64,000 nt of DNA from Actinomycetota bacterium (GCA_009702045.1 WLIV01000019.1:1-64000); one strand, 5' to 3'. Counted from the first letter of the stretch, positions 1 to 64,000 are shown. A program made the numbers and translations. Notes: generated from the letters alone by a model not told the origin.

Positions 1-170
1 GGTGCGAGTGCCACAGCCCCGGTGCGAGTGCCTGACGCGCACCCGAGTGCCGAGCGACGCCCGGGGTGCCACCTGGCACTCGGGTGCGCCGCTGGCACTC
101 GCACCGGCGGGCTGGCACTCGCACCGGCGGGCTGGCACTCGCACCGGCGGGGTGGCACTCGCACGGGCAC
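1..170. repeat. Direct and inverted GC-rich repeats downstream of menD
   Basis: A 20-bp unit, GCTGGCACTCGCACCGGCGG, occurs three times without gaps at 91-150, and a fourth degenerate copy follows to about 170. The core GGCACTCGCACC (94-105, 114-125, 134-145) is the reverse complement of GGTGCGAGTGCC, present at 1-12 and 20-31. A second matched pair is 39-51 with 75-87. The stretch can therefore fold into several alternative stems. It lies directly after the menD stop on the minus strand, where transcripts would end. No gene is apparent here. The left part of the array may lie outside the window. Confidence 0.8.
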
Positions 171-178
171 TCGCGGGG

Positions 179-1891
179 TTAGCCGAGGGCGTCGGCGACG
201 GCGGCGTGCAGGCGGTCGTGGGTTGTCACGTTCGCGGCTCGCTGTGACGCCACCCGCACCACCGTGACCGACCGATCGGCAATGGCGGCCTCAAGACCGA
301 CGAGATCGACGACCGTGCGACCGACCAGACCATGGGCAGCTGCGAGAGCAAGCACGTCGGTGCCGTGGGGGGTGCCGAACAGTTGCTCGAAACGCTCAGC
401 GGGAAGCGCATTCGCCTGTGACAGGAACGAGAAGATGCCGCCGCCGTCGTTGTCGGAGACCACGATCGTGAGCGGCAGGCCACGAGCGCCGAGCGCCGTC
501 AGCGATGACTGGTCGTGGCAGAACGCCACGTCGCCGAGGTGCACGACCGTCGGCCGACCACTTCCCAGCGCCACGCCAATTCCCGTGGCGATGACACCGT
601 CGATACCGTTCGCGCCGCGGTTGGCGTGCACCGTGGTGCGCACCTCTCCACGCCCGAACCATTCGAGGTCGCGCACCGGCATCGATGACGAGACGACGAG
701 GTTCTCACCCCCGGTGCTCAGCCAACGTGACACAGCGGGTTCGCTGAGGTCGCGCTCAGCTCGCAACGTGTCGCTGATGGCGTGCTGCGCGCGTCGCTCG
801 GCATGCTGCCAGCGGGCCAACCACGGCGTCCCAGTGGCACCCGTGACCAGCGGCAACAGCTCGGTACAGAGCGTGGACGGACGGCCGTAGACACGCTCGG
901 TGATGATGCCCAACGGATCGAGGATGCGTTGTTGCGAGTGCACCTGTACGTGGGTGGCACCGCTGGACTGCAACCACTGGCCGAGCACCTTCGACGCCGG
1001 CGGGGCGCCGAGGTGCAGCACTGCAGCGGGCACATGGTCGCGAGCGAAGGGCGCATGGCGCAGCAGCGAATCGAAACAACACACGGCCTGCGGCAGGTGA
1101 CGACATCCCGAACGCGGGTCGGCCAACACCGGCCACTGCAACGCCGCGGCCAAGGCTTCGACTGCCGCAGGATCATCGACACCAGCGCCGGCGATGATGA
1201 TTCCACGGCGCTGATCGATCATCCCTGCCAGGCCGGCGATCTCGGGCCTCATCATGAACCAGCTGTCCGGGTCGACAGCCGGCCAGTCGACGACGGGCGG
1301 CAGCGCACTGGGTGTACCGATCAGCGGATCGCGGAACTGAAGGTTGATGTGCACCGGTCCCGGATCGCCGTCGACCGCACTCATCCACCAATCGGCGGCC
1401 CACTCGCGCCAGACGTGAGCGTCGACCGCCTCGGGAACTCCGGGATCGGCGAAACAGCGCACGACGGCGCCGTACAGGTCGATCTGATCGATCGTCTGCG
1501 GCGCACCGATGCCCTGCAACTCGGGCGGCCGGTCGGCGGTGAGCACGAGCATCGGCACACCCGACAGGTCGGCCTCGACCACGGCACCATGGAAGTGGGT
1601 GGCGGCGGTGCCGCTGGTGCACAACAGCGCGGCAGGCACGCCCGTGGCCAGAGCAATACCAAGCGCGATAAACGACGCTGAGCGCTCGTCGTGCACCACC
1701 TGCACATCGAGGTCGGAACGCGTTGCTAGCGCGAGTGCCATCGGGGTGCTGCGCGAACCGGGAGCAATGACTGCGTGGCGCAGCCCCATGTGCACCCACT
1801 GGTCGACCACCGTGGCGCAGAACGTGGCCTGCACATCGGCGGGCTCGCCTGACATGCCGTTGGCAGGGACGGTGGTGGACTGCTGCGTCAT
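179..1891 (-). CDS. menD: MenD, SEPHCHC synthase (menaquinone biosynthesis)
   Basis: This is 2-succinyl-5-enolpyruvyl-6-hydroxy-3-cyclohexene-1-carboxylate synthase, the thiamine-diphosphate enzyme that joins isochorismate and 2-oxoglutarate. The 570-residue protein has the N-terminal APGSRSTPMALA motif and the C-terminal ThDP/Mg segment with LGDVAFCHDQSSL followed by NDGGGIFSFL, both typical of MenD. The reading frame stays open for 16 more codons upstream, but ATG at 1891 is chosen because the protein then begins as in the family and leaves a 31-bp gap to the divergent frnE-like gene. On this strand a TATCGT box ends 7 nt before the ATG, so a leaderless mRNA is possible. The neighbouring menH, menA and menE support the assignment. 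Confidence 0.95.
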   Translation of the reverse strand: MTQQSTTVPANGMSGEPADVQATFCATVVDQWVHMGLRHAVIAPGSRSTPMALALATRSDLDVQVVHDERSASFIALGIALATGVPAALLCTSGTAATHFHGAVVEADLSGVPMLVLTADRPPELQGIGAPQTIDQIDLYGAVVRCFADPGVPEAVDAHVWREWAADWWMSAVDGDPGPVHINLQFRDPLIGTPSALPPVVDWPAVDPDSWFMMRPEIAGLAGMIDQRRGIIIAGAGVDDPAAVEALAAALQWPVLADPRSGCRHLPQAVCCFDSLLRHAPFARDHVPAAVLHLGAPPASKVLGQWLQSSGATHVQVHSQQRILDPLGIITERVYGRPSTLCTELLPLVTGATGTPWLARWQHAERRAQHAISDTLRAERDLSEPAVSRWLSTGGENLVVSSSMPVRDLEWFGRGEVRTTVHANRGANGIDGVIATGIGVALGSGRPTVVHLGDVAFCHDQSSLTALGARGLPLTIVVSDNDGGGIFSFLSQANALPAERFEQLFGTPHGTDVLALAAAHGLVGRTVVDLVGLEAAIADRSVTVVRVASQRAANVTTHDRLHAAVADALG

Positions 1892-1910
1892 GAGCGCAAC
1901 GATAGGGGCG

Positions 1911-1916
1911 TATCCT
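1911..1916 (+). promoter_or_regulatory. -10 box of a probable leaderless promoter for the frnE-like gene
   Basis: TATCCT ends 6 nt before the GTG start at 1923, so transcription would begin at or next to the start codon. No Shine-Dalgarno sequence precedes that GTG. The same 12 bases, TATCCTCGCCCT, recur just before menE (4301-4312). Leaderless mRNAs are common in actinobacteria; no clear -35 box is visible. Confidence 0.55.
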
Positions 1917-1922
1917 CGCCCT

Positions 1923-2642
1923 GTGCGTCCTTCACTCACTGTCGAGATCTGGTCCGATGTCGTCTGCCCGTGGTGCTACATCGGGAAGCGCCGCTGGGAA
2001 ACGGCTGCGGCGGCTCTCGCCGACGAGGTCGATCTGCAGGTCGTGTTTCGCCCCTATCAGCTCGATCCAACGGCGCCCCCGGCAGGCGCGACACCCGTGA
2101 TCGAGGCCTACGCGAAGAAGTTCGGCGGACACGAGCGCGCTGCCGCGATCATCGCGCAGGTCACGGAGGTGGCCGCCGGCGATGGACTCGAGTTCCACAT
2201 GGACCGGGCACTGCGGGCCAATACGTTGCTGGCCCACCGATTGCTGTGGCTGGCCGAGGCCACCGGCCACCAGTACGCACTGAAGGAGCGCCTGCTGCAG
2301 GCATACTTCTGCGACGGCGCCGATGTGGGCGACCCCGATGTGCTGGCTGGTCTGGCAGAAGATGTCGGCATGCCGGCCGACCGCGTGCTGGCGTTCCTCG
2401 ACAGCGACGACGGCACCGACCACGTGCGCTCGATGCTGCAGTACGCCGCCGACGCCGAGATCACCGCGGTGCCCACCTTCGTGCTCGACGGCAGGTGGTC
2501 GGTGCCCGGCGCACAAGACGCCGACACGTTCATCAACGTCATCCGCCGGCTCTTGGCCCGCAAGGAGCAGGAAGCTGCCGACGAAGCGGCCGAGACCGCT
2601 GTCTCCGGGCCCACCTGCGACGACGAGGCGTGCGATGTCTGA
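1923..2642 (+). CDS. FrnE-like DsbA-family thiol oxidoreductase
   Basis: A 239-residue thioredoxin-fold protein of the DsbA/FrnE type. Near the N-terminus it has CPWC (Cys15 and Cys18 from the GTG start), the redox motif, within EIWSDVVCPWCYIGKRR. The family's conserved AVPTF segment (ITAVPTFVLDG) lies near residue 180, where the cis-Pro loop is expected. There is no signal peptide, so it is probably cytosolic, as for FrnE. The open frame extends far upstream, but that part is antisense to menD; GTG 1923 fits the family start and the promoter. It overlaps the next gene by 8 nt, so it is likely co-transcribed with menH. A role in menaquinone synthesis is not implied by the family. Confidence 0.88.
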   Translation: MRPSLTVEIWSDVVCPWCYIGKRRWETAAAALADEVDLQVVFRPYQLDPTAPPAGATPVIEAYAKKFGGHERAAAIIAQVTEVAAGDGLEFHMDRALRANTLLAHRLLWLAEATGHQYALKERLLQAYFCDGADVGDPDVLAGLAEDVGMPADRVLAFLDSDDGTDHVRSMLQYAADAEITAVPTFVLDGRWSVPGAQDADTFINVIRRLLARKEQEAADEAAETAVSGPTCDDEACDV

Positions 2643-3411
2643 CTGGACTCCGCTGTCGGGACCTCTCGCGGCGGAACGGCTGGGCGACCTGCACGCCCCG
2701 CGAATGGTGTTCGTGCACGGGTTCACCCAGACCGGCAACTCGTGGAAGCCGATCGCTGAGCTTCTCGTTGCTCGCGGTCTGCAAGCGATCGTCATCGACC
2801 TGCCCGGTCACGGCGGTTCTGCAGCGGTACGTGCCGATCTGCGACGCACAGCCGACATGATCGCCACGATCGGCGGACGCGGCACGTACATCGGCTACAG
2901 CCTCGGCGGACGCGTGTGCCTGCATCTGGCGCTGATGTACCCGCATCTGGTGCAGTCGCTCGTACTCATCGGTGCTCATCCTGGTATCGCCGACGCGGAC
3001 GAACGCTCATTGCGGCGCGCGCATGATGACCAGACCGCCGAGCATCTGACGGACATCGGCCTGGAAGCGTTCCTCGATGAATGGACCTCGCTGCCACTGT
3101 TCGGCGGCTTCAAGTTCACCGACGCCGATCGAGCCGACCGGCTGCGCAACACCGTGGACGGCCTGGCTGCCAGCCTGCACTCAGCGGGCACCGGCGAACA
3201 GCTGCCGCTGTGGCCGCGATTGCGGGAGCTGAACATGCCTGTGCTTGCCCTCGCCGGCGCGCTCGACACAAAGTTCGCCGCCATCGCCGAGCAGATCGCA
3301 TCCACCGTCCCCGCCGGGCGCGTCGTGCTGATTCCAGATGCGGCGCACGCAGCCCACCTGCAACAGCCCCAGGCAGTCGCCGAGGCGATTGCCACTGCCC
3401 TGCCGCGCTGA
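2635..3411 (+). CDS. menH: MenH-like alpha/beta hydrolase (SHCHC synthase)
   Basis: A 258-residue alpha/beta hydrolase. FVHGFTQTG forms the oxyanion-hole loop, GYSLGG is the nucleophile elbow (Ser) and DAAHAAH supplies the catalytic His. MenH eliminates pyruvate from SEPHCHC, the product of MenD. ATG 2635 lies inside the end of the frnE-like gene (8-nt overlap), suggesting translational coupling. The position between menD and menA/menE favours MenH over a generic hydrolase, but sequence motifs alone cannot separate the two. It ends 6 bp before the convergent menA. Confidence 0.82.
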   Translation: MSDWTPLSGPLAAERLGDLHAPRMVFVHGFTQTGNSWKPIAELLVARGLQAIVIDLPGHGGSAAVRADLRRTADMIATIGGRGTYIGYSLGGRVCLHLALMYPHLVQSLVLIGAHPGIADADERSLRRAHDDQTAEHLTDIGLEAFLDEWTSLPLFGGFKFTDADRADRLRNTVDGLAASLHSAGTGEQLPLWPRLRELNMPVLALAGALDTKFAAIAEQIASTVPAGRVVLIPDAAHAAHLQQPQAVAEAIATALPR

Positions 3412-3417
3412 GCCAGG

Positions 3418-4284
3418 TCAGCGGGAGACGGCCATAGCGAGCGCAGCCAGCAATCCGGTGGCCAGCTGCACCTTGCCGGTGAGGCCCAACACCGGAATCA
3501 GTGCCGGACCCTTGGCGCCGCCGAGGACCGCCTTCACTGCCGGACGCGCCACGAGGATGCCCAGCAGCCCGATGGCCGCCCACGGTCGATCGACCAATGC
3601 GATCGCGATCACCAACACCTGTGCTACCGACAGCAGCGCCACGTAGAACCACCGTGTCGGTCGATCCCCGATGCGGACGGCCAAGGTGTGCTTGCCCACC
3701 TCGCGATCAGTGGGGATGTCGCGCAGGTTGTTCACCACCAACAGCGCACAGGCCAGACACCCTGCGGCACACCCGGCCAGCCAGCCGACGAGCGTGATCT
3801 GCTCACCCACGACATACATCGAGCCGAGCGTGGCCACGAGTCCGAAGAACACAAACACGAACACCTCGCCGAGGCCCATGTAGCCATACGGCCGAGGCCC
3901 GCCGGTGTAGCCCCATGCGGCGAGGATGGCCGCGACGCCAACCACCAGCAACCACCACGTGGTCACCGACGCCAACGCCAATCCGGCGATCGCCGCCACG
4001 CCAAACGCCGCGAGTGCCGCCTTCTTCACGGCCGCTGGCGTGGCCAGCCCGCTGGCCACCAAACGCACCGGACCGACGCGCACCTCGTCGGTGCCGCGTA
4101 CGCCATCGCTGTAGTCGTTGGCGAAGTTGACGCCCACCTGCAGCGCCAGGCTCACCACCAATGCCGGTGCCACGCGCCACCACACCGGATGAGCGCCACC
4201 GGCGGCTGCAGCAGCGCCGAGTGCCACGGGCACGACGGCAGCGGGAAGTGTGCGAGGGCGGGCACCGATCATCCAACGATTCAT
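3418..4284 (-). CDS. menA: MenA, 1,4-dihydroxy-2-naphthoate polyprenyltransferase
   Basis: A UbiA-type integral membrane prenyltransferase of 288 residues with about eight or nine hydrophobic segments. The first Asp-rich motif NDYSDGVRGTD (prenyl diphosphate/Mg binding) and the second, near NLRDIPTDREVGKHT, are both present. RPRTLPAAVVPV at the N-terminus is typical of MenA. It attaches the isoprenoid tail to DHNA to form demethylmenaquinone. It diverges from menE across 29 bp; GGACGGA just upstream of the ATG may serve as ribosome binding site. Confidence 0.95.
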   Translation of the reverse strand: MNRWMIGARPRTLPAAVVPVALGAAAAAGGAHPVWWRVAPALVVSLALQVGVNFANDYSDGVRGTDEVRVGPVRLVASGLATPAAVKKAALAAFGVAAIAGLALASVTTWWLLVVGVAAILAAWGYTGGPRPYGYMGLGEVFVFVFFGLVATLGSMYVVGEQITLVGWLAGCAAGCLACALLVVNNLRDIPTDREVGKHTLAVRIGDRPTRWFYVALLSVAQVLVIAIALVDRPWAAIGLLGILVARPAVKAVLGGAKGPALIPVLGLTGKVQLATGLLAALAMAVSR

Positions 4285-4300
4285 TCCGTCCAGTCTCGCC

Positions 4301-4306
4301 TATCCT
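4301..4306 (+). promoter_or_regulatory. -10 box of a probable leaderless promoter for menE
   Basis: TATCCT is followed after 7 nt by the GTG start of menE at 4314, placing the predicted transcription start at the start codon. The box and its downstream bases repeat those before the frnE-like gene (1911-1922). No ribosome binding site precedes this GTG. Confidence 0.55.
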
Positions 4307-4313
4307 CGCCCTC

Positions 4314-5459
4314 GTGCCTCACTTGGTCGCGATCGACATACCCGGCGGCACGGCGTTCGTCGACGCCCTCCAGCGCGAATGGAGCGCAGGGAACGCCGTC
4401 CTGCCGGTCGATCGTCGCCTTCCCGATGCGGCCAAAGCGGCGCTCCTCGCTTCGATGGCTGCCGGTTTCGTCGTCGATGAGCACGGACGCCACACGCTGC
4501 CGGACGCACGACCCACCGAGCCCGGTGATGCACTCGTGATGGCGACCAGCGGATCCACCGGCGCCCCGAAGGGTGTCGTGCTCACCCACGCAGCCATCGC
4601 TGCCTCCGCCACGGCCACGAGTGCGCGCCTCGGCATGACCCCGGCCGACACCTGGCTGGCGTGTCTGCCCTTGGCGCACGTCGGCGGCCTGTCGGTGATC
4701 ACCCGCGCGCTGCACACTGGAACCGGTCTTGTCGTGCATGACGGCTTCGATGCCGCCCGTGTCACCGCTGCCGCCCGAGAAGGCGCCACCGCCGTGTCGC
4801 TCGTGGCGACTGCGCTCGCCCGTATCGACCCTGGCGTGTTCCGCACCATCGTTCTCGGCGGCGCACGGCCGCCGTCCACTCTGCCGCGCAACACCCACAC
4901 CACCTACGGCCTCACCGAGACTGGCAGTGGCGTGGTGTACGACGGTCGCCCTCTCGATGGTGTCGAGGTGCGCATCTCCCCCGCGCCTCATGGCAGCGAC
5001 ATCGGCGAAGTGCTGCTGCGCTGCCCGATGCTGCTCCGCGCCTACCGCGACGGCAGCACTCCCCTCGACGACGCCGGATGGCTGCACACGGGCGATCTCG
5101 GCCGCTGGTTGCCGGATGGCCGACTGCACGTGGAGGGTCGCCGCGGCGACATGATCATCACCGGTGGTGAGAACGTGTGGCCAGAGGCCGTCGAGGCGAT
5201 CTTGGCGACACACCCCGGTATCGCAGAGGTTGCCGTGGCCGGCGTGGCGGACGCCGAATGGGGGCAACGCGTGGTCGCGTGGGTGGTCTCAGCGGCGAGC
5301 GCCCCGGCGCCCACACTCAGCGAATGCCGAGCACTCGTCGCCGACCACATGCCGGCGTTCTGCGCTCCCAAGGAGCTGCACACCGTCGCATCGCTGCCCC
5401 GCACCGCACTCGGCAAGGTGCAGCGGTATCTGCTCACCGCAGATACCAACGACGCCTGA
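4314..5459 (+). CDS. menE: MenE, o-succinylbenzoate-CoA ligase
   Basis: A 381-residue member of the ANL superfamily that adenylates o-succinylbenzoate and transfers it to CoA. Visible motifs in order are the P-loop MATSGSTGAPKGVVLTH, TYGLTETGSG, LHTGDLGRW, GRRGDMIITGGENVWP (hinge) and the C-terminal catalytic Lys region PRTALGKVQR. The protein is shorter than typical acyl-CoA ligases, as is common for actinobacterial MenE. Upstream sequence in frame is antisense to menA, so GTG 4314 is the chosen start. Convergent with the CorC-like gene, 12 bp away. Confidence 0.9.
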   Translation: MPHLVAIDIPGGTAFVDALQREWSAGNAVLPVDRRLPDAAKAALLASMAAGFVVDEHGRHTLPDARPTEPGDALVMATSGSTGAPKGVVLTHAAIAASATATSARLGMTPADTWLACLPLAHVGGLSVITRALHTGTGLVVHDGFDAARVTAAAREGATAVSLVATALARIDPGVFRTIVLGGARPPSTLPRNTHTTYGLTETGSGVVYDGRPLDGVEVRISPAPHGSDIGEVLLRCPMLLRAYRDGSTPLDDAGWLHTGDLGRWLPDGRLHVEGRRGDMIITGGENVWPEAVEAILATHPGIAEVAVAGVADAEWGQRVVAWVVSAASAPAPTLSECRALVADHMPAFCAPKELHTVASLPRTALGKVQRYLLTADTNDA

Positions 5460-5471
5460 CCGGCGGCAGCG

Positions 5472-6767
5472 TCAGTTGGCCGGTTCGGTTCCCTCGACCT
5501 CGAGCGGGTGCTCCACGGTGACCTTCACCTGGCGGATACGGCGGCCATCCATTTCGGCAGCCGTGAATCGCCAGCCCTCGTGCACAACGGACTCGCCCTC
5601 GTCCGGCACGTGTTCGAGCGTGCCGAACACGAAGCCACCCAAGGTGTCCCAGTCTTCATCGGGCAGACGGGTTCCGAGCAGATCGTTGAGGTCGCCGATC
5701 GCGATACCGCCATCGATGAGGTAGTCGCCATCGGCCAGTCGCTGCACCTCTGCGTCCTCCTCGTCGTGTTCGTCGACAATCTCGCCGACGAGCTCTTCGA
5801 GGCAATCCTCCAGCGTGATCAGCCCGGCGATCGCGCCGTATTCGTCAGCGACGAGCGCGAGGTGGAACTTCTCCGCCTGCATTTCACGCATCAGGCGGTT
5901 CACCGCCTTGTTCTCGGGCACGAAGTGCACATGACGCAGGAAATCGGTGACAGGACGAGCGCCGTCACCCTTGCGTTCAGCACCCATCAGATCCTTGGCG
6001 AACGCCAACCCCAACACATCGTCCTCGTCGGTGTTCATCACCGGCAAGCGGCTGTAGCCGTGCTCGAGCGCCGCGTCGAGTGCCTGTGTGACGGTGCTGG
6101 TCGGTTCGATCACCACCATGTCGGGCCGAGGCACCATCACCTCACGCGCGATGGTGTCGCCGAACTCGATGATGCTCTCGATGAGCTCGCGTTCCTCGTG
6201 CTCCACGACACCGTCCTCGACGGCCGTCTCGACGATGCCCAACAGTTCCTGTTCGGAGACGAACGGACCCTGCTCGAGTCCCTTGCCCTTGATGAACACA
6301 TTGGTGAGGCTGATCAGCCAGTTCGAGATCCAGCGCAACGGTGGGAACGCCACCAGCGCGGCGGTGGGCCGAGCAACCATCAGCGCTGCGCGTTGCGGGT
6401 GCAGCACTGCATACGTCTTCGGCATTGCCTCGGCGATGACGAAGAACACCACCACGTTCAAGACCACACCCACCACGACACCCCAGCCGCCGAACAACCG
6501 GCCGGCGAGAATCCCCCACAACGTCGTCTGCACAATCTGGCTGACGTTGATCGTGAGCAACAGTGCGTTGACCCAGCTGGCGGGTTCGTCGACGAGGCGC
6601 TTCAGCGCCTTCCCGGACTTGAGGCCCTTGTCGGCCAGTGACGCAGCGCGCGGTCGGGAGATGCGCGACAGGCCCATCTCGGCGATCGAGCAGAACACCA
6701 GGATGATCAGCAACACCAGGATTCCGCCCACCAGCAGCAGATCGGTGGTGACCGCGTCGGCGATCAT
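5472..6767 (-). CDS. CorC/HlyC-type CNNM transporter-like membrane protein
   Basis: A 431-residue protein with an N-terminal DUF21 transmembrane domain (about four segments within residues 1-150), a CBS-domain pair (about 200-330, with MVPRPDMVVI and ALVADEYGAIAGLITLED) and a C-terminal CorC_HlyC domain (about 345-425). Such proteins are linked to Mg/Co efflux or homeostasis; the name hemolysin is historical. Its ATG overlaps the ybeY stop by 4 nt (ATGA), so it is the last gene of the phoH-ybeY transcript, an arrangement common in actinobacteria. Confidence 0.92.
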   Translation of the reverse strand: MIADAVTTDLLLVGGILVLLIILVFCSIAEMGLSRISRPRAASLADKGLKSGKALKRLVDEPASWVNALLLTINVSQIVQTTLWGILAGRLFGGWGVVVGVVLNVVVFFVIAEAMPKTYAVLHPQRAALMVARPTAALVAFPPLRWISNWLISLTNVFIKGKGLEQGPFVSEQELLGIVETAVEDGVVEHEERELIESIIEFGDTIAREVMVPRPDMVVIEPTSTVTQALDAALEHGYSRLPVMNTDEDDVLGLAFAKDLMGAERKGDGARPVTDFLRHVHFVPENKAVNRLMREMQAEKFHLALVADEYGAIAGLITLEDCLEELVGEIVDEHDEEDAEVQRLADGDYLIDGGIAIGDLNDLLGTRLPDEDWDTLGGFVFGTLEHVPDEGESVVHEGWRFTAAEMDGRRIRQVKVTVEHPLEVEGTEPAN

Positions 6768-7390
6768 TCGTCGTGCCCTTGGCGGAAGGCCTCGGGTGCC
6801 GGACCGTGCCAGTAGTGCTCGATCAACAACTCGACCTCCCGAGCACGCATCGCTCTGGTCTGATCGTCGTCGTCGTGGTCGTGACCCAGCACATGCAGCA
6901 CACCGTGCACCACGAGGAGGGCGATCTCGTCGTCGACCGTGCCTGCGTGCGACGGCGCCTGCCGCTGCGCCACTGCGGGGCAGATGACGACATCGCCCAG
7001 CAGCAGGGGCATATCGCCCGGATCCGCGGGCGCCCGGTCGGGGCCACGACTGATCGGTTGGCCGTGCAACACGATCTCGGCCTCGGACGCGTCGATCGGG
7101 AACGCGAGCACATCGGTGGGCCCGGGCTTGCCCATGTGGAGTTCGTTCAACTCGGACATCTCGGTCTCGCTGACGAACAACAGCGCCAGCTCGGCCAACC
7201 CGCGCACACCCTCAGACCGCAGTACCTCGGTGGCTAACTCCTGCCATCGCTCGAGATCGACGGGAACGTCCTTCTGCTCGTCGGCGACGAACACCTCGGG
7301 TTCGCCATCGCCACCTACTCGCCGGGGAGCATCGATGTGCGGTCGGGAGGGGTCAGCCACGGCGGGGTTCTTTCTGGAGACGAGCTTCAT
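6764..7390 (-). CDS. ybeY: YbeY endoribonuclease
   Basis: The UPF0054/YbeY metalloendoribonuclease, involved in rRNA maturation and ribosome quality control. The zinc motif HGVLHVLGHDHDDDD (H-x3-H-x5-H) lies near the C-terminus, and GDVVICPAVA precedes it. The start is uncertain: ATG 7390 gives 208 residues and overlaps the end of phoH by 38 nt, while the conserved core (EVFVADEQKDVPVD) starts about 30 residues later. Family members are usually 150-180 residues, so a later non-ATG start is possible. Confidence 0.92.
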   Translation of the reverse strand: MKLVSRKNPAVADPSRPHIDAPRRVGGDGEPEVFVADEQKDVPVDLERWQELATEVLRSEGVRGLAELALLFVSETEMSELNELHMGKPGPTDVLAFPIDASEAEIVLHGQPISRGPDRAPADPGDMPLLLGDVVICPAVAQRQAPSHAGTVDDEIALLVVHGVLHVLGHDHDDDDQTRAMRAREVELLIEHYWHGPAPEAFRQGHDE

Positions 7391-8333
7391 CGGCCCTCTC
7401 GTAGGCGGAGACGATGTCGGCGACAATGCGATGACGCACGACATCGGCAGCTTTGAGGTGCACGAAGGTGAGGCCGTCGATCCCCGTGAGCGTACGTTCG
7501 AGACCGATCAGGCCGCTGCGGCCGTCCGGGACATCGATCTGCGTGGTGTCGCCGGTGACGACGACCTTCGACCCGAACCCGATGCGGGTGAGGAACATCT
7601 TCATCTGCTCGGGGGTCGAGTTCTGCGCCTCGTCGAGGATGATGAAGCTGTTGTTCAGCGTGCGGCCGCGCATGAAGGCCAGCGGTGCCACCTCCACCGC
7701 CTGTCGTTCGAGCAGCTTCTGGGCACCCTCGGGCTCGACCATGTCGTGGAGCGCGTCGTACAGCGGACGGAGGTAGGGGTCGATCTTGGCCATCAGATCG
7801 CCAGGAAGGAAACCCAGTCGCTCACCGGCCTCCACCGCCGGGCGGGTGAGGATGATGCGCTGCACCTGTTTGGTCTGCAAGGCATGCACCGCCATCGCCA
7901 CGGCCAGCCAACTCTTACCGGTACCGGCGGGCCCGAGGCCGAAGGTGATCACATGGTGCCGGATGGCATCGACATAATGCTTCTGGCCAGCGGTCTTGGG
8001 CCGGATCGGCTTGCCCTTGGCGCCACGGAGTATGTCGTCGGTGAGCACGCGACTGGGCCGCTCGTTCTGACCCATCATGTCGATGCTGCGGCGCAGACTG
8101 GAGTCGTCGAGGTGCTGACCTTGCTGCAACAGGCTGATCAGTTCTTCGCACAGGCGCCCGACGTGTTCTGCCTGGGCGCCGCCGATGATGATCTCGTTAC
8201 CCCGCACCACGACTGTGGCCGCGGGGAACGCTGCCTCGATCTGACGGAGGTGCACGTCGCGCTGACCGACGAGTGCGGACATCAAGTGATCACCCGGCAC
8301 GATCACCGTGTACGGCTTGGCCAAGGTGGTCAT
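7353..8333 (-). CDS. phoH: PhoH-like ATPase
   Basis: A 326-residue PhoH-family P-loop ATPase. An N-terminal KH-like segment is followed by Walker A GPAGTGKSWLA, TRPAVEAGERLGFLPGD and Walker B FIILDEAQNS, then the sensor GDTTQIDVP. ATG 8333 begins MTTLAKPYTVIVPGDHL; the frame upstream of it has no family similarity. PhoH next to YbeY and a CorC-like protein is a widely conserved order connected with RNA metabolism. Only 52 bp separate it from the upstream GNAT-like gene, so one transcript is likely. Confidence 0.95.
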   Translation of the reverse strand: MTTLAKPYTVIVPGDHLMSALVGQRDVHLRQIEAAFPAATVVVRGNEIIIGGAQAEHVGRLCEELISLLQQGQHLDDSSLRRSIDMMGQNERPSRVLTDDILRGAKGKPIRPKTAGQKHYVDAIRHHVITFGLGPAGTGKSWLAVAMAVHALQTKQVQRIILTRPAVEAGERLGFLPGDLMAKIDPYLRPLYDALHDMVEPEGAQKLLERQAVEVAPLAFMRGRTLNNSFIILDEAQNSTPEQMKMFLTRIGFGSKVVVTGDTTQIDVPDGRSGLIGLERTLTGIDGLTFVHLKAADVVRHRIVADIVSAYERADEARLQKEPRRG

Positions 8334-8385
8334 GGACGGCCCGTCGGTGGATTCATTCACGCATACGGTAGCGAATACGAGGTGC

Positions 8386-8988
8386 TCACCGGCGCTGACG
8401 GGCGGGGATGCGCAGCGGGTTGGTGGGGTCGGCCTCGCCGATCGCCGCGAAATCGACAGCAAAGTAATACGACGCACCGAGGTGCAGCACCGGAGCGGGG
8501 CCGACGAACGCCTTGGTCAACCGTTCCATCATCTCGGCGAACCCGCCCGTCTCACCCGGCTGATGCGCCTCGGGAGCATCGAACACCAGCAAGGCCCCGT
8601 CCGCCGCCTCGCGCTGGAGTGCCTCACGTGCCAAGCGAACGATGGCACCCTGCGCTGCGTAGACCGGGTGGACGACGAGCAACATGATGTAGTGGACCGC
8701 ACCGCGGCGAGCATGATCGGGGAACCGGCCCTCGAAGTACGCCCGGCTGAGGTAGCGAGTACGGCCGATCTCAGTGGCGATCAGACCCATCGCGACCGGC
8801 GAGTTGTCATCCCAGAGCACCCAGATCCGGTTCGACGGCTCGCGCAGGGCGTCCTCGAACTCATCACGAAACAACATCTCGTGGCTGGGCGACTTGTCGT
8901 TCATCGGCAAGTACGAGGCCTCGTAGAGATCCCAGAGGCGATCGCTGAGCACCGGGTCGGTGAGGTTGGAGTGACGAGTCACGTACAC
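8386..8988 (-). CDS. GNAT-like acetyltransferase, function unknown
   Basis: A 200-residue protein. The central part has the layout of a GNAT domain: a beta strand with WVLWDDNSPVAMGLIATE, then HYIMLLVVHPVYAAQGAIVR, which resembles the acetyl-CoA-binding strand and loop, though the usual Q/R-x2-G-x-G/A motif is poorly kept. No specific substrate can be assigned. It is the first gene of the minus-strand row leading into phoH-ybeY. The assignment to GNAT is moderate; the gene itself is well supported by codon use and spacing. Confidence 0.6.
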   Translation of the reverse strand: MYVTRHSNLTDPVLSDRLWDLYEASYLPMNDKSPSHEMLFRDEFEDALREPSNRIWVLWDDNSPVAMGLIATEIGRTRYLSRAYFEGRFPDHARRGAVHYIMLLVVHPVYAAQGAIVRLAREALQREAADGALLVFDAPEAHQPGETGGFAEMMERLTKAFVGPAPVLHLGASYYFAVDFAAIGEADPTNPLRIPARQRR

Positions 8989-9028
8989 GAGCGGCCCCGA
9001 TCACCTAGGCACCAACGGCACGACCGGC

Positions 9029-9049
9029 ACTCGCGCGCTGCGCGCGAGT
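9029..9049. other. Perfect palindrome in a divergent intergenic region
   Basis: ACTCGCGCGC (9029-9038) and GCGCGCGAGT (9040-9049) are exact complements around one base. It lies between the starts of the GNAT-like gene (minus) and the GGDEF-EAL gene (plus), so it is better placed for a DNA-binding protein or a supercoil-dependent cruciform than for a terminator. The rest of 8989-9170 shows no gene. Confidence 0.5.
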
Positions 9050-9170
9050 ATTGACGCCTATTGCGCGAATTGATGGCCATGCGCGTAGCATATGCACCGT
9101 TGTGGGGTGGACTGGTGGATAGTGTCCAGCGCAGCGGGATGCCCCGCCTCACCGCATCTCTGGGAGGACA

Positions 9171-11459
9171 GTGAGCAAGGAACCGGCACGGTTGAGTTGG
9201 GTGTACCTCGTCATCGGCGTCGCACTGACTGCCGCTGGACTTGCCGCGTCCGAATCCACCATCCGCGACGGCGTGTACGTGGTCGCTGCTCTGCAGGTGA
9301 TCCCTACTCTGCTCATCGCTCGCCGCCTGCGCCAGGTGTCGTGGCGCCCGATCATCCTGTTCAGCGCAGTGGGTGTCCTATATGTCGGAGAACAGGTCAT
9401 CTCCGGCGACCAGCCCACGTACGAGTCGCCACTGGCAGTCATCTTCGTCCTCCTGGCTGTCACCAGCCTGGTCGGCGGTCTCGTCGCACTCGTCCGCAGC
9501 AGCCTGCCCGGCCCCACACGCAGCATCTGGGGCGATGCACTGATCGTCGCCATCGGCGCCTGGATCATCAGCTGGGCCACGCTGGTGCAGTCGATCAACC
9601 AGGCCACCGACAACCGCTCGGCGGGTGTGGTGCTGTACGGCCTCTACCAACCCACGTCGTCCGTGGTGCTGTTCCTCACTGTGGTGCTGCTGCTCAACCG
9701 CCACCAGCGCCCACCGGCCATCTGGATGGTCGCCGTCGCACTCGCGTTCAACATGAGCGGCGACATGACCTACGCGATGATCGACGCCCGCCACCTCAGC
9801 GCCGGCGCCGACCGCTTCGCGCTGCCGATGTATGTGATGGCGTACTTCGTTGCCAGCGCCGCATTCCTGCACCCCAGCATCCACGAGCTTGGGCGCCCCC
9901 AACCCAGCCCGAAACCCGACTCCATCGGCCGCCTGGTGATCACCACCACCTCGCTGCTGCTGCCCATCATCGTGTTGGCAGCCACCTCCCCCAACGACTC
10001 CACCGATCGCATCGTGCGCTTCGCGTCGGCGCTCGTGCTGTCGGCAGTGGTCACCATCCGCGTGGTCACCGCCGTGCGCTCGAACAGCAGGGCCCAGGCC
10101 GAACTGCTACACGGCGCCCAGACCGATCCGCTCACCGGCCTACCCAATCGCGTCGTGATGCTCCAGAAGATCAACGAGCTACTGCGCACCAGCTGGGACT
10201 CCGACCAGCACCCCACGCTGTTCTTCGTCGACCTCGACCGCTTCAAGAACATCAACGACTCGCTGGGCCACGCCGCCGGCGATGAGGTGCTGGTCACCGT
10301 GGCCCGCCGCCTCATCAACGCAGTGCCTGCCGACGCCGTCGTGGCTCGCCTGTCGGGCGACGAATACGTGGTGCTCGATGCCCACGCCAAGTCGCAGGGC
10401 ACCGCAATGGCTTCCGCCGAGCGCCTGCTCGCTGTGTTCCGCGAACCACTTGCCCTCAGCCAGGGCGATGTCTTCGTCACCGCCAGCATCGGCGTGGCTG
10501 CCATCAGCCCGACGGCGAGCACGACAGCCGAGGATCTTGTCCGACATGCCGACACGGCGATGTATCGCGCCAAGGATGCCGGCCGCAACTGTCTGGCCGT
10601 CTACGACGAGTCGATGCACGAGCGGGTCGCCCATCGCCTCGCCGTCGAAACTGCGCTCTACCGCGCTCTCGACCGCCGCGAGCTCCGTCTGTTCCACCAG
10701 CCGATCCTCGATCTGCAGTCGGGCGATGTCGTCGGCTTCGAAGCGCTGATGCGCTGGCAGCAGGCGGACGGCACCATCGTCTCTCCTGCCGAGTTCATTC
10801 CCATCGCCGAGGACACCGGCACGATCGTGCCGATCGGTTCCTGGGCGCTGCTCGAGGCCCTTACGCAACTTCGCCGCTGGATCGACGAAGGGGTGTGCAG
10901 CCCGTCGGCCACGATGTCGGTCAACGTCTCGCCGCGTCAACTCAGCGACACGAACTTCCCGGCCATCGTCAGCGAGGCGCTCACCCGCTCGGGGGTCTCG
11001 CCGCAACTGCTGTGGCTGGAGATCACCGAGAGCATCATGATCTCCGAACCGGAACTGGCTTTGGCGACGCTGCGCCGACTGCGTTCACTGGGCGTGCGAA
11101 TGGCGCTCGACGACTTCGGCACCGGCTACTCGTCGCTGTCGTTGCTGCAGAAGTTCCCGCTACAGCGGATCAAAATCGACCGGGCGTTCGTGCACGGTGT
11201 CGCCGACAACCCGAACGACCGCAGCCTGGTGCGCACCATCATCGCCATGGGCCGCTCGCTCGGCCTCGACATGGTCGCCGAAGGTGTCGAGAGTGTCCAC
11301 CAGTTGCAGGTGCTCAGCGATCTCGGCTGCACCAAGGCACAGGGTTTCCTGATCAGCCACCCGGTGCCTGCCGACGCAATGCGCAGCACGGTGGCCGCGC
11401 TGGAGCGTCTGGGTCAGTTCCCCGGGCTGCGCGCGAACACCAACGCACCTGTCAACTGA
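9171..11459 (+). CDS. Membrane-anchored GGDEF-EAL cyclic-di-GMP protein
   Basis: A 762-residue protein. Residues 1-300 form about eight or nine transmembrane segments without a recognised sensor domain. The GGDEF domain (about 315-480) has VDLDRFKNINDSLGH and the active-site loop SGDEY (395-399), a variant of GGDEF that may still be active. The EAL domain (about 495-745) keeps FEALMRW (Glu524), NVSPRQL, LEITES, DDFGTGYSS (647-655) and AEGVE, so phosphodiesterase activity is likely. GTG 9171 follows GGGAGGACA, a good ribosome binding site. It is probably a bifunctional or c-di-GMP-degrading regulator; no obvious partner lies nearby. Confidence 0.93.
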   Translation: MSKEPARLSWVYLVIGVALTAAGLAASESTIRDGVYVVAALQVIPTLLIARRLRQVSWRPIILFSAVGVLYVGEQVISGDQPTYESPLAVIFVLLAVTSLVGGLVALVRSSLPGPTRSIWGDALIVAIGAWIISWATLVQSINQATDNRSAGVVLYGLYQPTSSVVLFLTVVLLLNRHQRPPAIWMVAVALAFNMSGDMTYAMIDARHLSAGADRFALPMYVMAYFVASAAFLHPSIHELGRPQPSPKPDSIGRLVITTTSLLLPIIVLAATSPNDSTDRIVRFASALVLSAVVTIRVVTAVRSNSRAQAELLHGAQTDPLTGLPNRVVMLQKINELLRTSWDSDQHPTLFFVDLDRFKNINDSLGHAAGDEVLVTVARRLINAVPADAVVARLSGDEYVVLDAHAKSQGTAMASAERLLAVFREPLALSQGDVFVTASIGVAAISPTASTTAEDLVRHADTAMYRAKDAGRNCLAVYDESMHERVAHRLAVETALYRALDRRELRLFHQPILDLQSGDVVGFEALMRWQQADGTIVSPAEFIPIAEDTGTIVPIGSWALLEALTQLRRWIDEGVCSPSATMSVNVSPRQLSDTNFPAIVSEALTRSGVSPQLLWLEITESIMISEPELALATLRRLRSLGVRMALDDFGTGYSSLSLLQKFPLQRIKIDRAFVHGVADNPNDRSLVRTIIAMGRSLGLDMVAEGVESVHQLQVLSDLGCTKAQGFLISHPVPADAMRSTVAALERLGQFPGLRANTNAPVN

Positions 11460-11468
11460 ACCCGCCGA

Positions 11469-11696
11469 CTACTGCTGCAGCCAACGCTTGAAGCGACCGA
11501 CCGTCGAGGCGTCGTCCGTCGCACCGGTAGCGGCAGTCGCTTTCGCATTCGTCGGCGCCTTCGCCGCGGGCTTCACACCCTCACGGCAGCGGCACCGCTC
11601 GGCCTTGGGCACATCGCCCAACACTGTCTCCACGTGGGCGCCACATCCGGCCCAGTTCGGCTTGCCACAGGTCTTGCACGTCACTCGTCTGCACAT
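11469..11696 (-). CDS. Small Cys-rich protein, probably metal binding
   Basis: A 75-residue protein whose N-terminal half, CRRVTCKTCGKPNWAGCGAH, has five closely spaced Cys and a further CRC pair near residue 36, consistent with a small zinc site. The C-terminal half is Ala/Thr rich and ends in RFKRWLQQ. Similar small proteins are widespread in actinobacteria without a known role. The longer open frame upstream is rejected because it adds low-complexity sequence. It ends 10 bp from the convergent GGDEF-EAL gene. Confidence 0.7.
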   Translation of the reverse strand: MCRRVTCKTCGKPNWAGCGAHVETVLGDVPKAERCRCREGVKPAAKAPTNAKATAATGATDDASTVGRFKRWLQQ

Positions 11697-11709
11697 ACCC
11701 CCTAGGGTA

Positions 11710-12795
11710 TCAGCCGAAGCCGCCAGAACGATGCTGATCCAACGTTGGGGCGTCGCCGGGCGCGAGCGCCGGATGCTCGCCGTAGCGGATGGGGTGACCG
11801 GCGCGAAGCCGACCGCTGTCGTCGTGCTGCAGCACCCCGCGCTCCCAGAAGTGTGGGTGCGCAAGCATCTCGTCTCGCGTGAGGATCGGCGCCATCGGGA
11901 CGCCGAGCGGCAGCATCACCGCGATCAGGTCAGCGCGATCGCGTGACCCGATCGCGGCAGTCAACTCGGCGCACAGATGCACTGCCTGCGCAGCACGAGC
12001 GGACATGTCGAGCGCGGCGATGTGCTCAAGGCCGAGCCCGGTGCACATCAGGCCCCACAGGACATCCTCGCTGTACACGCCCAGCTCGACCCACTTGTCG
12101 TCACGCGTGCGGTAGCAACCCAAACCGGGAAGGTGTTCCGCTGCCGCGGTCGTACCGTCGCGCCCGTCGATCGGGCCAGTGGGCAGCACCCACGCCGCCA
12201 GCAGGTCGGTGATTGCGAGATCGATGTGTTCGCCTTCGCCGGTGCGACGGGCACACAGCACGGCAGCCAGGATTGCGAACGCGGCCGCCATGCCCGAACC
12301 CATATCCCCTACCAGCATTCCCGCATGCGCCGGTTGCTCACCTTCGCGGAACGTGAATGCACCTGCGTAGGCCTGGTAGTTGTAGTCGTGCCCGGCCACA
12401 TTCGACAGCGGCCCGAACTGACCAAAGCCGGTGAGCGAGCAGAGCACGATCGATGGATTCGCAGCGCGGAGCGCGTCGAAGCCAACCCCCAAGCGATCGG
12501 CCACACCGGGGCGGAACCCTTCGACCACCACTTCCGCTTCAGCGACATGGCTCAGCAATCGCGCCCGGTCGTCAGGGTTCTTCAGATCGAACACGGCGCT
12601 GCGCTTGTGGCCGTTCCAGTTCAGATAACGATCACCCTGCGGGCGCATCCGGTCGCCGCCCGGGGGTTCGGCCTTCAGCACGTCGGCACCAAGGTCGGCA
12701 AGCAACTGCGTGGCGACGTGGCCAGGCTGCCAGAGCGACAGGTCGATGACCTTCAGCCCGTCGAGCAGACCTCCGGTGCGAGTTGTTGCGCTCAA
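11710..12795 (-). CDS. Family III CoA-transferase (CaiB/BaiF type)
   Basis: A 361-residue family III CoA-transferase. The N-terminal LDGLKVIDLSLWQPG and LADLGADVLKAEPPGGD are characteristic, as is the VGDMGSGMAAAFAIL segment that carries the catalytic Asp. Such enzymes move CoA between carboxylic acids; the substrate cannot be read from sequence. The frame has no suitable ATG. TTG 12795 is chosen because GGAGGT stands 9 nt upstream on this strand, and the protein then begins LSATTRTGGLLDG, as expected for the family. The 159 bp upstream (12796-12954) show no gene. Confidence 0.9.
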   Translation of the reverse strand: MSATTRTGGLLDGLKVIDLSLWQPGHVATQLLADLGADVLKAEPPGGDRMRPQGDRYLNWNGHKRSAVFDLKNPDDRARLLSHVAEAEVVVEGFRPGVADRLGVGFDALRAANPSIVLCSLTGFGQFGPLSNVAGHDYNYQAYAGAFTFREGEQPAHAGMLVGDMGSGMAAAFAILAAVLCARRTGEGEHIDLAITDLLAAWVLPTGPIDGRDGTTAAAEHLPGLGCYRTRDDKWVELGVYSEDVLWGLMCTGLGLEHIAALDMSARAAQAVHLCAELTAAIGSRDRADLIAVMLPLGVPMAPILTRDEMLAHPHFWERGVLQHDDSGRLRAGHPIRYGEHPALAPGDAPTLDQHRSGGFG

Positions 12796-12954
12796 GTGGC
12801 ATCGACCTCCGTAATGGACGAAACTGCGGATCCTGGTCGACCGTACTGCCGGTGGCCACTGACCAAGAAGACGAGACGAGTCAGATGAGCCACGACCCAC
12901 GGTCCGCCAAGGCGCAGGGCTGGGATCGCTGCGCACTCATAGTCCTGAGCGCCT

Positions 12955-13566
12955 CTACGACCAGGCGTCGATGATCGTTGCCGATGGCACCACGAAGGCG
13001 ATATTGCGCATCGTGTACTTCAGCGCGTGCTCGGCATACTCGGGCGGGTCGCTGGCGACACAGTCGGATGGCACCACCACCGTGTAGCCGGCGTTCATCG
13101 CCTCGATCGCGGTTCCCAACACGGCGATGTTCAGCGACACCCCGGTGACGATCAGCGTCGACACACCCGTGTTGCGCAGATACGAGTCGAGTCCGGTGGC
13201 GTAGAAGCCGGTGAGGCCCTGCTCGCGCCGGAACACGACATCCTCCGGCTGCGGGGCGATCTTCGACATCACCGGACCGTGGCCTCCCGAACCATCACCT
13301 CCGCCGGACATGCGCAAGTGCACCATCGTGTTGCGTGCGAAACCGAAGCCATCGGGTCTGCGCTCGTCGGTGCAGTAGAAGATGCGAACGCCCTTGGAGC
13401 GACCGGCAGCGAACATCGCCGCACAGTTGTCCACCAGACCGAGCTGCTGCGCCGCTGCTGCGAGCCCAGGCAGGATGGACTGTTCGCCGAGCAGGTTGAC
13501 CTGACACTCCATGTTCACGATCGCCGTGCACGCGGGGTCGATATGGGGCCGCACATCGAGTGCCAT
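12955..13566 (-). CDS. Cysteine-hydrolase (isochorismatase-like) homologue lacking catalytic Cys
   Basis: A 203-residue Rossmann-like protein of the isochorismatase/cysteine hydrolase superfamily. It has the usual N-terminal strand (TAIVNMECQ), and the segment VTGVSLNIAVLGTAIEAMNAGY corresponds to the family's catalytic loop. In canonical members that loop reads G-x-x-x-x-x-C-V; here Ala takes the Cys position, and Asn replaces the usual Asp of the first strand. It may be non-hydrolytic or use other chemistry. The ATG overlaps the stop of the upstream deacylase (TGATG), so the two are translationally coupled. Confidence 0.8.
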   Translation of the reverse strand: MALDVRPHIDPACTAIVNMECQVNLLGEQSILPGLAAAAQQLGLVDNCAAMFAAGRSKGVRIFYCTDERRPDGFGFARNTMVHLRMSGGGDGSGGHGPVMSKIAPQPEDVVFRREQGLTGFYATGLDSYLRNTGVSTLIVTGVSLNIAVLGTAIEAMNAGYTVVVPSDCVASDPPEYAEHALKYTMRNIAFVVPSATIIDAWS

Positions 13567-15293
13567 CAGCGTCGCACCAGTCGTCCTGGGCGAGCCCCGG
13601 TGTCGCTGCCATTACGGCGCGTCACCGTGCCGTGCACCATCGTGAGGTCGTACCCGACGGGATCCTGCATCAACCGTGTCGCTCCTCCAGGAAGGTCGTG
13701 CACTGCTCGCGGCACGGTGAGGCGCACACGTTCGGCATCGATCACGTTGAGGTCGGCGCGCAGACCCACCCGCACCGTCCCGCGGTCGGACATGCCGTAC
13801 AGGGCGGCGGGTTGCGATGTCAGCCGGCGCACGATTTCGGCGAGAGCGATACGCGGGCCGCGCTGGCGATCACGCGCCCAGTGGCTGAGCAGGAAGGTCG
13901 GAATCGAGGCGTCGCATGTGTAGGCGCAGTGGGCGCCGCCGTCGTTCGTGCCGACCACTGCGTCGGGGTACTGCAGTTGTTCGTAGAGCACCGTGTGGTC
14001 GGCGTCGGCGTAGTTGTACATCGGGTACAGCACCATCACGTCGTCGGCCGCCAGCATGCCGTCGTAGATCACCTCGTCCAGAGTGCAGCCCGCCGCCTCG
14101 GAGCGCGCGCCGAGCGATCGATCACGAGGCTGTTCGTAGTCGGGCACACCCGTCAGCAGGTAGCACGACGGCAACGCTGACCGCATGAACGCCCGCTGCT
14201 TGCGCTCATAGGAGGTGACGGGTTCATCGTCCTCGGCAAGGATCGCAGCGCGGACATCGCGACGACGCAGCGCCTCCAATCGCTCGGCGAGCGGGAGATG
14301 TGCGACGCGGGTGTACGAGGGTCGCGTCACGAACGGATGGCGGACATCCCAACCCCACAACACTCCGCCAGATCGGCCCGCCACCAGTGGTGTCACCGAC
14401 AGACCAGCAGCGCACCAGGCAGCTGCGGTATCCATCTCGCGCCGCCACCGCTGCGGATCGTTGTGTGCCTGCAGTTCGAGGAACGTGGTGGGCAACCCGG
14501 TGGCTCTCGCCAACGCACCGATCCATTCGAACTCAGCAACGACGACCTCAGGTTCGTCACTCCGCGCAATTCCTGCCGGGGCGAACTCGAAGACACCGCC
14601 ACCGCCAGCGGCGATGCCATTGCCGATCGCCACCAGTTCCTCAAACGTGGCATAGGTACCGGGCACGGGGGTGCCGTCGAGCGCCCGGTGACCGAGTGTG
14701 CGCGACGTACTGAAACCGAACGAACCGGCCTGCGCCGCCTCGCGGGCGATTGCGGCCATCGCGTCAAGTTGTGCTGCATCGGCCGGCCGGTTCTCCACCG
14801 AGTCGGCACCCATCGCGAACGTGCGCAAGGGGCCGTGCGCCAGCTGTGTGCCGACGTCGATCGCCCAACGACGCGATGACAGCTCATCCAGATACTCGGT
14901 GAACGTCTCCCAACTCCAGGACATCCCGGCGGCGAGCGCCTCGCCCGGGATGTCCTCCACCCCCTCGATCAACCGGATCAGGCCCTCACGGTCGGAAGGC
15001 CGGGCCGGAGCGAACCCGACACCGCAGTTGCCGAACACGACGGTGGTGACCCCGTGTGGGCTGCTCGGCTCGAGTAGGTCGTCCCAGATCACCTGCGCGT
15101 CGTAGTGGCTGTGCACATCGACGAAACCTGGGGTCACCACTCGGCCGGTTGCATCGAACACCTCGGTCGCCTCGTCGTCGATCGACGGCGAGACGACGAC
15201 GATCAACCCGTCCTTGACCCCGACGTCCATACGCATGGCGGCGGTGCCGCTGCCGTCGAGCAATGACCCGTTCTTGATGACGAAATCGAGCAC
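13566..15293 (-). CDS. D-aminoacylase / N-acyl-D-amino-acid deacylase family amidohydrolase
   Basis: A 575-residue amidohydrolase. DFVIKNGSLLDGSG starts the small beta domain, and TPGFVDVHSHYDAQVIWD holds the metal-binding HxH of the D-aminoacylase group. FGNCGVGFAP, GVEDIPGEAL and SFGFSTSRTLGH are typical of that family, and TNDGGAHCAY near the C-terminus fits its late metal/substrate Asp. GTG 15293 is used because the frame upstream enters livF sequence; the gap to the livF stop is 13 bp. It probably cleaves an N-acyl or cyclic amide substrate. Likely co-transcribed with livF and the cysteine-hydrolase homologue. Confidence 0.9.
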   Translation of the reverse strand: MLDFVIKNGSLLDGSGTAAMRMDVGVKDGLIVVVSPSIDDEATEVFDATGRVVTPGFVDVHSHYDAQVIWDDLLEPSSPHGVTTVVFGNCGVGFAPARPSDREGLIRLIEGVEDIPGEALAAGMSWSWETFTEYLDELSSRRWAIDVGTQLAHGPLRTFAMGADSVENRPADAAQLDAMAAIAREAAQAGSFGFSTSRTLGHRALDGTPVPGTYATFEELVAIGNGIAAGGGGVFEFAPAGIARSDEPEVVVAEFEWIGALARATGLPTTFLELQAHNDPQRWRREMDTAAAWCAAGLSVTPLVAGRSGGVLWGWDVRHPFVTRPSYTRVAHLPLAERLEALRRRDVRAAILAEDDEPVTSYERKQRAFMRSALPSCYLLTGVPDYEQPRDRSLGARSEAAGCTLDEVIYDGMLAADDVMVLYPMYNYADADHTVLYEQLQYPDAVVGTNDGGAHCAYTCDASIPTFLLSHWARDRQRGPRIALAEIVRRLTSQPAALYGMSDRGTVRVGLRADLNVIDAERVRLTVPRAVHDLPGGATRLMQDPVGYDLTMVHGTVTRRNGSDTGARPGRLVRR

Positions 15294-15306
15294 AGGCGGT
15301 GGATGC

Positions 15307-16053
15307 TCAGTGCGTCGTGTCGGCGAGCTCGCCGGACTCGAGGTACGAACGCTCGATCTCGTCAACGCGGAGCAGCATGTCGGCGGCGTCGCCTTGCAGC
15401 ACGATCTGCCCACGACTGAGCACGTAGGCCCGATCTGACATCTCCAGCGCATAGCGGATGTGCTGCTCGACCAGCAGCACGCCGGTGCCGCTATCGGCAG
15501 CCTCGCGCACCTTGGTCAGCAGACGCTCGAGCACCAGCGGGGCCAGACCCAGTGACAGTTCGTCAATCAGCAAGATGTCGGGCTTGGACGCCAGCGCACG
15601 TCCGAGTGTCAACATTTGCTGCTCACCACCCGACAACAAGCCAGCCTTGCGACGCAGCAACCGCTCGAGTTCGGGGAAGATCTCCAGCACCGCATCCTTG
15701 TTGTGGCCGCCGAGGCGCAGGTTGTCGGCAGCGGACAAACCCATGAACACCGAGCGCTCCTCCGTGATCAGACGCAATCCGCGGCGAGCACGCTTGTGTA
15801 GCGGATCAGTGGTGACTTCACCCTTCAGCCGGATCTCTCCAGCGGTCAGCCGCAGTTCTCCCGCGAGCGCCTTCACCGTGGTGCTCTTACCTGCACCGTT
15901 GACCCCCAACAGCGCCACCACCTCGCCCGGCTTCACCGAAAGGTGCATTCCCTTGATTACCGACACTGAGCCATAGCCGACGTCGATACCGATCGCCTCG
16001 ATCACCGGTGTCACTCCGTCACTGCTGTTGGTGTGCGCAGTCGTCTCGCTCAT
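15307..16053 (-). CDS. livF: LivF-type ABC transporter ATP-binding protein
   Basis: A 248-residue ATPase of branched-chain amino acid type importers. Walker A GVNGAGKST, the signature LSGGEQQML and Walker B ILLIDELSLGL are intact, and the ending LRVDEIERSYLES matches the LivF pattern. Importers of this type need LivG and LivF; the only LivG in the window is fused to the permeases at 22258-24978, and this gene supplies the missing partner from 6 kb away on the other strand. ATG 16053 removes an unlikely 84-residue extension. Its promoter overlaps operator A and diverges from tetR. Confidence 0.92.
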   Translation of the reverse strand: MSETTAHTNSSDGVTPVIEAIGIDVGYGSVSVIKGMHLSVKPGEVVALLGVNGAGKSTTVKALAGELRLTAGEIRLKGEVTTDPLHKRARRGLRLITEERSVFMGLSAADNLRLGGHNKDAVLEIFPELERLLRRKAGLLSGGEQQMLTLGRALASKPDILLIDELSLGLAPLVLERLLTKVREAADSGTGVLLVEQHIRYALEMSDRAYVLSRGQIVLQGDAADMLLRVDEIERSYLESGELADTTH

Positions 16054-16101
16054 CGTTGGTTCCCCCGAACCCCAAGCAGGCGCGCGGCCCGATGTGTCGC
16101 T

Positions 16102-16142
16102 ACAGTAGCCCCACTTGGCCGTTTGCTCAACACTGTTCAGCA
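16102..16142 (-). promoter_or_regulatory. Operator A and livF promoter (livF-tetR intergenic)
   Basis: TGCTCAACACTGTTCAGCA (16124-16142) is a near-perfect palindrome whose core, TCAACACTGTTCA (16127-16139), is repeated exactly at 20632-20644 before the first PKD hydrolase. On the minus strand the core overlaps a -35 box TTGAGC (16130-16125); after 17 bp comes a -10 box TACTGT (16107-16102). A repressor bound here would block livF and could also control tetR, whose ATG is 42 bp downstream. Confidence 0.7.
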
Positions 16143-16183
16143 GATGTCCAAGACAGCGCCACGATCCGAACCGAGCGACACGA

Positions 16184-16798
16184 ATGCAGAAGAAGAAGGA
16201 CGCACTCCGCACTCCGGCCGCATCCCGTCCCGGGCTGAGCATCGAGGTGATCGTCGAGACTGCGTGCGAACTGATCGCCGAGTCGGGCGCCGACCAACTG
16301 ACCATGCGCCGCCTCTCCGAGCGACTGGGCGTGGCCCTAGGGGCGACGTACCACTACGTCCCGAACCGCGATGGACTGCTGAAGCTGGTCGCCGAACGGA
16401 TCATGACCACGATCGAGTTGCTATCCACGACGCCCAAGTCGTGGCAACCCACGCTTCGCACGCTCATGATCGACTTCGCTGCAGCGTTCACCCGCTACCC
16501 GGGAATGGCCCGCTACCACCTGGCCAACGTGGAAGCCACAGGTCCCGTCAACACACAGGCCACGATCATGCAGATGCTCGCCGACGCGGGGTTCTCCACC
16601 GACAGCAGCCTGACGCTCATCGCCGCCCTGTTCTTCTACACCAGTGGTGTCACGGCCACCGGCATCATGACCCACGATCAGCCTGGGCTGACCACGTCGA
16701 TGGTCGCGCAACGATTCGAGGCTGGCCTCGACCTTCTCCTGGAGGGCGCGGCAGCGCAACTCAGAGCCGACAAAAAGGCACGTCGGGCAGAGGCTTGA
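16184..16798 (+). CDS. TetR-family transcriptional regulator
   Basis: A 204-residue TetR-type repressor. The N-terminal helix-turn-helix is ETACELIAESGADQLTMRRLSERLG followed by TYHYVPNRDGLL in the recognition region; the C-terminal two thirds form a helical ligand domain. ATG 16184 begins MQKKKDALRTPAASRP, a basic arm. It is the only transcription factor found in the window and sits beside operator A, so it is the best candidate for binding all TCAAC-N3-GTTSA sites from 16.1 to 39.2 kb. The ligand is unknown. The stop codon lies within a terminator hairpin shared with the convergent esterase. Confidence 0.93.
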   Translation: MQKKKDALRTPAASRPGLSIEVIVETACELIAESGADQLTMRRLSERLGVALGATYHYVPNRDGLLKLVAERIMTTIELLSTTPKSWQPTLRTLMIDFAAAFTRYPGMARYHLANVEATGPVNTQATIMQMLADAGFSTDSSLTLIAALFFYTSGVTATGIMTHDQPGLTTSMVAQRFEAGLDLLLEGAAAQLRADKKARRAEA

Positions 16799-16812
16799 GC
16801 CTCCGCCCGACG
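16781..16812. terminator. Bidirectional terminator hairpin between tetR and the esterase
   Basis: CGTCGGGC-A-GAGGC pairs with GCCTC-C-GCCCGACG around a TTGA loop, giving 13 pairs with one mismatch. It lies between convergent genes and contains the tetR stop codon. There is no long U-run on either side. Confidence 0.7.
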
Positions 16813-16846
16813 CACACACGCTGAGCGCGCCCGAGAAGGTCGGCGG

Positions 16847-18451
16847 TCAGACGCTCCTGGCTGACCACAGTGCCCGCAGACGAGCCATCGGATCGCTCAC
16901 CGTTGCGGACTCCACGTTCAGCACCATCGTGCAACGGTCGTCGGTCGTGTACGGCCGCCACTCGGGCAGCCCAGGATGGTTCGGGTTGCCGGTGTGCGCG
17001 AACCGCACGAACGCCTCGCTCACCGTCTTCGAGACCGCAGCGTTCTCGGGCCGATCGCCGGCCATCGGGTGCAGCATCCAGTTGGCGAGCGCGAACGGGA
17101 TGTCGCCACCGTGGGTGGCGCCGAGAATGCCGCCCAGCGCTGTGGTCTCGTAATCGAAGCGGTAGGCATACGTAGGTGCACCCCCGGCAGCGCCCTTGCG
17201 TTCGCACCAGTCGATGCTGCCGTGCCACATCACACGATCGGTGACCAACTGCGCTGCGATCTGAGTGGGAGTGAAGTCGGGATAGCTCTGGCGATAGGCC
17301 GCGAGCGCCTCCTCGGTGAGATCTCCGAACATTCCCTGCACCATCTGTTGCAGGCCTGCGTCGTCCAGCACACCGAACCACGGCATACCCAACATCATCA
17401 TCTTCATATCGTCCTTGGTCGATCCAACCATCATCGCCACACCAGTACCGTGCGGCGCACACATCGGATCGAGCGGATGGTGGGTGATGACGGCGCCGTC
17501 CAGCACCGGCTGCAGTGGCATGAATGCCTCTGGACTTGCCGACGAGGCGAGGCCCGCGTCGATCGGCATCGCCAACTCCTTGGCAGCGGCTAACAGGGCC
17601 GCGACCGGCATGTCGTGCAGCCGACCGATCTCGTTCTTGCCCACGCCAGCGATGTTCAAGAACTGCTCGGTGATCGCAGTCGCAGTCGCCGCCGAACGGG
17701 CCTTCACGTACGGACCACTCAACAGCGCACCGCGCTGGAAGAGCCCCTTCGCGCTCGGCATCGCCAGCAGAGTGGACGTCTTGGACGCGCCACCAGAGCC
17801 ACCGAACACCAACACCTTCGACGGGTCACCACCGAAGTTGGCGATGTTGTCGCGCACCCAGTGCAGCGCCAACACGATGTCCAGCATCCCGGCGTTACCG
17901 GAACCGGCGTAGTCCGGTCCAGCGATGTCGTCGAGGTGCATGAAGCCCAGCACGCCCAGACGGTGGTTGATCGTCACCACCACGGCGTCACCGCGTTGGG
18001 CCAACGGAGTGCCTTCGTACATGGTCCACGAACCGCTGCCAGTTTCGAAGCCGCCGCCATGGATCCAGACCAGAACCGCTCGCGAGGTGTCGGGCACCAA
18101 CGACGGCGTCCAGACGTTCAGCACGAGGCAGTCTTCGCTCTGCTCCGGCTCGTCACCAGACAGACCGTGCAGGAAGTCGCCGAACGCCTTCATCCGCTCG
18201 ATGGCCGCCGGGTCGGTCGGCGTGCTGCCGCCCATTTCTGCGTGGCCGATCTGAGGTGCGGTGGGGCCGTAGTTCGTGGCGTCACGCACTCCGTCCCACG
18301 CGTCCGGCGGGGTGGGCGCCTTGAATCGTCGCTCCCCGCCCGTCGGCGCCCCATAGGGGACGCCACGGAACACGTGCACCCCTGCGGAGTTGACGCCTCC
18401 CACTCGCCCAGCGGTGGTGTCGGCCACGATGTCATAGCTCGTGTCGCCCAT
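16847..18451 (-). CDS. Type-B carboxylesterase
   Basis: A 534-residue carboxylesterase/lipase. It shows FRGVPYGAPTGGERRF, SEDCLVLNVWTP, the oxyanion-hole WIHGGGF, and the nucleophile elbow FGGSGGASKT (family usual FGESAGA), with the His region GATHGGDIPFAL. The acidic residue expected near VGSTKDDMKM appears to be Asp rather than Glu. No signal peptide is present. GAGGAG precedes ATG 18451. It lies 28 bp after the first PKD hydrolase and is surely co-transcribed with it, so it probably acts on the same class of esters. Confidence 0.92.
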   Translation of the reverse strand: MGDTSYDIVADTTAGRVGGVNSAGVHVFRGVPYGAPTGGERRFKAPTPPDAWDGVRDATNYGPTAPQIGHAEMGGSTPTDPAAIERMKAFGDFLHGLSGDEPEQSEDCLVLNVWTPSLVPDTSRAVLVWIHGGGFETGSGSWTMYEGTPLAQRGDAVVVTINHRLGVLGFMHLDDIAGPDYAGSGNAGMLDIVLALHWVRDNIANFGGDPSKVLVFGGSGGASKTSTLLAMPSAKGLFQRGALLSGPYVKARSAATATAITEQFLNIAGVGKNEIGRLHDMPVAALLAAAKELAMPIDAGLASSASPEAFMPLQPVLDGAVITHHPLDPMCAPHGTGVAMMVGSTKDDMKMMMLGMPWFGVLDDAGLQQMVQGMFGDLTEEALAAYRQSYPDFTPTQIAAQLVTDRVMWHGSIDWCERKGAAGGAPTYAYRFDYETTALGGILGATHGGDIPFALANWMLHPMAGDRPENAAVSKTVSEAFVRFAHTGNPNHPGLPEWRPYTTDDRCTMVLNVESATVSDPMARLRALWSARSV

Positions 18452-18479
18452 GTGTGGTTCTCCTCGATCGATGGTGGGT

Positions 18480-20552
18480 TCAGGTGACGACGACGCGGGC
18501 CTGTGCCAGGTTGGGTACCCGACGCGTGGTCGCGGCGACGTCACCGGCGCGGTGGCTGTGCACGAGCGCCGTCACGAAGTACGTGCCGGGTGCGTCGTAG
18601 GTCTGGGTGACAGTGCGACTGATCGACGTTGCACTGCCGTCGATCGAGTCGTCCTTCAACGGATAGGCGCCCTTGCCGTCGAAGTCCCACTCGAGCGAGA
18701 TGATCGTTCCGGCGTTCGGCGGCAACTCTGCGTCAGCCGTGACGGAGACCGGTTGTCCCACCTTCACCGACGCCAGCGAGCCACCATTTGCCGAGACCCT
18801 CACCACGGCCTGGATACCGCCCCGCTCTGCGGCAGTGGCGGGCAGTGTGACCTTGCCGTCGGCGTAGCTGTACGAAGTGCCGGCGGGCTCGACGCCGCGC
18901 TCGACCCAGTCGACGAGATCGGCCATGGTCTGCTCGATAACCGGGCCGTAGTCCACCAACCAGGTGTTCACCGCACGCGGGCCTTTGGACGGGATCATCA
19001 TCGGCGGGATGTGCTCTGCGTTGTCGGTCCAGCGGATGCGGAACCGTTCGGCGGCCCCGGCCTCCCCTTGCGCTGCGAGCACGGCCTGGTGGTAGATGAT
19101 GCCCTGCGGCGGCCACAGCGATGCGTCGTGCGTGTGGTGCACCCAGATGATCTTGCCCTCGAACTCGCCCGAGTAGGAGACGCCCATCAACGGCGACATC
19201 AACGGCACTTCGTGCTGTGGGTACACCGGCACGCCGTCGAGGCGCAGCGAGTCGAACTGCGGATCTTCCATGACGTGATGGCGAGCGAAATAGCAGAACG
19301 CCAGGAAGCGACGGTTGCTCAGGTGCACCACGTCGCCGACCTTCACGCCGTTGAACCGCTGCAGGTTGGCCTCACCGTGGCCGTCACACATCAGCAGGTT
19401 GCCCACCGCCTGCGTGACGTACAGCTGACGGCCGGCCGCTTCGCCACTCGCGACCTGCACACCCGCACCCAGCATGTAGCCATACAAACCGTCGATCTCC
19501 ACGGCGTAGGGCGTGTTCATGTCGCCTCTGGACGAAGCAGTGATGCCGATGATGATGCGCAGCATCGAGTACTCATCGCCGGCAAACGCCGGATCGGACA
19601 GCATGTCGGCCGCAGTGATCACACGCTTGACCGTGAGCCGCGCATCGATCAGGTCACGCTCGACCGCCGAGGGCAGGTCATGGCCCACATAACCCGGCTT
19701 GGTCCAGAAGTTCTCGAAGTATGAGGGGTCCTGCTCCACCAACTCGTCGGCGATGGATGTCCAGAGCCAGATCTGCCCCATCGGTTCTGCGATGTTGTAC
19801 TCGTCACCGCGGGGATAGCCCTGCCGGTACAGCGATGCCAACTCTTCGCGCTCGTGCGAGTCGAGACCCTCGAACGGATTGCCACTACCACCGGGGGACA
19901 TCGCGTCGACCACTGCGTGAATGCGCTGACCGAGCAGACGCTGCACATTGAACATCGAGGCGAACGACATGGTCTGCGCCCCCTTGATGCGCTTGGTGCT
20001 GCCACGCGGGTTGACGTCGCCACCACCCATGAACGGCAGCGCACCATCCCATGCGTCGCCACCGTTCTCCAGACACAAGGGCGAACGACGACCGCCACCG
20101 CTGCCACCGAACACGTACGAGTGGTGCGGCGGCGCGCCGTAGACCTGTGCCGCCACGTACTTGGAGAAGCGGGCAACTTCAGCGCTGGCGCGATGGCCGT
20201 AGAGCGTGGGGTCATCGCCACCCTTGGGGTCGACGTTGTCGCCGATGTGCCCCTGGTTCGACTGCACGAGGTAGCCACCCAAGCGGAAGCTGAGGCCCAT
20301 ACCGCCAATCATCTCGCCGAGCGGCGTGGAGAAGAACTTCTCGTCACCGCCGTGAGCACCCGACAGCGGGTTGAACATCCGGCCTTGCCACTGCTCCTTC
20401 GACGGGAAGGCGAACTGGAACCGAGTGTCGGTACCGGAGAACCCACCATGCACGTGACGGTGCGGCGTCGGCTCGCTGCGCTCCTCGTCCTCGTCGATGT
20501 ACGGCGTTCCGAAGAACGGGTCCGTCACACCATAGCCACTTACCTCGATCAT
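18480..20552 (-). CDS. PKD hydrolase 1: tannase-like alpha/beta hydrolase with C-terminal PKD domain
   Basis: A 690-residue protein, the first of five paralogues. The SYVFGGSGGGRRSPLCLE segment (Ser151) resembles the tannase/feruloyl esterase motif G-C-S-x-G-G-R. Further on, HHTHDASLWPPQG (Asp476) and RWTDNAEHIPPM (His514) sit where that family has its Asp and His. Residues about 170-450 form a large insert with SNQGHIGD upstream, FNVQRLLG, PGGSGNPFEGL and FWTKPGYVGHDLP, all shared among the paralogues. Residues about 585-675 are a PKD domain (EWDFDG, TYDAPGTYFVTALV). No signal peptide is visible, so it is probably cytosolic. The fold and triad are inferred, and no function is established. 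Operator B controls it. GGGGG precedes ATG 20552. Confidence 0.8.
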   Translation of the reverse strand: MIEVSGYGVTDPFFGTPYIDEDEERSEPTPHRHVHGGFSGTDTRFQFAFPSKEQWQGRMFNPLSGAHGGDEKFFSTPLGEMIGGMGLSFRLGGYLVQSNQGHIGDNVDPKGGDDPTLYGHRASAEVARFSKYVAAQVYGAPPHHSYVFGGSGGGRRSPLCLENGGDAWDGALPFMGGGDVNPRGSTKRIKGAQTMSFASMFNVQRLLGQRIHAVVDAMSPGGSGNPFEGLDSHEREELASLYRQGYPRGDEYNIAEPMGQIWLWTSIADELVEQDPSYFENFWTKPGYVGHDLPSAVERDLIDARLTVKRVITAADMLSDPAFAGDEYSMLRIIIGITASSRGDMNTPYAVEIDGLYGYMLGAGVQVASGEAAGRQLYVTQAVGNLLMCDGHGEANLQRFNGVKVGDVVHLSNRRFLAFCYFARHHVMEDPQFDSLRLDGVPVYPQHEVPLMSPLMGVSYSGEFEGKIIWVHHTHDASLWPPQGIIYHQAVLAAQGEAGAAERFRIRWTDNAEHIPPMMIPSKGPRAVNTWLVDYGPVIEQTMADLVDWVERGVEPAGTSYSYADGKVTLPATAAERGGIQAVVRVSANGGSLASVKVGQPVSVTADAELPPNAGTIISLEWDFDGKGAYPLKDDSIDGSATSISRTVTQTYDAPGTYFVTALVHSHRAGDVAATTRRVPNLAQARVVVT

Positions 20553-20606
20553 GATGCCCCCAAGCTCATGGTGCTGCGGGTGCGACACACAGCCCGCGAG
20601 TGCCAG

Positions 20607-20647
20607 AACGTACCCGCGCGAACCCTTCCGGTCAACACTGTTCAAGC
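20607..20647 (-). promoter_or_regulatory. Operator B and PKD hydrolase 1 promoter
   Basis: TCAACACTGTTCA (20632-20644) is identical to the core of operator A. On the minus strand it overlaps a -35 box TTGACC (20635-20630); 17 bp later lies the -10 box TACGTT (20612-20607). The 13-mer to -10 distance is 20 bp, the same as at operators A and E1. Confidence 0.7.
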
Positions 20648-20663
20648 AATCGACGTCGCCAGG

Positions 20664-20676
20664 TCAACTTAGTTCA
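20664..20676. promoter_or_regulatory. Operator C in the PKD1-livK divergent region
   Basis: TCAACTTAGTTCA has the same outer halves (TCAAC and GTTCA) with a different 3-bp centre. It is 32 bp from operator B, about three helical turns, and lies between the two divergent promoters, so two regulator dimers could cooperate here. Confidence 0.55.
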
Positions 20677-20694
20677 ACAATCTGCGCTCACGGC

Positions 20695-20744
20695 TTGACA
20701 CCGGCGTCAGACACTGGCACGATCAGGCAGTTCAACAATGTCCG
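20695..20744 (+). promoter_or_regulatory. Probable livK promoter with a partial operator D
   Basis: TTGACA (20695-20700) is separated by 17 bp from CACGAT (20718-20723), a plausible though weak -10 box. Just downstream, TCAACAATGTCCG (20732-20744) keeps the left operator half but only part of the right half. It overlaps the expected transcription start. Confidence 0.42.
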
Positions 20745-20789
20745 ACGATGCGGGGGGAACTGCATCGCGGATCACACCAAGGGGGAACA

Positions 20790-22043
20790 GTGGGAACATA
20801 TTCACGGGCCAAATTTGTCGCGCTCGCGACCGTCGTGGCTCTTGCCGCCGTCGCCTGTAGCGATGACACGACGTCGACAACGACAACCGCACCAGCGGCG
20901 GCAGAGACAACCGTCCCGAGCGCAGGCGGCGACACCACCATCGCTACCACTGCCCCCGCCCCCGTGGACGGTCTGCCCACGACCAAGGGCGACCAGAAGG
21001 TCAAGGTCATGGTGCTCACCGATGTGACCCAGGGCCAGATCGCCTACTCGGCACCCGAGACCTACCAGGCCGTCCAGTTGGCGTTCAAGAACTTCCCGAA
21101 CGCCACGATCGACGTCTGCGACGCCAAGGGCGACCAGAACGAGTACCTCAACTGCCAGCAGAAGGCCGTCGACGGCAAGTACAACGCAGTAGTCGTCGGC
21201 TGGAGCGGCGGCGGCGGGGCCGGTGAGGACGCCCTCTACGAGGCCGGCATCCCGGTGCTCGGCGGTCAAGGCAACACCACCGACCCGCTGTCGTACTCGT
21301 TCGCGTCCGGCACGGGGAACTACGTCGGCCTCGGGGCCGGCTCGGTGCTGGCCGGTGCGACCAAGATCGGCGTGCTCTACCTGGAAGGCACCGACCAGTT
21401 GGTCGACGCGATCCAGAAGGGTGTGGAGTTCGAGAAGGGCACGGTCGTGTCCCGCGCTTCCGTGCCGAACAACGCTCCTGACCTGGCCCCTGCCGTCGCC
21501 AAGCTGTTGGGTGACGGCGCCGAACTGATCATCCTCAGCGTGTCGCCGCCGATGGTCATCCAGGCGATGACCGCGATCAAGGCGTCGGGCAAGAACCCGA
21601 AGGTCTCGGCCGTGGCTGCCATCCTGCCGCAGAAGCTGCTGGACTACATGAAGGGCGACGCCGACGGCATCTATGCCATCAGCTCGACGCTGAACAATGT
21701 CGAAGACTCGAAGGGTATGGCCGAGCTGTTGGCCGGCGTTGAGGCCATCAAGTCGGGAACTGTCCTCACCGTGCAAACGGTACTCGGGTTCGAGGCGGGC
21801 TACGTGCTGGCCACGGCGGTCGCCAGCATCACGGGTGACGTCACCGCCGACAGCTTGAAGACGGCACTCGACGCCATCGACGGCCTCGACATGGGTGGCC
21901 TCACCGGCCCGGCGAGCACCAAGTCGTTGCCGATGAAGGGCCTCGAGCGCTTCATGAACCCGTACGCGATCGTGTACCAGGTGGTGTCGGGCAAGCTCGC
22001 CAAGCAGGGCGACCTCACCGCCATCCGCGGCGCCTACACCTGA
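20790..22043 (+). CDS. LivK-like substrate-binding lipoprotein of the ABC importer
   Basis: A 417-residue extracytoplasmic binding protein. The N-terminus (VGTYSRAKFVALATVVALAAVAC) is a lipoprotein signal with the lipidated Cys at residue 23, followed by a Thr/Ala-rich linker. The mature part has a periplasmic-binding-protein fold type I; QKVKVMVLTDVTQGQIAYSA and the TKIGVLYLEGTDQLVDAIQ region are typical. GTG 20790 lies 6 nt after AAGGGGGAA. The protein gives the importer its specificity, but the ligand cannot be told from sequence; its mix of features does not clearly match leucine-binding LivK. It heads the plus-strand operon with livHMG and PKD hydrolase 2. Confidence 0.85.
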   Translation: MGTYSRAKFVALATVVALAAVACSDDTTSTTTTAPAAAETTVPSAGGDTTIATTAPAPVDGLPTTKGDQKVKVMVLTDVTQGQIAYSAPETYQAVQLAFKNFPNATIDVCDAKGDQNEYLNCQQKAVDGKYNAVVVGWSGGGGAGEDALYEAGIPVLGGQGNTTDPLSYSFASGTGNYVGLGAGSVLAGATKIGVLYLEGTDQLVDAIQKGVEFEKGTVVSRASVPNNAPDLAPAVAKLLGDGAELIILSVSPPMVIQAMTAIKASGKNPKVSAVAAILPQKLLDYMKGDADGIYAISSTLNNVEDSKGMAELLAGVEAIKSGTVLTVQTVLGFEAGYVLATAVASITGDVTADSLKTALDAIDGLDMGGLTGPASTKSLPMKGLERFMNPYAIVYQVVSGKLAKQGDLTAIRGAYT

Positions 22044-22065
22044 TCAGCACTGAGTGCAACGCACT

Positions 22066-22151
22066 CGACGGTGTGGCCGGCCTTCGGGCCGGCCACACCG
22101 TCGTCTGTCTCGGGGATGCTCATCGGTGAGCGTCCCCGAGACAGACGACGG
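22066..22151. other. Two overlapping strong hairpins between livK and livHMG
   Basis: The first hairpin pairs 22066-22082 with 22087-22103 (17 perfect pairs, TTCG loop). The second pairs 22098-22122 with 22127-22151 (25 positions, one T-G wobble, TCGG loop). They share 22098-22103, so they cannot both form fully. No U-run follows. Position after a binding-protein gene suggests transcript-end protection or partial termination, giving more LivK than permease. Confidence 0.75.
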
Positions 22152-22203
22152 TCATCGACCAGCCGATTTCTCGGTACCCATCCAGTGATCCTCTCGGCCC
22201 GAA

Positions 22204-22248
22204 GCCACTCTGACCAAAGCCATTCTGACCAAAGCCATTCCGAAAGGT
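22204..22248 (+). repeat. 15-bp tandem repeat before livHMG
   Basis: GCCACTCTGACCAAA, GCCATTCTGACCAAA and a third, degraded copy (GCCATTCCGAAAGGT) lie head to tail just upstream of the livHMG start. The third copy has become the ribosome binding region (AAAGGTAGGA). Confidence 0.7.
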
Positions 22249-22257
22249 AGGAATCAA

Positions 22258-24978
22258 GTGGACGTCCTCCGCTTCTCGTTGCTCGGTGTCGGAGCCGGCG
22301 GGCTCTACGCACTCGCCGCGATCGGTCTCGTGCTCGTCTATCGAGGGTCGGGTGTCGTCAACTTCGCCCAGGTGGCCATCGGCATGTTGGGCGCGTACGT
22401 GTACTTCGAACTGCGCATGCAGCACGGCTTCGATTCCACCGCCGGGCAATACTTCGCGCTGTTCGCCGGGCTGTTGTCCGCTGCGGCGCTGGGCGGGTTG
22501 TTCCACCTGCTCGTCCTGCGGCGTATGCGGCAGGCATCGCAACTCGCCCGCATCGTCGCCACGCTGGCGTTGATGATCACGATCACCAGCGTCGCCTTCT
22601 GGCGCTACGGCGGGAACCCTCGGGTCGTTCGTGGCCTGCTGCCGACCGGGCCGATGACGGTGTTCGGCGCAGCAGTGGGCAAGGACCGCATGATCATCGT
22701 GTTGATGGTGGTCGTGATCACCTTCGTGCTCTGGGCGATCTATCACTACACCACATTCGGTGTCGCCACCTCCGCAGTTGCCGAGAATCCGCGCGCTGCT
22801 GCCTCGCTGGCAGTGTCGCCGGACACGATCGCCGCAATCAACTGGTCCGTCGGCGGAGCGCTCGCCGGTCTGGCGGTGATCATGCTCGTGCCGATCACCG
22901 GGCTGGGGCCGGGCAACATCACATTCCTGGTGGTGCCGGTCCTCGCCCCCGCGGTCATCGGCAAGTTCTCGTCGTTCCCGATCGTCACCGGCGCTGGCAT
23001 CGCCCTTGGCGTGACGCAATCGCTCATCACCCGCTACGTCGAGACCTCGGGCTGGGCCACAGCAGTTCCCTTCCTGTTCGTCGCCGTCTACCTCATCGCT
23101 CGCGGCAACACCGTCGCCGGCAAGGACGAGCGCTTCGGCCGCATGCCCGCACTCGGCACCGGCAAGATTCCGCCCGGCCTGGTGCTGTTCGGCTTCGTCG
23201 TGTCGCTCTTCCTGATCTGGTTCGTGTTCCCACGCACCTACATCCAGGCGTTCGAGGTCCAACTGCTCATCGGCCTGGTCATCTGCTCGTTCGTCGTGAT
23301 CACCGGCTACGCCGGCCAGATCTCTCTGGCACAGATGGCCATGGGCGGTCTCGGCTCGCTGATCTGCGCATTCCTCGCCACCCGTTGGCACTGGCCGCTG
23401 GAACTCGCCTTCGTCGGAGGCGTGCTGTCCACCGTGCCCGTCGGCCTGATCCTGGCATTCGCCGGTGTGCGCACCCGTGGCGTCAACCTGGCGATCCTCA
23501 CACTCGGCTTCGCAGTCTCCCTGGAAGCCGTCGTCCTGGGGAACGTCAAGTTCCGCGGCGGCATGACCGGTTACCGACTGAAGAACCCGAAAGTGTTCGG
23601 CATCGAGATTGCCGTCACCCGCCACCTCGAGCGGTACACGACGCTCAGCCTGATCATTCTCGTCGTGGTGATGCTCTCCATCGCCAACCTGCGCCGCGGC
23701 CGTGCCGGGAGGCGTTTGATCGCGGTGCGCACCAACGAACGCGCTGCCGCGGCGCTCGGCGTCTCCGTCGTCGGGGCGAAGGTCTATGCCTTCGTGCTCA
23801 GCGGCATGATCGCAGCGGCCGCCGGCATCCTGCTGATCTTCCGTCTGCCGATCGTGCAGTTCGGCGACTTCGGCGCCGTCACCTCGATCCTGCACCTGCA
23901 GAACGCCGTGCTCGGTGGCGTCGGTACCCTCGGCGGCCCACTCGTCGGCTCCGGCTTCGCCGCCGGCGGCGTCAGCCAGCAGATCTTCTCCTTCATCGGC
24001 TCGAACGTCGGCGTCATCCTCGCGGTCGTCGGCGGCTTCGGTCTGCTGATCATGCTCACCATGTCGCCTGACGGTCTGGCCTTCCAGATGCGTCACCAGA
24101 ACGCATGGTGGCTCGACCGGATCCGCGCCAAGCTGCCGTCGCGCAAGCGGGCGTACGACCTGAGGGCGCTCGGCGCCGACAGCACCGAGCACGTGCCGGC
24201 CAAGGTGCTGGAGGTGCGCGGTCTCACCGTGCGCTTCGGCGGCGTCGTCGCGCTGTTCGAGTTCAACGTGGACGTGAACCCCGGCGAGGTCGTCGGTCTC
24301 ATCGGTCCTAACGGCGCTGGCAAGAGCACTGCCATCGAGGCGATGACCGGGTTCGTCAAGCCGAGCACCGGCTCGGTGCGGTTCGACGGCGTGGACATCA
24401 GCGAGTGGAACACTGGCCGTCGTGCACGCGCCGGCCTGTCCCGCTCGTTCCAGTCGTTGGAGCTGTTCGAGGACCTCACCGTGCTCGAGAACATCCTGGC
24501 TGCATGCGACCGGCGCGATGTCACCGCCTATCTCACCGACCTGGTGAAGCCGGGCCGCGGCACGCTCACCCCGGCGGCAGCTGCTGCGCTGGTCGACTTC
24601 GGTTTCGAGGGCAGGCTGGAGACAAAGGTCTCCGATCTGTCCTACGCCGAGCGCCGCATGTTGGCCGTCGCCCGTGCAGTGGCGGGTGGGCACTCGGTGC
24701 TGATGCTGGACGAGCCGGCCGCCGGTCTCGACGACGTCCAGACCCGCCTGCTGGGCGAGTCCATCCGGCGCCTGGCCGCCGAGCGCGGCGTGGGGGTGCT
24801 GTTGGTCGAACACAACGTCGACATGGTGCTGCGCACCTGCGACCGCATCGTGGCGCTGGAGTTCGGTGAAGTGATCGGCACGGGCACGCCCGACGAGATC
24901 CGCAACAACGATCGCGTGATCGACGCATACCTCGGCACCTCGCGCTTTCGCGAAGAGAACGCTGCCGCCGCCGAGTGA
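22258..24978 (+). CDS. LivH-LivM-LivG triple fusion of a branched-chain-type ABC importer
   Basis: A 906-residue protein. Residues 1-285 correspond to LivH (VNFAQVAIGMLGAYV), about 300-605 to LivM (ITGYAGQISLAQMAMGGLG, LTLGFAVSLEAVV), and about 648-895 to the LivG ATPase. The ATPase has Walker A GPNGAGKST (683-691), the variant signature LSYAERRML (794-802) and Walker B VLMLDEPAAGLD (814-825). The two permeases and one ATPase are thus made in one chain. The second ATPase, LivF, is separate at 15307-16053. GTG 22258 follows AAAGGTAGGA. The frame is intact throughout, so this is a true fusion rather than a frameshift artefact. Confidence 0.93.
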   Translation: MDVLRFSLLGVGAGGLYALAAIGLVLVYRGSGVVNFAQVAIGMLGAYVYFELRMQHGFDSTAGQYFALFAGLLSAAALGGLFHLLVLRRMRQASQLARIVATLALMITITSVAFWRYGGNPRVVRGLLPTGPMTVFGAAVGKDRMIIVLMVVVITFVLWAIYHYTTFGVATSAVAENPRAAASLAVSPDTIAAINWSVGGALAGLAVIMLVPITGLGPGNITFLVVPVLAPAVIGKFSSFPIVTGAGIALGVTQSLITRYVETSGWATAVPFLFVAVYLIARGNTVAGKDERFGRMPALGTGKIPPGLVLFGFVVSLFLIWFVFPRTYIQAFEVQLLIGLVICSFVVITGYAGQISLAQMAMGGLGSLICAFLATRWHWPLELAFVGGVLSTVPVGLILAFAGVRTRGVNLAILTLGFAVSLEAVVLGNVKFRGGMTGYRLKNPKVFGIEIAVTRHLERYTTLSLIILVVVMLSIANLRRGRAGRRLIAVRTNERAAAALGVSVVGAKVYAFVLSGMIAAAAGILLIFRLPIVQFGDFGAVTSILHLQNAVLGGVGTLGGPLVGSGFAAGGVSQQIFSFIGSNVGVILAVVGGFGLLIMLTMSPDGLAFQMRHQNAWWLDRIRAKLPSRKRAYDLRALGADSTEHVPAKVLEVRGLTVRFGGVVALFEFNVDVNPGEVVGLIGPNGAGKSTAIEAMTGFVKPSTGSVRFDGVDISEWNTGRRARAGLSRSFQSLELFEDLTVLENILAACDRRDVTAYLTDLVKPGRGTLTPAAAAALVDFGFEGRLETKVSDLSYAERRMLAVARAVAGGHSVLMLDEPAAGLDDVQTRLLGESIRRLAAERGVGVLLVEHNVDMVLRTCDRIVALEFGEVIGTGTPDEIRNNDRVIDAYLGTSRFREENAAAAE

Positions 24979-25021
24979 ACCTCGGCCCACACACGTACAC
25001 ACCACACGTAGGAGTACTGCC

Positions 25022-27097
25022 ATGATCGACCTCTCGTCGTACGTCCCCACTGATCCCTATTTCGGGGCACCGTTTATCGATGTGGATGAAGAGCGCGCGC
25101 TCCCCGCTCCGCACCGTCATGTACACGGCGGGTTCGAGAACACCGACACCCGTTTCCGCTTCTGGTTTCCGCCCAAGGATCAGTGGGGCGGGAGAATGTT
25201 CAACCCGCTGTCGGGCGCGCACGGCGGCACGGAAGACTTCTTCGGTTCACCGTTCGGCGAGATGATCGGCGGGCTGGGTACATGTTTCCGGCTCGGCGGC
25301 TACATGGTCGAAAGCAACCAGGGGCACTTCGGTGACGACCTCGATGCACGCGCCGGCGGCGATCCCACGCTCTACGGTCACCGCGCGAGCGCCGAGGCGG
25401 CGCGCTTCTCGAAGTATGTCGCCGAGCAAATCTACGGCGCAGCGCCGCACCACTCATACGTGTTCGGCGGTAGCGGCGGCGGTCGGCGGTCGCCGCTGTG
25501 CCTGGAGAACGCACCTGGCGTGTGGGACGGAGCGTTGCCGTTCATGGGCGGCGGCGACGTTGCCGAGCCGGGAAACACTCAGCGAGTCAAGGGCGCGCAG
25601 AACATCTCGTTTGCGACCATGTTCAACGTGCAGCGACTCCTGGGCGAGCGCCTCGCATCGGTGGTCGATGCGATGGCTCCGGGAGGCTCTGGCAACCCCT
25701 TCGAGGGCCTCACCACCCACGAGCGCGAGGAGCTCGCCAGCCTCTATCGCCAGGGATTCCCTCGCGGCGACGAGAAGATGATCGGCGAGCAGATGGGGCA
25801 GATCTGGTTGTGGTCAGCCACCGCCGATCTGCTGTTCGAGCAGGACCCCGAGTACTTCACCAACTTCTGGACCAGGCCCGGCTACGTCGGCCACGACCTA
25901 CCCGATGCCGTCGCCGGCGATGTCATCGACGTCGAGTTGACCGTCGCTCGGGTGGTCACCATCGGCGACATCGTCAGCGACCCGATGTTCCTCGCACCCG
26001 AGTACGCACAGATGTACCGCTCGGCACTCACCTGGAGTCACATGGGCTCCCCCACCGACCTCGCGGTCGCCGTTCAGATCACCGGCGTCGGAGCGGGCTA
26101 CCGCCTCGGCATGGGTATTCAGGTGCTCGACGGTGTAGCCGGCGGACGCCAGCTGTATTGCACCCAGTCGGCTCACGACTTCTACTTCTGCGATGGCCGC
26201 GGCGAGGCCAGCATCGTTCGCTTCGGTGGCGTACAGGTCGGCGACAAGGTGCACGTCGACAACCGCCGCTTTCTGGCCTATTGCTATTGGGCACGTCACC
26301 ACCTCCTGCCCGATCCGGTGTTCGATAGCTTTCGCCTCGATGGAGTCGCGGTCTACCCACAGCACATTGCTCCCGATCAGTCGCCACTGATGGGCGTCGC
26401 CTACTCCGGCCAGTTCACCGGCAAGTTGATGTGGGTGCACCACACCCACGACTCCTCGCTGTGGCCGCCGCAGGGCCTGGTCTACAAGGGTGCCGTCCTG
26501 CGCTCGCAGGGTGAGGCCGGCCTGGAGCACTTCGCGTTGCGCTGGACCGACCATGCCGAGCACGTGCCACCGATGATCTTCCCGCCGTCCACCAGCGGGC
26601 GACCGAACAACACCATTCTCGTCGACTACCTCCCCGTGATCGAGCAGTCGCTCAAGGACCTCGCCAGCTGGGTGGAGGACGGCATTCGACCGGCGGAGAC
26701 GCAGTACCGCTACGCAGATGGCAAGGTGACGCTGCCCGAGACGGCGGCCGAACGCGGCGGTATCCAGCCAGTCATCCAGCTGTCGGCCAATGGCGGCCAA
26801 CGAGCTGATGTGAACGCCGGCGAGACGGTGACGTTGGCCGTGAACGCCTGCGTACCGGTCGGCACCGGAACCTTGATCGGTCTGCACTGGGACCTCGACG
26901 GCAGCGGCGAGTTCGGCACCCACATAGGCGGAATCGACGGTTCGTCCGCCGAGGTGTCGCAGGTGCTCGAGCACATCTACACCTCGCCTGGCACCTACTT
27001 CGTCAGCGTGCTCGCCGAGTCACACCGCGAGGGCGACGTGGACGCCACCTCGCGTCGCGTCCCCAACCTGGCCCAGGTGCGTGTAGTCGTCAACTGA
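25022..27097 (+). CDS. PKD hydrolase 2
   Basis: A 691-residue paralogue of the gene at 18480-20552, and the only one on the plus strand. The proposed nucleophile segment SYVFGGSGGGRRSPLCLE, the Asp in HHTHDSSLWPPQG and the His in DHAEHVPPMI are intact. The PKD domain has GLHWDLDGSGEF and IYTSPGTYFVSVLAESH. It begins MIDLSSYVPTDPYFGAPFID without a signal peptide. AGGAG stands 8 nt before the ATG, and 43 bp separate it from livHMG, so hydrolase and importer are made from one mRNA. This ties the paralogue family to a transported substrate. Confidence 0.82.
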   Translation: MIDLSSYVPTDPYFGAPFIDVDEERALPAPHRHVHGGFENTDTRFRFWFPPKDQWGGRMFNPLSGAHGGTEDFFGSPFGEMIGGLGTCFRLGGYMVESNQGHFGDDLDARAGGDPTLYGHRASAEAARFSKYVAEQIYGAAPHHSYVFGGSGGGRRSPLCLENAPGVWDGALPFMGGGDVAEPGNTQRVKGAQNISFATMFNVQRLLGERLASVVDAMAPGGSGNPFEGLTTHEREELASLYRQGFPRGDEKMIGEQMGQIWLWSATADLLFEQDPEYFTNFWTRPGYVGHDLPDAVAGDVIDVELTVARVVTIGDIVSDPMFLAPEYAQMYRSALTWSHMGSPTDLAVAVQITGVGAGYRLGMGIQVLDGVAGGRQLYCTQSAHDFYFCDGRGEASIVRFGGVQVGDKVHVDNRRFLAYCYWARHHLLPDPVFDSFRLDGVAVYPQHIAPDQSPLMGVAYSGQFTGKLMWVHHTHDSSLWPPQGLVYKGAVLRSQGEAGLEHFALRWTDHAEHVPPMIFPPSTSGRPNNTILVDYLPVIEQSLKDLASWVEDGIRPAETQYRYADGKVTLPETAAERGGIQPVIQLSANGGQRADVNAGETVTLAVNACVPVGTGTLIGLHWDLDGSGEFGTHIGGIDGSSAEVSQVLEHIYTSPGTYFVSVLAESHREGDVDATSRRVPNLAQVRVVVN

Positions 27098-27121
27098 GCT
27101 GTGATCTACCCGAAAACGAGA

Positions 27122-27159
27122 TGAGCGGTGCAGGTCAATTCGTTGACCCGCACCGCTCA
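27122..27159. terminator. Bidirectional terminator hairpin
   Basis: TGAGCGGTGC-A-GGTCAA pairs with TTGACC-C-GCACCGCTCA around a TTCG loop (16 pairs, one mismatch). It sits between the convergent PKD hydrolase 2 and amidohydrolase 1. Confidence 0.75.
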
Positions 27160-27173
27160 ATCGGGAAGCCGGA

Positions 27174-28550
27174 TCAGTCGCCAGCAGCCAGCGCCAGCGA
27201 TGCGCCGCGCAGATCGGGTTCGATCAGCCGGTCGAGTTCGTCGGTGTAGACGGGGTCGGCCGAGCGCAGATAGCCCGAGCGTCGGTTCATCTGCTGCAGC
27301 AGGGCGTCGGACACTGAGTGCTCGCCGAGGAGCTCGTCGACAGCGAACCCGATGCGATCGGCCACTGCGTCGAGATGGGCCTCCGGCATACCGTAGAAAC
27401 GGATCGTGTTGCCACCCAGCATCGCTCGCAGTTCGCTTTCGGTGCAGTCGCCGAACGCGTGCTGCAGCCAGGGCTTGGTGTTCGGCCATGTGCCCTCCCA
27501 GTGCGGAAAGTCCTGACCGAACGCGAACTGCTCGATCCCGATGCTCTCACGCATCTCCACCTCGGAGCGATGTGGGCACGACGGCACCATGAGGATGTTG
27601 TCGGCGTAGTACTCGCGCGGCGTGCGGGCACATGGCGGCTGCATCTCCCGGAACTTGGTTTCGAGATGCGCAATCGTGTCGGGCACCCAGTCGGCGCGGA
27701 TCTCGGTGAGCGCCATCTTCAGCTTCGGGTAACGATCGAACACGCCACTGGCCATCAACTGCCACATCGGGCGACGAGGCATCTGCAGGAACATGCGGAT
27801 CGGCGAATCCTTTTCCTGCATCGCGCGGTGGATCTCCTCGAAGTCGTGACCGCCGGTCTCCTCGCCGTCACCCAGCTTGTGTGCCGGCGCCCACTCGCTC
27901 ATCGGACGCTGATCACTTCCCCAGCCAGCGTGACAGTTCAGCACCAGACCGAGGTCGGCACATGCTGCCCAGAAGCGCTCGTAGTAGGCGTCGTACAGCG
28001 GCGGAAGGGTGGCATCGAACGTGTTCAGCGGCGGGCCGACCGCCACGAATCCGTGGGCAGCACACCACTCCAGTTCGGCGATCGTCGCGTCCATATCGAG
28101 GCACGGGCCGGGGTCGGCCACACCGAAGAAACGACCGTCGCCTTGCGCGATGAAGTCGGCCAGCCAGCGGTGGTATGCCCGCGCTCCGGCGGCACGAATC
28201 TCTGCTGGCCATGGCGCATTCACGCCGTTGTAGAACGGCAAGATCGCCACTTGGGTTCCGGGGAGCAGCAGGTCGCCGGCGATACCTTCGGCGTCCATCT
28301 GCTCGAGACGGATGGCTGGATCGCATGCGCCGAACTCCCCGCCGCCAGCCACCAGGCCGCGGTCGTCGAAGACGGACAACGTCTTGCGCGGCGGACGAGC
28401 TGGCGTGGCGCGGTTGCCGATGTAGCTGACGTCCTCACGAATGAGATCGTCGACGTGCCGCCGAATCACCGGCTCGAAGTACTTGATGATGCTCGGCACT
28501 GTCGGCGTGACGTGACCGTCCGCCGACACGATCGTGACCTTGTTCCCCAT
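27174..28550 (-). CDS. Amidohydrolase-2 family metal-dependent hydrolase 1
   Basis: A 458-residue PF04909-type amidohydrolase. VSADGHV near the N-terminus supplies the first metal ligands, NCHAGWG the next His, and FAFGQDFPHWEGTWPN the late Asp. VADPGPCLDMD and MASGVFDRYPKLKMALTE are typical of this family, which includes decarboxylases as well as hydrolases. ATG 28550 lies after AAGGGGAA; the frame runs upstream for some 300 further codons, but that part is antisense to PKD hydrolase 3. It is a paralogue of the gene at 30858-32222. It is the last gene of the long minus-strand PKD operon. Confidence 0.9.
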   Translation of the reverse strand: MGNKVTIVSADGHVTPTVPSIIKYFEPVIRRHVDDLIREDVSYIGNRATPARPPRKTLSVFDDRGLVAGGGEFGACDPAIRLEQMDAEGIAGDLLLPGTQVAILPFYNGVNAPWPAEIRAAGARAYHRWLADFIAQGDGRFFGVADPGPCLDMDATIAELEWCAAHGFVAVGPPLNTFDATLPPLYDAYYERFWAACADLGLVLNCHAGWGSDQRPMSEWAPAHKLGDGEETGGHDFEEIHRAMQEKDSPIRMFLQMPRRPMWQLMASGVFDRYPKLKMALTEIRADWVPDTIAHLETKFREMQPPCARTPREYYADNILMVPSCPHRSEVEMRESIGIEQFAFGQDFPHWEGTWPNTKPWLQHAFGDCTESELRAMLGGNTIRFYGMPEAHLDAVADRIGFAVDELLGEHSVSDALLQQMNRRSGYLRSADPVYTDELDRLIEPDLRGASLALAAGD

Positions 28551-28645
28551 GTTGTTCCCCTTGTGTGTTCTGTTCCCTGGAGTTGGTTGCAGCCTCCGCC
28601 GCGTCACTCGAGGGGGTAAGCGATTGAAATCCTGTGCCACTCGGT

Positions 28646-30721
28646 TCAGTGGACGACCACGCGTGCGGCGGCGAGGTTGGGAAGACGGCGTGCCGTCGCC
28701 GCGGTGTCGCCCTCGGTGTGCGACTCGACGTATGCCGTGGCGAAGTACGTACCTGGTGCAGCGAACGTGTGAGTGATCGTGAACTCCACGGCGGCCTGTG
28801 TGCCGTCGACCTCGTGGGAGATTGGGTAGGCGCCAGACCCGTCGAGGTCCCACTTGGCGGTCACGATGCCACCCTTGCCGGGCGGCACCTCGGCATACAT
28901 TGTGAGCGTCACCGGCTCTCCCACCTTCACTTCGGCGCGCACGGCACCGTTTGCGAGGGCCGTCACCACCGGCTGCACTCCACGACGTTCGGCGGCGGTG
29001 GCGGCCAACGTCACCTTGCCGTCTCGATACCCAAAGCTCGTGTCGTCGGGGCGCACACCTTCCTCCACCCACTTGGCGAGGTCGAGGAGTCCTTGCTCGA
29101 TGTGCGGGCCGTAGTCGATCAGCCAGGTGGTGTTGTGCCGCCCGGGGGGCGATGCAGCCATGCTCGGCGGCACGTGCTCGGCGTTCTCCGTCCAGCGCAG
29201 GGCGAAGTAGTCCTGCCAGGCGTCGCCGCGCTCCTTCTTCACGTTGTTCAACATTCCGAGGCCCTGCGAGGGCCACAGCGATGCGTCGTGTGTGTGGTGG
29301 ATCCACATCATCTTGCCCTCGAAGCGCCCCGTGTGGCACGTGGACATGAAGGGTGAGCTTTCCGGCACCACGTACTGCGGGTACATCGGCAGCCCGTCCA
29401 CCTTCAGGCAGCTGTAGTCCACCTCGATCGCGTTGCTGTGATGGCGGTAGAAGTAGCAATAGGCGAGGAACGCCTTGTTCGAGAGCTCCACCTCGTCACC
29501 CGGCTGCACGCCGGTGAAGCGCAGGTTGGCCGCCTCGCCTTCACCGTCGCACAGGAAGACCTTGTTGCCACTCTGCAGCGCGTAGAGCTGACGACCGGCC
29601 GCAGCACCGGAGAGCATTTTGATGCCAATGCCCAAGAGGTAGCCAGGCGGCACGTTCTCCAGCTCCACTGCCAGCGGGATGTCCCACATGTTGTGCATCG
29701 ACGCGAACAATCCTGTCATCGTTCGCAGCTGGTCGCACTCTGGTCCTGCGAACTGCGGGTCCTGGAGGATCTCCTTCGCATACACCGGGCGCTTCACCGT
29801 GGTGGTGATGTGAATCAGGTCGCCGTGCACGTGCTGCGGCGAATCGAAGCCCACGTGACCGGGCTTGGTCCAGAACGCATCCCAGTATTCGGGGTGGTCC
29901 TTCTGCAGCCGCTCTGCGTACGACGACCACAGCCAGATTTGTCCCATCGGCTGGTGCAGCATGAATTCGTCACCTCTGGGATAGCCCAGGCGGTACAGCG
30001 TGGCGAGCTCTTCGCGCTGGTGACTGTCCAGGCCAGCGAACGGGTCGCCGCTGCCGCCGGGCAGCATCGAATCGATGACGTCCCAGATCTTGTCCTTCAG
30101 CAGACGCTGCACGTTGAACATCGAGCAGAAGTGAGCGGCAACAGTCTTCACGCGGCTGAAGTCGCCGTGCTCGCCGTCGAGCGCGTCGCCCATGAACGGC
30201 ATCGCCGCGTCCCACACTCCCCCGCCGTACGCGAGACACAGCGGGCTGCGACGCGCTCCACCGCTGCCACCGAATACGTACGAGTACGTCGGCGCCGATC
30301 CCAGGATCTGCGCCGCCACGAACTTCGAGAACCGTGCGCTCTCCGCCGCTGCACGCCACCCATAGATCGTCGGGTCAGGCCCGGCCTTCGGGTCCATCAC
30401 ATCACCGATGTGGCCCATGTTCGTCTCCACCATGTATCCACCGAGACGGAACGTCATCGACAACCCGCCGATGTTGCTGCCCAAGGCACCCGCGAACACA
30501 TCCTCATGCCCGGCGTTCGCGCCCTCCAACGGCTGATACAGACGACCCCGATAACTGCCGTCCACTGGGAACCGCAACGCGAACCGCGTATCCGTCCCCT
30601 CGAACCCGCCGTGCACATAACGGTGCGGCGCCGGCTCGTCCATTAACCCGTCGTGATCGACGAACGGTGCCCCAAAGAAATCGTCGGTCACCGTGTACCC
30701 GGTCAGATCGATCGTGCTCAT
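28646..30721 (-). CDS. PKD hydrolase 3 (most divergent copy)
   Basis: A 691-residue member of the PKD hydrolase family. The elbow reads SYVFGGSGGARRSPLCLA, with Ala in place of a Gly. The following region is WDAAMPFMGDALDG, where the other copies have a GGGD or SGGD segment. Asp in HHTHDASLWPSQG and His in TENAEHVPPSM are kept, as is the PKD domain (KWDLDGSGAYP, TFAAPGTYFATAYVESH). TNMGHIGD replaces SNQGHIGD. It lies between the two amidohydrolases, preceded by a large hairpin and a G-rich repeat. The changes near the elbow suggest a different substrate from the other copies. Confidence 0.82.
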   Translation of the reverse strand: MSTIDLTGYTVTDDFFGAPFVDHDGLMDEPAPHRYVHGGFEGTDTRFALRFPVDGSYRGRLYQPLEGANAGHEDVFAGALGSNIGGLSMTFRLGGYMVETNMGHIGDVMDPKAGPDPTIYGWRAAAESARFSKFVAAQILGSAPTYSYVFGGSGGARRSPLCLAYGGGVWDAAMPFMGDALDGEHGDFSRVKTVAAHFCSMFNVQRLLKDKIWDVIDSMLPGGSGDPFAGLDSHQREELATLYRLGYPRGDEFMLHQPMGQIWLWSSYAERLQKDHPEYWDAFWTKPGHVGFDSPQHVHGDLIHITTTVKRPVYAKEILQDPQFAGPECDQLRTMTGLFASMHNMWDIPLAVELENVPPGYLLGIGIKMLSGAAAGRQLYALQSGNKVFLCDGEGEAANLRFTGVQPGDEVELSNKAFLAYCYFYRHHSNAIEVDYSCLKVDGLPMYPQYVVPESSPFMSTCHTGRFEGKMMWIHHTHDASLWPSQGLGMLNNVKKERGDAWQDYFALRWTENAEHVPPSMAASPPGRHNTTWLIDYGPHIEQGLLDLAKWVEEGVRPDDTSFGYRDGKVTLAATAAERRGVQPVVTALANGAVRAEVKVGEPVTLTMYAEVPPGKGGIVTAKWDLDGSGAYPISHEVDGTQAAVEFTITHTFAAPGTYFATAYVESHTEGDTAATARRLPNLAAARVVVH

Positions 30722-30752
30722 TGCTCTCGCTCTCCTGTGTTCAAGTTCTGTT

Positions 30753-30799
30753 GCGTTTGAAGCCGCAACCGCACCCTGTGCGGTTCAGGCTTCAAACGC
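30753..30799 (-). terminator. Long stem-loop in the leader of PKD hydrolase 3
   Basis: GCGTTTGAAGCC (30753-30764) pairs with GGCTTCAAACGC (30788-30799), and inside it AACCGCAC pairs with GTGCGGTT around a CCT loop: 20 pairs with a small internal bulge. It lies between the amidohydrolase 2 stop and the PKD hydrolase 3 start on the minus strand. It may attenuate transcription or act as an RNA processing site; no U-run is visible. Confidence 0.6.
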
Positions 30800-30820
30800 G
30801 GCTGGGATGGGTCCGGAATC

Positions 30821-30860
30821 GGGTGGGTCAGGGTGGGTCAGGGTGGGTCAGGGTGCGTCA
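30821..30860 (+). repeat. Four tandem GGGTGGGTCA units with G-quadruplex potential
   Basis: Three exact 10-bp units and one with a single change (GGGTGCGTCA). The plus strand has six spaced GGG tracts with loops of one and three bases, a pattern expected to form a G-quadruplex in DNA. The complementary C-rich strand is the sense strand for the PKD operon. The last unit contains the TGA stop of amidohydrolase 2. Confidence 0.75.
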
Positions 30861-32222
30861 GTGCGCAGTGAGGGCGGCCTGGTCGGCGGCGATCATGTCG
30901 TCGTAGAACGTCGACTCGACGCGCTCCTGCGGGCGGCGATACCCCGAGCGCAGGTGAAAGTGCTGCACCAACGCCTCAGTTGGCCGTTCGCCGGTGACCT
31001 CGGCTGGCGTCGGCCCGATTCGGTCGGCGAGCGCCCGCAGCGAAGCAACGTCGAGACCGAAGCACTCGGCCGCGTTCTCACCCATGATCCGCCGGGTCTC
31101 GTCCAGCGGCACCCCGTGGAATGCATCGCTGATCCACTCGCGGGTGTTGGGCCACGTACCCTCCGGATGCGGGAAGTCCATGCCGAACATGAACCGATCA
31201 AGGCCGATCTCGTGGCGGAGTTCCACCTCGTAGGGTCGCGGCGACGATGGGACCACGTAGATGTGGTCGGCCCAGTACTCACTGGGCGAACGCTGCAGTC
31301 CGCGGTGCTCTGGGCCGAACCACTTTTCCGCGACCTGTTTCACCGCTGGCACCCAATCGGCACGTACCTCGCTGAGCACGAGCTTCAGGCCCGGGAAGCG
31401 GTCGAAGACACCGCCCATCATCAGTTGCCACGTGACCCGACGCGGGATGGTGAGTGCCGGAAGTTGTGGACTGTTCTTCGGGAACTGGTCGATCGATGTT
31501 GCCATCGCCATGTGTTCCTTCAACGCCGCTTCCGGATCCGGCGCCATCTGGCGGCGTTCGCGGGCGGTGTCGCCGTACTGCGGTAGCCCGAATGCAGCGT
31601 GGACAGTGAGCACCAACCCGAGCTCCTCGCACGCAGCCCAGAACGGATCCCAATGACGCGAGGTGAGCGGCGGCAGGCTCGGGTCGAACACATTGCCGGG
31701 AGGCGCCACGCCGACGAACCCGTGGGCCGCCAGCCACTGCAACTCCTGCACGGTGTCGTCCAGATCCAGGCAGGGGCCAGGGTCGGCGATGCCGAACAGC
31801 CGGCCATTCGACTCAGCCATCCAGTCCGCCAACTGGCGGTGGTACGCCCGGCCGCCAGCGCGACGCATGTCGGGCGGGAACGTGCCGTTGATATGGCTGA
31901 AGAACGGCAGCATCGACACCTGGTGACCAGGCACGAGCACATCAGCAACTACGCCCTCGCGGTCCATCTCTGCCAAGCGTTTGTCCAGTTCCCATGCGCC
32001 GAACTCGCCGCCGCCACGAATGGCCCCGCCGCGGTCGATGAGGTCGAGCGTCTCGTCACTGAACCGGCGCTGGGAGATCGCATTGTCGCGCCACTCGCGG
32101 TCGATGGCCACGAGTCCGTCGAGCGCATCGTGGTACTTGCTCTCGAGATAGTCGCGGTAGTACTCGGGCGGCGCGCCAGCGTGGCCATCAGCCGAGATCA
32201 CCATCACACGGTCATTGCTCAT
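30858..32222 (-). CDS. Amidohydrolase-2 family metal-dependent hydrolase 2
   Basis: A 454-residue paralogue of the gene at 27174-28550. It shares ISADGHA, IADPGPCLDLDD, GGVFDRFPGLKLVLSEVRADWVP and MFGMDFPHPEGTWPNT. The middle metal-site region is TVHAAFG instead of NCHAGWG, so the His remains. ATG 32222 is used; GAGG stands directly before it and GGGG a little further upstream. The frame extends upstream into sequence antisense-free but without family similarity. It sits between PKD hydrolases 4 and 3, so each amidohydrolase directly follows a PKD hydrolase in transcription order. The substrate is not known. Confidence 0.9.
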   Translation of the reverse strand: MSNDRVMVISADGHAGAPPEYYRDYLESKYHDALDGLVAIDREWRDNAISQRRFSDETLDLIDRGGAIRGGGEFGAWELDKRLAEMDREGVVADVLVPGHQVSMLPFFSHINGTFPPDMRRAGGRAYHRQLADWMAESNGRLFGIADPGPCLDLDDTVQELQWLAAHGFVGVAPPGNVFDPSLPPLTSRHWDPFWAACEELGLVLTVHAAFGLPQYGDTARERRQMAPDPEAALKEHMAMATSIDQFPKNSPQLPALTIPRRVTWQLMMGGVFDRFPGLKLVLSEVRADWVPAVKQVAEKWFGPEHRGLQRSPSEYWADHIYVVPSSPRPYEVELRHEIGLDRFMFGMDFPHPEGTWPNTREWISDAFHGVPLDETRRIMGENAAECFGLDVASLRALADRIGPTPAEVTGERPTEALVQHFHLRSGYRRPQERVESTFYDDMIAADQAALTAH

Positions 32223-32287
32223 CCTCGGATCCCCATTTCTCTGTGTAGTTCGACATCCCCACACCGATCCCCCGATCGGCCGTGGGG

Positions 32288-34378
32288 TCAGTTCACGACA
32301 ACTCGCGCCTGGCCGATCGTCTCGATACGGTCGAGCACGCCATTCAGTTCGCCGGCGCGGTGAGAGTTCACACGCGCCGTCACGAAGTACGTGCCCGGCG
32401 TGTCGTACGTCCTCGTGGTGCTCAGCGTGAGCGTGCTCCGACTGCCGTCGACCTCGTCGTGACGGAACGGGTACGTTCCCGAACCGTCGAAGTCCCAGAG
32501 CACCTCCACAATGGTGCCTGCACCTGGCGGCACTGTCGCCTTCACCACCAGTTGCACCGGCTCGCCGACCTTCACCTCGGCCCGCAGCACACCGTTGGCG
32601 GCGACATGGGCCACCGGCTGAATGCCACCGCGCACGCTGGCATCTGCGGACAACACGACCTGACCGCTGCGCACCGAGTAGTTCGTGCCCGCAGGCTCGA
32701 CCCCAAGTTCGACCCAGTCGACGAGATCCCTCAACGACTGCTCCATGATCCCCCGATTGTCGATCAACCTCGTGGCCGCCACTCGCCGCGGCTCGGGCGG
32801 CACCATGTGGTACGGCCCGTGCTCGGCGAACTCGGTCCAACGGATGCGGAAGTTCTTGGCCGCACCCTCCTCACCCTGCGCCTGCAACACGGCTCGGTGG
32901 TACAGCGTGCCCCACCCTGGCCACACGGACGAGTCGTGCGTGTGGTGGATCCAGAGCAACTTGCCCTCGTACTTGCCCGAGTAGCACACGCCCATCAACG
33001 GCGACATCTCCGGCACCGGATGCTGCGGGAAGATCGGCACACCGTCGAGGCGTAGATGATCGAACGCGGGCTCGTCATCCATGACGTGGTAGCGGGCGAA
33101 GTAGCAATAGGCCAGGAACACTCGGTTACTGACGTGCACCTTGTCGCCGGGCTGCACGCCCATGAACCGCTTGGTGTTCGCGTCGCCGGTGCCGTCGCAG
33201 GCGAACACGTTGCCAGCCACCCCGGTGGCGTGCAATGAGCGGCCAGCGGCGCCACCCGTCAGCACCTTGACATTGGCGCCCACCCGGTAACCGCCTTCGA
33301 TACCGGCAAGCTCCACCGCATAGGGGAAGTCGTACGCGTCGCTTCCCGCGCCGACGATGGCGGCGAGGATGCGCATGGTCTGGAACTCGGGTCCGGCGTA
33401 CTCGACCAGCTCGTTGAGTTCGCGGGCGGACAGCGTGCGCACGACAGTGCACTCCTGATCGATCAAATCGCCCAACACGGCATCGGGCTCGTCGTGACCC
33501 ACGTACCCGGGCTCGGTCCAGAACTTGCGGAAGTACTCGGGATCGTTGGTCACCAACTCGTCGGACAGCGAGGTGTACAACCACATCTGACCCATCGGTT
33601 CGCTGATCATGAACTCGTTGCCTTGCGCGTAGCCCTGGCGGTACAGGCTGGCGAGTTCGTCGCGCTGGTGCGATGTCAGGCCCTCGAACGGATTCCCGCT
33701 GCCTCCCGGCGCCATCCGGTCGGCCAGAGCGATGATGCCCGCCTTGCCGAGCAATCGCTGCACATTGAACATCTGGCCGAACGACATCACCGAACCGGCC
33801 TTCACCCGCTTGGTGTTGCCGTGCTCGGCAATGTCACCTCCGCTGGTGGACGGCATCGCGCCGTCCCACACACCCGGGCTGTTCTCCAGGCACAGCGGCG
33901 AGCGGCGACCGCCACCGCTGCCCCCGTACACATATGCGTGATGCGGTGCGCTGCCGTAGACCTGCGCGGCGACATACTTCGACAGCCGCGCCGACTCCGC
34001 GCTGGCGAGGTGACCGTAGAGCGTGGGGTTGTCGCCGTGGCGTGGATCGAAGTTGTCGCCGATGTGACCCTGGTTCGACTCGACCATGTACCCACCGAGG
34101 CGTGCACCGAGCGCGATGCGCTGGAACATCTCGCCGAGCATGCCACCGCCGAACGTGACCGTGTGACCCCCGTGGCCACCCTCGAGCGGCTGGAACATGC
34201 GGCCCTGGTACTGCTCGGCCGGCGGGAAGTAGAACGCGAAACGGGTGTCCGTCTCCGCGAAGCCACCCTCGATGAAGCGGTGCGGCGACGGCCGTTCGCG
34301 GGCTTCATCGATCTCGATGTACGGGGCGCCGAAATACGTGTCGGTCACCTGGTAGCCGGAGAGGTCGATATCGCTCAC
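32288..34378 (-). CDS. PKD hydrolase 4
   Basis: A 696-residue member of the family. The elbow is AYVYGGSGGGRRSPLCLE; the proposed Asp lies in HHTHDSSVWPGWG and the His in TEFAEHGPYHMVPPE, where two extra residues interrupt the usual AEHxPP. The PKD domain has LWDFDGSGTYPFRHDEVDG and TYDTPGTYFVTARVNSH. The extreme C-terminus (VLDRIETIGQARVVVN) differs from the RRVPNLAQARVVV of most copies, though the last residues agree. It follows the SDR gene by 38 bp and precedes amidohydrolase 2. Confidence 0.82.
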   Translation of the reverse strand: MSDIDLSGYQVTDTYFGAPYIEIDEARERPSPHRFIEGGFAETDTRFAFYFPPAEQYQGRMFQPLEGGHGGHTVTFGGGMLGEMFQRIALGARLGGYMVESNQGHIGDNFDPRHGDNPTLYGHLASAESARLSKYVAAQVYGSAPHHAYVYGGSGGGRRSPLCLENSPGVWDGAMPSTSGGDIAEHGNTKRVKAGSVMSFGQMFNVQRLLGKAGIIALADRMAPGGSGNPFEGLTSHQRDELASLYRQGYAQGNEFMISEPMGQMWLYTSLSDELVTNDPEYFRKFWTEPGYVGHDEPDAVLGDLIDQECTVVRTLSARELNELVEYAGPEFQTMRILAAIVGAGSDAYDFPYAVELAGIEGGYRVGANVKVLTGGAAGRSLHATGVAGNVFACDGTGDANTKRFMGVQPGDKVHVSNRVFLAYCYFARYHVMDDEPAFDHLRLDGVPIFPQHPVPEMSPLMGVCYSGKYEGKLLWIHHTHDSSVWPGWGTLYHRAVLQAQGEEGAAKNFRIRWTEFAEHGPYHMVPPEPRRVAATRLIDNRGIMEQSLRDLVDWVELGVEPAGTNYSVRSGQVVLSADASVRGGIQPVAHVAANGVLRAEVKVGEPVQLVVKATVPPGAGTIVEVLWDFDGSGTYPFRHDEVDGSRSTLTLSTTRTYDTPGTYFVTARVNSHRAGELNGVLDRIETIGQARVVVN

Positions 34379-34416
34379 GTTGAGTTCCTCGTAAATGCGG
34401 AGATTGTGACGGTGGG

Positions 34417-35172
34417 TCAGTGATTGATCAGTCCGCCGTCCACCAGGACGTCGGAACCGGTCATGAACGAAGCCTCGGACGAGGCGAGGAAGGCGGCGAC
34501 GGCGGCGATCTCCTCAGGCTGAGCGACACGCTTGACGAGCGATGCCATCAGCAGGCCGTCCATTGCCCCGGGCTGCGCGAGTTGGTCTGCCGAGCCGGGG
34601 GTCTGCACAACTCCCGGGCTGATACTGAGTGCCCGCACCCCGTGCGGTGCACCTTCGGCGGCCATCACGTGGGTCATTGCCAGAACGGCGGCCTTCGTAG
34701 CTGAGTGGCCGATGCCGCCGGGGCCGCCACCGTGCCCGGCAACGGATGCGGTGTTCAGGATGAGACCCTGGCTTGCACACAGATGTGGCCATGCGGCCTT
34801 GGTGGCAACAAACACCAGCGTCAGCTCGTTGCGGATCGTGAAGTCCCACTGCTCGCGCGTCATCTGGTCGATGAGCGCGAACACGCACGCCGACGCGTTG
34901 TTGTAGAGCACGTCAATCCGTCCGCGACGCGCGACCACGGCATCGACCCACAGTTGGCACGATGCCTCTTCGGCCAAGTCGATCGGCGCCGTAGCGCGCA
35001 TCACTCCTCCAGACGCGGCGACCAGCGCCGCCGTCTCGGCGTTTCCCTCGACATCGAGGTCGCAACCCTCGACGAGGGCACCCTCGGCAGCGAAGCGGAT
35101 TGCTGCCGCACGGCCCATCCCGCTGGCAGTGCCGGTGATCATCGCCACCTTGCCTTCGAGTCGACGTTCCAT
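34417..35172 (-). CDS. SDR-family protein with His at the catalytic Tyr position
   Basis: A 251-residue short-chain dehydrogenase/reductase. MITGTASGMGRAAA is the nucleotide-binding TGxxxGxG motif, CDLDVEG suggests NAD preference, and NNAS and NTASVAG are in place. The active-site motif reads GHSATKAAV, where the family has YSASK or YSATK: the catalytic Tyr is His (codon CAC, 34710-34712 region), while Ser and Lys remain. Activity may be altered or lost. Its ATG overlaps the PKD hydrolase 5 stop by one base (TGATG), so it is translationally coupled to that gene. Confidence 0.88.
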   Translation of the reverse strand: MERRLEGKVAMITGTASGMGRAAAIRFAAEGALVEGCDLDVEGNAETAALVAASGGVMRATAPIDLAEEASCQLWVDAVVARRGRIDVLYNNASACVFALIDQMTREQWDFTIRNELTLVFVATKAAWPHLCASQGLILNTASVAGHGGGPGGIGHSATKAAVLAMTHVMAAEGAPHGVRALSISPGVVQTPGSADQLAQPGAMDGLLMASLVKRVAQPEEIAAVAAFLASSEASFMTGSDVLVDGGLINH

Positions 35173-37265
35173 CAGTGCACCACCACTCTCGCTTGAGCAA
35201 GATTCGGCACACGCCGGGAAGTGGCACCGACATCGCCGGCGCGATGCGACCACACTTTGGCGGTCACGAAGTACGTACCCGGAGTGCCGAACGACTGGGT
35301 GATCGTGCGAGTAACGCTGGCCGCCGTGCCGTCGATACCTTCCTCGTGCCGCGGGAACGTGCCCGATCCGTCGACATCCCAGTCGACCGCGATGATGCCA
35401 CCCGTGCCTGGCGGTACCTCGGCGAACACCTCGACGGTGACGGACTCGTCGACGGCAACCTCTGCTCGCACGCCGCCGTTGGCAGTGACGGTGACCACGG
35501 GCTGGATACCGCCACGCTCGGAGGCAGTTGCCGGCAGGGCGACCTGCCCGTTGGCGTAGGTGTAGGTGGTGGCGATCGGACGCACACCGTGCTCGACCCA
35601 ATCGACGAGGTCGGCGAGGCCCTGCTCGATCACCGGCGAACTGTCGATCAGCCAGGTGGCGGCGCTGCGGTTCGGCAGCGACGGAATCATCACCGGCGGC
35701 ATGTGTTCGGCGTTGTGCGTCCAGCGGATGCAGAAGTGGTCGTCCACCTGGTCGCCCAGTGCAGCCCGTGCAGCCTTCTCATAGATCACACCTTGGGGCG
35801 GCCACAGCGATGCGTCGTGGGTGTGATGAACCCACAGCAACTTGCCCTGCAACTCGCCCGAGTACGACACCCCCATCAACGGCGACATCAGCGGCACCGG
35901 GTGCTGCGGATACACGGGCACACCGTCCACCCGCAGCGAGTCGAACTGCTCGTCCTCCATCAGGTGGTGGCGGGCGAAGTAGCAGAACGCCAGGAACTTG
36001 CGGTTGTCGACATGCACCTGATCGCCCACGGAAACGCCACGGAAGCGCTCGATGTTCGCCTCGGCAGGACCGTCGCAGGAGAACAAATCGCCGGACACCC
36101 CAGAGGCGTACAGCTGACGGCCGGCTGCAGGGCCGGTGAGCACCCGCACCCCGGTGCCGAGCCGGTACCCAGCTCCTACTCCGTCGAGTTCAACGGCGAT
36201 GGGCAGCGACCAGTCGCCCGACATCGTCGCCATGATCAGTGCCAGGTTGCGCAGCGTTTCGTACTCGGCGCCGGAGTAGCCCTCCAGCGCGACGAAGTCC
36301 TGTGCGGTGAGCACCCGCCGCACAGTGGCCGTGACGTCGATGACGTCGGGCATCACCAAGTCGGGTTGGTCGTGGCCCACGTAGCCGGGCTTGGTCCAGA
36401 AGTCGGCGAAGTACGTGGGGTCCTGTTCGACGAGCATGTCGGCGATCGAGGTCCAGAGCCAGATCTGTCCGAACGGCTGGCTGATGATGAACTCGTCGCC
36501 CATTGGGAAGCCCTGGCGATAGAGGCTGGCCAGCTCCTCGCGCTGGTGCGTGTCCAAGCCCTCGTACGGGTCGCCGCTGCCACCGGGCGCCATTGCATCC
36601 GTGACGTCGAGGATCTGCGTGCCGAGCACTCGCTGCACGTTGAACATCGAGGCGAACGACATCACCTGCGAACCCCTGATGCGTGACGTGCTGCCCAACG
36701 GGGCGATGTCGCCACCGCCCATATAGGGCAGCGCTCCGTCGTACACGTCTGGAGCATTCTCCAGACACAGCGGCGAGCGACGGCCGCCGCCACTGCCACC
36801 GAACACATACGAGTGATGCGGCTGGTCGCCGTAGATCTGAGCCGCAATGTGTTTCGAGAACCGTGCACATTCGGCGCTCGCGCGATAGCCGTACATGCGC
36901 GGATCGTCGCCAGCACGTTGATCGATGTCGTCACCGATATGGCCCTGGTTGGACTCCACCATGTACCCGCCGAGACGTGTGATCATCGGGAGACCCACGC
37001 GCTCGAACACCAGCTCCCCGTCGAAGCTGCGCTCGTGGCCGCCGTGCCCGCCTTCGATCGGCTGGAACATGCGACCCTGGTACCCCAGGTCCGGGAAGTA
37101 GAACGTGAATCGAGTGTCGGTGTCGGCGAAGCCGCCGTGCACGAGTCGGTGCGGAAGTGGCGTGTCGCGGTGGATGTCTTCGTCCAGGTAGGGCGCGCCG
37201 AAGTACGAATCGGTGACGCGGTACGACGGCGCCTCCAGCCCGCCGAGCGGTGCATTCGCCGTCAT
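35172..37265 (-). CDS. PKD hydrolase 5 (first gene of the long PKD operon)
   Basis: A 697-residue member of the family with an N-terminal extension of about eight residues (MTANAPLGGLEAPSYRVTD). The elbow SYVFGGSGGGRRSPLCLE, Asp in HHTHDASLWPPQG and His in THNAEHMPPVM are intact. The PKD domain has AVDWDVDGSGTFP and SFGTPGTYFVTAKVWSH. It starts the minus-strand operon PKD5-SDR-PKD4-amidohydrolase2-PKD3-amidohydrolase1, and its promoter carries operators E1 and E2. Like the others it has no signal peptide. Confidence 0.82.
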   Translation of the reverse strand: MTANAPLGGLEAPSYRVTDSYFGAPYLDEDIHRDTPLPHRLVHGGFADTDTRFTFYFPDLGYQGRMFQPIEGGHGGHERSFDGELVFERVGLPMITRLGGYMVESNQGHIGDDIDQRAGDDPRMYGYRASAECARFSKHIAAQIYGDQPHHSYVFGGSGGGRRSPLCLENAPDVYDGALPYMGGGDIAPLGSTSRIRGSQVMSFASMFNVQRVLGTQILDVTDAMAPGGSGDPYEGLDTHQREELASLYRQGFPMGDEFIISQPFGQIWLWTSIADMLVEQDPTYFADFWTKPGYVGHDQPDLVMPDVIDVTATVRRVLTAQDFVALEGYSGAEYETLRNLALIMATMSGDWSLPIAVELDGVGAGYRLGTGVRVLTGPAAGRQLYASGVSGDLFSCDGPAEANIERFRGVSVGDQVHVDNRKFLAFCYFARHHLMEDEQFDSLRVDGVPVYPQHPVPLMSPLMGVSYSGELQGKLLWVHHTHDASLWPPQGVIYEKAARAALGDQVDDHFCIRWTHNAEHMPPVMIPSLPNRSAATWLIDSSPVIEQGLADLVDWVEHGVRPIATTYTYANGQVALPATASERGGIQPVVTVTANGGVRAEVAVDESVTVEVFAEVPPGTGGIIAVDWDVDGSGTFPRHEEGIDGTAASVTRTITQSFGTPGTYFVTAKVWSHRAGDVGATSRRVPNLAQARVVVH

Positions 37266-37343
37266 TCCATGCCCCCCATATCAACCCCCGAGTCATGTGC
37301 CACGCCTGCGAACCCCCCAGCCCGCAACGGCGTGACACACGGG

Positions 37344-37404
37344 ACTGTAGCAACACCTGCGCCGCCGTTCAACGCCGTTCAGACAAAATCTTGAACGGCG
37401 TTGA
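37344..37404 (-). promoter_or_regulatory. Operators E1/E2 and PKD hydrolase 5 promoter
   Basis: TCAACGCCGTTCA (37369-37381) and its exact reverse complement TGAACGGCGTTGA (37392-37404) form an inverted pair 10 bp apart. On the minus strand E1 overlaps a -35 box TTGAAC (37372-37367); 17 bp later is the -10 box TACAGT (37349-37344). The 20-bp distance from 13-mer to -10 equals that at operators A and B. The rest of 37266-37427 shows no gene. Confidence 0.72.
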
Positions 37405-37427
37405 AGCACGTCGACGCGGCGAGGAAA

Positions 37428-38846
37428 TCAGCTGACTGGCGGGCGTTCGTTCCGCGGGAACGCCTGCTGGAAGGCACGGGCGACACGCATCACGAGGTCT
37501 TCCCGGCCGTGCCAGCTGGCGATCTGCAGACCGACCGGCAGACCGTCAACGAACCCACACGGCACCGACACTGCCGGGAACCCCATCCAGTTGAAGATCA
37601 TCGTGTGGCTGCAGTACACCGGGGCGAAACTTCCGCCGGGGAACGACGGACCGCGGGTTGACCAGTTCGCGTCCCAGTCGTCGGTCGTGTCGGCCGTCCG
37701 TTGCGCCGTCACTGACATGACCACATCGACTTCCTGGAACAGCCTGCGGAACTTTTCCCAGTTCCGTCCCCGACTCTCCGCTTGCGCCTGGTAGAGGTCG
37801 GGATCGACCTGCTGCGCAGGCTGAGTCAGCGTGCCAACCATCGCTTCGTACACCGCTGGCTCGACGGTCCAGCGCACGGTTCCATGTTCGGCGCGGTCCT
37901 CCCACACCTCGTCGGTGGTCTCCACGGTGGCACCCAGCGAGCGCAACGAGAACGCTGCGGCGCGGGCAATGTCCACAAGTTGCGGGCTCTTCTCCGTGGC
38001 GTAACGGAATGCGTGGCCCCACTCTTCGCTCCAGGCCATCTTCATCCCGGCAACGCCGTCGTCGATGGTGCTCAGGATGTCGGGCGTCGGCGTCTGCAGA
38101 GTGACGTAGTCCCGACCATCGGGGCCAGCCATCGCCTGCGTGAACAGCGCAGCATCGCGAGCATCGCGGGCCAGCGGGCCGAAACTCGCGGTCAACAACA
38201 TTTTCGGCTTCTCGTAGTCGATGTGCGGGATCAGACCGCGCGATGTGTGCAGGCCAACCACACCCGAGTACGCGGCCGGCAGACGCGTGGATCCTCCGCC
38301 ATCCGAGCCGATGGTCACCGGCAGCAGGCGCGCCACCGCGGCCGCTGCGCCACCGCTGCTCGACCAACCTGGAACACGAGTCGTGTCCCAGGGGCTGAGC
38401 GCCTCCGCCTGCCAGTTGAACGGCAGGAACACCCCGGGACGATCCGGATCCATCCGAGCCCCGCCACCGGCACCCATCATCGTGTTGGTGCCGACGATGA
38501 TCGCCCCAGCAGCACGCAAGCGCTCAACACAGAGGTCATCCCACTTCGACACCGTCGAACCGGTGGCGCCGGTGACACCAAGTCCCTCCACGCGGATGTG
38601 CGACTTCACCGACGTGGGGAGGCCCTGCAGCAATCCCAACTCCTCACCGGCCAACACCTTGGCGTCAGCCGACTTGGCCTGCGCCCGGGCGCCGTTCCAG
38701 TCGACCTCCTCGAAGGCATGGAGGGTGGGGTTGTGTTCCTCGATGCGGCCGAGGAAATGCTCGGTCACCTCCGTGCACGACAGTTCCTTCTTGCCGATCA
38801 ATTCGCGCATCTGCCACGCAGGCATCCAGGTCAGTTCTTCGGACAT
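37428..38846 (-). CDS. Amidase-signature family hydrolase
   Basis: A 472-residue amidase-signature enzyme that hydrolyses amides. The catalytic Lys lies in LPTSVKSHIRVEG; SSGGAAAAVA and GSDGGGSTRLPAAYSGVVGLH carry the Ser-cis-Ser pair (family usual GSDTGGSIR). The protein ends IASWHGREDLVMRVARAFQ, as expected. ATG 38846 begins MSEELTWMPAWQMRELIGKK; AAGGGGAA stands upstream. The longer frame reaching 39497 is not coding. It lies just upstream of the PKD5 promoter in the same direction and may be transcribed separately or read through into the operon. Confidence 0.93.
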   Translation of the reverse strand: MSEELTWMPAWQMRELIGKKELSCTEVTEHFLGRIEEHNPTLHAFEEVDWNGARAQAKSADAKVLAGEELGLLQGLPTSVKSHIRVEGLGVTGATGSTVSKWDDLCVERLRAAGAIIVGTNTMMGAGGGARMDPDRPGVFLPFNWQAEALSPWDTTRVPGWSSSGGAAAAVARLLPVTIGSDGGGSTRLPAAYSGVVGLHTSRGLIPHIDYEKPKMLLTASFGPLARDARDAALFTQAMAGPDGRDYVTLQTPTPDILSTIDDGVAGMKMAWSEEWGHAFRYATEKSPQLVDIARAAAFSLRSLGATVETTDEVWEDRAEHGTVRWTVEPAVYEAMVGTLTQPAQQVDPDLYQAQAESRGRNWEKFRRLFQEVDVVMSVTAQRTADTTDDWDANWSTRGPSFPGGSFAPVYCSHTMIFNWMGFPAVSVPCGFVDGLPVGLQIASWHGREDLVMRVARAFQQAFPRNERPPVS

Positions 38847-38880
38847 TGCAGTGTTCCCCTTGTTCTGTGAGTCGTTGTTG

Positions 38881-38906
38881 GTGATGGTTGGTGGTGATGG
38901 TTGGTG
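38881..38906 (+). repeat. 13-bp tandem repeat upstream of the amidase
   Basis: GTGATGGTTGGTG occurs twice head to tail (38881-38893, 38894-38906) and is followed by a third partial copy. It lies between the amidase start and the collapsed PKD gene. Slippage during replication is the likely origin. Confidence 0.6.
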
Positions 38907-38926
38907 GTGGTGCGAGTCGCGTGGTG

Positions 38927-39100
38927 TCAGCTGACGACGACTCGCACCGAGGCGAGGTTGGGCAGCCGTCTGCTGATGGCAGTCACGTGGCCATCGACGT
39001 GCGAGTGCACCAACGCTGTGGCGAACCAGGTTTCCAGCGTGTCCCATGCGTGCGTAGTGGTACGGCGTACGTTCGGCGACGAACCGTCGAGATCGATCAT
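38927..39100 (-). pseudogene. Collapsed sixth PKD hydrolase (C-terminal remnant)
   Basis: A 57-codon frame, ending in TWFATALVHSHVDGHVTAISRRLPNLASVRVVVS, matches the last ~55 residues of the PKD hydrolases (for example YFVTALVHSHRAGDVAATTRRVPNLAQARVVVT). The beginning, MIDLDGSS, could join the start of a copy (MIDLSSY in PKD hydrolase 2) to a PKD segment (W-D-L-D-G-S). About 630 codons are missing. An operator of the family lies just upstream at 39154-39168, at the place expected for the promoter, but the -10 position reads GTCGTT. This is best explained as an internal deletion of a sixth paralogue. A short protein could still be made. Confidence 0.75.
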
Positions 39101-39153
39101 GTGCAGTGCCCCCAATGCTCGAAGCCATCAACGACACTCCCCCGAGTGCCCTC

Positions 39154-39182
39154 TTCAACGGCGTTGAAGAATGAGTTATAGT
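39154..39182 (+). promoter_or_regulatory. Operator F and probable promoter of the NTF2-like gene
   Basis: TTCAACGGCGTTGAA (39154-39168) is a palindrome broken only at its centre base and contains the family 13-mer TCAACGGCGTTGA. On the plus strand TTCAAC (39154-39159) is 17 bp from TATAGT (39177-39182), a good -10 box, so the operator would cover the -35. The palindrome also faces the collapsed PKD gene on the other strand. The remainder of 39101-39280 holds only the short frame described below. Confidence 0.6.
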
Positions 39183-39245
39183 CGTCCTTGTACCGCGGTG
39201 CAACCCGCACGCGCACATGTGGCACATACAGCGCAGGGGGACTCG

Positions 39246-39284
39246 ATGGACGAAGTCATGATCGTGTTGGTGGACGGCCAGTGA
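39246..39284 (+). CDS. Possible 12-residue leader peptide overlapping the NTF2-like gene
   Basis: ATG 39246, preceded by AGGGGGA, opens MDEVMIVLVDGQ and stops at TGA 39282-39284, which overlaps the GTG start of the next gene (GTGA). The tight overlap and ribosome binding site suggest translational coupling. The peptide has no recognisable homology, and chance cannot be excluded at this length. Confidence 0.3.
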   Translation: MDEVMIVLVDGQ

Positions 39285-39664
39285 GCGCGCTGACGACCGG
39301 TGAGATTGCCGAGCGCTATCTCGGCTCACTGGTGCATGGCGCGGGACCAGCACCCGAGATCTTCGCCCAGCAGGTGCGCCTGTGGTGGAACGTACGCCCC
39401 GACGGCCAAAGCATCGACGGCGACCAATTCGCTGCAGCGCTCGCCGCTGGCCACCCGCCGCAGGACATGCCCGACTACCGGTTGGAGGTGGAGTCATGCC
39501 GCACCATGCCCACCGGGTTCATCGTCGGACTGGCGGTGAAGGGAACCCCCGCTGGTTTCACCGAGCAGGCAGCACACGTGTGCCAGATCGTCACTGTGGA
39601 GGCTGGGCTCATCGTGGGGTGGGAGGAATACCTCGACACCGCTCAGCACGAACCGTTCCACTGA
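39281..39664 (+). CDS. NTF2-like / SnoaL-like domain protein
   Basis: A 127-residue protein with the layout of an NTF2-like fold: an N-terminal helix (ALTTGEIAERYLGSLVHG), the WWNVRPDGQSIDGDQF segment and C-terminal strands ending IVTVEAGLIVGWEEYLDT. Members include SnoaL-type cyclases, isomerases and binding proteins; the catalytic type cannot be told. GTG 39281 is used because the upstream frame has no similarity. It shares operator F with the PKD cluster, and 40 bp separate it from the kinase-like gene downstream. Confidence 0.65.
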   Translation: MSALTTGEIAERYLGSLVHGAGPAPEIFAQQVRLWWNVRPDGQSIDGDQFAAALAAGHPPQDMPDYRLEVESCRTMPTGFIVGLAVKGTPAGFTEQAAHVCQIVTVEAGLIVGWEEYLDTAQHEPFH

Positions 39665-39704
39665 AGCCCCGAACCTACTGAGTCAGGAATGGCAGGATGC
39701 TGAC

Positions 39705-41003
39705 GTGACTGACGAGACCGCCGCCGAGCGACAACAGCACCTCGCACGGTGGGCTGCGGAGCGCCTTGGCGTGGCAACCGTGGAGCTGCGGCCGTTCCTC
39801 GGCGGCGCAGCCAACGCTGGCTACCAGGTGTTCGTCGACGCCGCAGACGCACAACCCACGGCGTTCCTGCGCACTCGCCTGGGCGGCGGCGATACAGGCA
39901 ACCTCGGATACTCGCTTCATCGAGAGGGCGTCATCCTCCAAGTAGCTGCGCGGCTTGGCTTCCCAGTAGCCCCTGTACTCGGAACACTCGAACAGCCCGA
40001 TGCACTGCTGATGCAGTTCGTGCCCGGCAACGCGCGCCCCGACGCAGCGGAAATCGAGATGGTCGCCGCGAAGTACCTGGCGTTGATCGCCAAGGTGCAC
40101 GGCAGCGACGCCAGCCAGTTCCCCGTCACCCAGTACGCAACCATGGGCGAGGCGATGCGAGCCGACTTCGACGCGTGGTGCGCCGACGCTGCTGACAGCG
40201 GGGTTGCCGACAGACCCCTGCTCGCGCTGGCCGAACGGGTGTTGCGCGACCGGATGCCCACCGGCGACGGTCCTCCCTCATTGGTACACGGCGATGTCGG
40301 CGCCGGGAACTTCCTCGCCCTCGACGGCGAGGTCAGCGCAATGCTCGATTGGGAACTGGCCCACCTCGGCGATCCGATGGAAGACCTTGCGTGGTTATGG
40401 ATGCGCGGCGCGCACACCAACTTCGGCGACCCAGAGACGCGGTTCGCCGAGTACGAAGCTGCATCCGGCCACCGCATCGACCGCGACCGCCTCACCTGGC
40501 AGTTGGCGCTGGTGATGTGGAAATCGGTCACGGCCCTACACGCGCGCCTCCGTCATGTCGTACCCGGCGAGTTGGCGATGGTGCAACTCATCGTGTCGCT
40601 CACCTACGACGCGTTGCTCGGCGCACAAGTCATGCGGGTGCTGGGAGGGTCGACGGGCCTACTGCAGTTGTCACCTGTGCGCACCGCCACCACCGAGGCC
40701 AACCTGGCCGACGAACTGCTGGCGCTGGCGCCGTTGCCCGGCGACCAGCGCGCCGTGCTGGAGTACCTGCGCGACTCGGCGGCGCTCAGCCAGTGGCTGC
40801 GCCAGTCGCTGACCGACGACTGCCGAACGATGCTCGGCATCGAACCCGAGCGGCTGAACGAGCACATCGACGTGTGCCCGCCGGCGGAACTGCTCGCTGT
40901 CGCCGGCGTAGTGGCCCGGGATGCGGATCGACGCGCGCACACCTCGCAGAAGGCAGTCCGTCGCATTGAGCGGGCACAGAAGATCGGATTGGGTACGGCA
41001 TGA
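39705..41003 (+). CDS. APH-family phosphotransferase (kinase-like)
   Basis: A 432-residue protein of the aminoglycoside phosphotransferase/choline kinase fold. LVHGDVGAGNFL is the catalytic loop (H-G-D-x4-N), and MLDWELAHLGDPMEDLAWL is the metal-binding segment. The N-lobe has PFLGGAANAGYQVFV. In actinobacterial catabolic clusters such proteins often lie near acyl-CoA dehydrogenases and may phosphorylate hydroxylated intermediates; drug resistance is not implied. The stop overlaps the ATG of the next gene (ATGA). Confidence 0.85.
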   Translation: MTDETAAERQQHLARWAAERLGVATVELRPFLGGAANAGYQVFVDAADAQPTAFLRTRLGGGDTGNLGYSLHREGVILQVAARLGFPVAPVLGTLEQPDALLMQFVPGNARPDAAEIEMVAAKYLALIAKVHGSDASQFPVTQYATMGEAMRADFDAWCADAADSGVADRPLLALAERVLRDRMPTGDGPPSLVHGDVGAGNFLALDGEVSAMLDWELAHLGDPMEDLAWLWMRGAHTNFGDPETRFAEYEAASGHRIDRDRLTWQLALVMWKSVTALHARLRHVVPGELAMVQLIVSLTYDALLGAQVMRVLGGSTGLLQLSPVRTATTEANLADELLALAPLPGDQRAVLEYLRDSAALSQWLRQSLTDDCRTMLGIEPERLNEHIDVCPPAELLAVAGVVARDADRRAHTSQKAVRRIERAQKIGLGTA

Positions 41004-41935
41004 TCGACGACGGAAGTTGGGGCCTCACGACAGAGGACGACACGTTCCACGAACGCACCGACGATCCGTGGTGGACCGAGACCGTGTGGTTCGCGTGGAT
41101 GGTGCCTGAGCGCGGGCTGCTCGGCTACTTCTACCCGGTGTTCCGCCCCAACCTGGGTGTGCAGGCCGGCGGTGTGCTGGTGATGGACCCGCACGGCGAA
41201 CTGCCATGGGAGTTGCCCGTGTTCGACTACCACTGGCACCAACAGATCCCACCCGGTTGCGACCTCCGCAACACGACGCTGAACAACGGGATGCGCATTC
41301 AGTGCCAGGAGCCTGGTCGTGTCTTCCAACTGGAGTTCGAGAACCGCGACCTCACGCTGTCGCTACGCGCCGAGGGCGTCGTCAAACCACTGCTGACCCG
41401 CGGCACTCCCCCGTTCAACAAGGGACACATCGACCAGATCTGCCACGTCACCGGCTCGATGGTCATGGGCGGCGAGACCATCCCGGTCGATTCATTCGCG
41501 ATGCGCGACCGGTCGTGGGGGCCACGCCAAGACGGACGTCAACCGCAGGTCGGCTACTCGTACGCCACACAGGACGCCGACAACGCGTGGCTGACGGTCA
41601 CCATTGGCAAGGGCATGAACTACCAGGTCACCACTGGCTTCAACGTCGTCGGCGGCGTGTGGTCGCGGATGGCATCGGGGCACCGCATCGTGCACCGCGG
41701 CGCGGAGGGCAAACCCGAGGCCTACGAGATTGAAGCCACCGACGAACTCGGTCGCACCGTTCGTGCCGCTGGAGTAATGGTGAGCCGCCAAGTGTTCACC
41801 GCCTACCCCTCGATGTTCTGTTGGGATGCGCTCGTCGAATGGAAGGCGGACGGGTTCCACGGGTGGGGCGAGGACCAGGACTGCTGGCACCCAAGAAAGT
41901 GGCGGCAGGTGCAACAGGACCACGGCTGGCGCTGA
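41000..41935 (+). CDS. AttH/CrtC-like (DUF7064-type) protein
   Basis: A 311-residue protein rich in beta strands. SFAMRDRSWGPRQDGR resembles the D-x-S-W-G-x-R signature of the AttH/carotenoid hydratase (CrtC) lipocalin-like group. WWTETVWFAWMVPERGLLGYFYPVFRPN near the N-terminus fits the same group. These proteins are often found next to APH-like kinases, as here, where the two genes overlap by 4 nt. The reaction is unknown; a binding or hydratase role on a hydrophobic substrate is plausible. Confidence 0.7.
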   Translation: MIDDGSWGLTTEDDTFHERTDDPWWTETVWFAWMVPERGLLGYFYPVFRPNLGVQAGGVLVMDPHGELPWELPVFDYHWHQQIPPGCDLRNTTLNNGMRIQCQEPGRVFQLEFENRDLTLSLRAEGVVKPLLTRGTPPFNKGHIDQICHVTGSMVMGGETIPVDSFAMRDRSWGPRQDGRQPQVGYSYATQDADNAWLTVTIGKGMNYQVTTGFNVVGGVWSRMASGHRIVHRGAEGKPEAYEIEATDELGRTVRAAGVMVSRQVFTAYPSMFCWDALVEWKADGFHGWGEDQDCWHPRKWRQVQQDHGWR

Positions 41936-41941
41936 ACGCGC

Positions 41942-41971
41942 CGAGCGGGGCCCCCGGAGGAGTCCCGCTCG
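41942..41971. terminator. Hairpin between the AttH-like gene and tRNA-Cys
   Basis: CGAGCGGG (41942-41949) pairs with CCCGCTCG (41964-41971). It lies at the 3' ends of both the plus-strand gene and the minus-strand tRNA, so it probably terminates both. Confidence 0.6.
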
Positions 41972-41981
41972 ATCATCCGGG

Positions 41982-42053
41982 AGGCGACGATGGGAATCGA
42001 ACCCATGTGGAGGGCTTTGCAGGCCCTTGCCTCAGCCACTCGGCCACGTCGCC
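41982..42053 (-). tRNA. tRNA-Cys (GCA)
   Basis: Read on the minus strand, the acceptor stem GGCGACG (42053-42047) pairs with CGTCGCC (41989-41983). The anticodon arm GGGCCTGCAAAGCCC presents GCA, and the T arm contains GGTTCGATTCCC. The discriminator base is U, as is usual for tRNA-Cys. CCA is not encoded. Confidence 0.95.
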
Positions 42054-42174
42054 ATGCTGACACCGACCTGCCGGGTTGCCCCAGCAGCGGCTCAAGCACG
42101 ATAGCGGCTGATCGCCCCAACTCGCAGATCGCCTGCGCCACCAAGAATCCCACCGCGTGTGGCATTCTTCCCCG

Positions 42175-43404
42175 ATGACTCCTCGCCGACTGACCCTCGC
42201 CCTCGTCGCTGTGCTCACCACCGTCACCGCTTGCAGCGACACCAAGAGTTCGGCGCCCACGACCACTGGCGCGGCCATCACCTCACCCACGTCCGACACG
42301 ACAACACCGGCAGCGACCGAGACCACCGTGTCGCCGGCCGACGCCGCAGCCGCCTACACCGAGGCTGGGCCGTACCCCGTGGGCGTCACCACGTTGCAGT
42401 TGGCGAAAGGTCCGAGCGTCGAGATCTGGTATCCGGCGGTTGCGGGCACCTCCGGTACCGAGACCTACGACATTCGCGATTTCGTCCCCGAGAAAGTGAA
42501 AGCCCTGTTCACCGCGGACATCGCTGCTGGGGCAAGCTACGCCGCCAGCCGTGACGCAGCGGTCGCCGACGGCGCCTTTCCGGTGGTGCTGTTCAGCCAC
42601 GGGTTCTCTGGTGTGCGGCTGCAGAGCACATTCCTCACGGCCGAGATGGCCAGTTGGGGAATGATCGTGGTCTCCCCCGAGCACCCCTCGCGCGATCTCA
42701 GCGCAGTACTCGGTGGTGCGCTCACGGGTGGCCCGATCGACCCGAACGACTCCGTCGATGACCTACTGAAGAGCCTCGACCTGATCATCGCCCAGGGCGA
42801 CGATTCCTCGACGCTGTTCGCTGGACATGTCGACAGCGACCATGTCGCCGCAGTCGGCCACTCGGCGGGTGGTGCGACGGTGCTGGGGGCTGCCGCCGAT
42901 GCTCGTATCGACGGGTACGTGTCGCTGGCCTCCGGGGTACTGCGCGGCGGCGACAGTGGCACCACCACCAGCACGACCCCGATGGTCATGCCCGCCAAAC
43001 CGTCGCTGTTCGTCGCCGGCTCGATCGACGCCGTCGTCCCGCCCGCCACCGTCACACGTCCGGCCTACGAGGCAGCTCCCTCACCGTCTGCGCTGTGGGT
43101 CATCGACGGTGCCGGCCACAATGCGTTCGACGACTTCTGCACATTCGGTGGCGGCACCGGCATCATCGGCATCGCCGATGCATCAGGCCTTGGACCGCTG
43201 CTGGACACGTTCCCCTCGCTGCGCACGCTCGGCGAGGATGGCTGCAAGCCGCCGGCCGTCGCTGTCACCACCACGTTCCCGATCATCCGCCACGTCGTCA
43301 TCGCCTGGGTCCGCCAGTTGTTCGGCATTGACCCGACACCAGTCGGGTTGGGCACCGACGTCGCCGACCAGTACGGCACACCCGTCGAGATCGCCAGCAA
43401 GTAG
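42175..43404 (+). CDS. Secreted lipoprotein alpha/beta hydrolase (PAF-acetylhydrolase-like)
   Basis: A 409-residue protein. MTPRRLTLALVAVLTTVTAC is a lipoprotein signal, followed by a Thr-rich linker to about residue 60. The hydrolase domain has VVLFSHGFSGVRLQS (oxyanion hole), AVGHSAGGATVLG (nucleophile Ser) and IDGAGHNAFDDFC (His), a pattern close to the platelet-activating-factor acetylhydrolase/dienelactone hydrolase group. It would act outside the membrane on lipids or esters. The start lies only 121 bp from the tRNA on the other strand; CATTCT, 6 nt before the ATG, could be a leaderless -10 box. Confidence 0.85.
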   Translation: MTPRRLTLALVAVLTTVTACSDTKSSAPTTTGAAITSPTSDTTTPAATETTVSPADAAAAYTEAGPYPVGVTTLQLAKGPSVEIWYPAVAGTSGTETYDIRDFVPEKVKALFTADIAAGASYAASRDAAVADGAFPVVLFSHGFSGVRLQSTFLTAEMASWGMIVVSPEHPSRDLSAVLGGALTGGPIDPNDSVDDLLKSLDLIIAQGDDSSTLFAGHVDSDHVAAVGHSAGGATVLGAAADARIDGYVSLASGVLRGGDSGTTTSTTPMVMPAKPSLFVAGSIDAVVPPATVTRPAYEAAPSPSALWVIDGAGHNAFDDFCTFGGGTGIIGIADASGLGPLLDTFPSLRTLGEDGCKPPAVAVTTTFPIIRHVVIAWVRQLFGIDPTPVGLGTDVADQYGTPVEIASK

Positions 43405-43416
43405 GCCGCTCGTCGC

Positions 43417-43821
43417 TCAGGCGCCGAGCACGGTGAACCCGAGCGACCGCGCCGCCTGCGCCTGGCGCAGGTCGAAGGTCACGAACGTCAGCCCCGGTAC
43501 CAGCAGCCGTTGCGCGCTCGCGAGGTGCAGCGCATCGAGAGTTCGCACGCCAAGGTGTTCACCGATCTCCGCTGCTGCCTGGCACACCACCGCGTCAACG
43601 CAGACCAGCGCGAAACCATCGAGGTCGCGTTCCAACTGCCGTCGCATGGTGTGCAGATCGGCGGCATCGATGAGACGAGCCAGGTTTCGCCGAACTTCCA
43701 CCAACGTGATCCATGAGGTGACCAGCACCGGGTCGGCAGCGAGTAGTTGATCAGCCAGCGTCGAGTCGGCCTCATCGACATAGCGCTTCAGCAGCGCGCT
43801 GGAATCGACGTAGGTGGTCAT
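43417..43821 (-). CDS. VapC-type PIN-domain toxin
   Basis: A 134-residue PIN-domain ribonuclease. The acidic active-site residues are visible in TYVDSSALLKRY, TLVEVRRNLAR, RTLDALHLASA and TFDLRQ. VapC toxins cut tRNA or rRNA and are held in check by a co-encoded antitoxin. Its ATG overlaps the antitoxin stop by 4 nt (ATGA), the usual arrangement. All catalytic positions appear intact. Confidence 0.9.
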   Translation of the reverse strand: MTTYVDSSALLKRYVDEADSTLADQLLAADPVLVTSWITLVEVRRNLARLIDAADLHTMRRQLERDLDGFALVCVDAVVCQAAAEIGEHLGVRTLDALHLASAQRLLVPGLTFVTFDLRQAQAARSLGFTVLGA

Positions 43822-44078
43822 TCGCCGCGGTCGTCCGCAAGCACTTCGGTGATCCGTCGGCGTCCTGCAGCGCGGTGCAGCGCTGACAGCGGTTCGGAAC
43901 GAACCGGCGGACGCAGCCAACCCTCATCGACACCTCGGGCCATCTGACCAGCCCCCGGGACCGGAACGATCTGCACCTTCGGCACGCCACGGTCGGTGAC
44001 CTGAATGACCTCACCGCCAGCGGCACGATCGAGGTAGTCGGAGAGGTGCTGTTTCAGTTCGCGCACGCCGACGTTCAT
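43818..44078 (-). CDS. Phd/YefM-type antitoxin (VapB)
   Basis: An 86-residue antitoxin. MNVGVRELKQHLSDYLDRAAGGEVIQVTDRG is the characteristic Phd/YefM DNA-binding N-terminus; the C-terminal tail should wrap around the PIN toxin. Such proteins repress their own operon. Just upstream, ATGTGTGCACATTAC and TGATGTGCACACAC (about 44077-44107) hold two copies of TGTGCACA, a palindrome likely to be its operator. Confidence 0.88.
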   Translation of the reverse strand: MNVGVRELKQHLSDYLDRAAGGEVIQVTDRGVPKVQIVPVPGAGQMARGVDEGWLRPPVRSEPLSALHRAAGRRRITEVLADDRGE

Positions 44079-44107
44079 GTGTGCACATTACCTCATCATG
44101 TGCACAC
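44078..44107. promoter_or_regulatory. Probable VapB operator
   Basis: TGTGCACA, an 8-bp palindrome, occurs at 44079-44086 and again at 44099-44106, 20 bp apart (two helical turns). The repeats lie immediately upstream of the antitoxin ATG, as expected for autorepression. Confidence 0.55.
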
Positions 44108-44173
44108 ACAACCCTCCAACTCGGCCGGTGGCCCCACATCTGGCATATTGGGGGGCCGAAGGAGCACCTCTCG

Positions 44174-46486
44174 ATGACTGTCACCACACCTGCCCCGAAT
44201 CCCGCACGTTTCATCCGCGCCGATGGCCCCGACAAGGTCACCGGCAGCGGGCGCTACACCGCCGACCTGACGCTCACCGGAATGCTCGCGGCGAAATTCA
44301 AGTACGCCGGAATCGCCCACGGTCGCATCACCCGCCTGGACACGACCGCTGCGAAAGCGATCCCCGGCGTATTCGCCGTGCTCACGCAGGCCGACGTGCC
44401 GAATGTGCGGTTCGGTCCGTTCGTGCAGGACCGCACGTTGTTCGCCGACGGTGTGGTGCGCTTCGAGGCAGAAATCGTCGCCGCTGTCGCTGCAGTCGAC
44501 GCAGCCACCGCCCAGCGTGCCGTCGACGCAATCGTGGTGGAGTACGAACTGCTCCCCGTCGTCAACGATCCGGAGACTGCACTCGCCGCCGATGCCCCCC
44601 TCGTGCACACCGACTGGGCCAGCTACGGAGCCAGCGGCGCACTCGTCCGCGAACGCAACGACGCGTCGTTCTCGTCGATCGCCAAGGGCGATGTCGAGCG
44701 CGGCATGGCCGAGGCTGCCGTTGTGGTGCGCAGTCGCTACGACGCAGATGGCTGCCACGCAGCCCCGATCGAACCCCGCGCGATCGTCGCGCAGTGGGAA
44801 GGCGACAAGGTCACCATCTGGACCAGCACCCAGGTGCCGTACGACGCCCGCGCCGGTGTGTGCGAAACCCTCGAGCTACCGGCCAACCGCGTACGCATCA
44901 TCGTCCCCCACCTCGGCGGCGGCTTCGGCGGCAAGTGCGGGTTCCACTTCGAGGCGCACATCGCCGCACTCGCCAAAGCAGCGCGCCGGCCGGTGCGTCT
45001 GCTGTTCAGCCGTCGCGAGGAGTTCCTTGCCCCCGACAAGCGTCGCGAGAGCATCTGCTACGACTTCGAGACCGGGGTCAGCAGCGATGGCCGAATCGTC
45101 GCCCGACGGGTGACGCTGGTGCTCGACAACGGCGCCTACACCGCCGACGCCGGCTTCTTCAGCCAGCTCGGTGCAATGCACGCCCTCGGGCCGTACCGCA
45201 TTCCCAACCTGCTCGCCGAAGCGCACCTCGCGTATACCAACCACCAACCCTCAGGTTCCGTGCGGGCACCAACAGCACCGCAGACATGTTGGGCGCTCGA
45301 GTCGCATACCGACGAAGTCGCTCGTGCGATCGGCATGGATCCCGTGGCATTCCGACAGCTCAATGCGGTCGACACCGGCCTCGAAGGGCCCACCGGCCAG
45401 ATCTACGGCGAGATCGGCGTACAGGAGTGCATCGAGCGGGCAGCGCGGATGGCCGGCTACGGACAACAACTACCCGACGACGAGGCCATTGGCGTTGCCA
45501 TCGGCTGGTGGCCGAGCTTCGCAGTGCCGTCGGGCGCCTACGTGAAGATCGACGGCGACGGCAGCGCACAGATCATCACCGGCGCGCAAGAGTGCGGCAC
45601 CGGCTCGGTGATGACCTTGCCACAGCTGGCCGCTGATGAACTGGGTATGTCGGCAGCAGACTTTCAACTCGTCTACCAAGACACCAGCGTCGCCCCGTAC
45701 GACATGGGTGCCACCGGATCACAGACGCTCTTCAACAACGGCCGTGCGGTGATTGCTGCAGCAGCGCAGATCGCCCAACAACTGCGGGCGCTGGCGGCCG
45801 ATCATCTCGAGGCTGATCCGGCCGACATCGTGCTTGCCGACGGACAGGCGTTCGTCGCCGGCACCCCCGGCCGAGCCGTCCCCATCGCCACCCTCGCAGG
45901 CATCGCCGCCGGCGGCGAACTGCTCATCGGTCACGGCTCGGGAATGCCGCCCGGGCCACCTCCAATCTCCGGGTCCACGTGCGTGGGTGACGCTGGCATG
46001 GCCGCCTGGGTTGCCCCGCAGTTCAGCTGCCACGCCGTGCGCGTGAAACTCGACCGCGACACCGGCGTCGCCCGCATCATGCACGTCGCCGCGGCACACG
46101 ATTCGGGCACGATCATCAACCCACTCGGCGCTGAGGGGCAGGTGCAAGGCGGGGTACTGATGGGTATCGGCCAGGCACTCACCGAGGGCACCGGCTACGA
46201 CAACGAGGCGCATCAACGCACCGCTGGCCTACTGGACTACAAGCTGCAGACCTGCGCCGACGCCCCACCGATCGACATCCACTTCGTGCAGATCAACACT
46301 CCCAACGCTGGTCCGCGCGGCGCAAAGGGGTTGGCCGAAGCGCCGAACGTTGCCACTGCAGCGGCGATTGCAAACGCGATCGCACAGCTGGTCGGTGCGC
46401 CGGTTCGGCAGTTGCCGATGACCGCCGAACGTGTGTGGGACACCCTGCAAGAGGTTGCACAGAACACGATCGGCGGTGCGGCATGA
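44174..46486 (+). CDS. Xanthine dehydrogenase-family molybdopterin subunit (large, L)
   Basis: A 770-residue molybdenum-binding subunit of a hydroxylase. GRYTADLTL starts the family fold; HLGGGFGGKCGFHFEAH, SVRAPTAPQTCWALESHTDEVARAIG, GAQECGTGS and QTLFNNGRAV follow. The expected catalytic Glu lies in KGLAEAPNVATAAAIANAIA. No AYRCSFR loop is present, so it is not a true CO dehydrogenase. It hydroxylates an aromatic or aldehyde-type substrate of unknown identity. ATG 44174 follows AAGGAGCACCT. It overlaps the next subunit by 4 nt. Confidence 0.92.
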   Translation: MTVTTPAPNPARFIRADGPDKVTGSGRYTADLTLTGMLAAKFKYAGIAHGRITRLDTTAAKAIPGVFAVLTQADVPNVRFGPFVQDRTLFADGVVRFEAEIVAAVAAVDAATAQRAVDAIVVEYELLPVVNDPETALAADAPLVHTDWASYGASGALVRERNDASFSSIAKGDVERGMAEAAVVVRSRYDADGCHAAPIEPRAIVAQWEGDKVTIWTSTQVPYDARAGVCETLELPANRVRIIVPHLGGGFGGKCGFHFEAHIAALAKAARRPVRLLFSRREEFLAPDKRRESICYDFETGVSSDGRIVARRVTLVLDNGAYTADAGFFSQLGAMHALGPYRIPNLLAEAHLAYTNHQPSGSVRAPTAPQTCWALESHTDEVARAIGMDPVAFRQLNAVDTGLEGPTGQIYGEIGVQECIERAARMAGYGQQLPDDEAIGVAIGWWPSFAVPSGAYVKIDGDGSAQIITGAQECGTGSVMTLPQLAADELGMSAADFQLVYQDTSVAPYDMGATGSQTLFNNGRAVIAAAAQIAQQLRALAADHLEADPADIVLADGQAFVAGTPGRAVPIATLAGIAAGGELLIGHGSGMPPGPPPISGSTCVGDAGMAAWVAPQFSCHAVRVKLDRDTGVARIMHVAAAHDSGTIINPLGAEGQVQGGVLMGIGQALTEGTGYDNEAHQRTAGLLDYKLQTCADAPPIDIHFVQINTPNAGPRGAKGLAEAPNVATAAAIANAIAQLVGAPVRQLPMTAERVWDTLQEVAQNTIGGAA

Positions 46487-47379
46487 GCTTCACCATCGCT
46501 CGCACTGTTGAGGACGCTCTGGCCGCGATCGCTGCCGGAGCACGCCCGATCGCAGGCGGTACCGACCTCGTCGTCGGCGCCCGCCACGGGAAGGCCGCAC
46601 TCCCCGCCGACCTCGTCGCCATCGACCGCATCGCCGGCCTCGACGACATCACCGCCGGCAGCGCTGGCCTCACGCTGGGAGCCAACGCGTCGCACCACGC
46701 GATCGAGCACCACCCGGTGGTCGCCGGTTCGTACTCCGCGCTCGCCGACGGCAGCGCGCTCGTCGGATCGCCGGCCACACGCCATGTCGGCACCATCGGC
46801 GGCAACGTGATGAACGCCAGCCCGGCGATGGACACCGGGGCCGGGCTCGTCGTGCTCGGCGCCGAAGTCGAGTTGCGCTCACTGCACGGCACCCGGCGCG
46901 TGCCGATCAGCGAACTGTGGTCGGGTCCGGGACGCACGATCGCACAGCCAGAAGAACTGTGCGTGGCAGTGCACCTGCCGCAACCGGCGGCCAACAGTGG
47001 CAGCGCGTATCTGCGGCTCGAATACCGCCGGGCGATGGAGATCGCCGTCGTCGGCGCCGCGGCGAACGTCACGCTCGCAGCCGATGGCACGGTCGCTGCG
47101 GTACAAGTCGCATTGTCCGCTGTCGGCCCCACCATCGTGTCGGTGATGGGTCTCGACACGCTCGTCGGTAGCAGTGTCGCCGATGCGGCCGAAGCAGCCG
47201 CGGCCGCGGCGTCCGCCCAAGCCACACCGATCAGCGATGTCCGCGCCAGCGATCGTTACCGCCGACACACGGTCGGCGTCATGGCCCGCCGAGCTGTAGA
47301 AACCGCAGCCCGCCGAGCGGCGGGCGAAACCATCGCCATTCCTGTCAACCGCACTCTCGGCATCGGAGCCGCATCATGA
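46483..47379 (+). CDS. FAD-binding subunit of the molybdenum hydroxylase (medium, M)
   Basis: A 298-residue flavin subunit. PIAGGTDLVVGARHG and SPATRHVGTIGGNVMNASPAMD are the two FAD-binding motifs of the CoxM/XDH-medium family. It passes electrons from the iron-sulfur subunit to an acceptor. Both ends overlap neighbours by ATGA, so the three subunits are translated in a coupled manner. Confidence 0.92.
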   Translation: MSFTIARTVEDALAAIAAGARPIAGGTDLVVGARHGKAALPADLVAIDRIAGLDDITAGSAGLTLGANASHHAIEHHPVVAGSYSALADGSALVGSPATRHVGTIGGNVMNASPAMDTGAGLVVLGAEVELRSLHGTRRVPISELWSGPGRTIAQPEELCVAVHLPQPAANSGSAYLRLEYRRAMEIAVVGAAANVTLAADGTVAAVQVALSAVGPTIVSVMGLDTLVGSSVADAAEAAAAAASAQATPISDVRASDRYRRHTVGVMARRAVETAARRAAGETIAIPVNRTLGIGAAS

Positions 47380-47849
47380 GCGAATCCATCATCCTCTCCG
47401 TCAACGGCATGCAGTACCCCGTCACGATCGACCAAGGTCGCAACCTGCTCAGCGTCATTCGTGGCGAGGTGGGCCTCACCGGTACCAAGGAAGGCTGCGA
47501 CGATTGCGAGTGCGGTGCCTGCATGGTGCTGCTCGACGGACAACCCGTGAACTCGTGCAGCTATCTCGCACTGCAGGCACAAGGCCGCGAGATCACCACC
47601 GTGGAGGGTGTTCTGAATGGCGACGCGATGCACCCGCTGCAGCGCAACCTGTTGGAAGCAGGTGGCGTGCAGTGTGGCTTCTGCACACCCGGGATGATCA
47701 TGTCGGCCACTGCACTGCTGCAGCGCACACCTGCTCCTACGGAGGAGGAAGTGCGCGTCGGGTTGTCGGGCAACCTGTGCCGTTGCACCGGCTACACCAA
47801 GATCGTCGAGGCCGTACAGCGAACCGCTGCGGAGTTGCAGGGCAGCTGA
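47376..47849 (+). CDS. 2Fe-2S subunit of the molybdenum hydroxylase (small, S)
   Basis: A 157-residue protein with two 2Fe-2S domains. The plant-type site is GCDDCECGACMVL, with a later Cys in NSCSYLA; the extra Cys after GCDD stands where most homologues have Gly. The second site has VQCGFCTPGM and LCRCTGYTKI. Gene order here is L-M-S, whereas many homologous operons run M-S-L or S-M-L. It ends at the stop of the small minus-strand gene downstream. Confidence 0.93.
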   Translation: MSESIILSVNGMQYPVTIDQGRNLLSVIRGEVGLTGTKEGCDDCECGACMVLLDGQPVNSCSYLALQAQGREITTVEGVLNGDAMHPLQRNLLEAGGVQCGFCTPGMIMSATALLQRTPAPTEEEVRVGLSGNLCRCTGYTKIVEAVQRTAAELQGS

Positions 47850-48089
47850 TCAGTCGGCTTCGGTTTCGACGGTCAACACCTTCGAGTTCTCGGGCATCGC
47901 GTCCATCACCAACGACTGCACGAACGCGATCGCGTCGGCCTGGTTGGCAACCGACACATGCTCGGTGATGCTCACCGTTCTCGTTCCGTGCTCGTGCGCA
48001 GCCACCTCGAACTTGTGGTCGAGCTCGCTCATCAATGCTTCGGTCGGTGGCTTACGAAGCTCCACCACGATGTGTACTTCGAATCCCAT
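47850..48089 (-). CDS. Conserved-looking small protein, unknown
   Basis: A 79-residue protein, MGFEVHIVVELRKPPTEALM to the C-terminal LTVETEAD, with alternating strands and helices and no low-complexity stretch. No family is recognised. It is convergent with the 2Fe-2S subunit, abutting without a gap, and diverges from the SDR operon. Coding is supported by composition and by the lack of any better frame here. Confidence 0.55.
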   Translation of the reverse strand: MGFEVHIVVELRKPPTEALMSELDHKFEVAAHEHGTRTVSITEHVSVANQADAIAFVQSLVMDAMPENSKVLTVETEAD

Positions 48090-48125
48090 TCACGCAGTCT
48101 GCACCATTACAGGGGACTCCTCGCG

Positions 48126-48146
48126 CAGACAGTGTCTGAGTAGTGT
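48126..48146 (+). promoter_or_regulatory. Palindrome and -10 box before the SDR-CMD operon
   Basis: CAGACAGTGTCTG (48126-48138) is palindromic except for its centre base. TAGTGT (48141-48146) is a plausible -10 box 30 bp before ATG 48176. The core ACAGTGT is shared with the longer palindrome at 53534-53550 before another SDR. Confidence 0.45.
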
Positions 48147-48175
48147 GTCGACCAGTACGGACCAGGGGGTACCGA

Positions 48176-48985
48176 ATGCGACTCGAGGGCAAGGTGGCCA
48201 TCGTCACTGGTGCAACCAAAGGGATCGGCCGAGTCATCGCCGCGATGATGGCGGCTGAGGGCGCCAAGATCGTCCTCGCCGGGCGCACGATCACCCGCGG
48301 CGACGAGATGGTCAAGGCCATTCGCGCAGCTGGCGGCGAGGCGACGTTCGTGCGCGCCGACATCGGCAACGAAGACGATGTGCGGGCAGTGGTACAGGCG
48401 GCGATCGATACCTACGGAACACTCACCACGCTCGTCAACAATGCGGCCTCCACCGACGTCATCAACAAGGGTGACGGCTCGATCGTCGACGTGACGCTCG
48501 ACGCCTGGGACACGATCATTCGCGTCACACTCACCGGCACGATGTTGATGAGCAAGTACGCGATCCCAAGGATGATTGAGGCCGGCGGTGGGGCGATCGT
48601 GAACATCTCGTCCGAGTCCTCATACCGCCCGCCGGCCGAGATGGCGGCGTACTCCGCGGCAAAGGCGGCGGTGAACTCGCTGACCCGCTCGATTGCCGTC
48701 GATTTCGGCCAGCAGGGCATACGCGCCAACGCAATCATCACCGGCATGATCCTGCCGCCACAGGTAGTGCCGGTGTTTCAGGCCGACCCTGTGGTCGGCC
48801 CCAAGCTGCGTGCACAGCATCTCGTACCGCGTCCAGGCAGACGAGAGGATGTCGCCGCCGGGGTCGTGTACCTGGCCTCGGATGAGTCGGGTTTCGTGAC
48901 CGGCACCGAACTCACCATCGATGGCGGCGGCAGCACGATGAGCAACATCCTCACCAAGGCCGAGATCTTCGGGACCACGGGATGA
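48176..48985 (+). CDS. SDR-family oxidoreductase
   Basis: A 269-residue classical SDR with TGATKGIGR, the AGRT turn, NNAAS, NISSESSYRPPAEMAAYSAAKAAV (Ser, Tyr and Lys all present) and a C-terminal LTIDGGGS. It should oxidise or reduce an alcohol/ketone with NAD(P). CAGGGGGTA precedes ATG 48176. It overlaps the first AhpD/CMD-like gene by 4 nt, and that gene overlaps the next in the same manner. Confidence 0.93.
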   Translation: MRLEGKVAIVTGATKGIGRVIAAMMAAEGAKIVLAGRTITRGDEMVKAIRAAGGEATFVRADIGNEDDVRAVVQAAIDTYGTLTTLVNNAASTDVINKGDGSIVDVTLDAWDTIIRVTLTGTMLMSKYAIPRMIEAGGGAIVNISSESSYRPPAEMAAYSAAKAAVNSLTRSIAVDFGQQGIRANAIITGMILPPQVVPVFQADPVVGPKLRAQHLVPRPGRREDVAAGVVYLASDESGFVTGTELTIDGGGSTMSNILTKAEIFGTTG

Positions 48986-49464
48986 TGCACCTGCTCGACG
49001 ATGCCGGAGTGACCACCTGGGCCGAGGCCGCGCTACTGGCACCTGCCGCGTTCGCTGCAGCCGAGGATGCTCAGCGGCTGATGTGGGACCGCGGCGACGC
49101 GATGCTGCTGGAACTTGCTCGCCTACGTATCGCGCAGTTGATCGGCGCCACGACGGCACACGCGCTCCACTCGACACGAGCACGTGGGGCCGGGCTGACC
49201 GACGAGATGGTGGCCGACCTGCGCCAGTGGCCCACGTCACCGCTCTACGGCGAGCGTGAACGCCTCTGCCTGGGGCTGACCGAGCAGTTCGTCATCGATG
49301 TGAACGGCATCACCGACGAACAGGTTGCAGCGGTGGTGGAGGCCATCGGTGCCGCCGAGTGCCACGCCTTCGTCAGCGCGTTGTGGGCCTTCGAGCAGCT
49401 ACAACGTGTCTGCCTCGTACTGGGCGTGGAACCACCCGCCGTCCACCTGGGGGATCCATCATGA
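48982..49464 (+). CDS. AhpD/carboxymuconolactone-decarboxylase-like protein 1
   Basis: A 160-residue helical protein. LARLRIAQLIGATTAHAL followed by SPLYGERERLCLGLTEQFVIDV and ECHAFVSALWAFEQLQRV are typical of the CMD/AhpD group. The CxxC expected in redox-active AhpD is absent: GATTAH stands in its place. It may therefore be a structural partner of the following CMD protein, which keeps the CxxC. Two ATG codons (48982 and 48985) are available; both fit. Confidence 0.72.
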   Translation: MMHLLDDAGVTTWAEAALLAPAAFAAAEDAQRLMWDRGDAMLLELARLRIAQLIGATTAHALHSTRARGAGLTDEMVADLRQWPTSPLYGERERLCLGLTEQFVIDVNGITDEQVAAVVEAIGAAECHAFVSALWAFEQLQRVCLVLGVEPPAVHLGDPS

Positions 49465-49940
49465 AAGTACGTCTGCCGCTGGATCCCGATCGTCGCAACG
49501 CAGTGGGAGCGGTCAGCACCGGGGCGCTGTCACCCGGTATCGACCGAGCCGCATCACGGGTGCTCACCGAGGCCATTGCCATCGGTTCACTCGACCCGGT
49601 GACGGGCGAACTGATCCGCTGGCGCAACGCCCGCCGTCAAGACTGCCAGCTGTGCCAGAGCCACCGCGACGAGGCCGCACGCAGCGCCGGCGTCACTGAC
49701 GCAACCTTGGACGCCGTGGACCACTTCGAGTCCTCCGACCTACCCGAAGCACACAAGACCGCCCTGCGATTCGTCGATGCGTACCTCGGCAATCCCGACG
49801 AGGTTCCTGCCGACTTGGTGCGCCAACTGCAGTTGCACTTCACCCCAACGCAGCGCGCGGAGATCATCCTTCGTCTGCACGGCACCACACAGAACCGGGT
49901 GTTACGTACCCTCGGCCTCGACCAGGGTCCTGCGAGATAA
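49461..49940 (+). CDS. AhpD/carboxymuconolactone-decarboxylase-like protein 2
   Basis: A 159-residue CMD/AhpD-like protein. RRQDCQLCQSHRDEAARSAGV holds the CxxC and nearby His of AhpD-type thiol redox centres. FTPTQRAEIILRLHGTTQNRVL is the typical C-terminal helix. ATG 49461 overlaps the previous stop by 4 nt. Together with the preceding gene it may form a heteromeric peroxidase-like or decarboxylase-like unit attached to the SDR pathway; this is inference. Confidence 0.78.
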   Translation: MKVRLPLDPDRRNAVGAVSTGALSPGIDRAASRVLTEAIAIGSLDPVTGELIRWRNARRQDCQLCQSHRDEAARSAGVTDATLDAVDHFESSDLPEAHKTALRFVDAYLGNPDEVPADLVRQLQLHFTPTQRAEIILRLHGTTQNRVLRTLGLDQGPAR

Positions 49941-49997
49941 CCGTTGCGCCACCCGGCGCAGACTAGAACGGTGGCAACGACGAACTTGGAGCACGCC

Positions 49998-51218
49998 ATG
50001 ACGAACCCTTCCTGGCAAGCAGACCCGTCTGGACGCCACGAGCTGCGATGGTGGGACGGTCAACGCTGGACCGACCATGTGAACGACCACGGCCTCACCT
50101 CGGCCGACCCACTGCAGCCGTTCACGCCACCGGCCGCCACTCCACCGGGCGTCGCGCCCATCGTCGAACCGCACACGCTGCAACCGCCGTCGTTCGAGCC
50201 GCCCACCATCGCCCAGCCCACCATCGCCCAGCCCACCATCGCCCAGCCGCTGTACCCGCCCACCGTCGCCCAACCCACGTACGGCGTACCGCAGCAATGG
50301 GCTGCGACGCCGCCCCCGCTCGCACCGAACCGCACACCGCTGATCGTCGGCGGTGTCCTCGCGGTATTGGCCATCGGGGTGGGTGCGTTCTTCCTGCTGA
50401 AGGGCGACGACACACCCGTAGCCACGATCACCACCACCATCCCTGAAACCACCGACGTGGTCGACACCACCACACCGCTGGAGACCACCACCGAGGTGCC
50501 CACCACCGCACCTGAGCCAACCATCTCCGGCGACCTACTGGTGGCAGTGCTGCCCACCGATGCGGATGTGCCCGCTGGCTGGACGCGCTACTCCGACGCC
50601 GACCCGGCGCCTACGTCGCGGTCCGGGCCGGGTACCGGCTTCTGCGGTCTCACCAACTCGGTGGGGCGCGCCCAGTTGGCCGGCAGCACCGCGCAAGCGT
50701 ACGGACCGGGTTGGGACCTCCCCGACCAGAGCTCGTTCATGCTCGACCTCTACGCGTTCCCCGACACCGACTCGGCAGCGTCCTTTCTCACCGCAATCCT
50801 CAAGGATGCGAACTCCTGCACGGGCAACCCGGTGAGCTACACGATAAGCGAAGCGGACGCCCAGTGGTTCAGCGATGATGGTTCGCTCGATGCAACCCAG
50901 TGGTCGGTCGAGGAGCAGCCGGGAGCCACGGTCAACAAGGACACGAAAGCGGCCGAATCCGTGCAAGCGTTCGTCGACCAGCGCTACACCACCACTCTGG
51001 ACAGCACCAACTACGCCGTCACCGGTACCAGCGTGATCCTCTACGAACGGTGGGGAAAGTACGTGTTCTCGTTCTCCCTCTATGGCCGCTGGGGCTACAC
51101 GGGATGGCCGGATGCGTCCCAATACGAGCACCAGCCCACCACCGGCGAGTTGTCGACCGCTGCCGACCTCGTGCGCGACTCCGTGCTGAAGCGCCTTGCT
51201 GCCGCTGGCCTGATCTGA
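49998..51218 (+). CDS. DUF2510 membrane protein with extracellular domain
   Basis: A 406-residue protein. The N-terminus (SWQADPSGRHELRWWDGQRW) is a DUF2510 motif. A Pro-rich linker follows with three exact 15-bp repeats (50202-50246) encoding PTIAQ. One transmembrane segment (TPLIVGGVLAVLAIGVGAFFLL) leads to a Thr/Pro-rich stalk and an outside domain of about 230 residues with two Cys (FCGL, SCTG) that could form a disulfide. Function is unknown. The layout is typical of actinobacterial envelope proteins. Confidence 0.8.
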   Translation: MTNPSWQADPSGRHELRWWDGQRWTDHVNDHGLTSADPLQPFTPPAATPPGVAPIVEPHTLQPPSFEPPTIAQPTIAQPTIAQPLYPPTVAQPTYGVPQQWAATPPPLAPNRTPLIVGGVLAVLAIGVGAFFLLKGDDTPVATITTTIPETTDVVDTTTPLETTTEVPTTAPEPTISGDLLVAVLPTDADVPAGWTRYSDADPAPTSRSGPGTGFCGLTNSVGRAQLAGSTAQAYGPGWDLPDQSSFMLDLYAFPDTDSAASFLTAILKDANSCTGNPVSYTISEADAQWFSDDGSLDATQWSVEEQPGATVNKDTKAAESVQAFVDQRYTTTLDSTNYAVTGTSVILYERWGKYVFSFSLYGRWGYTGWPDASQYEHQPTTGELSTAADLVRDSVLKRLAAAGLI

Positions 51219-51231
51219 CACCCAGCCAGCT

Positions 51232-52503
51232 TCAGTCCTCGACAACACCCTTCGGCGCGCGCTGGTTCATGAACCCGAACATGTAGCCGGCGATCCGACG
51301 CATCTGGATCTCGTCGGCACCTTCGGTGATGCGATAGCGACGGTGGTGGCGGTAGATGTGCTCAAACGGCTTGTACCGCGAGTAGCCCATCCCACCGTGT
51401 ACCTGCATCGCGTAGTCGGCGGCATCGCAGCACAGTCGGTTGGCCGAGTAGTTACACATCGACACTTTGTCGCTCACGCTGAACGCTCCGTCGCGGTCCA
51501 TCAGCCAGGCCGTCTTGTGGATCAGCGCGCGCAGCATCTCGCACTTCGTCTGCAGTTCCACGAGCGGGAACTGGATGCCCTGGTTCGTGGCCAGTGGCTT
51601 GCCGAACGGCTTGCGCTCCTTGGCGTATTGCACCGCTTCGTCCACGCAGTACTGCGCCGCACCCAACGACGACGCCGCCTGGCGGATGCGGTTCTCGTTG
51701 AAGAAGTGCTGCACTACCTGCAGCCCGCGACCCTCACCGCCGAAGATCGCTGAGTCGGGCACCCGCACATCGGTGAGCCGCACATGGGCGTGGTCGGTGG
51801 GCATGTTGAACGTCCACAGGTACTCGAGCACCTCGAAGCCAGGGCTGTCGGCCGGCACGAGGAACGCCGTGATGCCCAACCCGTCGCCGGCCTTGCCGCT
51901 GGTACGAGCCATGATCAGATCCGCTTCAGCACGATGGATACCGGTGTTCCAGGTCTTCTCACCGTTGATGATCCAGGTGTCCCCGTCGCGGACAGCGGTG
52001 GTCTCCATGTGCGTCGCGTCGCTGCCGTGCTCTGGCTCGGTGATGCCGACAGCGAATCCGCGCCGACCCTCGGCCAGGCCATCCACCCAGTGCGCCTTCT
52101 GCTCATCGGTGCCGTACTGCAGCATCAGCAACAGGCCGACGTTGTTGCCGACGATGCTGTGCTCGTTCTGCAGGTCGTTATGCAACCCGAGACCCTTACG
52201 CGCCAAGTGTTCGCGGATGACGGCCATCCCAAGATTGCTGCCGTTGCGCCCGCCGAACTCGGTCGGGAATGGGTAGCGGAACAACCCGGCTTCGTCCGCC
52301 AGTCGCTTCACTCGGAACAGCAGGTCTTCCCACTCGTCGGTCGGCACGCCACCGCGTTCCCAGTCGGTGCGTGCGTACTCGCGACGATGGTCGAGGAAGC
52401 GGATGTTGTCGTCCTCAGCCTCGAGTGGCTTGATCACCCGTTCGATGAACTCGTCGAGTTCAGCGAGGAAGTCCACGAGTTCAGCGGGAAGGTCAAAATC
52501 CAT
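51232..52503 (-). CDS. Acyl-CoA dehydrogenase
   Basis: A 423-residue flavoprotein that desaturates an acyl-CoA. FAVGITEPEHGSDATHMETTA and WIINGEKTWNTG are the FAD/substrate-binding segments; RYRITEGADEIQMR near the C-terminus carries the usual catalytic Glu. QVHGGMGYSR precedes it. It probably acts in beta-oxidation or amino acid breakdown; chain-length preference cannot be judged. The next upstream gene, an SDR on the same strand, is separated by a strong terminator. Confidence 0.93.
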   Translation of the reverse strand: MDFDLPAELVDFLAELDEFIERVIKPLEAEDDNIRFLDHRREYARTDWERGGVPTDEWEDLLFRVKRLADEAGLFRYPFPTEFGGRNGSNLGMAVIREHLARKGLGLHNDLQNEHSIVGNNVGLLLMLQYGTDEQKAHWVDGLAEGRRGFAVGITEPEHGSDATHMETTAVRDGDTWIINGEKTWNTGIHRAEADLIMARTSGKAGDGLGITAFLVPADSPGFEVLEYLWTFNMPTDHAHVRLTDVRVPDSAIFGGEGRGLQVVQHFFNENRIRQAASSLGAAQYCVDEAVQYAKERKPFGKPLATNQGIQFPLVELQTKCEMLRALIHKTAWLMDRDGAFSVSDKVSMCNYSANRLCCDAADYAMQVHGGMGYSRYKPFEHIYRHHRRYRITEGADEIQMRRIAGYMFGFMNQRAPKGVVED

Positions 52504-52567
52504 GGCGGCATGCTCTCACTCCAGGTCGGTGCGGTCGAACCCACAGCACCGGTGCAGTCGAAAACGG

Positions 52568-52597
52568 CAGGAACCCCGGCCGCGGCCGGGGTTCCTG
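52568..52597 (-). terminator. Rho-independent terminator after the mycofactocin-type SDR
   Basis: A perfect 30-bp palindrome (14-bp arms beginning CAGGAACCCC, plus a GC centre). On the minus strand it is followed by CCGTTTTC, a short U-run, so it terminates the SDR transcript before the acyl-CoA dehydrogenase gene. Confidence 0.8.
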
Positions 52598-52617
52598 TGT
52601 ATCGACCTGCCCTCAGG

Positions 52618-53481
52618 TCAGGACGGACCGTTGGGGAACTTCAACAGCGAACCGGCGTCGACGCGGATCTGCTGACCCGTGATGTAGCGGGCGTCGTCCG
52701 ATGCAAGGAACGCGGCGAGCGCAGCGATGTCGCTGGGCTCGACGTACGGGATGGGCATCGCCTGGAAGTGGGTGAACGCCGGGAGCACGTCCTCGCGGGT
52801 GGGGTTCTCCAGGTCGGGGCGGAACACCCGGTACAGACCGTCGTTGTTCAGCAGGTGCGTGTTGCAGTTCGTCGGGTGCATGCAGTTCACGCGAATGAAC
52901 CGCGGTGCCAGCACGAGCGCCATCTGCTCGGTGTACTCGATGAGCACACGCTTACTCCAGCCGTAGCCCTGGCTGCCAGGACCCATCGCCGGGTTGGCGG
53001 TGGTGTTCGGCATCATGCCAGCGGTGCTGCCGGTGATGATGATTGAGGCACCGTCGGGGAGGTACTGGTAGCAGGCCGCAACGGCGTTCATCACGCCGAG
53101 CAGGTCCACGTCGGTGGCGTCGATGAAGTCCTGAGGATCCGGGTCGCCCATGGCCATCGGCAGGATGCCTGCGTTGGCCACGACGATGTCGATCTTGCCC
53201 AACTCGCGGGCGGCGGTGGACGTTGCCTCGGCGAGCGCCGGGCGACTGCGCACATCGGCTTCGATGGCGATGCACTTGCGGCCGAGCGCCTTCACCAGAC
53301 CGGCTGTCTCGGCGAGATCTTCCGACGACGACAGCGGGTACGGGTTCGACTCGATCTGGCGGCAGATGTCGACGGCGACGATGTCGGCGCCTTCCTCAGC
53401 CATCCGGACTGCATGGGCGCGGCCTTGGCCACGACCTGCACCGGTGATGAACGCGACCTTGCCGGCCAAGCTCCTTGACAT
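52618..53481 (-). CDS. Mycofactocin-type SDR oxidoreductase
   Basis: A 287-residue SDR. FITGAGRGQGRAHAVRMAEEGADIVAVDIC is characteristic of the mycofactocin-coupled SDR family, whose bound NAD is recycled by mycofactocin. The active-site Ser lies in ITGSTAGMM and Tyr-Lys in GYGWSKRVLIEY. The insert between residues 190 and 240 (NCMHPTNCNTHLL) also fits. AAGGAG stands 5 nt before ATG 53481. No mycofactocin genes are in the window. A 17-bp palindrome overlaps the promoter. Confidence 0.9.
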   Translation of the reverse strand: MSRSLAGKVAFITGAGRGQGRAHAVRMAEEGADIVAVDICRQIESNPYPLSSSEDLAETAGLVKALGRKCIAIEADVRSRPALAEATSTAARELGKIDIVVANAGILPMAMGDPDPQDFIDATDVDLLGVMNAVAACYQYLPDGASIIITGSTAGMMPNTTANPAMGPGSQGYGWSKRVLIEYTEQMALVLAPRFIRVNCMHPTNCNTHLLNNDGLYRVFRPDLENPTREDVLPAFTHFQAMPIPYVEPSDIAALAAFLASDDARYITGQQIRVDAGSLLKFPNGPS

Positions 53482-53520
53482 GTGAACTCCTTGTAGGTGT
53501 GTGAACTCCCCGAGGCGGGC

Positions 53521-53550
53521 ACGGTACCCACCATTGACACAGTGTGTCAA
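53521..53550 (-). promoter_or_regulatory. 17-bp palindromic operator and promoter of the mycofactocin-type SDR
   Basis: TTGACACAGTGTGTCAA (53534-53550) is a palindrome apart from its centre base. On the minus strand its end gives a consensus -35 box TTGACA (53550-53545), and TACCGT (53526-53521) lies 18 bp later as -10 box. A TetR-like repressor is the likely ligand, but its gene is not seen here. Confidence 0.65.
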
Positions 53551-53653
53551 CCGTCACCACTCGGCAACTTCGAGACGCATCGAACACCTGCGAATCGTCA
53601 CGAAATTGGGGGCAGATCTCCCGCTGCGTCGAACTTTTGAGGATTACCAGAAA

Positions 53654-53683
53654 TTTGTTTCGTGAAAAACCTTAAGAAACAAA
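53654..53683. promoter_or_regulatory. AT-rich inverted repeat upstream of the TasA/SipW-like locus
   Basis: TTTGTTTC (53654-53661) and GAAACAAA (53676-53683) are exact complements within a 60-bp stretch that is far richer in A and T than the rest of the window. It lies 66-95 bp before the first TasA-like gene. It may be the promoter/operator region of that locus; 53551-53653 shows no gene. Confidence 0.5.
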
Positions 53684-53748
53684 AATTGTGACCGAAGAAA
53701 TAGTCCGAACGGCCGAGTGGCGGCCGGCACAACCAAGGAGACGGGTCA

Positions 53749-54366
53749 ATGTTCACCAACAAGCGTGTTGTTCGGCAGGCACTGAAGTACAGCGTGTTGC
53801 CGCTTTCTCTGCTCGCCGCTGGCGGCTTCGTGTGGCAGGCGTCGTACGCCGCCTTCTCGGCCACTACCAGTAACGCAACCAACCAATGGAAGGCTGGCAC
53901 GGTGGTGCTCGCCGACGATGACGCCGGTGTGGCTCGCTTCACTGCACTCAACATCGTGCCTGCCCAGACCGACACGAAGTGCATCAAGGTCACCTCGACC
54001 GCCAACGTGGCCGGCAACGTCAAGTTGTACCTCGCGTCCAAGACTGCAACCGCCAGCCTCGACACATACCTGAAGTTCACGGTGCAACAGGGCACCGGAG
54101 GCGACTTCAGCACGTGCACCGGCTTCACCGCCGACCTTACGGGCGGGACGATCATCAACAACCAGACCCTCGCCGCCGCGGCACTCGCCAATACCTCGTA
54201 CGCCACGGCAGCTGGATCGTGGGTGACCACCGGCGTGGGAACGGAAACCAAGACCTACAAGATCCAGTGGACGTTCGACACCACCGGCCTGTCGCAGCTG
54301 CAGATCGATGCGCTGCAGGCCGCAACTGCCGGCATCACCTTCACCTGGGAGAACCAGAACACCTGA
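53749..54366 (+). CDS. TasA/camelysin-like secreted protein 1
   Basis: A 205-residue secreted protein. The hydrophobic segment LPLSLLAAGGFVWQA is followed by SYAAFSATTSNATNQWKAGTV, the pattern of SipW-dependent signal peptides in TasA/CalY-type proteins. The mature part is beta-rich (CIKVTSTANVAGNVKLYLA, TYKIQWTFDT) with two Cys. It may form fibres or a surface layer. AAGGAG stands 8 nt before ATG 53749. The gene downstream encodes the matching signal peptidase. Confidence 0.78.
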   Translation: MFTNKRVVRQALKYSVLPLSLLAAGGFVWQASYAAFSATTSNATNQWKAGTVVLADDDAGVARFTALNIVPAQTDTKCIKVTSTANVAGNVKLYLASKTATASLDTYLKFTVQQGTGGDFSTCTGFTADLTGGTIINNQTLAAAALANTSYATAAGSWVTTGVGTETKTYKIQWTFDTTGLSQLQIDALQAATAGITFTWENQNT

Positions 54367-54433
54367 TCCTTACTCCCTGAACCACTGGTAACTGACCGGA
54401 AAACCCGACCCCTGCCTGGGAGGTGAGATGAAC

Positions 54434-55933
54434 ATGACCGCCACGACGACCGCCCCCACCCGGGGTCGCACCGACACGGCCACTGTTCACCCTCTCGGGT
54501 GGGGTCGTTTCCTGTTTGGCCTCGGCAGCCGTTGGTTCCTCGGGTTCTGCGGCTCGCTCCTGGTGATGGCCCTTGTGCCGTTGGCCATGGGCTGGAAGGC
54601 GTACCTCGTCCCCAGCGGGTCGATGCGCCCGTCGATCGCGCCCGGCGACCTGGTGATCGGTTCACCAGTCCCCAAGGATCAGCCGCTGAACATCGGCCTG
54701 GTGGTCGTCGCCGACGACGCCAACCACCCCGGTCGAACCAAACTGCACCGCATCGTAAACGTGATGTCGGATGGCAGCTACATCACCCAGGGCGACGCGA
54801 ACCACACCAGCGACGCTCAGTCCGTTCAGCCCTCGGCGATACATGCCGTGTCGCGGCTGCGAATTCCGTTCATCGGCCTCCCAGAGATGTGGTTGCAGCA
54901 GGGCGAGATGCTCAAGCTGCTCGCCCTCGCCCTCGCCTTCGTCATCTCCATCATTGGCGCGATCGCCGGATCAGAATCCGAGACGCCCGCCGACGACGAC
55001 AACGACCAAGCCGGCGAACCCGGAGATCCCTGCGGCCCCGGCGGCCCCGGCGATGGCGACCCCGACGACCTATCGGGCGACAACCAGTTCGGCACGCTCA
55101 GGTGGGCAACCTTCGGTGGGGCCATGGCGGCGATCGCGGTGACTGCAGCGGCCATCGCGCTCCCCTGCAACGCGGCATCGGCCGCCTTCAGCGCCCGCGT
55201 CACGGACGGCCCCAACACGTGGACGACCGCAGTTGCGTTCCAGCCGTACGCGGCGGCAGTGCGCGCCGACAACCCTTCGATCTACTGGTTGCTCGACGAG
55301 ACCACCGGCACCAGCGCTGCGGATTTCTCCGGCAACGGAAAGAACGGCACGTACACCCCGGCCTACACCATGAACCAGGCCGACGGCCTCGCCACCAACG
55401 CCGGCACCGCAGTCCTGCTGGGCGCCGCCGGCCGCATCGTGTGCAACACCTCGGTCGCGAACCCCACGGCGTTGACGTTGGAGATGTGGTTCAAGACCAA
55501 CACCACCACCGGTGGCAAGTTGATCGGGTTCGAGTCCACCACTGGCGCGACGTCGCCCACCTCCGACCGACTCGTCTACATGCGCAACAACGGCCGCATC
55601 GTCTACGGCGGGTGGGGTGCCAACACCGTTATCACCACACCGGCGGCCAAGGTGTACAACGACAACGTCTGGCACCACCTGGTGGTCACCGCCACCGGTG
55701 CCAGCGGCGGTACGCAGACCTCCTCGATCTACATCGACGGAGCACTCACCATCAGCGGCACCACCACCGCGACCACGAACTACACAGGGTTCTGGCGAGT
55801 CGGCTCAGGCACCATCGGCACCGGCGGTACGTTCCCCACCAGCGCCACGTTTGCCGGCACCGTCGACCATATTGCGGTGTACACCACGGTGCTCACCAGC
55901 ACACGCATCGCTGCCCACTACGCAGCACGCTGA
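54434..55933 (+). CDS. SipW-type signal peptidase fused to a LamG domain
   Basis: A 499-residue fusion. Residues 1-175 are a signal peptidase I of the SipW/archaeal type, with Ser63 in LVPSGSMRPSI and His105 in TKLHRIV (His instead of Lys), and a second membrane segment at about 160-178. A Gly/Asp/Pro linker follows, then a third membrane segment (about 226-244) ending in CNAASAAFSARVTDG, which looks like a SipW cleavage site. The rest (about 275-497) is a LamG/concanavalin-like domain (SIYWLLDETTGT, WHHLVVTATG, IYIDGALTISG). GGAGGT stands 9 nt before ATG 54434; another ATG at 54428 is too close. Confidence 0.85.
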   Translation: MTATTTAPTRGRTDTATVHPLGWGRFLFGLGSRWFLGFCGSLLVMALVPLAMGWKAYLVPSGSMRPSIAPGDLVIGSPVPKDQPLNIGLVVVADDANHPGRTKLHRIVNVMSDGSYITQGDANHTSDAQSVQPSAIHAVSRLRIPFIGLPEMWLQQGEMLKLLALALAFVISIIGAIAGSESETPADDDNDQAGEPGDPCGPGGPGDGDPDDLSGDNQFGTLRWATFGGAMAAIAVTAAAIALPCNAASAAFSARVTDGPNTWTTAVAFQPYAAAVRADNPSIYWLLDETTGTSAADFSGNGKNGTYTPAYTMNQADGLATNAGTAVLLGAAGRIVCNTSVANPTALTLEMWFKTNTTTGGKLIGFESTTGATSPTSDRLVYMRNNGRIVYGGWGANTVITTPAAKVYNDNVWHHLVVTATGASGGTQTSSIYIDGALTISGTTTATTNYTGFWRVGSGTIGTGGTFPTSATFAGTVDHIAVYTTVLTSTRIAAHYAAR

Positions 55934-55996
55934 GCAGACCCCCGGGCACGCCGAGGACTGCACGCGATAGCGACAGTCACGCTGACAGTAAATCGA

Positions 55997-56048
55997 TGAG
56001 AACGTTATTTCTCAGGGGCTGCTGATCGCCGACCGAGACAACACTCGG
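55997..56048 (+). promoter_or_regulatory. Two small inverted repeats before TasA-like gene 2
   Basis: TGAGAA (55997-56002) pairs with TTCTCA (56009-56014) across CGTTAT, and CCGAG (56033-56037) pairs with CTCGG (56044-56048). They fill the 150-bp gap between the signal peptidase fusion and the next gene and may be regulatory. Nothing else is seen in the gap. Confidence 0.35.
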
Positions 56049-56083
56049 ACAGATTAGCGAACGCACCTGTGAAGGGGGACGAG

Positions 56084-56704
56084 ATGGTCGGTCACCGCAC
56101 CGCATCTCGTCGAACCCTCCGTTACGTGGGGGTGTCGGCGATGGCATTCGCCGCTGCAGCCGGACTGATCTGGCGAGCCTCCTATGCAGCGTTCGACCCG
56201 GGTGTCCCCCGCTCGGCCGACGCACCCGGTCAGGTCACACTGACCGATGACGCCCATGGCAGTGCGCTGTTCCACCCCGGTGGCCCGGTGGTCCCCGGGG
56301 CGGCAGGCACCCAATGTGTCAAGGTCACCTCCACCGCTGGCGATGCCGGATCCGTGCGGATGTACCTCACCGATCTGGTGAGCACCACCAACGGGTTCCA
56401 GAACCACATGATGATCACCGTCGAACAGGGCCGCGGTAGCGGAACCGGCACCTGCGTCGGGTTCGTCGCTGACGGCGCAGGGCAGGTCATCCCCCGCCAA
56501 TCGTTCGCCGCTGCCGCCGAGCAGTTCGCCGATTTCGAATCCGGAGCCGGCAGCTGGGTAACCCACGGCAACACGACCGGCGAGTCGATGAGCTACAAGG
56601 TCACCTGGGAGTTCGACACGACCGGTATGAGCCAGGCAGACCAGAACTCGCTGATGGGCGAACAGACCGGCCTCCGCTTCGAGTGGGAACTGCAGAGCGT
56701 CTGA
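56084..56704 (+). CDS. TasA/camelysin-like secreted protein 2
   Basis: A 206-residue homologue of the protein at 53749-54366. VSAMAFAAAAGLIWRASYAAFDPGVP is the SipW-type signal, with the same YAAF as the first copy. CVKVTSTAGDAGSVRMYL, GTCVGFVADG, and SYKVTWEFDTTGMSQADQNSL match it closely. Pro and Asp after YAAF are unusual near a cleavage site. ATG 56084 is chosen because AAGGGGGAC lies just upstream; GTG 56069 is also in frame. It flanks the signal peptidase on the other side from copy 1. Confidence 0.78.
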   Translation: MVGHRTASRRTLRYVGVSAMAFAAAAGLIWRASYAAFDPGVPRSADAPGQVTLTDDAHGSALFHPGGPVVPGAAGTQCVKVTSTAGDAGSVRMYLTDLVSTTNGFQNHMMITVEQGRGSGTGTCVGFVADGAGQVIPRQSFAAAAEQFADFESGAGSWVTHGNTTGESMSYKVTWEFDTTGMSQADQNSLMGEQTGLRFEWELQSV

Positions 56705-56752
56705 GCGTCTGTCATCCGGTCACGATCGCAACGTGGTGGCTATCGTCAGCGC

Positions 56753-57571
56753 ATGAGCGAAGCTCCCCGCGGTGCCAGTCGCAGCGCAATGTTGGTCGCA
56801 GCCTGTCGGCTACTGGCTGCTGAACTCCCGCCCGACCAACGACTGATCGAGGATCCGTTCGCGTCGCTCGTGTGCGACGAGGAGGCCATCGCACATGCGC
56901 GCGCCGACGAACCGCTGCAATTGGTCATCCGCATGAGGACGAAGTACATCGACGATGCCGTCCTCGCATTCTGCGCTGAGCACCCGGGCGCTCAGGTGCT
57001 GTTGTTGGGTGCCGGCTACGACGCCCGCCCCTATCGACTGGCGCTGTCGGCAACGTTCTACGAGGTCGACTTCCCGGCAACACTCGAACTCCGCGAGGCG
57101 GTGTACGCCCCAGTAGCAGTGGCCACGCCGCGAGTGGCAGTCCCGGTCGACCTCGCCAACGAGCCCTTCGATGCACCACTGATCGCTGCCGGCTTCGACC
57201 CACACGTGCCCACGATCGTGGTGTGGGAAGGTGTGATCAACTACCTCACCGCAGAAGCAGCCGAGGCGGTTGTGCACGCGCTAGGCAGCTTCCTGTCCTC
57301 CGGCAGCACAGTGATTGCCGACTACGTGGAGATGAACTTCTTCCGCGACACGCAGTTCGAGCGCACCGCCACCGACCTCAAGCAGCGTTTGGTGCAGGGC
57401 GGCGAACGGCTCCGCGGGGGCCTGCCGGACGCCCTCGGCTCGCTGGACCGAGCCGGATTCGACGTGATCGACGACGAAGCAGCCGAATTGCTGCCGCCTC
57501 GTTACGGTCTGCCGCTCGCACCACGGTGCTACGCCGGACGGCTGTTCACCGCCGTGCGCCGCACCGACTGA
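56753..57571 (+). CDS. SAM-dependent methyltransferase (PPM1/LCMT-like family)
   Basis: A 272-residue class I methyltransferase. VLLLGAGYDARPYRL binds SAM, and FYEVDFPATLELRE and VVWEGVINYLTAEAAE are typical of the actinobacterial family related to leucine carboxyl methyltransferases. RTKYIDDAV near residue 62 is also characteristic. Substrates of these proteins are largely unknown. It starts at ATG 56753, 48 bp after TasA-like gene 2. Confidence 0.88.
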   Translation: MSEAPRGASRSAMLVAACRLLAAELPPDQRLIEDPFASLVCDEEAIAHARADEPLQLVIRMRTKYIDDAVLAFCAEHPGAQVLLLGAGYDARPYRLALSATFYEVDFPATLELREAVYAPVAVATPRVAVPVDLANEPFDAPLIAAGFDPHVPTIVVWEGVINYLTAEAAEAVVHALGSFLSSGSTVIADYVEMNFFRDTQFERTATDLKQRLVQGGERLRGGLPDALGSLDRAGFDVIDDEAAELLPPRYGLPLAPRCYAGRLFTAVRRTD

Positions 57572-57658
57572 GCGCCGGTCGGACACGGACTGAACGCACC
57601 AACGCCACACCGATTAGCGTCCACCACGTCAGATCCTGACGAACATGAGGAGTGGAAC

Positions 57659-58975
57659 ATGGTTGGTGGCGCACTGAAGATGTCGAGTATGGACGATCTC
57701 GACCTGCGTATGTCGGACGGCGTCCGCCCGCTGTACGAAGCGGTCAAGGCATTCGTGCGCGACGAAGTAGACCCCATCTCCGAGCAGTTCCACCACATGG
57801 GCGAGGGCCGCGCCGACCGCTGGACGTACGCCCCGGGTCAGCTCGAACTGCTCCAGACGGTGAAGGACAAAGCCAAGGCGCTGGGTCTGTGGAACTTCTT
57901 CCTCCCCAACGCCGACGGTGTGGGCCTCAGCAACCTCGACTACGCGTACATCGCCAACGAGTTGGGCAAGAACCGCCTGGCGCCCGAGACGCTGAACTGC
58001 TCGGCACCAGACACGGGCAACATGGAAGTGCTCGAGCGTGTCGGCACGCCCGAGCAGAAGGCCAAGTGGCTCGAGCCGCTGCTGGCCGGAGAGATTCGCT
58101 CAGGGTATGCAATGACCGAGCCCGGTCTGATGAGCAGCGACGCGAAGCAGATCGACACCCGCGCCGTGCTCGACGGCGAGGAATGGATCATCAACGGTGA
58201 GAAGTTCTTCACCTCCGGCGCCGGCGATCCGCGCTGCAAGATCCTGATCACGATGGTGCGCAGCAACACCACCGCCGACACCTACAAGCAGCACTCGCAG
58301 ATCCTCATCCCGATGGACACCCCCGGGGTGGAGGTCGTCGGCCCGATGATCGTGTTCGGCAACGACGAGGCACCGCACGGCCATATGCACATCCGCTTCA
58401 ACGATGTGCGTGTCCCCAAGAGCAACATCCTGTGGGACGAGGGCAAGGGTTTCGAGATCTCGCAGTTGCGGCTTGGACCGGGACGTATCCATCACTGCAT
58501 GCGCAGTATCGGTTCTGCCGAGCGGGCCATCGAGATGATGATCGACCGTGGTCTCAGCCGCGAGGGCTTCGGCAAGAAACTGATCAACCTGGGCAAGAAC
58601 ATGGAAGTGCTCTCACGTGCCCGCATCGACGTCGAGTCAATGCGCCTGATGGTGCTGCGTGCGGCGAAGGCGATGGACGTGCTCGGCAACGCCGAGGCCC
58701 GCGTGTGGGTCAGCGCCGTGAAGGCGATGGTGCCCGAGAAGTGCGCACAGATCATCGACCAGGCAATCCAGATGCACGGCGCCGCCGGCGTCACCCAGTG
58801 GTTCCCGCTCGCCGAGATGTACCACGCCCAGCGCGTGCTCCGTCTGGCCGACGGGCCCGACGAGGTGCACCACATGGTGGTGGCCCGCGCCGAAGTGAAG
58901 ACCCGCGAGTCGGAGAAGGCTGCGGGACTTAACACCGAGTACCGCACCACCGGCCGCCTGTTCACCGGCCCCTGA
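57659..58975 (+). CDS. Acyl-CoA dehydrogenase family protein
   Basis: A 438-residue acyl-CoA dehydrogenase of the long ACAD10/11-like type. SGYAMTEPGLMSSDAKQID, WIINGEKFFTSGAGDPRCK and IQMHGAAGVTQWFPLAEMYH are visible. Where many homologues have a catalytic Glu in the final helix, this one has LRLADGPDEVHHM, as in related subfamilies. AGGAG stands 8 nt before ATG 57659. It ends before a hairpin terminator shared with the convergent DUF35 gene. Confidence 0.92.
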   Translation: MVGGALKMSSMDDLDLRMSDGVRPLYEAVKAFVRDEVDPISEQFHHMGEGRADRWTYAPGQLELLQTVKDKAKALGLWNFFLPNADGVGLSNLDYAYIANELGKNRLAPETLNCSAPDTGNMEVLERVGTPEQKAKWLEPLLAGEIRSGYAMTEPGLMSSDAKQIDTRAVLDGEEWIINGEKFFTSGAGDPRCKILITMVRSNTTADTYKQHSQILIPMDTPGVEVVGPMIVFGNDEAPHGHMHIRFNDVRVPKSNILWDEGKGFEISQLRLGPGRIHHCMRSIGSAERAIEMMIDRGLSREGFGKKLINLGKNMEVLSRARIDVESMRLMVLRAAKAMDVLGNAEARVWVSAVKAMVPEKCAQIIDQAIQMHGAAGVTQWFPLAEMYHAQRVLRLADGPDEVHHMVVARAEVKTRESEKAAGLNTEYRTTGRLFTGP

Positions 58976-58998
58976 TCCCACCAATACCGTTCGTGTCA

Positions 58999-59030
58999 CG
59001 CACGGACCACGGACGCCCGTGGCCCGTGCG
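58999..59030. terminator. Bidirectional terminator hairpin
   Basis: CGCACGG-A-CCACGG pairs with CCGTGG-C-CCGTGCG around an ACGC loop (13 pairs, one mismatch). It separates the convergent acyl-CoA dehydrogenase and DUF35 genes. Confidence 0.7.
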
Positions 59031-59054
59031 CGACCCGCGAGCTTGGAGAACGCG

Positions 59055-59453
59055 TCAGGCGGCAGTGAAGCGCGGGATCGAATCGTCGAACACGACCTTC
59101 ACCGGCATCCCCACGCGCACATCATCGACGGACACACCGACGATGTTGGTCATCAGACGCACCCCCTCGTCGAGTTCCACGTAGGCGATCACATAGGGGG
59201 CGAACTCCTTGTAGGGGCCGCTTCCCTTGCGCATGATCGTGAAGCTGTACACCGTTCCGGTGCCGCGCACTTCGTTGTACGTGACCCGCTGAGACGCGCA
59301 GTGCGGGCAGAACAGACGCGGGTACCAGATGTACTCGTGGCAGTCGTCGCAGCGCGGCACGACAAGGCGACCCTGCGCGCATGCATCCCAGAACTCGACG
59401 GTCTCATGTGTGGGACGCGGGGGCCGAGTGGGCAGGAACGGTGTCTCAGGCAT
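59055..59453 (-). CDS. DUF35 OB-fold zinc-ribbon protein
   Basis: A 132-residue acyl-CoA-associated DUF35 protein. Four Cys in CDDCHEYIWYPRLFCPHC (two CxxC pairs) form a zinc ribbon, followed by an OB fold with GTGTVYSFTIMRKG and PYVIAYVELDEGVRLMTNIVG. Such proteins pair with thiolase-fold partners, for example in Ltp2/ChsH2 aldolase complexes. Here the start overlaps the partner gene by 8 nt, which supports a complex. Confidence 0.92.
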   Translation of the reverse strand: MPETPFLPTRPPRPTHETVEFWDACAQGRLVVPRCDDCHEYIWYPRLFCPHCASQRVTYNEVRGTGTVYSFTIMRKGSGPYKEFAPYVIAYVELDEGVRLMTNIVGVSVDDVRVGMPVKVVFDDSIPRFTAA

Positions 59454-60612
59454 CGGGCTGCCCCAGGATCAGCGTGCTGCTCATGTGACGGGTGCCGAGC
59501 GCTCCACCGGTGCCGTGGGCCAGCGCGAGCTGACAGTTCGGTACCTGCACCGCCGGATGTGCCTCACCGCGCAGTTGACGCACGGCTTCGATCACCTTGG
59601 TCATGCCGCCGCGGTTGGCCGGGTGGTTGTTGCACAGTCCGCCACCATCGGTGTTGAACGGCAGCCGGCCGAACGGGGCGACGAGACCGCCGTCCATCAC
59701 GAAGCGGCCACCCTGACCCTTCTCACAGAACCCGAGATCCTCGATCGTGACGAGCACCGTGATCGTGAAGCTGTCGTAGATGGATACATAGTCGATGTCG
59801 GCCGGCGTGACACCAGCCTCGGCGAACGCTCGCGCACCCGACCACACGGCGCCCGTGTGGGACAGGTCGATGCGGCCACGGTTGGTGTCCTTCGCCGCTT
59901 CACCCTGACCCAGCAGCTTCACGCTGCGACGCGGCAGGGTGGCAGCGATCTCGGGGCTGACCACCACGATCGCTCCCCCGCCGTCGGTCACTACGCAACA
60001 GTCCATACGGTGCAGCGGATCGGCCACGAGTGGCGACGCAAGCACTTCCTCCACCGTGACGACATCGCGGAGGAAGGCGTGAGGGTTGTGCTGTGCGTGC
60101 AGCGATGCCGCCACTTTGATCTCCGCTAGCTGCGCACTGGTGGTGCCGAACTCGTACATGTGCCGCTGTGCGGCGAGTGCGTAGTGAGCCACGATGGTGG
60201 CGCCCCACAGGTTCTCGAACTCGCTCTCCGGCGCAGGGGCAGCTCCCGACGAGCCCGGCTGTGCACCGCCGTTGCGCGGCGTGCCAGCCAGCGTGATTAA
60301 CGCAACCGACGCGTGCCCAGCCTTGATCATCGCTGCCGCATGGCCGACATGCACGAGGTACGACGAACCGCCGGTCTCGGTGCTGTCGTACGTGCGGCAG
60401 CGCAAACCGAGATACTCCCCCATCGAGATCGGCCCGAAGCCCGGGGCGTCGCCCGCGCAGTAGTACGCGTCGACATCCGCCATCGTCAGACCGGCGTCGG
60501 CGAGCGCCCCGACCGCGACCTCCGCATGAATCTGCGGAACGGTGCGGTCGGGGATATCGCGTCGTGGATGTTCGTACGCACCAGCGATGAACGCCGCGCC
60601 GCGCAGGGACAT
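59446..60612 (-). CDS. Thiolase-fold protein lacking the nucleophilic Cys (Ltp2-like)
   Basis: A 388-residue protein with a thiolase fold (MSLRGAAFIAGAYEHPRRDIPD, SIYDSFTITVLVTIEDLGFC, NNHPANRGGM). Where true thiolases have the Cys nucleophile, this one has TETGGSSYLVHVGHA, with Gly. The C-terminal GHPxG is altered to NNHPANRGG. This matches the lipid-transfer-protein/Ltp2-type group, in which some members with DUF35 partners are retro-aldolases that release propionyl-CoA or acetyl-CoA. It overlaps the DUF35 gene downstream. ATG 60612 is used; the frame upstream has no similarity. Confidence 0.85.
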   Translation of the reverse strand: MSLRGAAFIAGAYEHPRRDIPDRTVPQIHAEVAVGALADAGLTMADVDAYYCAGDAPGFGPISMGEYLGLRCRTYDSTETGGSSYLVHVGHAAAMIKAGHASVALITLAGTPRNGGAQPGSSGAAPAPESEFENLWGATIVAHYALAAQRHMYEFGTTSAQLAEIKVAASLHAQHNPHAFLRDVVTVEEVLASPLVADPLHRMDCCVVTDGGGAIVVVSPEIAATLPRRSVKLLGQGEAAKDTNRGRIDLSHTGAVWSGARAFAEAGVTPADIDYVSIYDSFTITVLVTIEDLGFCEKGQGGRFVMDGGLVAPFGRLPFNTDGGGLCNNHPANRGGMTKVIEAVRQLRGEAHPAVQVPNCQLALAHGTGGALGTRHMSSTLILGQPDA

Positions 60613-60620
60613 ACGTGTGG

Positions 60621-61862
60621 TCAGATCCGCTCGATGATGATCGCCGGGGCCATACCACCGGCGGCGCACATCGTGACCAGACCGAACTGCAGGTCGCGAC
60701 GCTCGAGCTCATCGAGCAACGTGCCGATCAACAGGGCACCCGTGGCGCCGATGGGGTGACCGAGGGCGATGGCGCCACCGTTGACGTTGATCTTGTCGCG
60801 GTCGATACCGAGGTCGCGGATGAACTTCTCGGGCACTACGGCGAATGCTTCGTTGACCTCGAACAGGTCGATGTCGTCGAGCGTCAGGCCGGCCTTGGCG
60901 ACGGCCTTACGCGCTGCCGGTCCGGGAGCGTTCAGCATCAGCGTGGCGTCGTCACCCATGTTGACGGCCGCACGCACGCGAGCGCGGGGCTTCATACCGT
61001 GCGCCCGGGCGTACTCGGGGCTAGTCATCAGAATTGCGGCCGCGCCATCAACGACACCGCTGGAGTTGCCGGCGTGGTGCACGTGGGTGATCTCCAGACC
61101 GGGGAACCGGCGCAGCACCATGCTGCGGTAGGTGTCGCCAGCCTCGTTGAGCACGACATCGGCGAGGGCCTCGAACGACGGCTTGAGGCCGGCGAGTGAT
61201 TCCATCGTGGTCTGCGGGCGGGGGAACTCTTCGCGGTCGAGGGCGAGGGTGCCGTCGGGGCGGTACACGGGCACAAGGCTGCGGTCGAAGCGACCCTCCG
61301 CGATGGCGACGGCTGCACGACGCTGCGACTCGAGCGCCAGCTCGTCGAGCGCCTGACGGGAGATACCTTCCAGCGAGGCGATTGCGTCGCCGGCCACGCC
61401 CTGGTTGGTCTGTGGGTGCAGCGCACGCAACACCTCGTTACCAGCGTCCATGAACGGACCACGTACGGCCGGGTGAGCGTTGGCGGCATACGACGACATC
61501 ATCTCGGCGCCGCCGGCGATGACGACATCTTCGAAGCCGGCCATGATCGAGGCTGCGGCGAGGTTGGTGGCAGTGATGCCCGAACCGCAGAAGCGGTCGA
61601 GGGTGACGCCGCTGACGACCTGCTCGTATCCGGCCGAGAGCAACGCCATACGTCCGAGGTCGCCACCCTGGGTGCCGACCTGGGTGCTGCAACCGAAGAT
61701 CACGTCATCGACATCAGCGGTGTTGAGGTTGTTGCGCACGGCGATCGCCTTCAGCACGGTGGCACCCAGCTCCTGTGGGTGGATGTCGGCGAGGGCGCCC
61801 TTGCCGACCTTGCCGATACCGCGGGGTGTGCGGACGGCATCGATGATCCAAGCTTCGGACAT
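60621..61862 (-). CDS. Acetyl-CoA acetyltransferase (thiolase)
   Basis: A 413-residue thiolase. The nucleophile Cys lies in LDRFCGSGITATNLAA, and FEVNEAFAVVP, NGGAIALGHPIGATGA and LVTMCAAGGMAPA provide the remaining catalytic residues. It catalyses thiolysis of 3-ketoacyl-CoA or condensation of acetyl-CoA. AAGGAG stands 6 nt before ATG 61862. It lies 8 bp upstream of the thiolase-fold/DUF35 pair in the same direction, so the three probably form one degradation operon. Confidence 0.94.
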   Translation of the reverse strand: MSEAWIIDAVRTPRGIGKVGKGALADIHPQELGATVLKAIAVRNNLNTADVDDVIFGCSTQVGTQGGDLGRMALLSAGYEQVVSGVTLDRFCGSGITATNLAAASIMAGFEDVVIAGGAEMMSSYAANAHPAVRGPFMDAGNEVLRALHPQTNQGVAGDAIASLEGISRQALDELALESQRRAAVAIAEGRFDRSLVPVYRPDGTLALDREEFPRPQTTMESLAGLKPSFEALADVVLNEAGDTYRSMVLRRFPGLEITHVHHAGNSSGVVDGAAAILMTSPEYARAHGMKPRARVRAAVNMGDDATLMLNAPGPAARKAVAKAGLTLDDIDLFEVNEAFAVVPEKFIRDLGIDRDKINVNGGAIALGHPIGATGALLIGTLLDELERRDLQFGLVTMCAAGGMAPAIIIERI

Positions 61863-61925
61863 GGCAGCTCCTTGTGCGGTCGGCCACGACAGCCGGTTCA
61901 AACAACTGACCAAATTACCGCGGCA

Positions 61926-62333
61926 TCATGCTGACGGCGCAATCGGCGCAGCAACCACGGGCCCAGCATCCACAGGCGCGGCCGGAAACTGGTAGCCAAG
62001 AGTGGTGACCGTGAGGTGAGCGAACGCACCGTCGCCGAGCGCCCCGTGTATGTGAATTTCGCCGGGCTGAGCGACGATCATGTCGCCGACGGTGACGATC
62101 CGCCGCTCGCCGCCGACGACCTCCACGAAGCCGGTTCCGGCCGTGACCACCAGCACCTGGCCGCCGTCGTGACTGTGCTGCGGGGTGCACCCGCCGGCGC
62201 TCATCGTCACGATGCCGACATCCAGGCGGGAGGCGATGTGGGGCCCTTCCACCCAGTGCGGCAGCAGTGTGGCCGTAGCCGCCGGGACATCCTCGGACAT
62301 CTCGGCCATCGCGGCGGCGCTGAAGAACTTCAT
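61926..62333 (-). CDS. Cupin-domain protein
   Basis: A 135-residue single-domain cupin. The first motif is TPQHSHDGGQVLVVTAGTGFVEV, with two His and a Gln as metal ligands, and the second is GDMIVAQPGEIHIHG. It may be an isomerase, dioxygenase or sensor; none can be chosen. It diverges from the PPOX gene over 49 bp, so a shared control region is likely. It is on the same strand as the thiolase, 63 bp upstream. Confidence 0.85.
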   Translation of the reverse strand: MKFFSAAAMAEMSEDVPAATATLLPHWVEGPHIASRLDVGIVTMSAGGCTPQHSHDGGQVLVVTAGTGFVEVVGGERRIVTVGDMIVAQPGEIHIHGALGDGAFAHLTVTTLGYQFPAAPVDAGPVVAAPIAPSA

Positions 62334-62382
62334 GACGCGGAGCCTAGGCTCCGCACATTCGGTGAACGCAGGGGGAACGGGG

Positions 62383-62847
62383 ATGGCACAAGAACAGAAG
62401 CGCGGTAGGGCGATCGCGATGACCACGGGCGAACTCGACGCGTTCCTCACGACGGAGAAGACCTGCCGTCTCGCGACGGTGGATGCCAAGGGTCAGCCGC
62501 ATGTGTCGCCGGTGTGGTTCGTGTGGGACGGCGAGCACGTCTGGATCAACTCGCTGACCCGCAGCCAGCGCTGGACCGACGCCGTACGTCACCCACTCGT
62601 CGGCCTCACCGTCGATGCCGGCACCGAGTACTTCGAACTGCGCGGTGTCGAGATCACCGGCACCATCGAAGCCGTGGGAGATATCCCGCGCACCGACAGC
62701 GGTCCCGACCCGCTGGTACAGGTCGCCGAGTCCGGCTTCGGCACCAAGTACGGGGGAGGCACCTACACCCCCGATGGCCGCCACGCGTGGTTGAAGATCA
62801 CACCCACCAAGATCGCCAGTTGGGACTTCCGCAAACTGCCGAGCTGA
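62383..62847 (+). CDS. PPOX-type flavin/F420-dependent protein
   Basis: A 154-residue split-barrel protein of the pyridoxamine-phosphate-oxidase-like family. The strand TCRLATVDAKGQPHVSPVWFVWDGEHVWINS is typical of both FMN- and F420-binding members; HAWLKITPTKIASWDF ends the barrel. Actinobacterial members often use F420, but the sequence alone does not decide. ATG 62383 follows GGGGGAACGGGG. Confidence 0.87.
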   Translation: MAQEQKRGRAIAMTTGELDAFLTTEKTCRLATVDAKGQPHVSPVWFVWDGEHVWINSLTRSQRWTDAVRHPLVGLTVDAGTEYFELRGVEITGTIEAVGDIPRTDSGPDPLVQVAESGFGTKYGGGTYTPDGRHAWLKITPTKIASWDFRKLPS

Positions 62848-62894
62848 GTGCGCGACCCCGGGGGGCAGACGGATGGCGGGTTAGCCTCGCCGCC

Positions 62895-63839
62895 ATGCGT
62901 GCCGTCCGTTGTGCCGATCATCAGGTGTCGGTCGTCGACATCCCCGAGCCCACCGGTGAGGGCGTCAAGGTGCGCATCGCAGCGGCGGGTATCTGCGGTA
63001 GCGACCTGCACATGGTCGACCTGATGCCCACACCCGCCACGCTGGGTCACGAGTTCGCCGGTTGGTTGCCCGACGGGCGTCTCGTCGCGATCGAACCGAT
63101 CGGCGCATGCGGCACCTGCGAACCCTGCCGAGACGGGCGCCCGTACCACTGCCGCAGCGGGTTGCAGATGTTCGGTGGAGCACACGACGGCGGAATGGCC
63201 GACCTGTGCATCGTGCCCGAGTCCACGATCGTCGCGCTCCCCCTGTCCGTACCAGCGAAGGACTCGTCGCTCGTCGAACCGCTCGCTGTGGCGGTGCACG
63301 CGGTGCGCATGGCGGGCAACCTACGCGGCTTATCCACTGCCGTCATCGGCGGCGGCACGATCGGGTTGTGCCTCGTGCCGTCACTGCAGGCCGTCGGTGT
63401 GAGCGCTGTCGACGTGCTGGCCCGCCACGACCACCAGGTCAACGCCGTGGCCCGCCTCGGCGGCACACTCGGCGAGTTCGGCCGCAACAAGTGGGATGTC
63501 GTGTTCGACGCCGTCGGTACCGGCGAGTCGCTGGCTCAGGCAGTGAAGATGTGCCGCCCCGGCGGACGCATCGTGCTCGTCGGCATGTACTGGGACGGAT
63601 CGGTGCCGTTACCGGGTATGGAGCTGATGTCGAAGGAGATCGTGATCATCCCGTCGATGATGTACGGCAGCCACGGCCGTGTACGCGACTTCGATCTCGC
63701 CGCCCAGGTGCTCGCTGATCGTCCTGAAATCGGCGCCACGCTCATCACCCACCGCTTCCCACTCGACGCTGCGGTCGAGGCCTTCGCCGCTGCTCGCGAC
63801 CGCAAGTCGGGCGCGATCAAGGTCGTGCTGGAGCCCTGA
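62895..63839 (+). CDS. Zinc-dependent medium-chain alcohol dehydrogenase
   Basis: A 314-residue MDR enzyme. The catalytic zinc ligands are in AAGICGSDLH and LGHEFAG; ACGTCEPCRDGRPYHC carries four Cys for the structural zinc. The cofactor-binding motif is VIGGGTIGLCL. It oxidises an alcohol or polyol with NAD(P). ATG 62895 is used; the in-frame sequence before it is a shadow of the PPOX gene. One base separates its stop from the start of the CoA-transferase gene. Confidence 0.92.
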   Translation: MRAVRCADHQVSVVDIPEPTGEGVKVRIAAAGICGSDLHMVDLMPTPATLGHEFAGWLPDGRLVAIEPIGACGTCEPCRDGRPYHCRSGLQMFGGAHDGGMADLCIVPESTIVALPLSVPAKDSSLVEPLAVAVHAVRMAGNLRGLSTAVIGGGTIGLCLVPSLQAVGVSAVDVLARHDHQVNAVARLGGTLGEFGRNKWDVVFDAVGTGESLAQAVKMCRPGGRIVLVGMYWDGSVPLPGMELMSKEIVIIPSMMYGSHGRVRDFDLAAQVLADRPEIGATLITHRFPLDAAVEAFAAARDRKSGAIKVVLEP

Positions 63840-63840
63840 G

Positions 63841-64000
63841 GTGAACTCCACGGCACTCGCCGGCCTACGCATCTGCGACCTCTCTGGGCAACTCGCCGGC
63901 GCCGGAGCGACACGCACGCTGGCAGCCTTCGGCGCGGAGGTCATCCGCATCGAAGACCCTGTTCGGAAGGGTAAGTGGGATCTGCTGCGCGGCGTGCCAC
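63841..64000 (+). CDS. Family III CoA-transferase, N-terminal part (cut by the window edge)
   Basis: The first 53 codons read LAGLRICDLSGQLAGAGATR followed by LAAFGAEVIRIEDPVRKGKW, the N-terminal strand-helix pattern of CaiB/BaiF CoA-transferases. GTG 63841 is the first base after TGAG of the previous gene, suggesting translational coupling (TGAGGTG). The catalytic part lies outside the window. Confidence 0.85.
   Translation, partial: MNSTALAGLRICDLSGQLAGAGATRTLAAFGAEVIRIEDPVRKGKWDLLRGVP

Follow-up and report, generated by a model that had tools for sequence, protein, structure and literature searches.

We found five paralogous genes, Tan1 to Tan5, in an island (positions 18480-39100) of the window, the whole 64,000-nt stretch of an Actinomycetota bacterium analysed here (GCA_009702045.1 WLIV01000019.1:1-64000). 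With a probability of roughly 0.6, their products are cytoplasmic serine hydrolases that work on imported ester compounds and belong to the tannase/feruloyl esterase/MHETase superfamily as a divergent, disulphide-free branch. The enzyme family itself is known; what is new is the disulphide-free, PKD-bearing and probably cytoplasmic branch, and the fivefold cluster with an importer.

Five intact copies and a relic of a sixth

A preliminary description of this DNA had placed five intact genes for proteins of about 690 residues at 18480, 25022, 28646, 32288 and 35172. Inspection bore this out, as all five frames are open at these places and contain no internal stops (Table 1). The TTG start of Tan1 in the ORF list, at 20645, lies upstream of the ATG. 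The five motifs said to recur in a common order (SNQGHIGD, GGSGGGRRS, PGGSGNPFEGL, HTHDxSxWP and AEHxPP) were found so in all five proteins, with small variants: TNMGHIGD and GGSGGARRS in Tan3, PGGSGDPYEGL in Tan5, and AEHGPY in Tan4. Pairwise identities among the copies, 50-65% for protein and 59-67% for nucleotide sequence, are far above chance. A search of the whole 3.65-Mb host genome returned only the five intact copies and one relic, and no further members of the Pfam Tannase family were found there.

Table 1. Genes and other features in and beside the island (window positions; G063 and G141 are sister genomes)
Feature	Position	Strand	Remarks
LivF-type ATPase of importer	15307-16305	-	PF00005 95.3 bits; true start further in; outside the island
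TetR-type regulator	16115-16798	+	PF00440 35.9 bits
Type-B carboxylesterase	16847-18544	-	PF00135 330 bits; next to Tan1, also in G063 and G141
Tan1, PKD-tannase-like serine hydrolase (predicted)	18480-20552	-	690 aa from ATG; S151, D476, H514; PF07519 56.3 bits, PF00801 28.0 bits
HAAT (LIV-type) substrate-binding lipoprotein	20748-22043	+	PF13458 Peripla_BP_6 80.6 bits; sole copy of its kind in the genome
Fused HAAT permease-permease-ATPase	22258-24978	+	906 aa; PF02653 twice, PF00005, PF12399; 85% identical and syntenic in G141
Tan2	25022-27097	+	691 aa; S151, D477, H514; PF07519 39.6 bits
Stem-loop	27122-27159		17 pairs; between convergent Tan2 and AHyd2_a; stands out by length
AHyd2_a, PF04909	27174-28550	-	dinuclear-oxygenase-like ligand set DxH, H, E, D..H.E
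Tan3	28646-30721	-	691 aa; most divergent copy, different lineage; PF07519 26.0 bits
AHyd2_b, PF04909	30858-32216	-	same ligand set as AHyd2_a; best solved relatives DitZ, PtmU3
Tan4	32288-34378	-	696 aa; PF07519 38.8 bits
SDR	34417-35160	-	PF13561; 11 nt from Tan5, same strand; syntenic in G063 and G141
Tan5	35172-37265	-	697 aa; PF07519 49.1 bits
Amidase-signature protein	37428-38855	-	upstream of Tan5; PF01425 208.6 bits; syntenic in G063 and G141
Relic, last ~63 residues, matching PKD-like domain	38927-39127	-	66-codon frame, upstream of the amidase gene

The five genes span more than one operon, with Tan2 on the opposite strand. Tan2 starts 43 nt behind the fused importer gene and probably belongs to its operon, and the spacing indicates that the SDR gene is probably in one operon with Tan5 and Tan4. 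The stem-loop behind Tan2 is a probable terminator; terminator-like sites show no excess in the Tan region overall.

The collapsed copy that had been reported is present as a 66-residue remnant of the C-terminal domain at about 38930-39127. Over 63 residues it matches the C-terminus of Tan1 at 51% identity, and a search for Tan homology upstream of it was negative. The relic also occurs in G063, where 961 nt align at 97.8% nucleotide identity, so the decay predates the split of these two species; it was not found beside the amidase gene in G141. Compared with G063, the relic has a dN/dS of 0.42, based on few changes; the intact copies lie at 0.07-0.24.

Relation to tannases and a candidate triad

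The relation to tannases and feruloyl esterases, previously proposed from motifs, holds at the superfamily level by family scores, fold matches and profile matches. The Pfam Tannase model (PF07519, cut-off 29.8 bits) was passed by four of the five proteins (Tan1, 2, 4 and 5), with Tan3 just under. Three passed the PKD model (PF00801, cut-off 23.5 bits), namely Tan1 and Tan3 at 28.0 bits and Tan4 at 23.7 bits, while Tan2 (22.0) and Tan5 (13.8) stayed under. DUF6351 (PF19878, cut-off 22.4 bits), a tannase-like family with no assigned function, matched weakly over the nucleophile region (E 2e-4 in Tan4), but none of the five reached its cut-off (best 20.3 bits). There was no NCBIfam model for the Tan proteins, and phmmer with Tan2 alone returned nothing credible from the PDB. 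A sequence profile of the Tan family gave weak matches to PDB entries for tannase and feruloyl esterases, and aligned with canonical tannases across residues 19-174.

An AlphaFold2 model of Tan2, built on 15 sequences with a mean pLDDT of 84.9, was then compared with solved structures, as the preliminary description had proposed for Tan1. Its topology around the triad residues fits an alpha/beta hydrolase. The best 28 PDB matches in a Foldseek search, with probability 1.0 and E-values between 9e-13 and 6e-8, were MHETase, feruloyl esterases, an Aspergillus oryzae esterase and A. niger tannase. The TM-scores were only about 0.3 and the rmsd about 18 A, with the whole chain poorly superposed; either the domain arrangement differs or it is poorly modelled. 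Profile and fold thus both match PF07519 members (A. niger tannase 7K4O, AoFaeB 3WMT, Ideonella MHETase 6QGA/6QZ3), and both groups have a large insertion between Ser and Asp, the order Ser-Asp-His, and a WVExGxxP motif after the catalytic His. The Asp-His spacing is 37 residues here and 36 in MHETase (PMC7568301).

The numbering S151, D476 and H514 given earlier for the triad of copy 1 is right. The corresponding residues S151, D477 and H514 of Tan2 do not vary among 18 homologues; even one of only 37% identity keeps them, though the HTHD motif around them is changed. In the model, Ser lies between strand 144-149 and helix 151-163, Asp after strand 468-473, and His after strand 504-508; pLDDT falls below 50 at residues 478-480 and 523-526. 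A global profile alignment placed the Tan Asp on the tannase Asp, and matched the His by motif and position only. The invariant columns and the modelled topology support S151-D477-H514 as a candidate catalytic triad at the positions expected in an alpha/beta hydrolase.

Differences from characterised tannases

Characterised tannases, feruloyl esterases and MHETase carry a CS-D-HC motif, in which a Cys before the Ser and a Cys after the His are linked by a disulphide, and this active-site disulphide has been described as fully conserved among characterised members of the superfamily (PMC7070470, PMC7568301). In contrast, all 18 Tan family sequences have Gly150 and a non-cysteine residue (V/I/M/L/G/T) at 515, and hence lack the CS-D-HC cysteines. 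Tan proteins contain 3-7 cysteines, compared with 12-15 in five canonical tannases that adjoin Tan homologues in other genomes; these five have both the CS-D-HC motif and a hydrophobic N-terminal stretch. No signal peptide or hydrophobic N-terminus was found in the Tan proteins, whose maximum N-terminal hydropathy is 0.07-0.52 in the five copies against 2.65 in the cluster's own lipoprotein, and they are probably cytoplasmic. The PKD-like C-terminal domain and the clustering of several copies with an importer are further differences from characterised PF07519 members.

Lacking both the CS-D-HC cysteines and signal peptides, the Tan proteins are therefore not tannases proper, and these sequence features mark them as a separate PKD-bearing, disulphide-free and probably cytoplasmic branch of the PF07519 superfamily. 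That they act as serine ester hydrolases, as we infer, is a claim apart from the naming and independent of PF07519 membership. The earlier view of an undescribed system stands in part. RefSeq already names some homologues 'PKD domain-containing protein' or 'tannase/feruloyl esterase family alpha/beta hydrolase', whereas a description of the Tan branch was not found in literature on PKD tannases, DUF6351, intracellular tannase and TonB/tannase clusters.

The importer and other neighbours

The HAAT locus is complete, with a Peripla_BP_6 receptor, two permeases and two ATPases. We discarded a 976-aa minus-strand ORF (22120-25050) because it runs antisense to the importer gene. The importer, amidohydrolases, amidase and TetR regulator that had been noted near the copies are all present, except that the two PF04909 'amidohydrolases' may not be hydrolases. 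Absent from that account were the carboxylesterase, the SDR, an isochorismatase-like protein, a CoA-transferase, and the second ATPase outside the island. Near the Tan genes are a CoA-transferase III and an Amidohydro_3 protein. The importer, SDR, amidase and carboxylesterase genes adjoin the same Tan genes in G063 and G141, and this synteny favours the dedicated pathway proposed earlier.

HAAT genes also lie near Tan homologues in G124 and in Frankia sp. QA3. Because HAAT importers are common in Actinomycetota, such linkage is weak evidence of substrate flow. At one G124 locus (L051, 3558-14508), a Tan homologue of 37-38% identity is flanked by a cytochrome P450 on one side and, on the other, by a HAAT importer that includes an MFS-ATPase fusion.

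PF04909 neighbours

Both AHyd2 proteins have D10, H12, H206, E283, D347, H350 and E352 (numbered by the first row of the alignment). The metal ligands of AibH2 are D25, H27, H211, E265, D337 and H340, and an extra acidic residue occurs in the dinuclear enzymes only (PMC7782822). Like PtmU3, AibH2 and SfbO, the AHyd2 proteins thus keep all AibH2 ligand positions and the acidic residue, and DitZ and PtmU3 are their best PDB relatives. Unlike AibH2 and SfbO, they have no adjacent Rieske or reductase partner; the 64-kb window contains no Rieske (PF00355) gene, and 10 are found elsewhere in the genome. Of the genome's 26 PF04909 proteins, about 15 have the D..H.E signature, which is thus not particular to the island. 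PF04909 also takes in carboxylases, hydratases and hydrolases (PMC10811679). As a reasoned lead from these residues, AHyd2_a and AHyd2_b may be dinuclear metal oxygenases. A fold model of AHyd2_b built on only four sequences reached a pLDDT of 51, too low for use. No paper on DitZ was traced in the literature.

In G141 (L056, 851-5935), a further copy, Tan6, lies between two PF04909 genes, one of them 54% identical to AHyd2_b; the Tan-PF04909 pairing therefore recurs within the genus. A general partnership was rejected: of the other loci searched with the AHyd2 profile, G141 alone has such genes beside Tan genes. Other amidohydrolase-family genes do occur within 10 kb on the annotated Caulobacter plasmid.

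Selection, history and distribution

Every Tan orthologue pair compared is under purifying selection. Against the G063 and G141 orthologues, dN/dS was 0.09 and 0.14 for Tan1, 0.24 and 0.22 for Tan2, 0.14 and 0.09 for Tan4, and 0.08 and 0.14 for Tan5; the value for Tan3 was 0.07. G063 has all five copies, two of them cut by contig ends. G141 has Tan1, 2, 4 and 5 together with Tan6 and, where a contig breaks off, 16 residues that are probably the start of Tan3.

A maximum-likelihood tree of 29 proteins placed Tan1, 2, 4, 5 and 6 in one clade with a protein of another acidimicrobial genome (100/99), and grouped Tan3 with Frankia, Caulobacteraceae and gammaproteobacterial (BRH_c0) sequences (98/95). 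As Tan3 groups outside, the cluster is not one recent local amplification, and a single recent expansion of the copies on the spot is ruled out.

Searches of other genomes returned relatives, with HAAT genes or canonical tannases near some of them. The Tan family is patchy across Actinomycetota, Pseudomonadota and Verrucomicrobiota, and sometimes on plasmids. Relatives were found in 4 of 151 genomes of the host's family, 3 of 15 of its genus and 4 of 396 of its phylum, as well as in 7 of 299 genomes related to a Caulobacteraceae carrier and 5 of 295 related to a gammaproteobacterial carrier. Eight plasmid records have a Tan relative; searches of phage and viral collections for such relatives returned none. 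Outside the genus, a carrier often has 3-7 matches, most of them scattered, and the tight five-copy cluster was seen only in the genus of the host. In one locus (L009, 10001-12075), a Tan2-like gene is apparently split by a frameshift near 10150, possibly an assembly error or a pseudogene.

Two plasmid proteins, WP_062097800 of Caulobacter sp. FWC26 (RefSeq 'PKD domain-containing protein') and WP_232469085 of Croceicoccus marinus ('tannase/feruloyl esterase family alpha/beta hydrolase'), match over their full length at 54-56% identity with the same domain order. Their loci differ in that they hold a single copy or a pair, adjoined by canonical CS-D-HC tannases, with TonB receptors and a GntR regulator in place of the HAAT importer. 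Canonical tannases lie beside or near the Tan homologue in four proteobacterial loci (L013 12165-15566, L014 12139-14880, L029 17301-18980 and L030 22744-24708), a pairing that hints at a division of labour between secreted and cytoplasmic enzymes.

Proposed function and alternatives

On the reading that we favour, cytoplasmic hydrolysis of imported esters, the HAAT importer would take up a small ester or lactone, probably aromatic or terpenoid. The five enzymes, diverged by 35-50% and each kept by selection, would cut related ester bonds through the usual acyl-enzyme route of the Ser-Asp-His residues; fold and residues come from sequence and model, and the chemistry is proposed. Specificity would depend on the lid between Ser and Asp, and the PKD-like C-terminal domain would have a structural role or aid assembly. 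Judging by the gene neighbourhood, the products would go to the two PF04909 proteins, the SDR, the amidase and the carboxylesterase. Ester specificity is a guess, because no characterised Tan relative was found.

It is unlikely that the Tan enzymes act instead on CoA thioesters or lactones made in the cell during catabolism; we know of no thioesterase in PF07519. The importer and the ester-type neighbours (carboxylesterase, amidase) are compatible with either substrate source. A cytoplasmic location and the CoA-transferase III nearby would suit CoA-linked substrates, as would the resemblance of the PF04909 neighbours to PtmU3, which is active on such compounds (PMC7782822). Cleavage of peptide or amide bonds, in the manner of S28 prolyl peptidases, appears improbable: prolyl endoprotease and DPP2/DPP7 followed among the fold matches, at E-values of about 2e-6 to 1e-4, and an amidase and an Amidohydro_3 protein are nearby, but MHETase, feruloyl esterases and tannase scored far better, and the sequence profiles match tannases, not S28. 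That the five differ in nothing but dosage, as redundant copies of one specificity, is equally hard to credit, since despite a shared domain order and shared motifs throughout they are only 50-65% identical, Tan3 is a separate lineage, and each is kept in at least one sister genome.

Extending the favoured ester-hydrolase reading, we tentatively suggest that the island is a dedicated catabolic module. Several cytoplasmic, disulphide-free PKD-tannase-like esterases that differ in specificity would break down a single imported multi-ester compound or a group of such compounds, together with amidohydrolase-fold dinuclear oxygenases. No account of such a layout was found for the tannase superfamily. 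The superfamily includes MHETase, which acts on plastic monomers, and plant-cell-wall esterases. A cytoplasmic branch without the disulphide, if true, would show the triad working in its absence and would allow easier production in E. coli. The cluster is a natural panel of five paralogues for specificity mapping, and points to a catabolic pathway in uncultured Acidimicrobiia.

Other features of the window

A complete molybdenum hydroxylase of the xanthine/CO dehydrogenase type, with large, FAD and 2Fe-2S subunits, is encoded at 44081-47849, followed by an SDR and a carboxymuconolactone-decarboxylase-like protein. The stretch 53749-56704 encodes two small proteins whose hydrophobic N-terminus ends in ASYAAF; they flank a 501-aa protein with a signal-peptidase-like stretch, SGSMRP; by sequence the set looks like a secreted pair of the SipW/camelysin type. 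A DUF7065/Rv3169-like protein at 41000-41935, directly behind a phosphotransferase, is 100% identical in G063.
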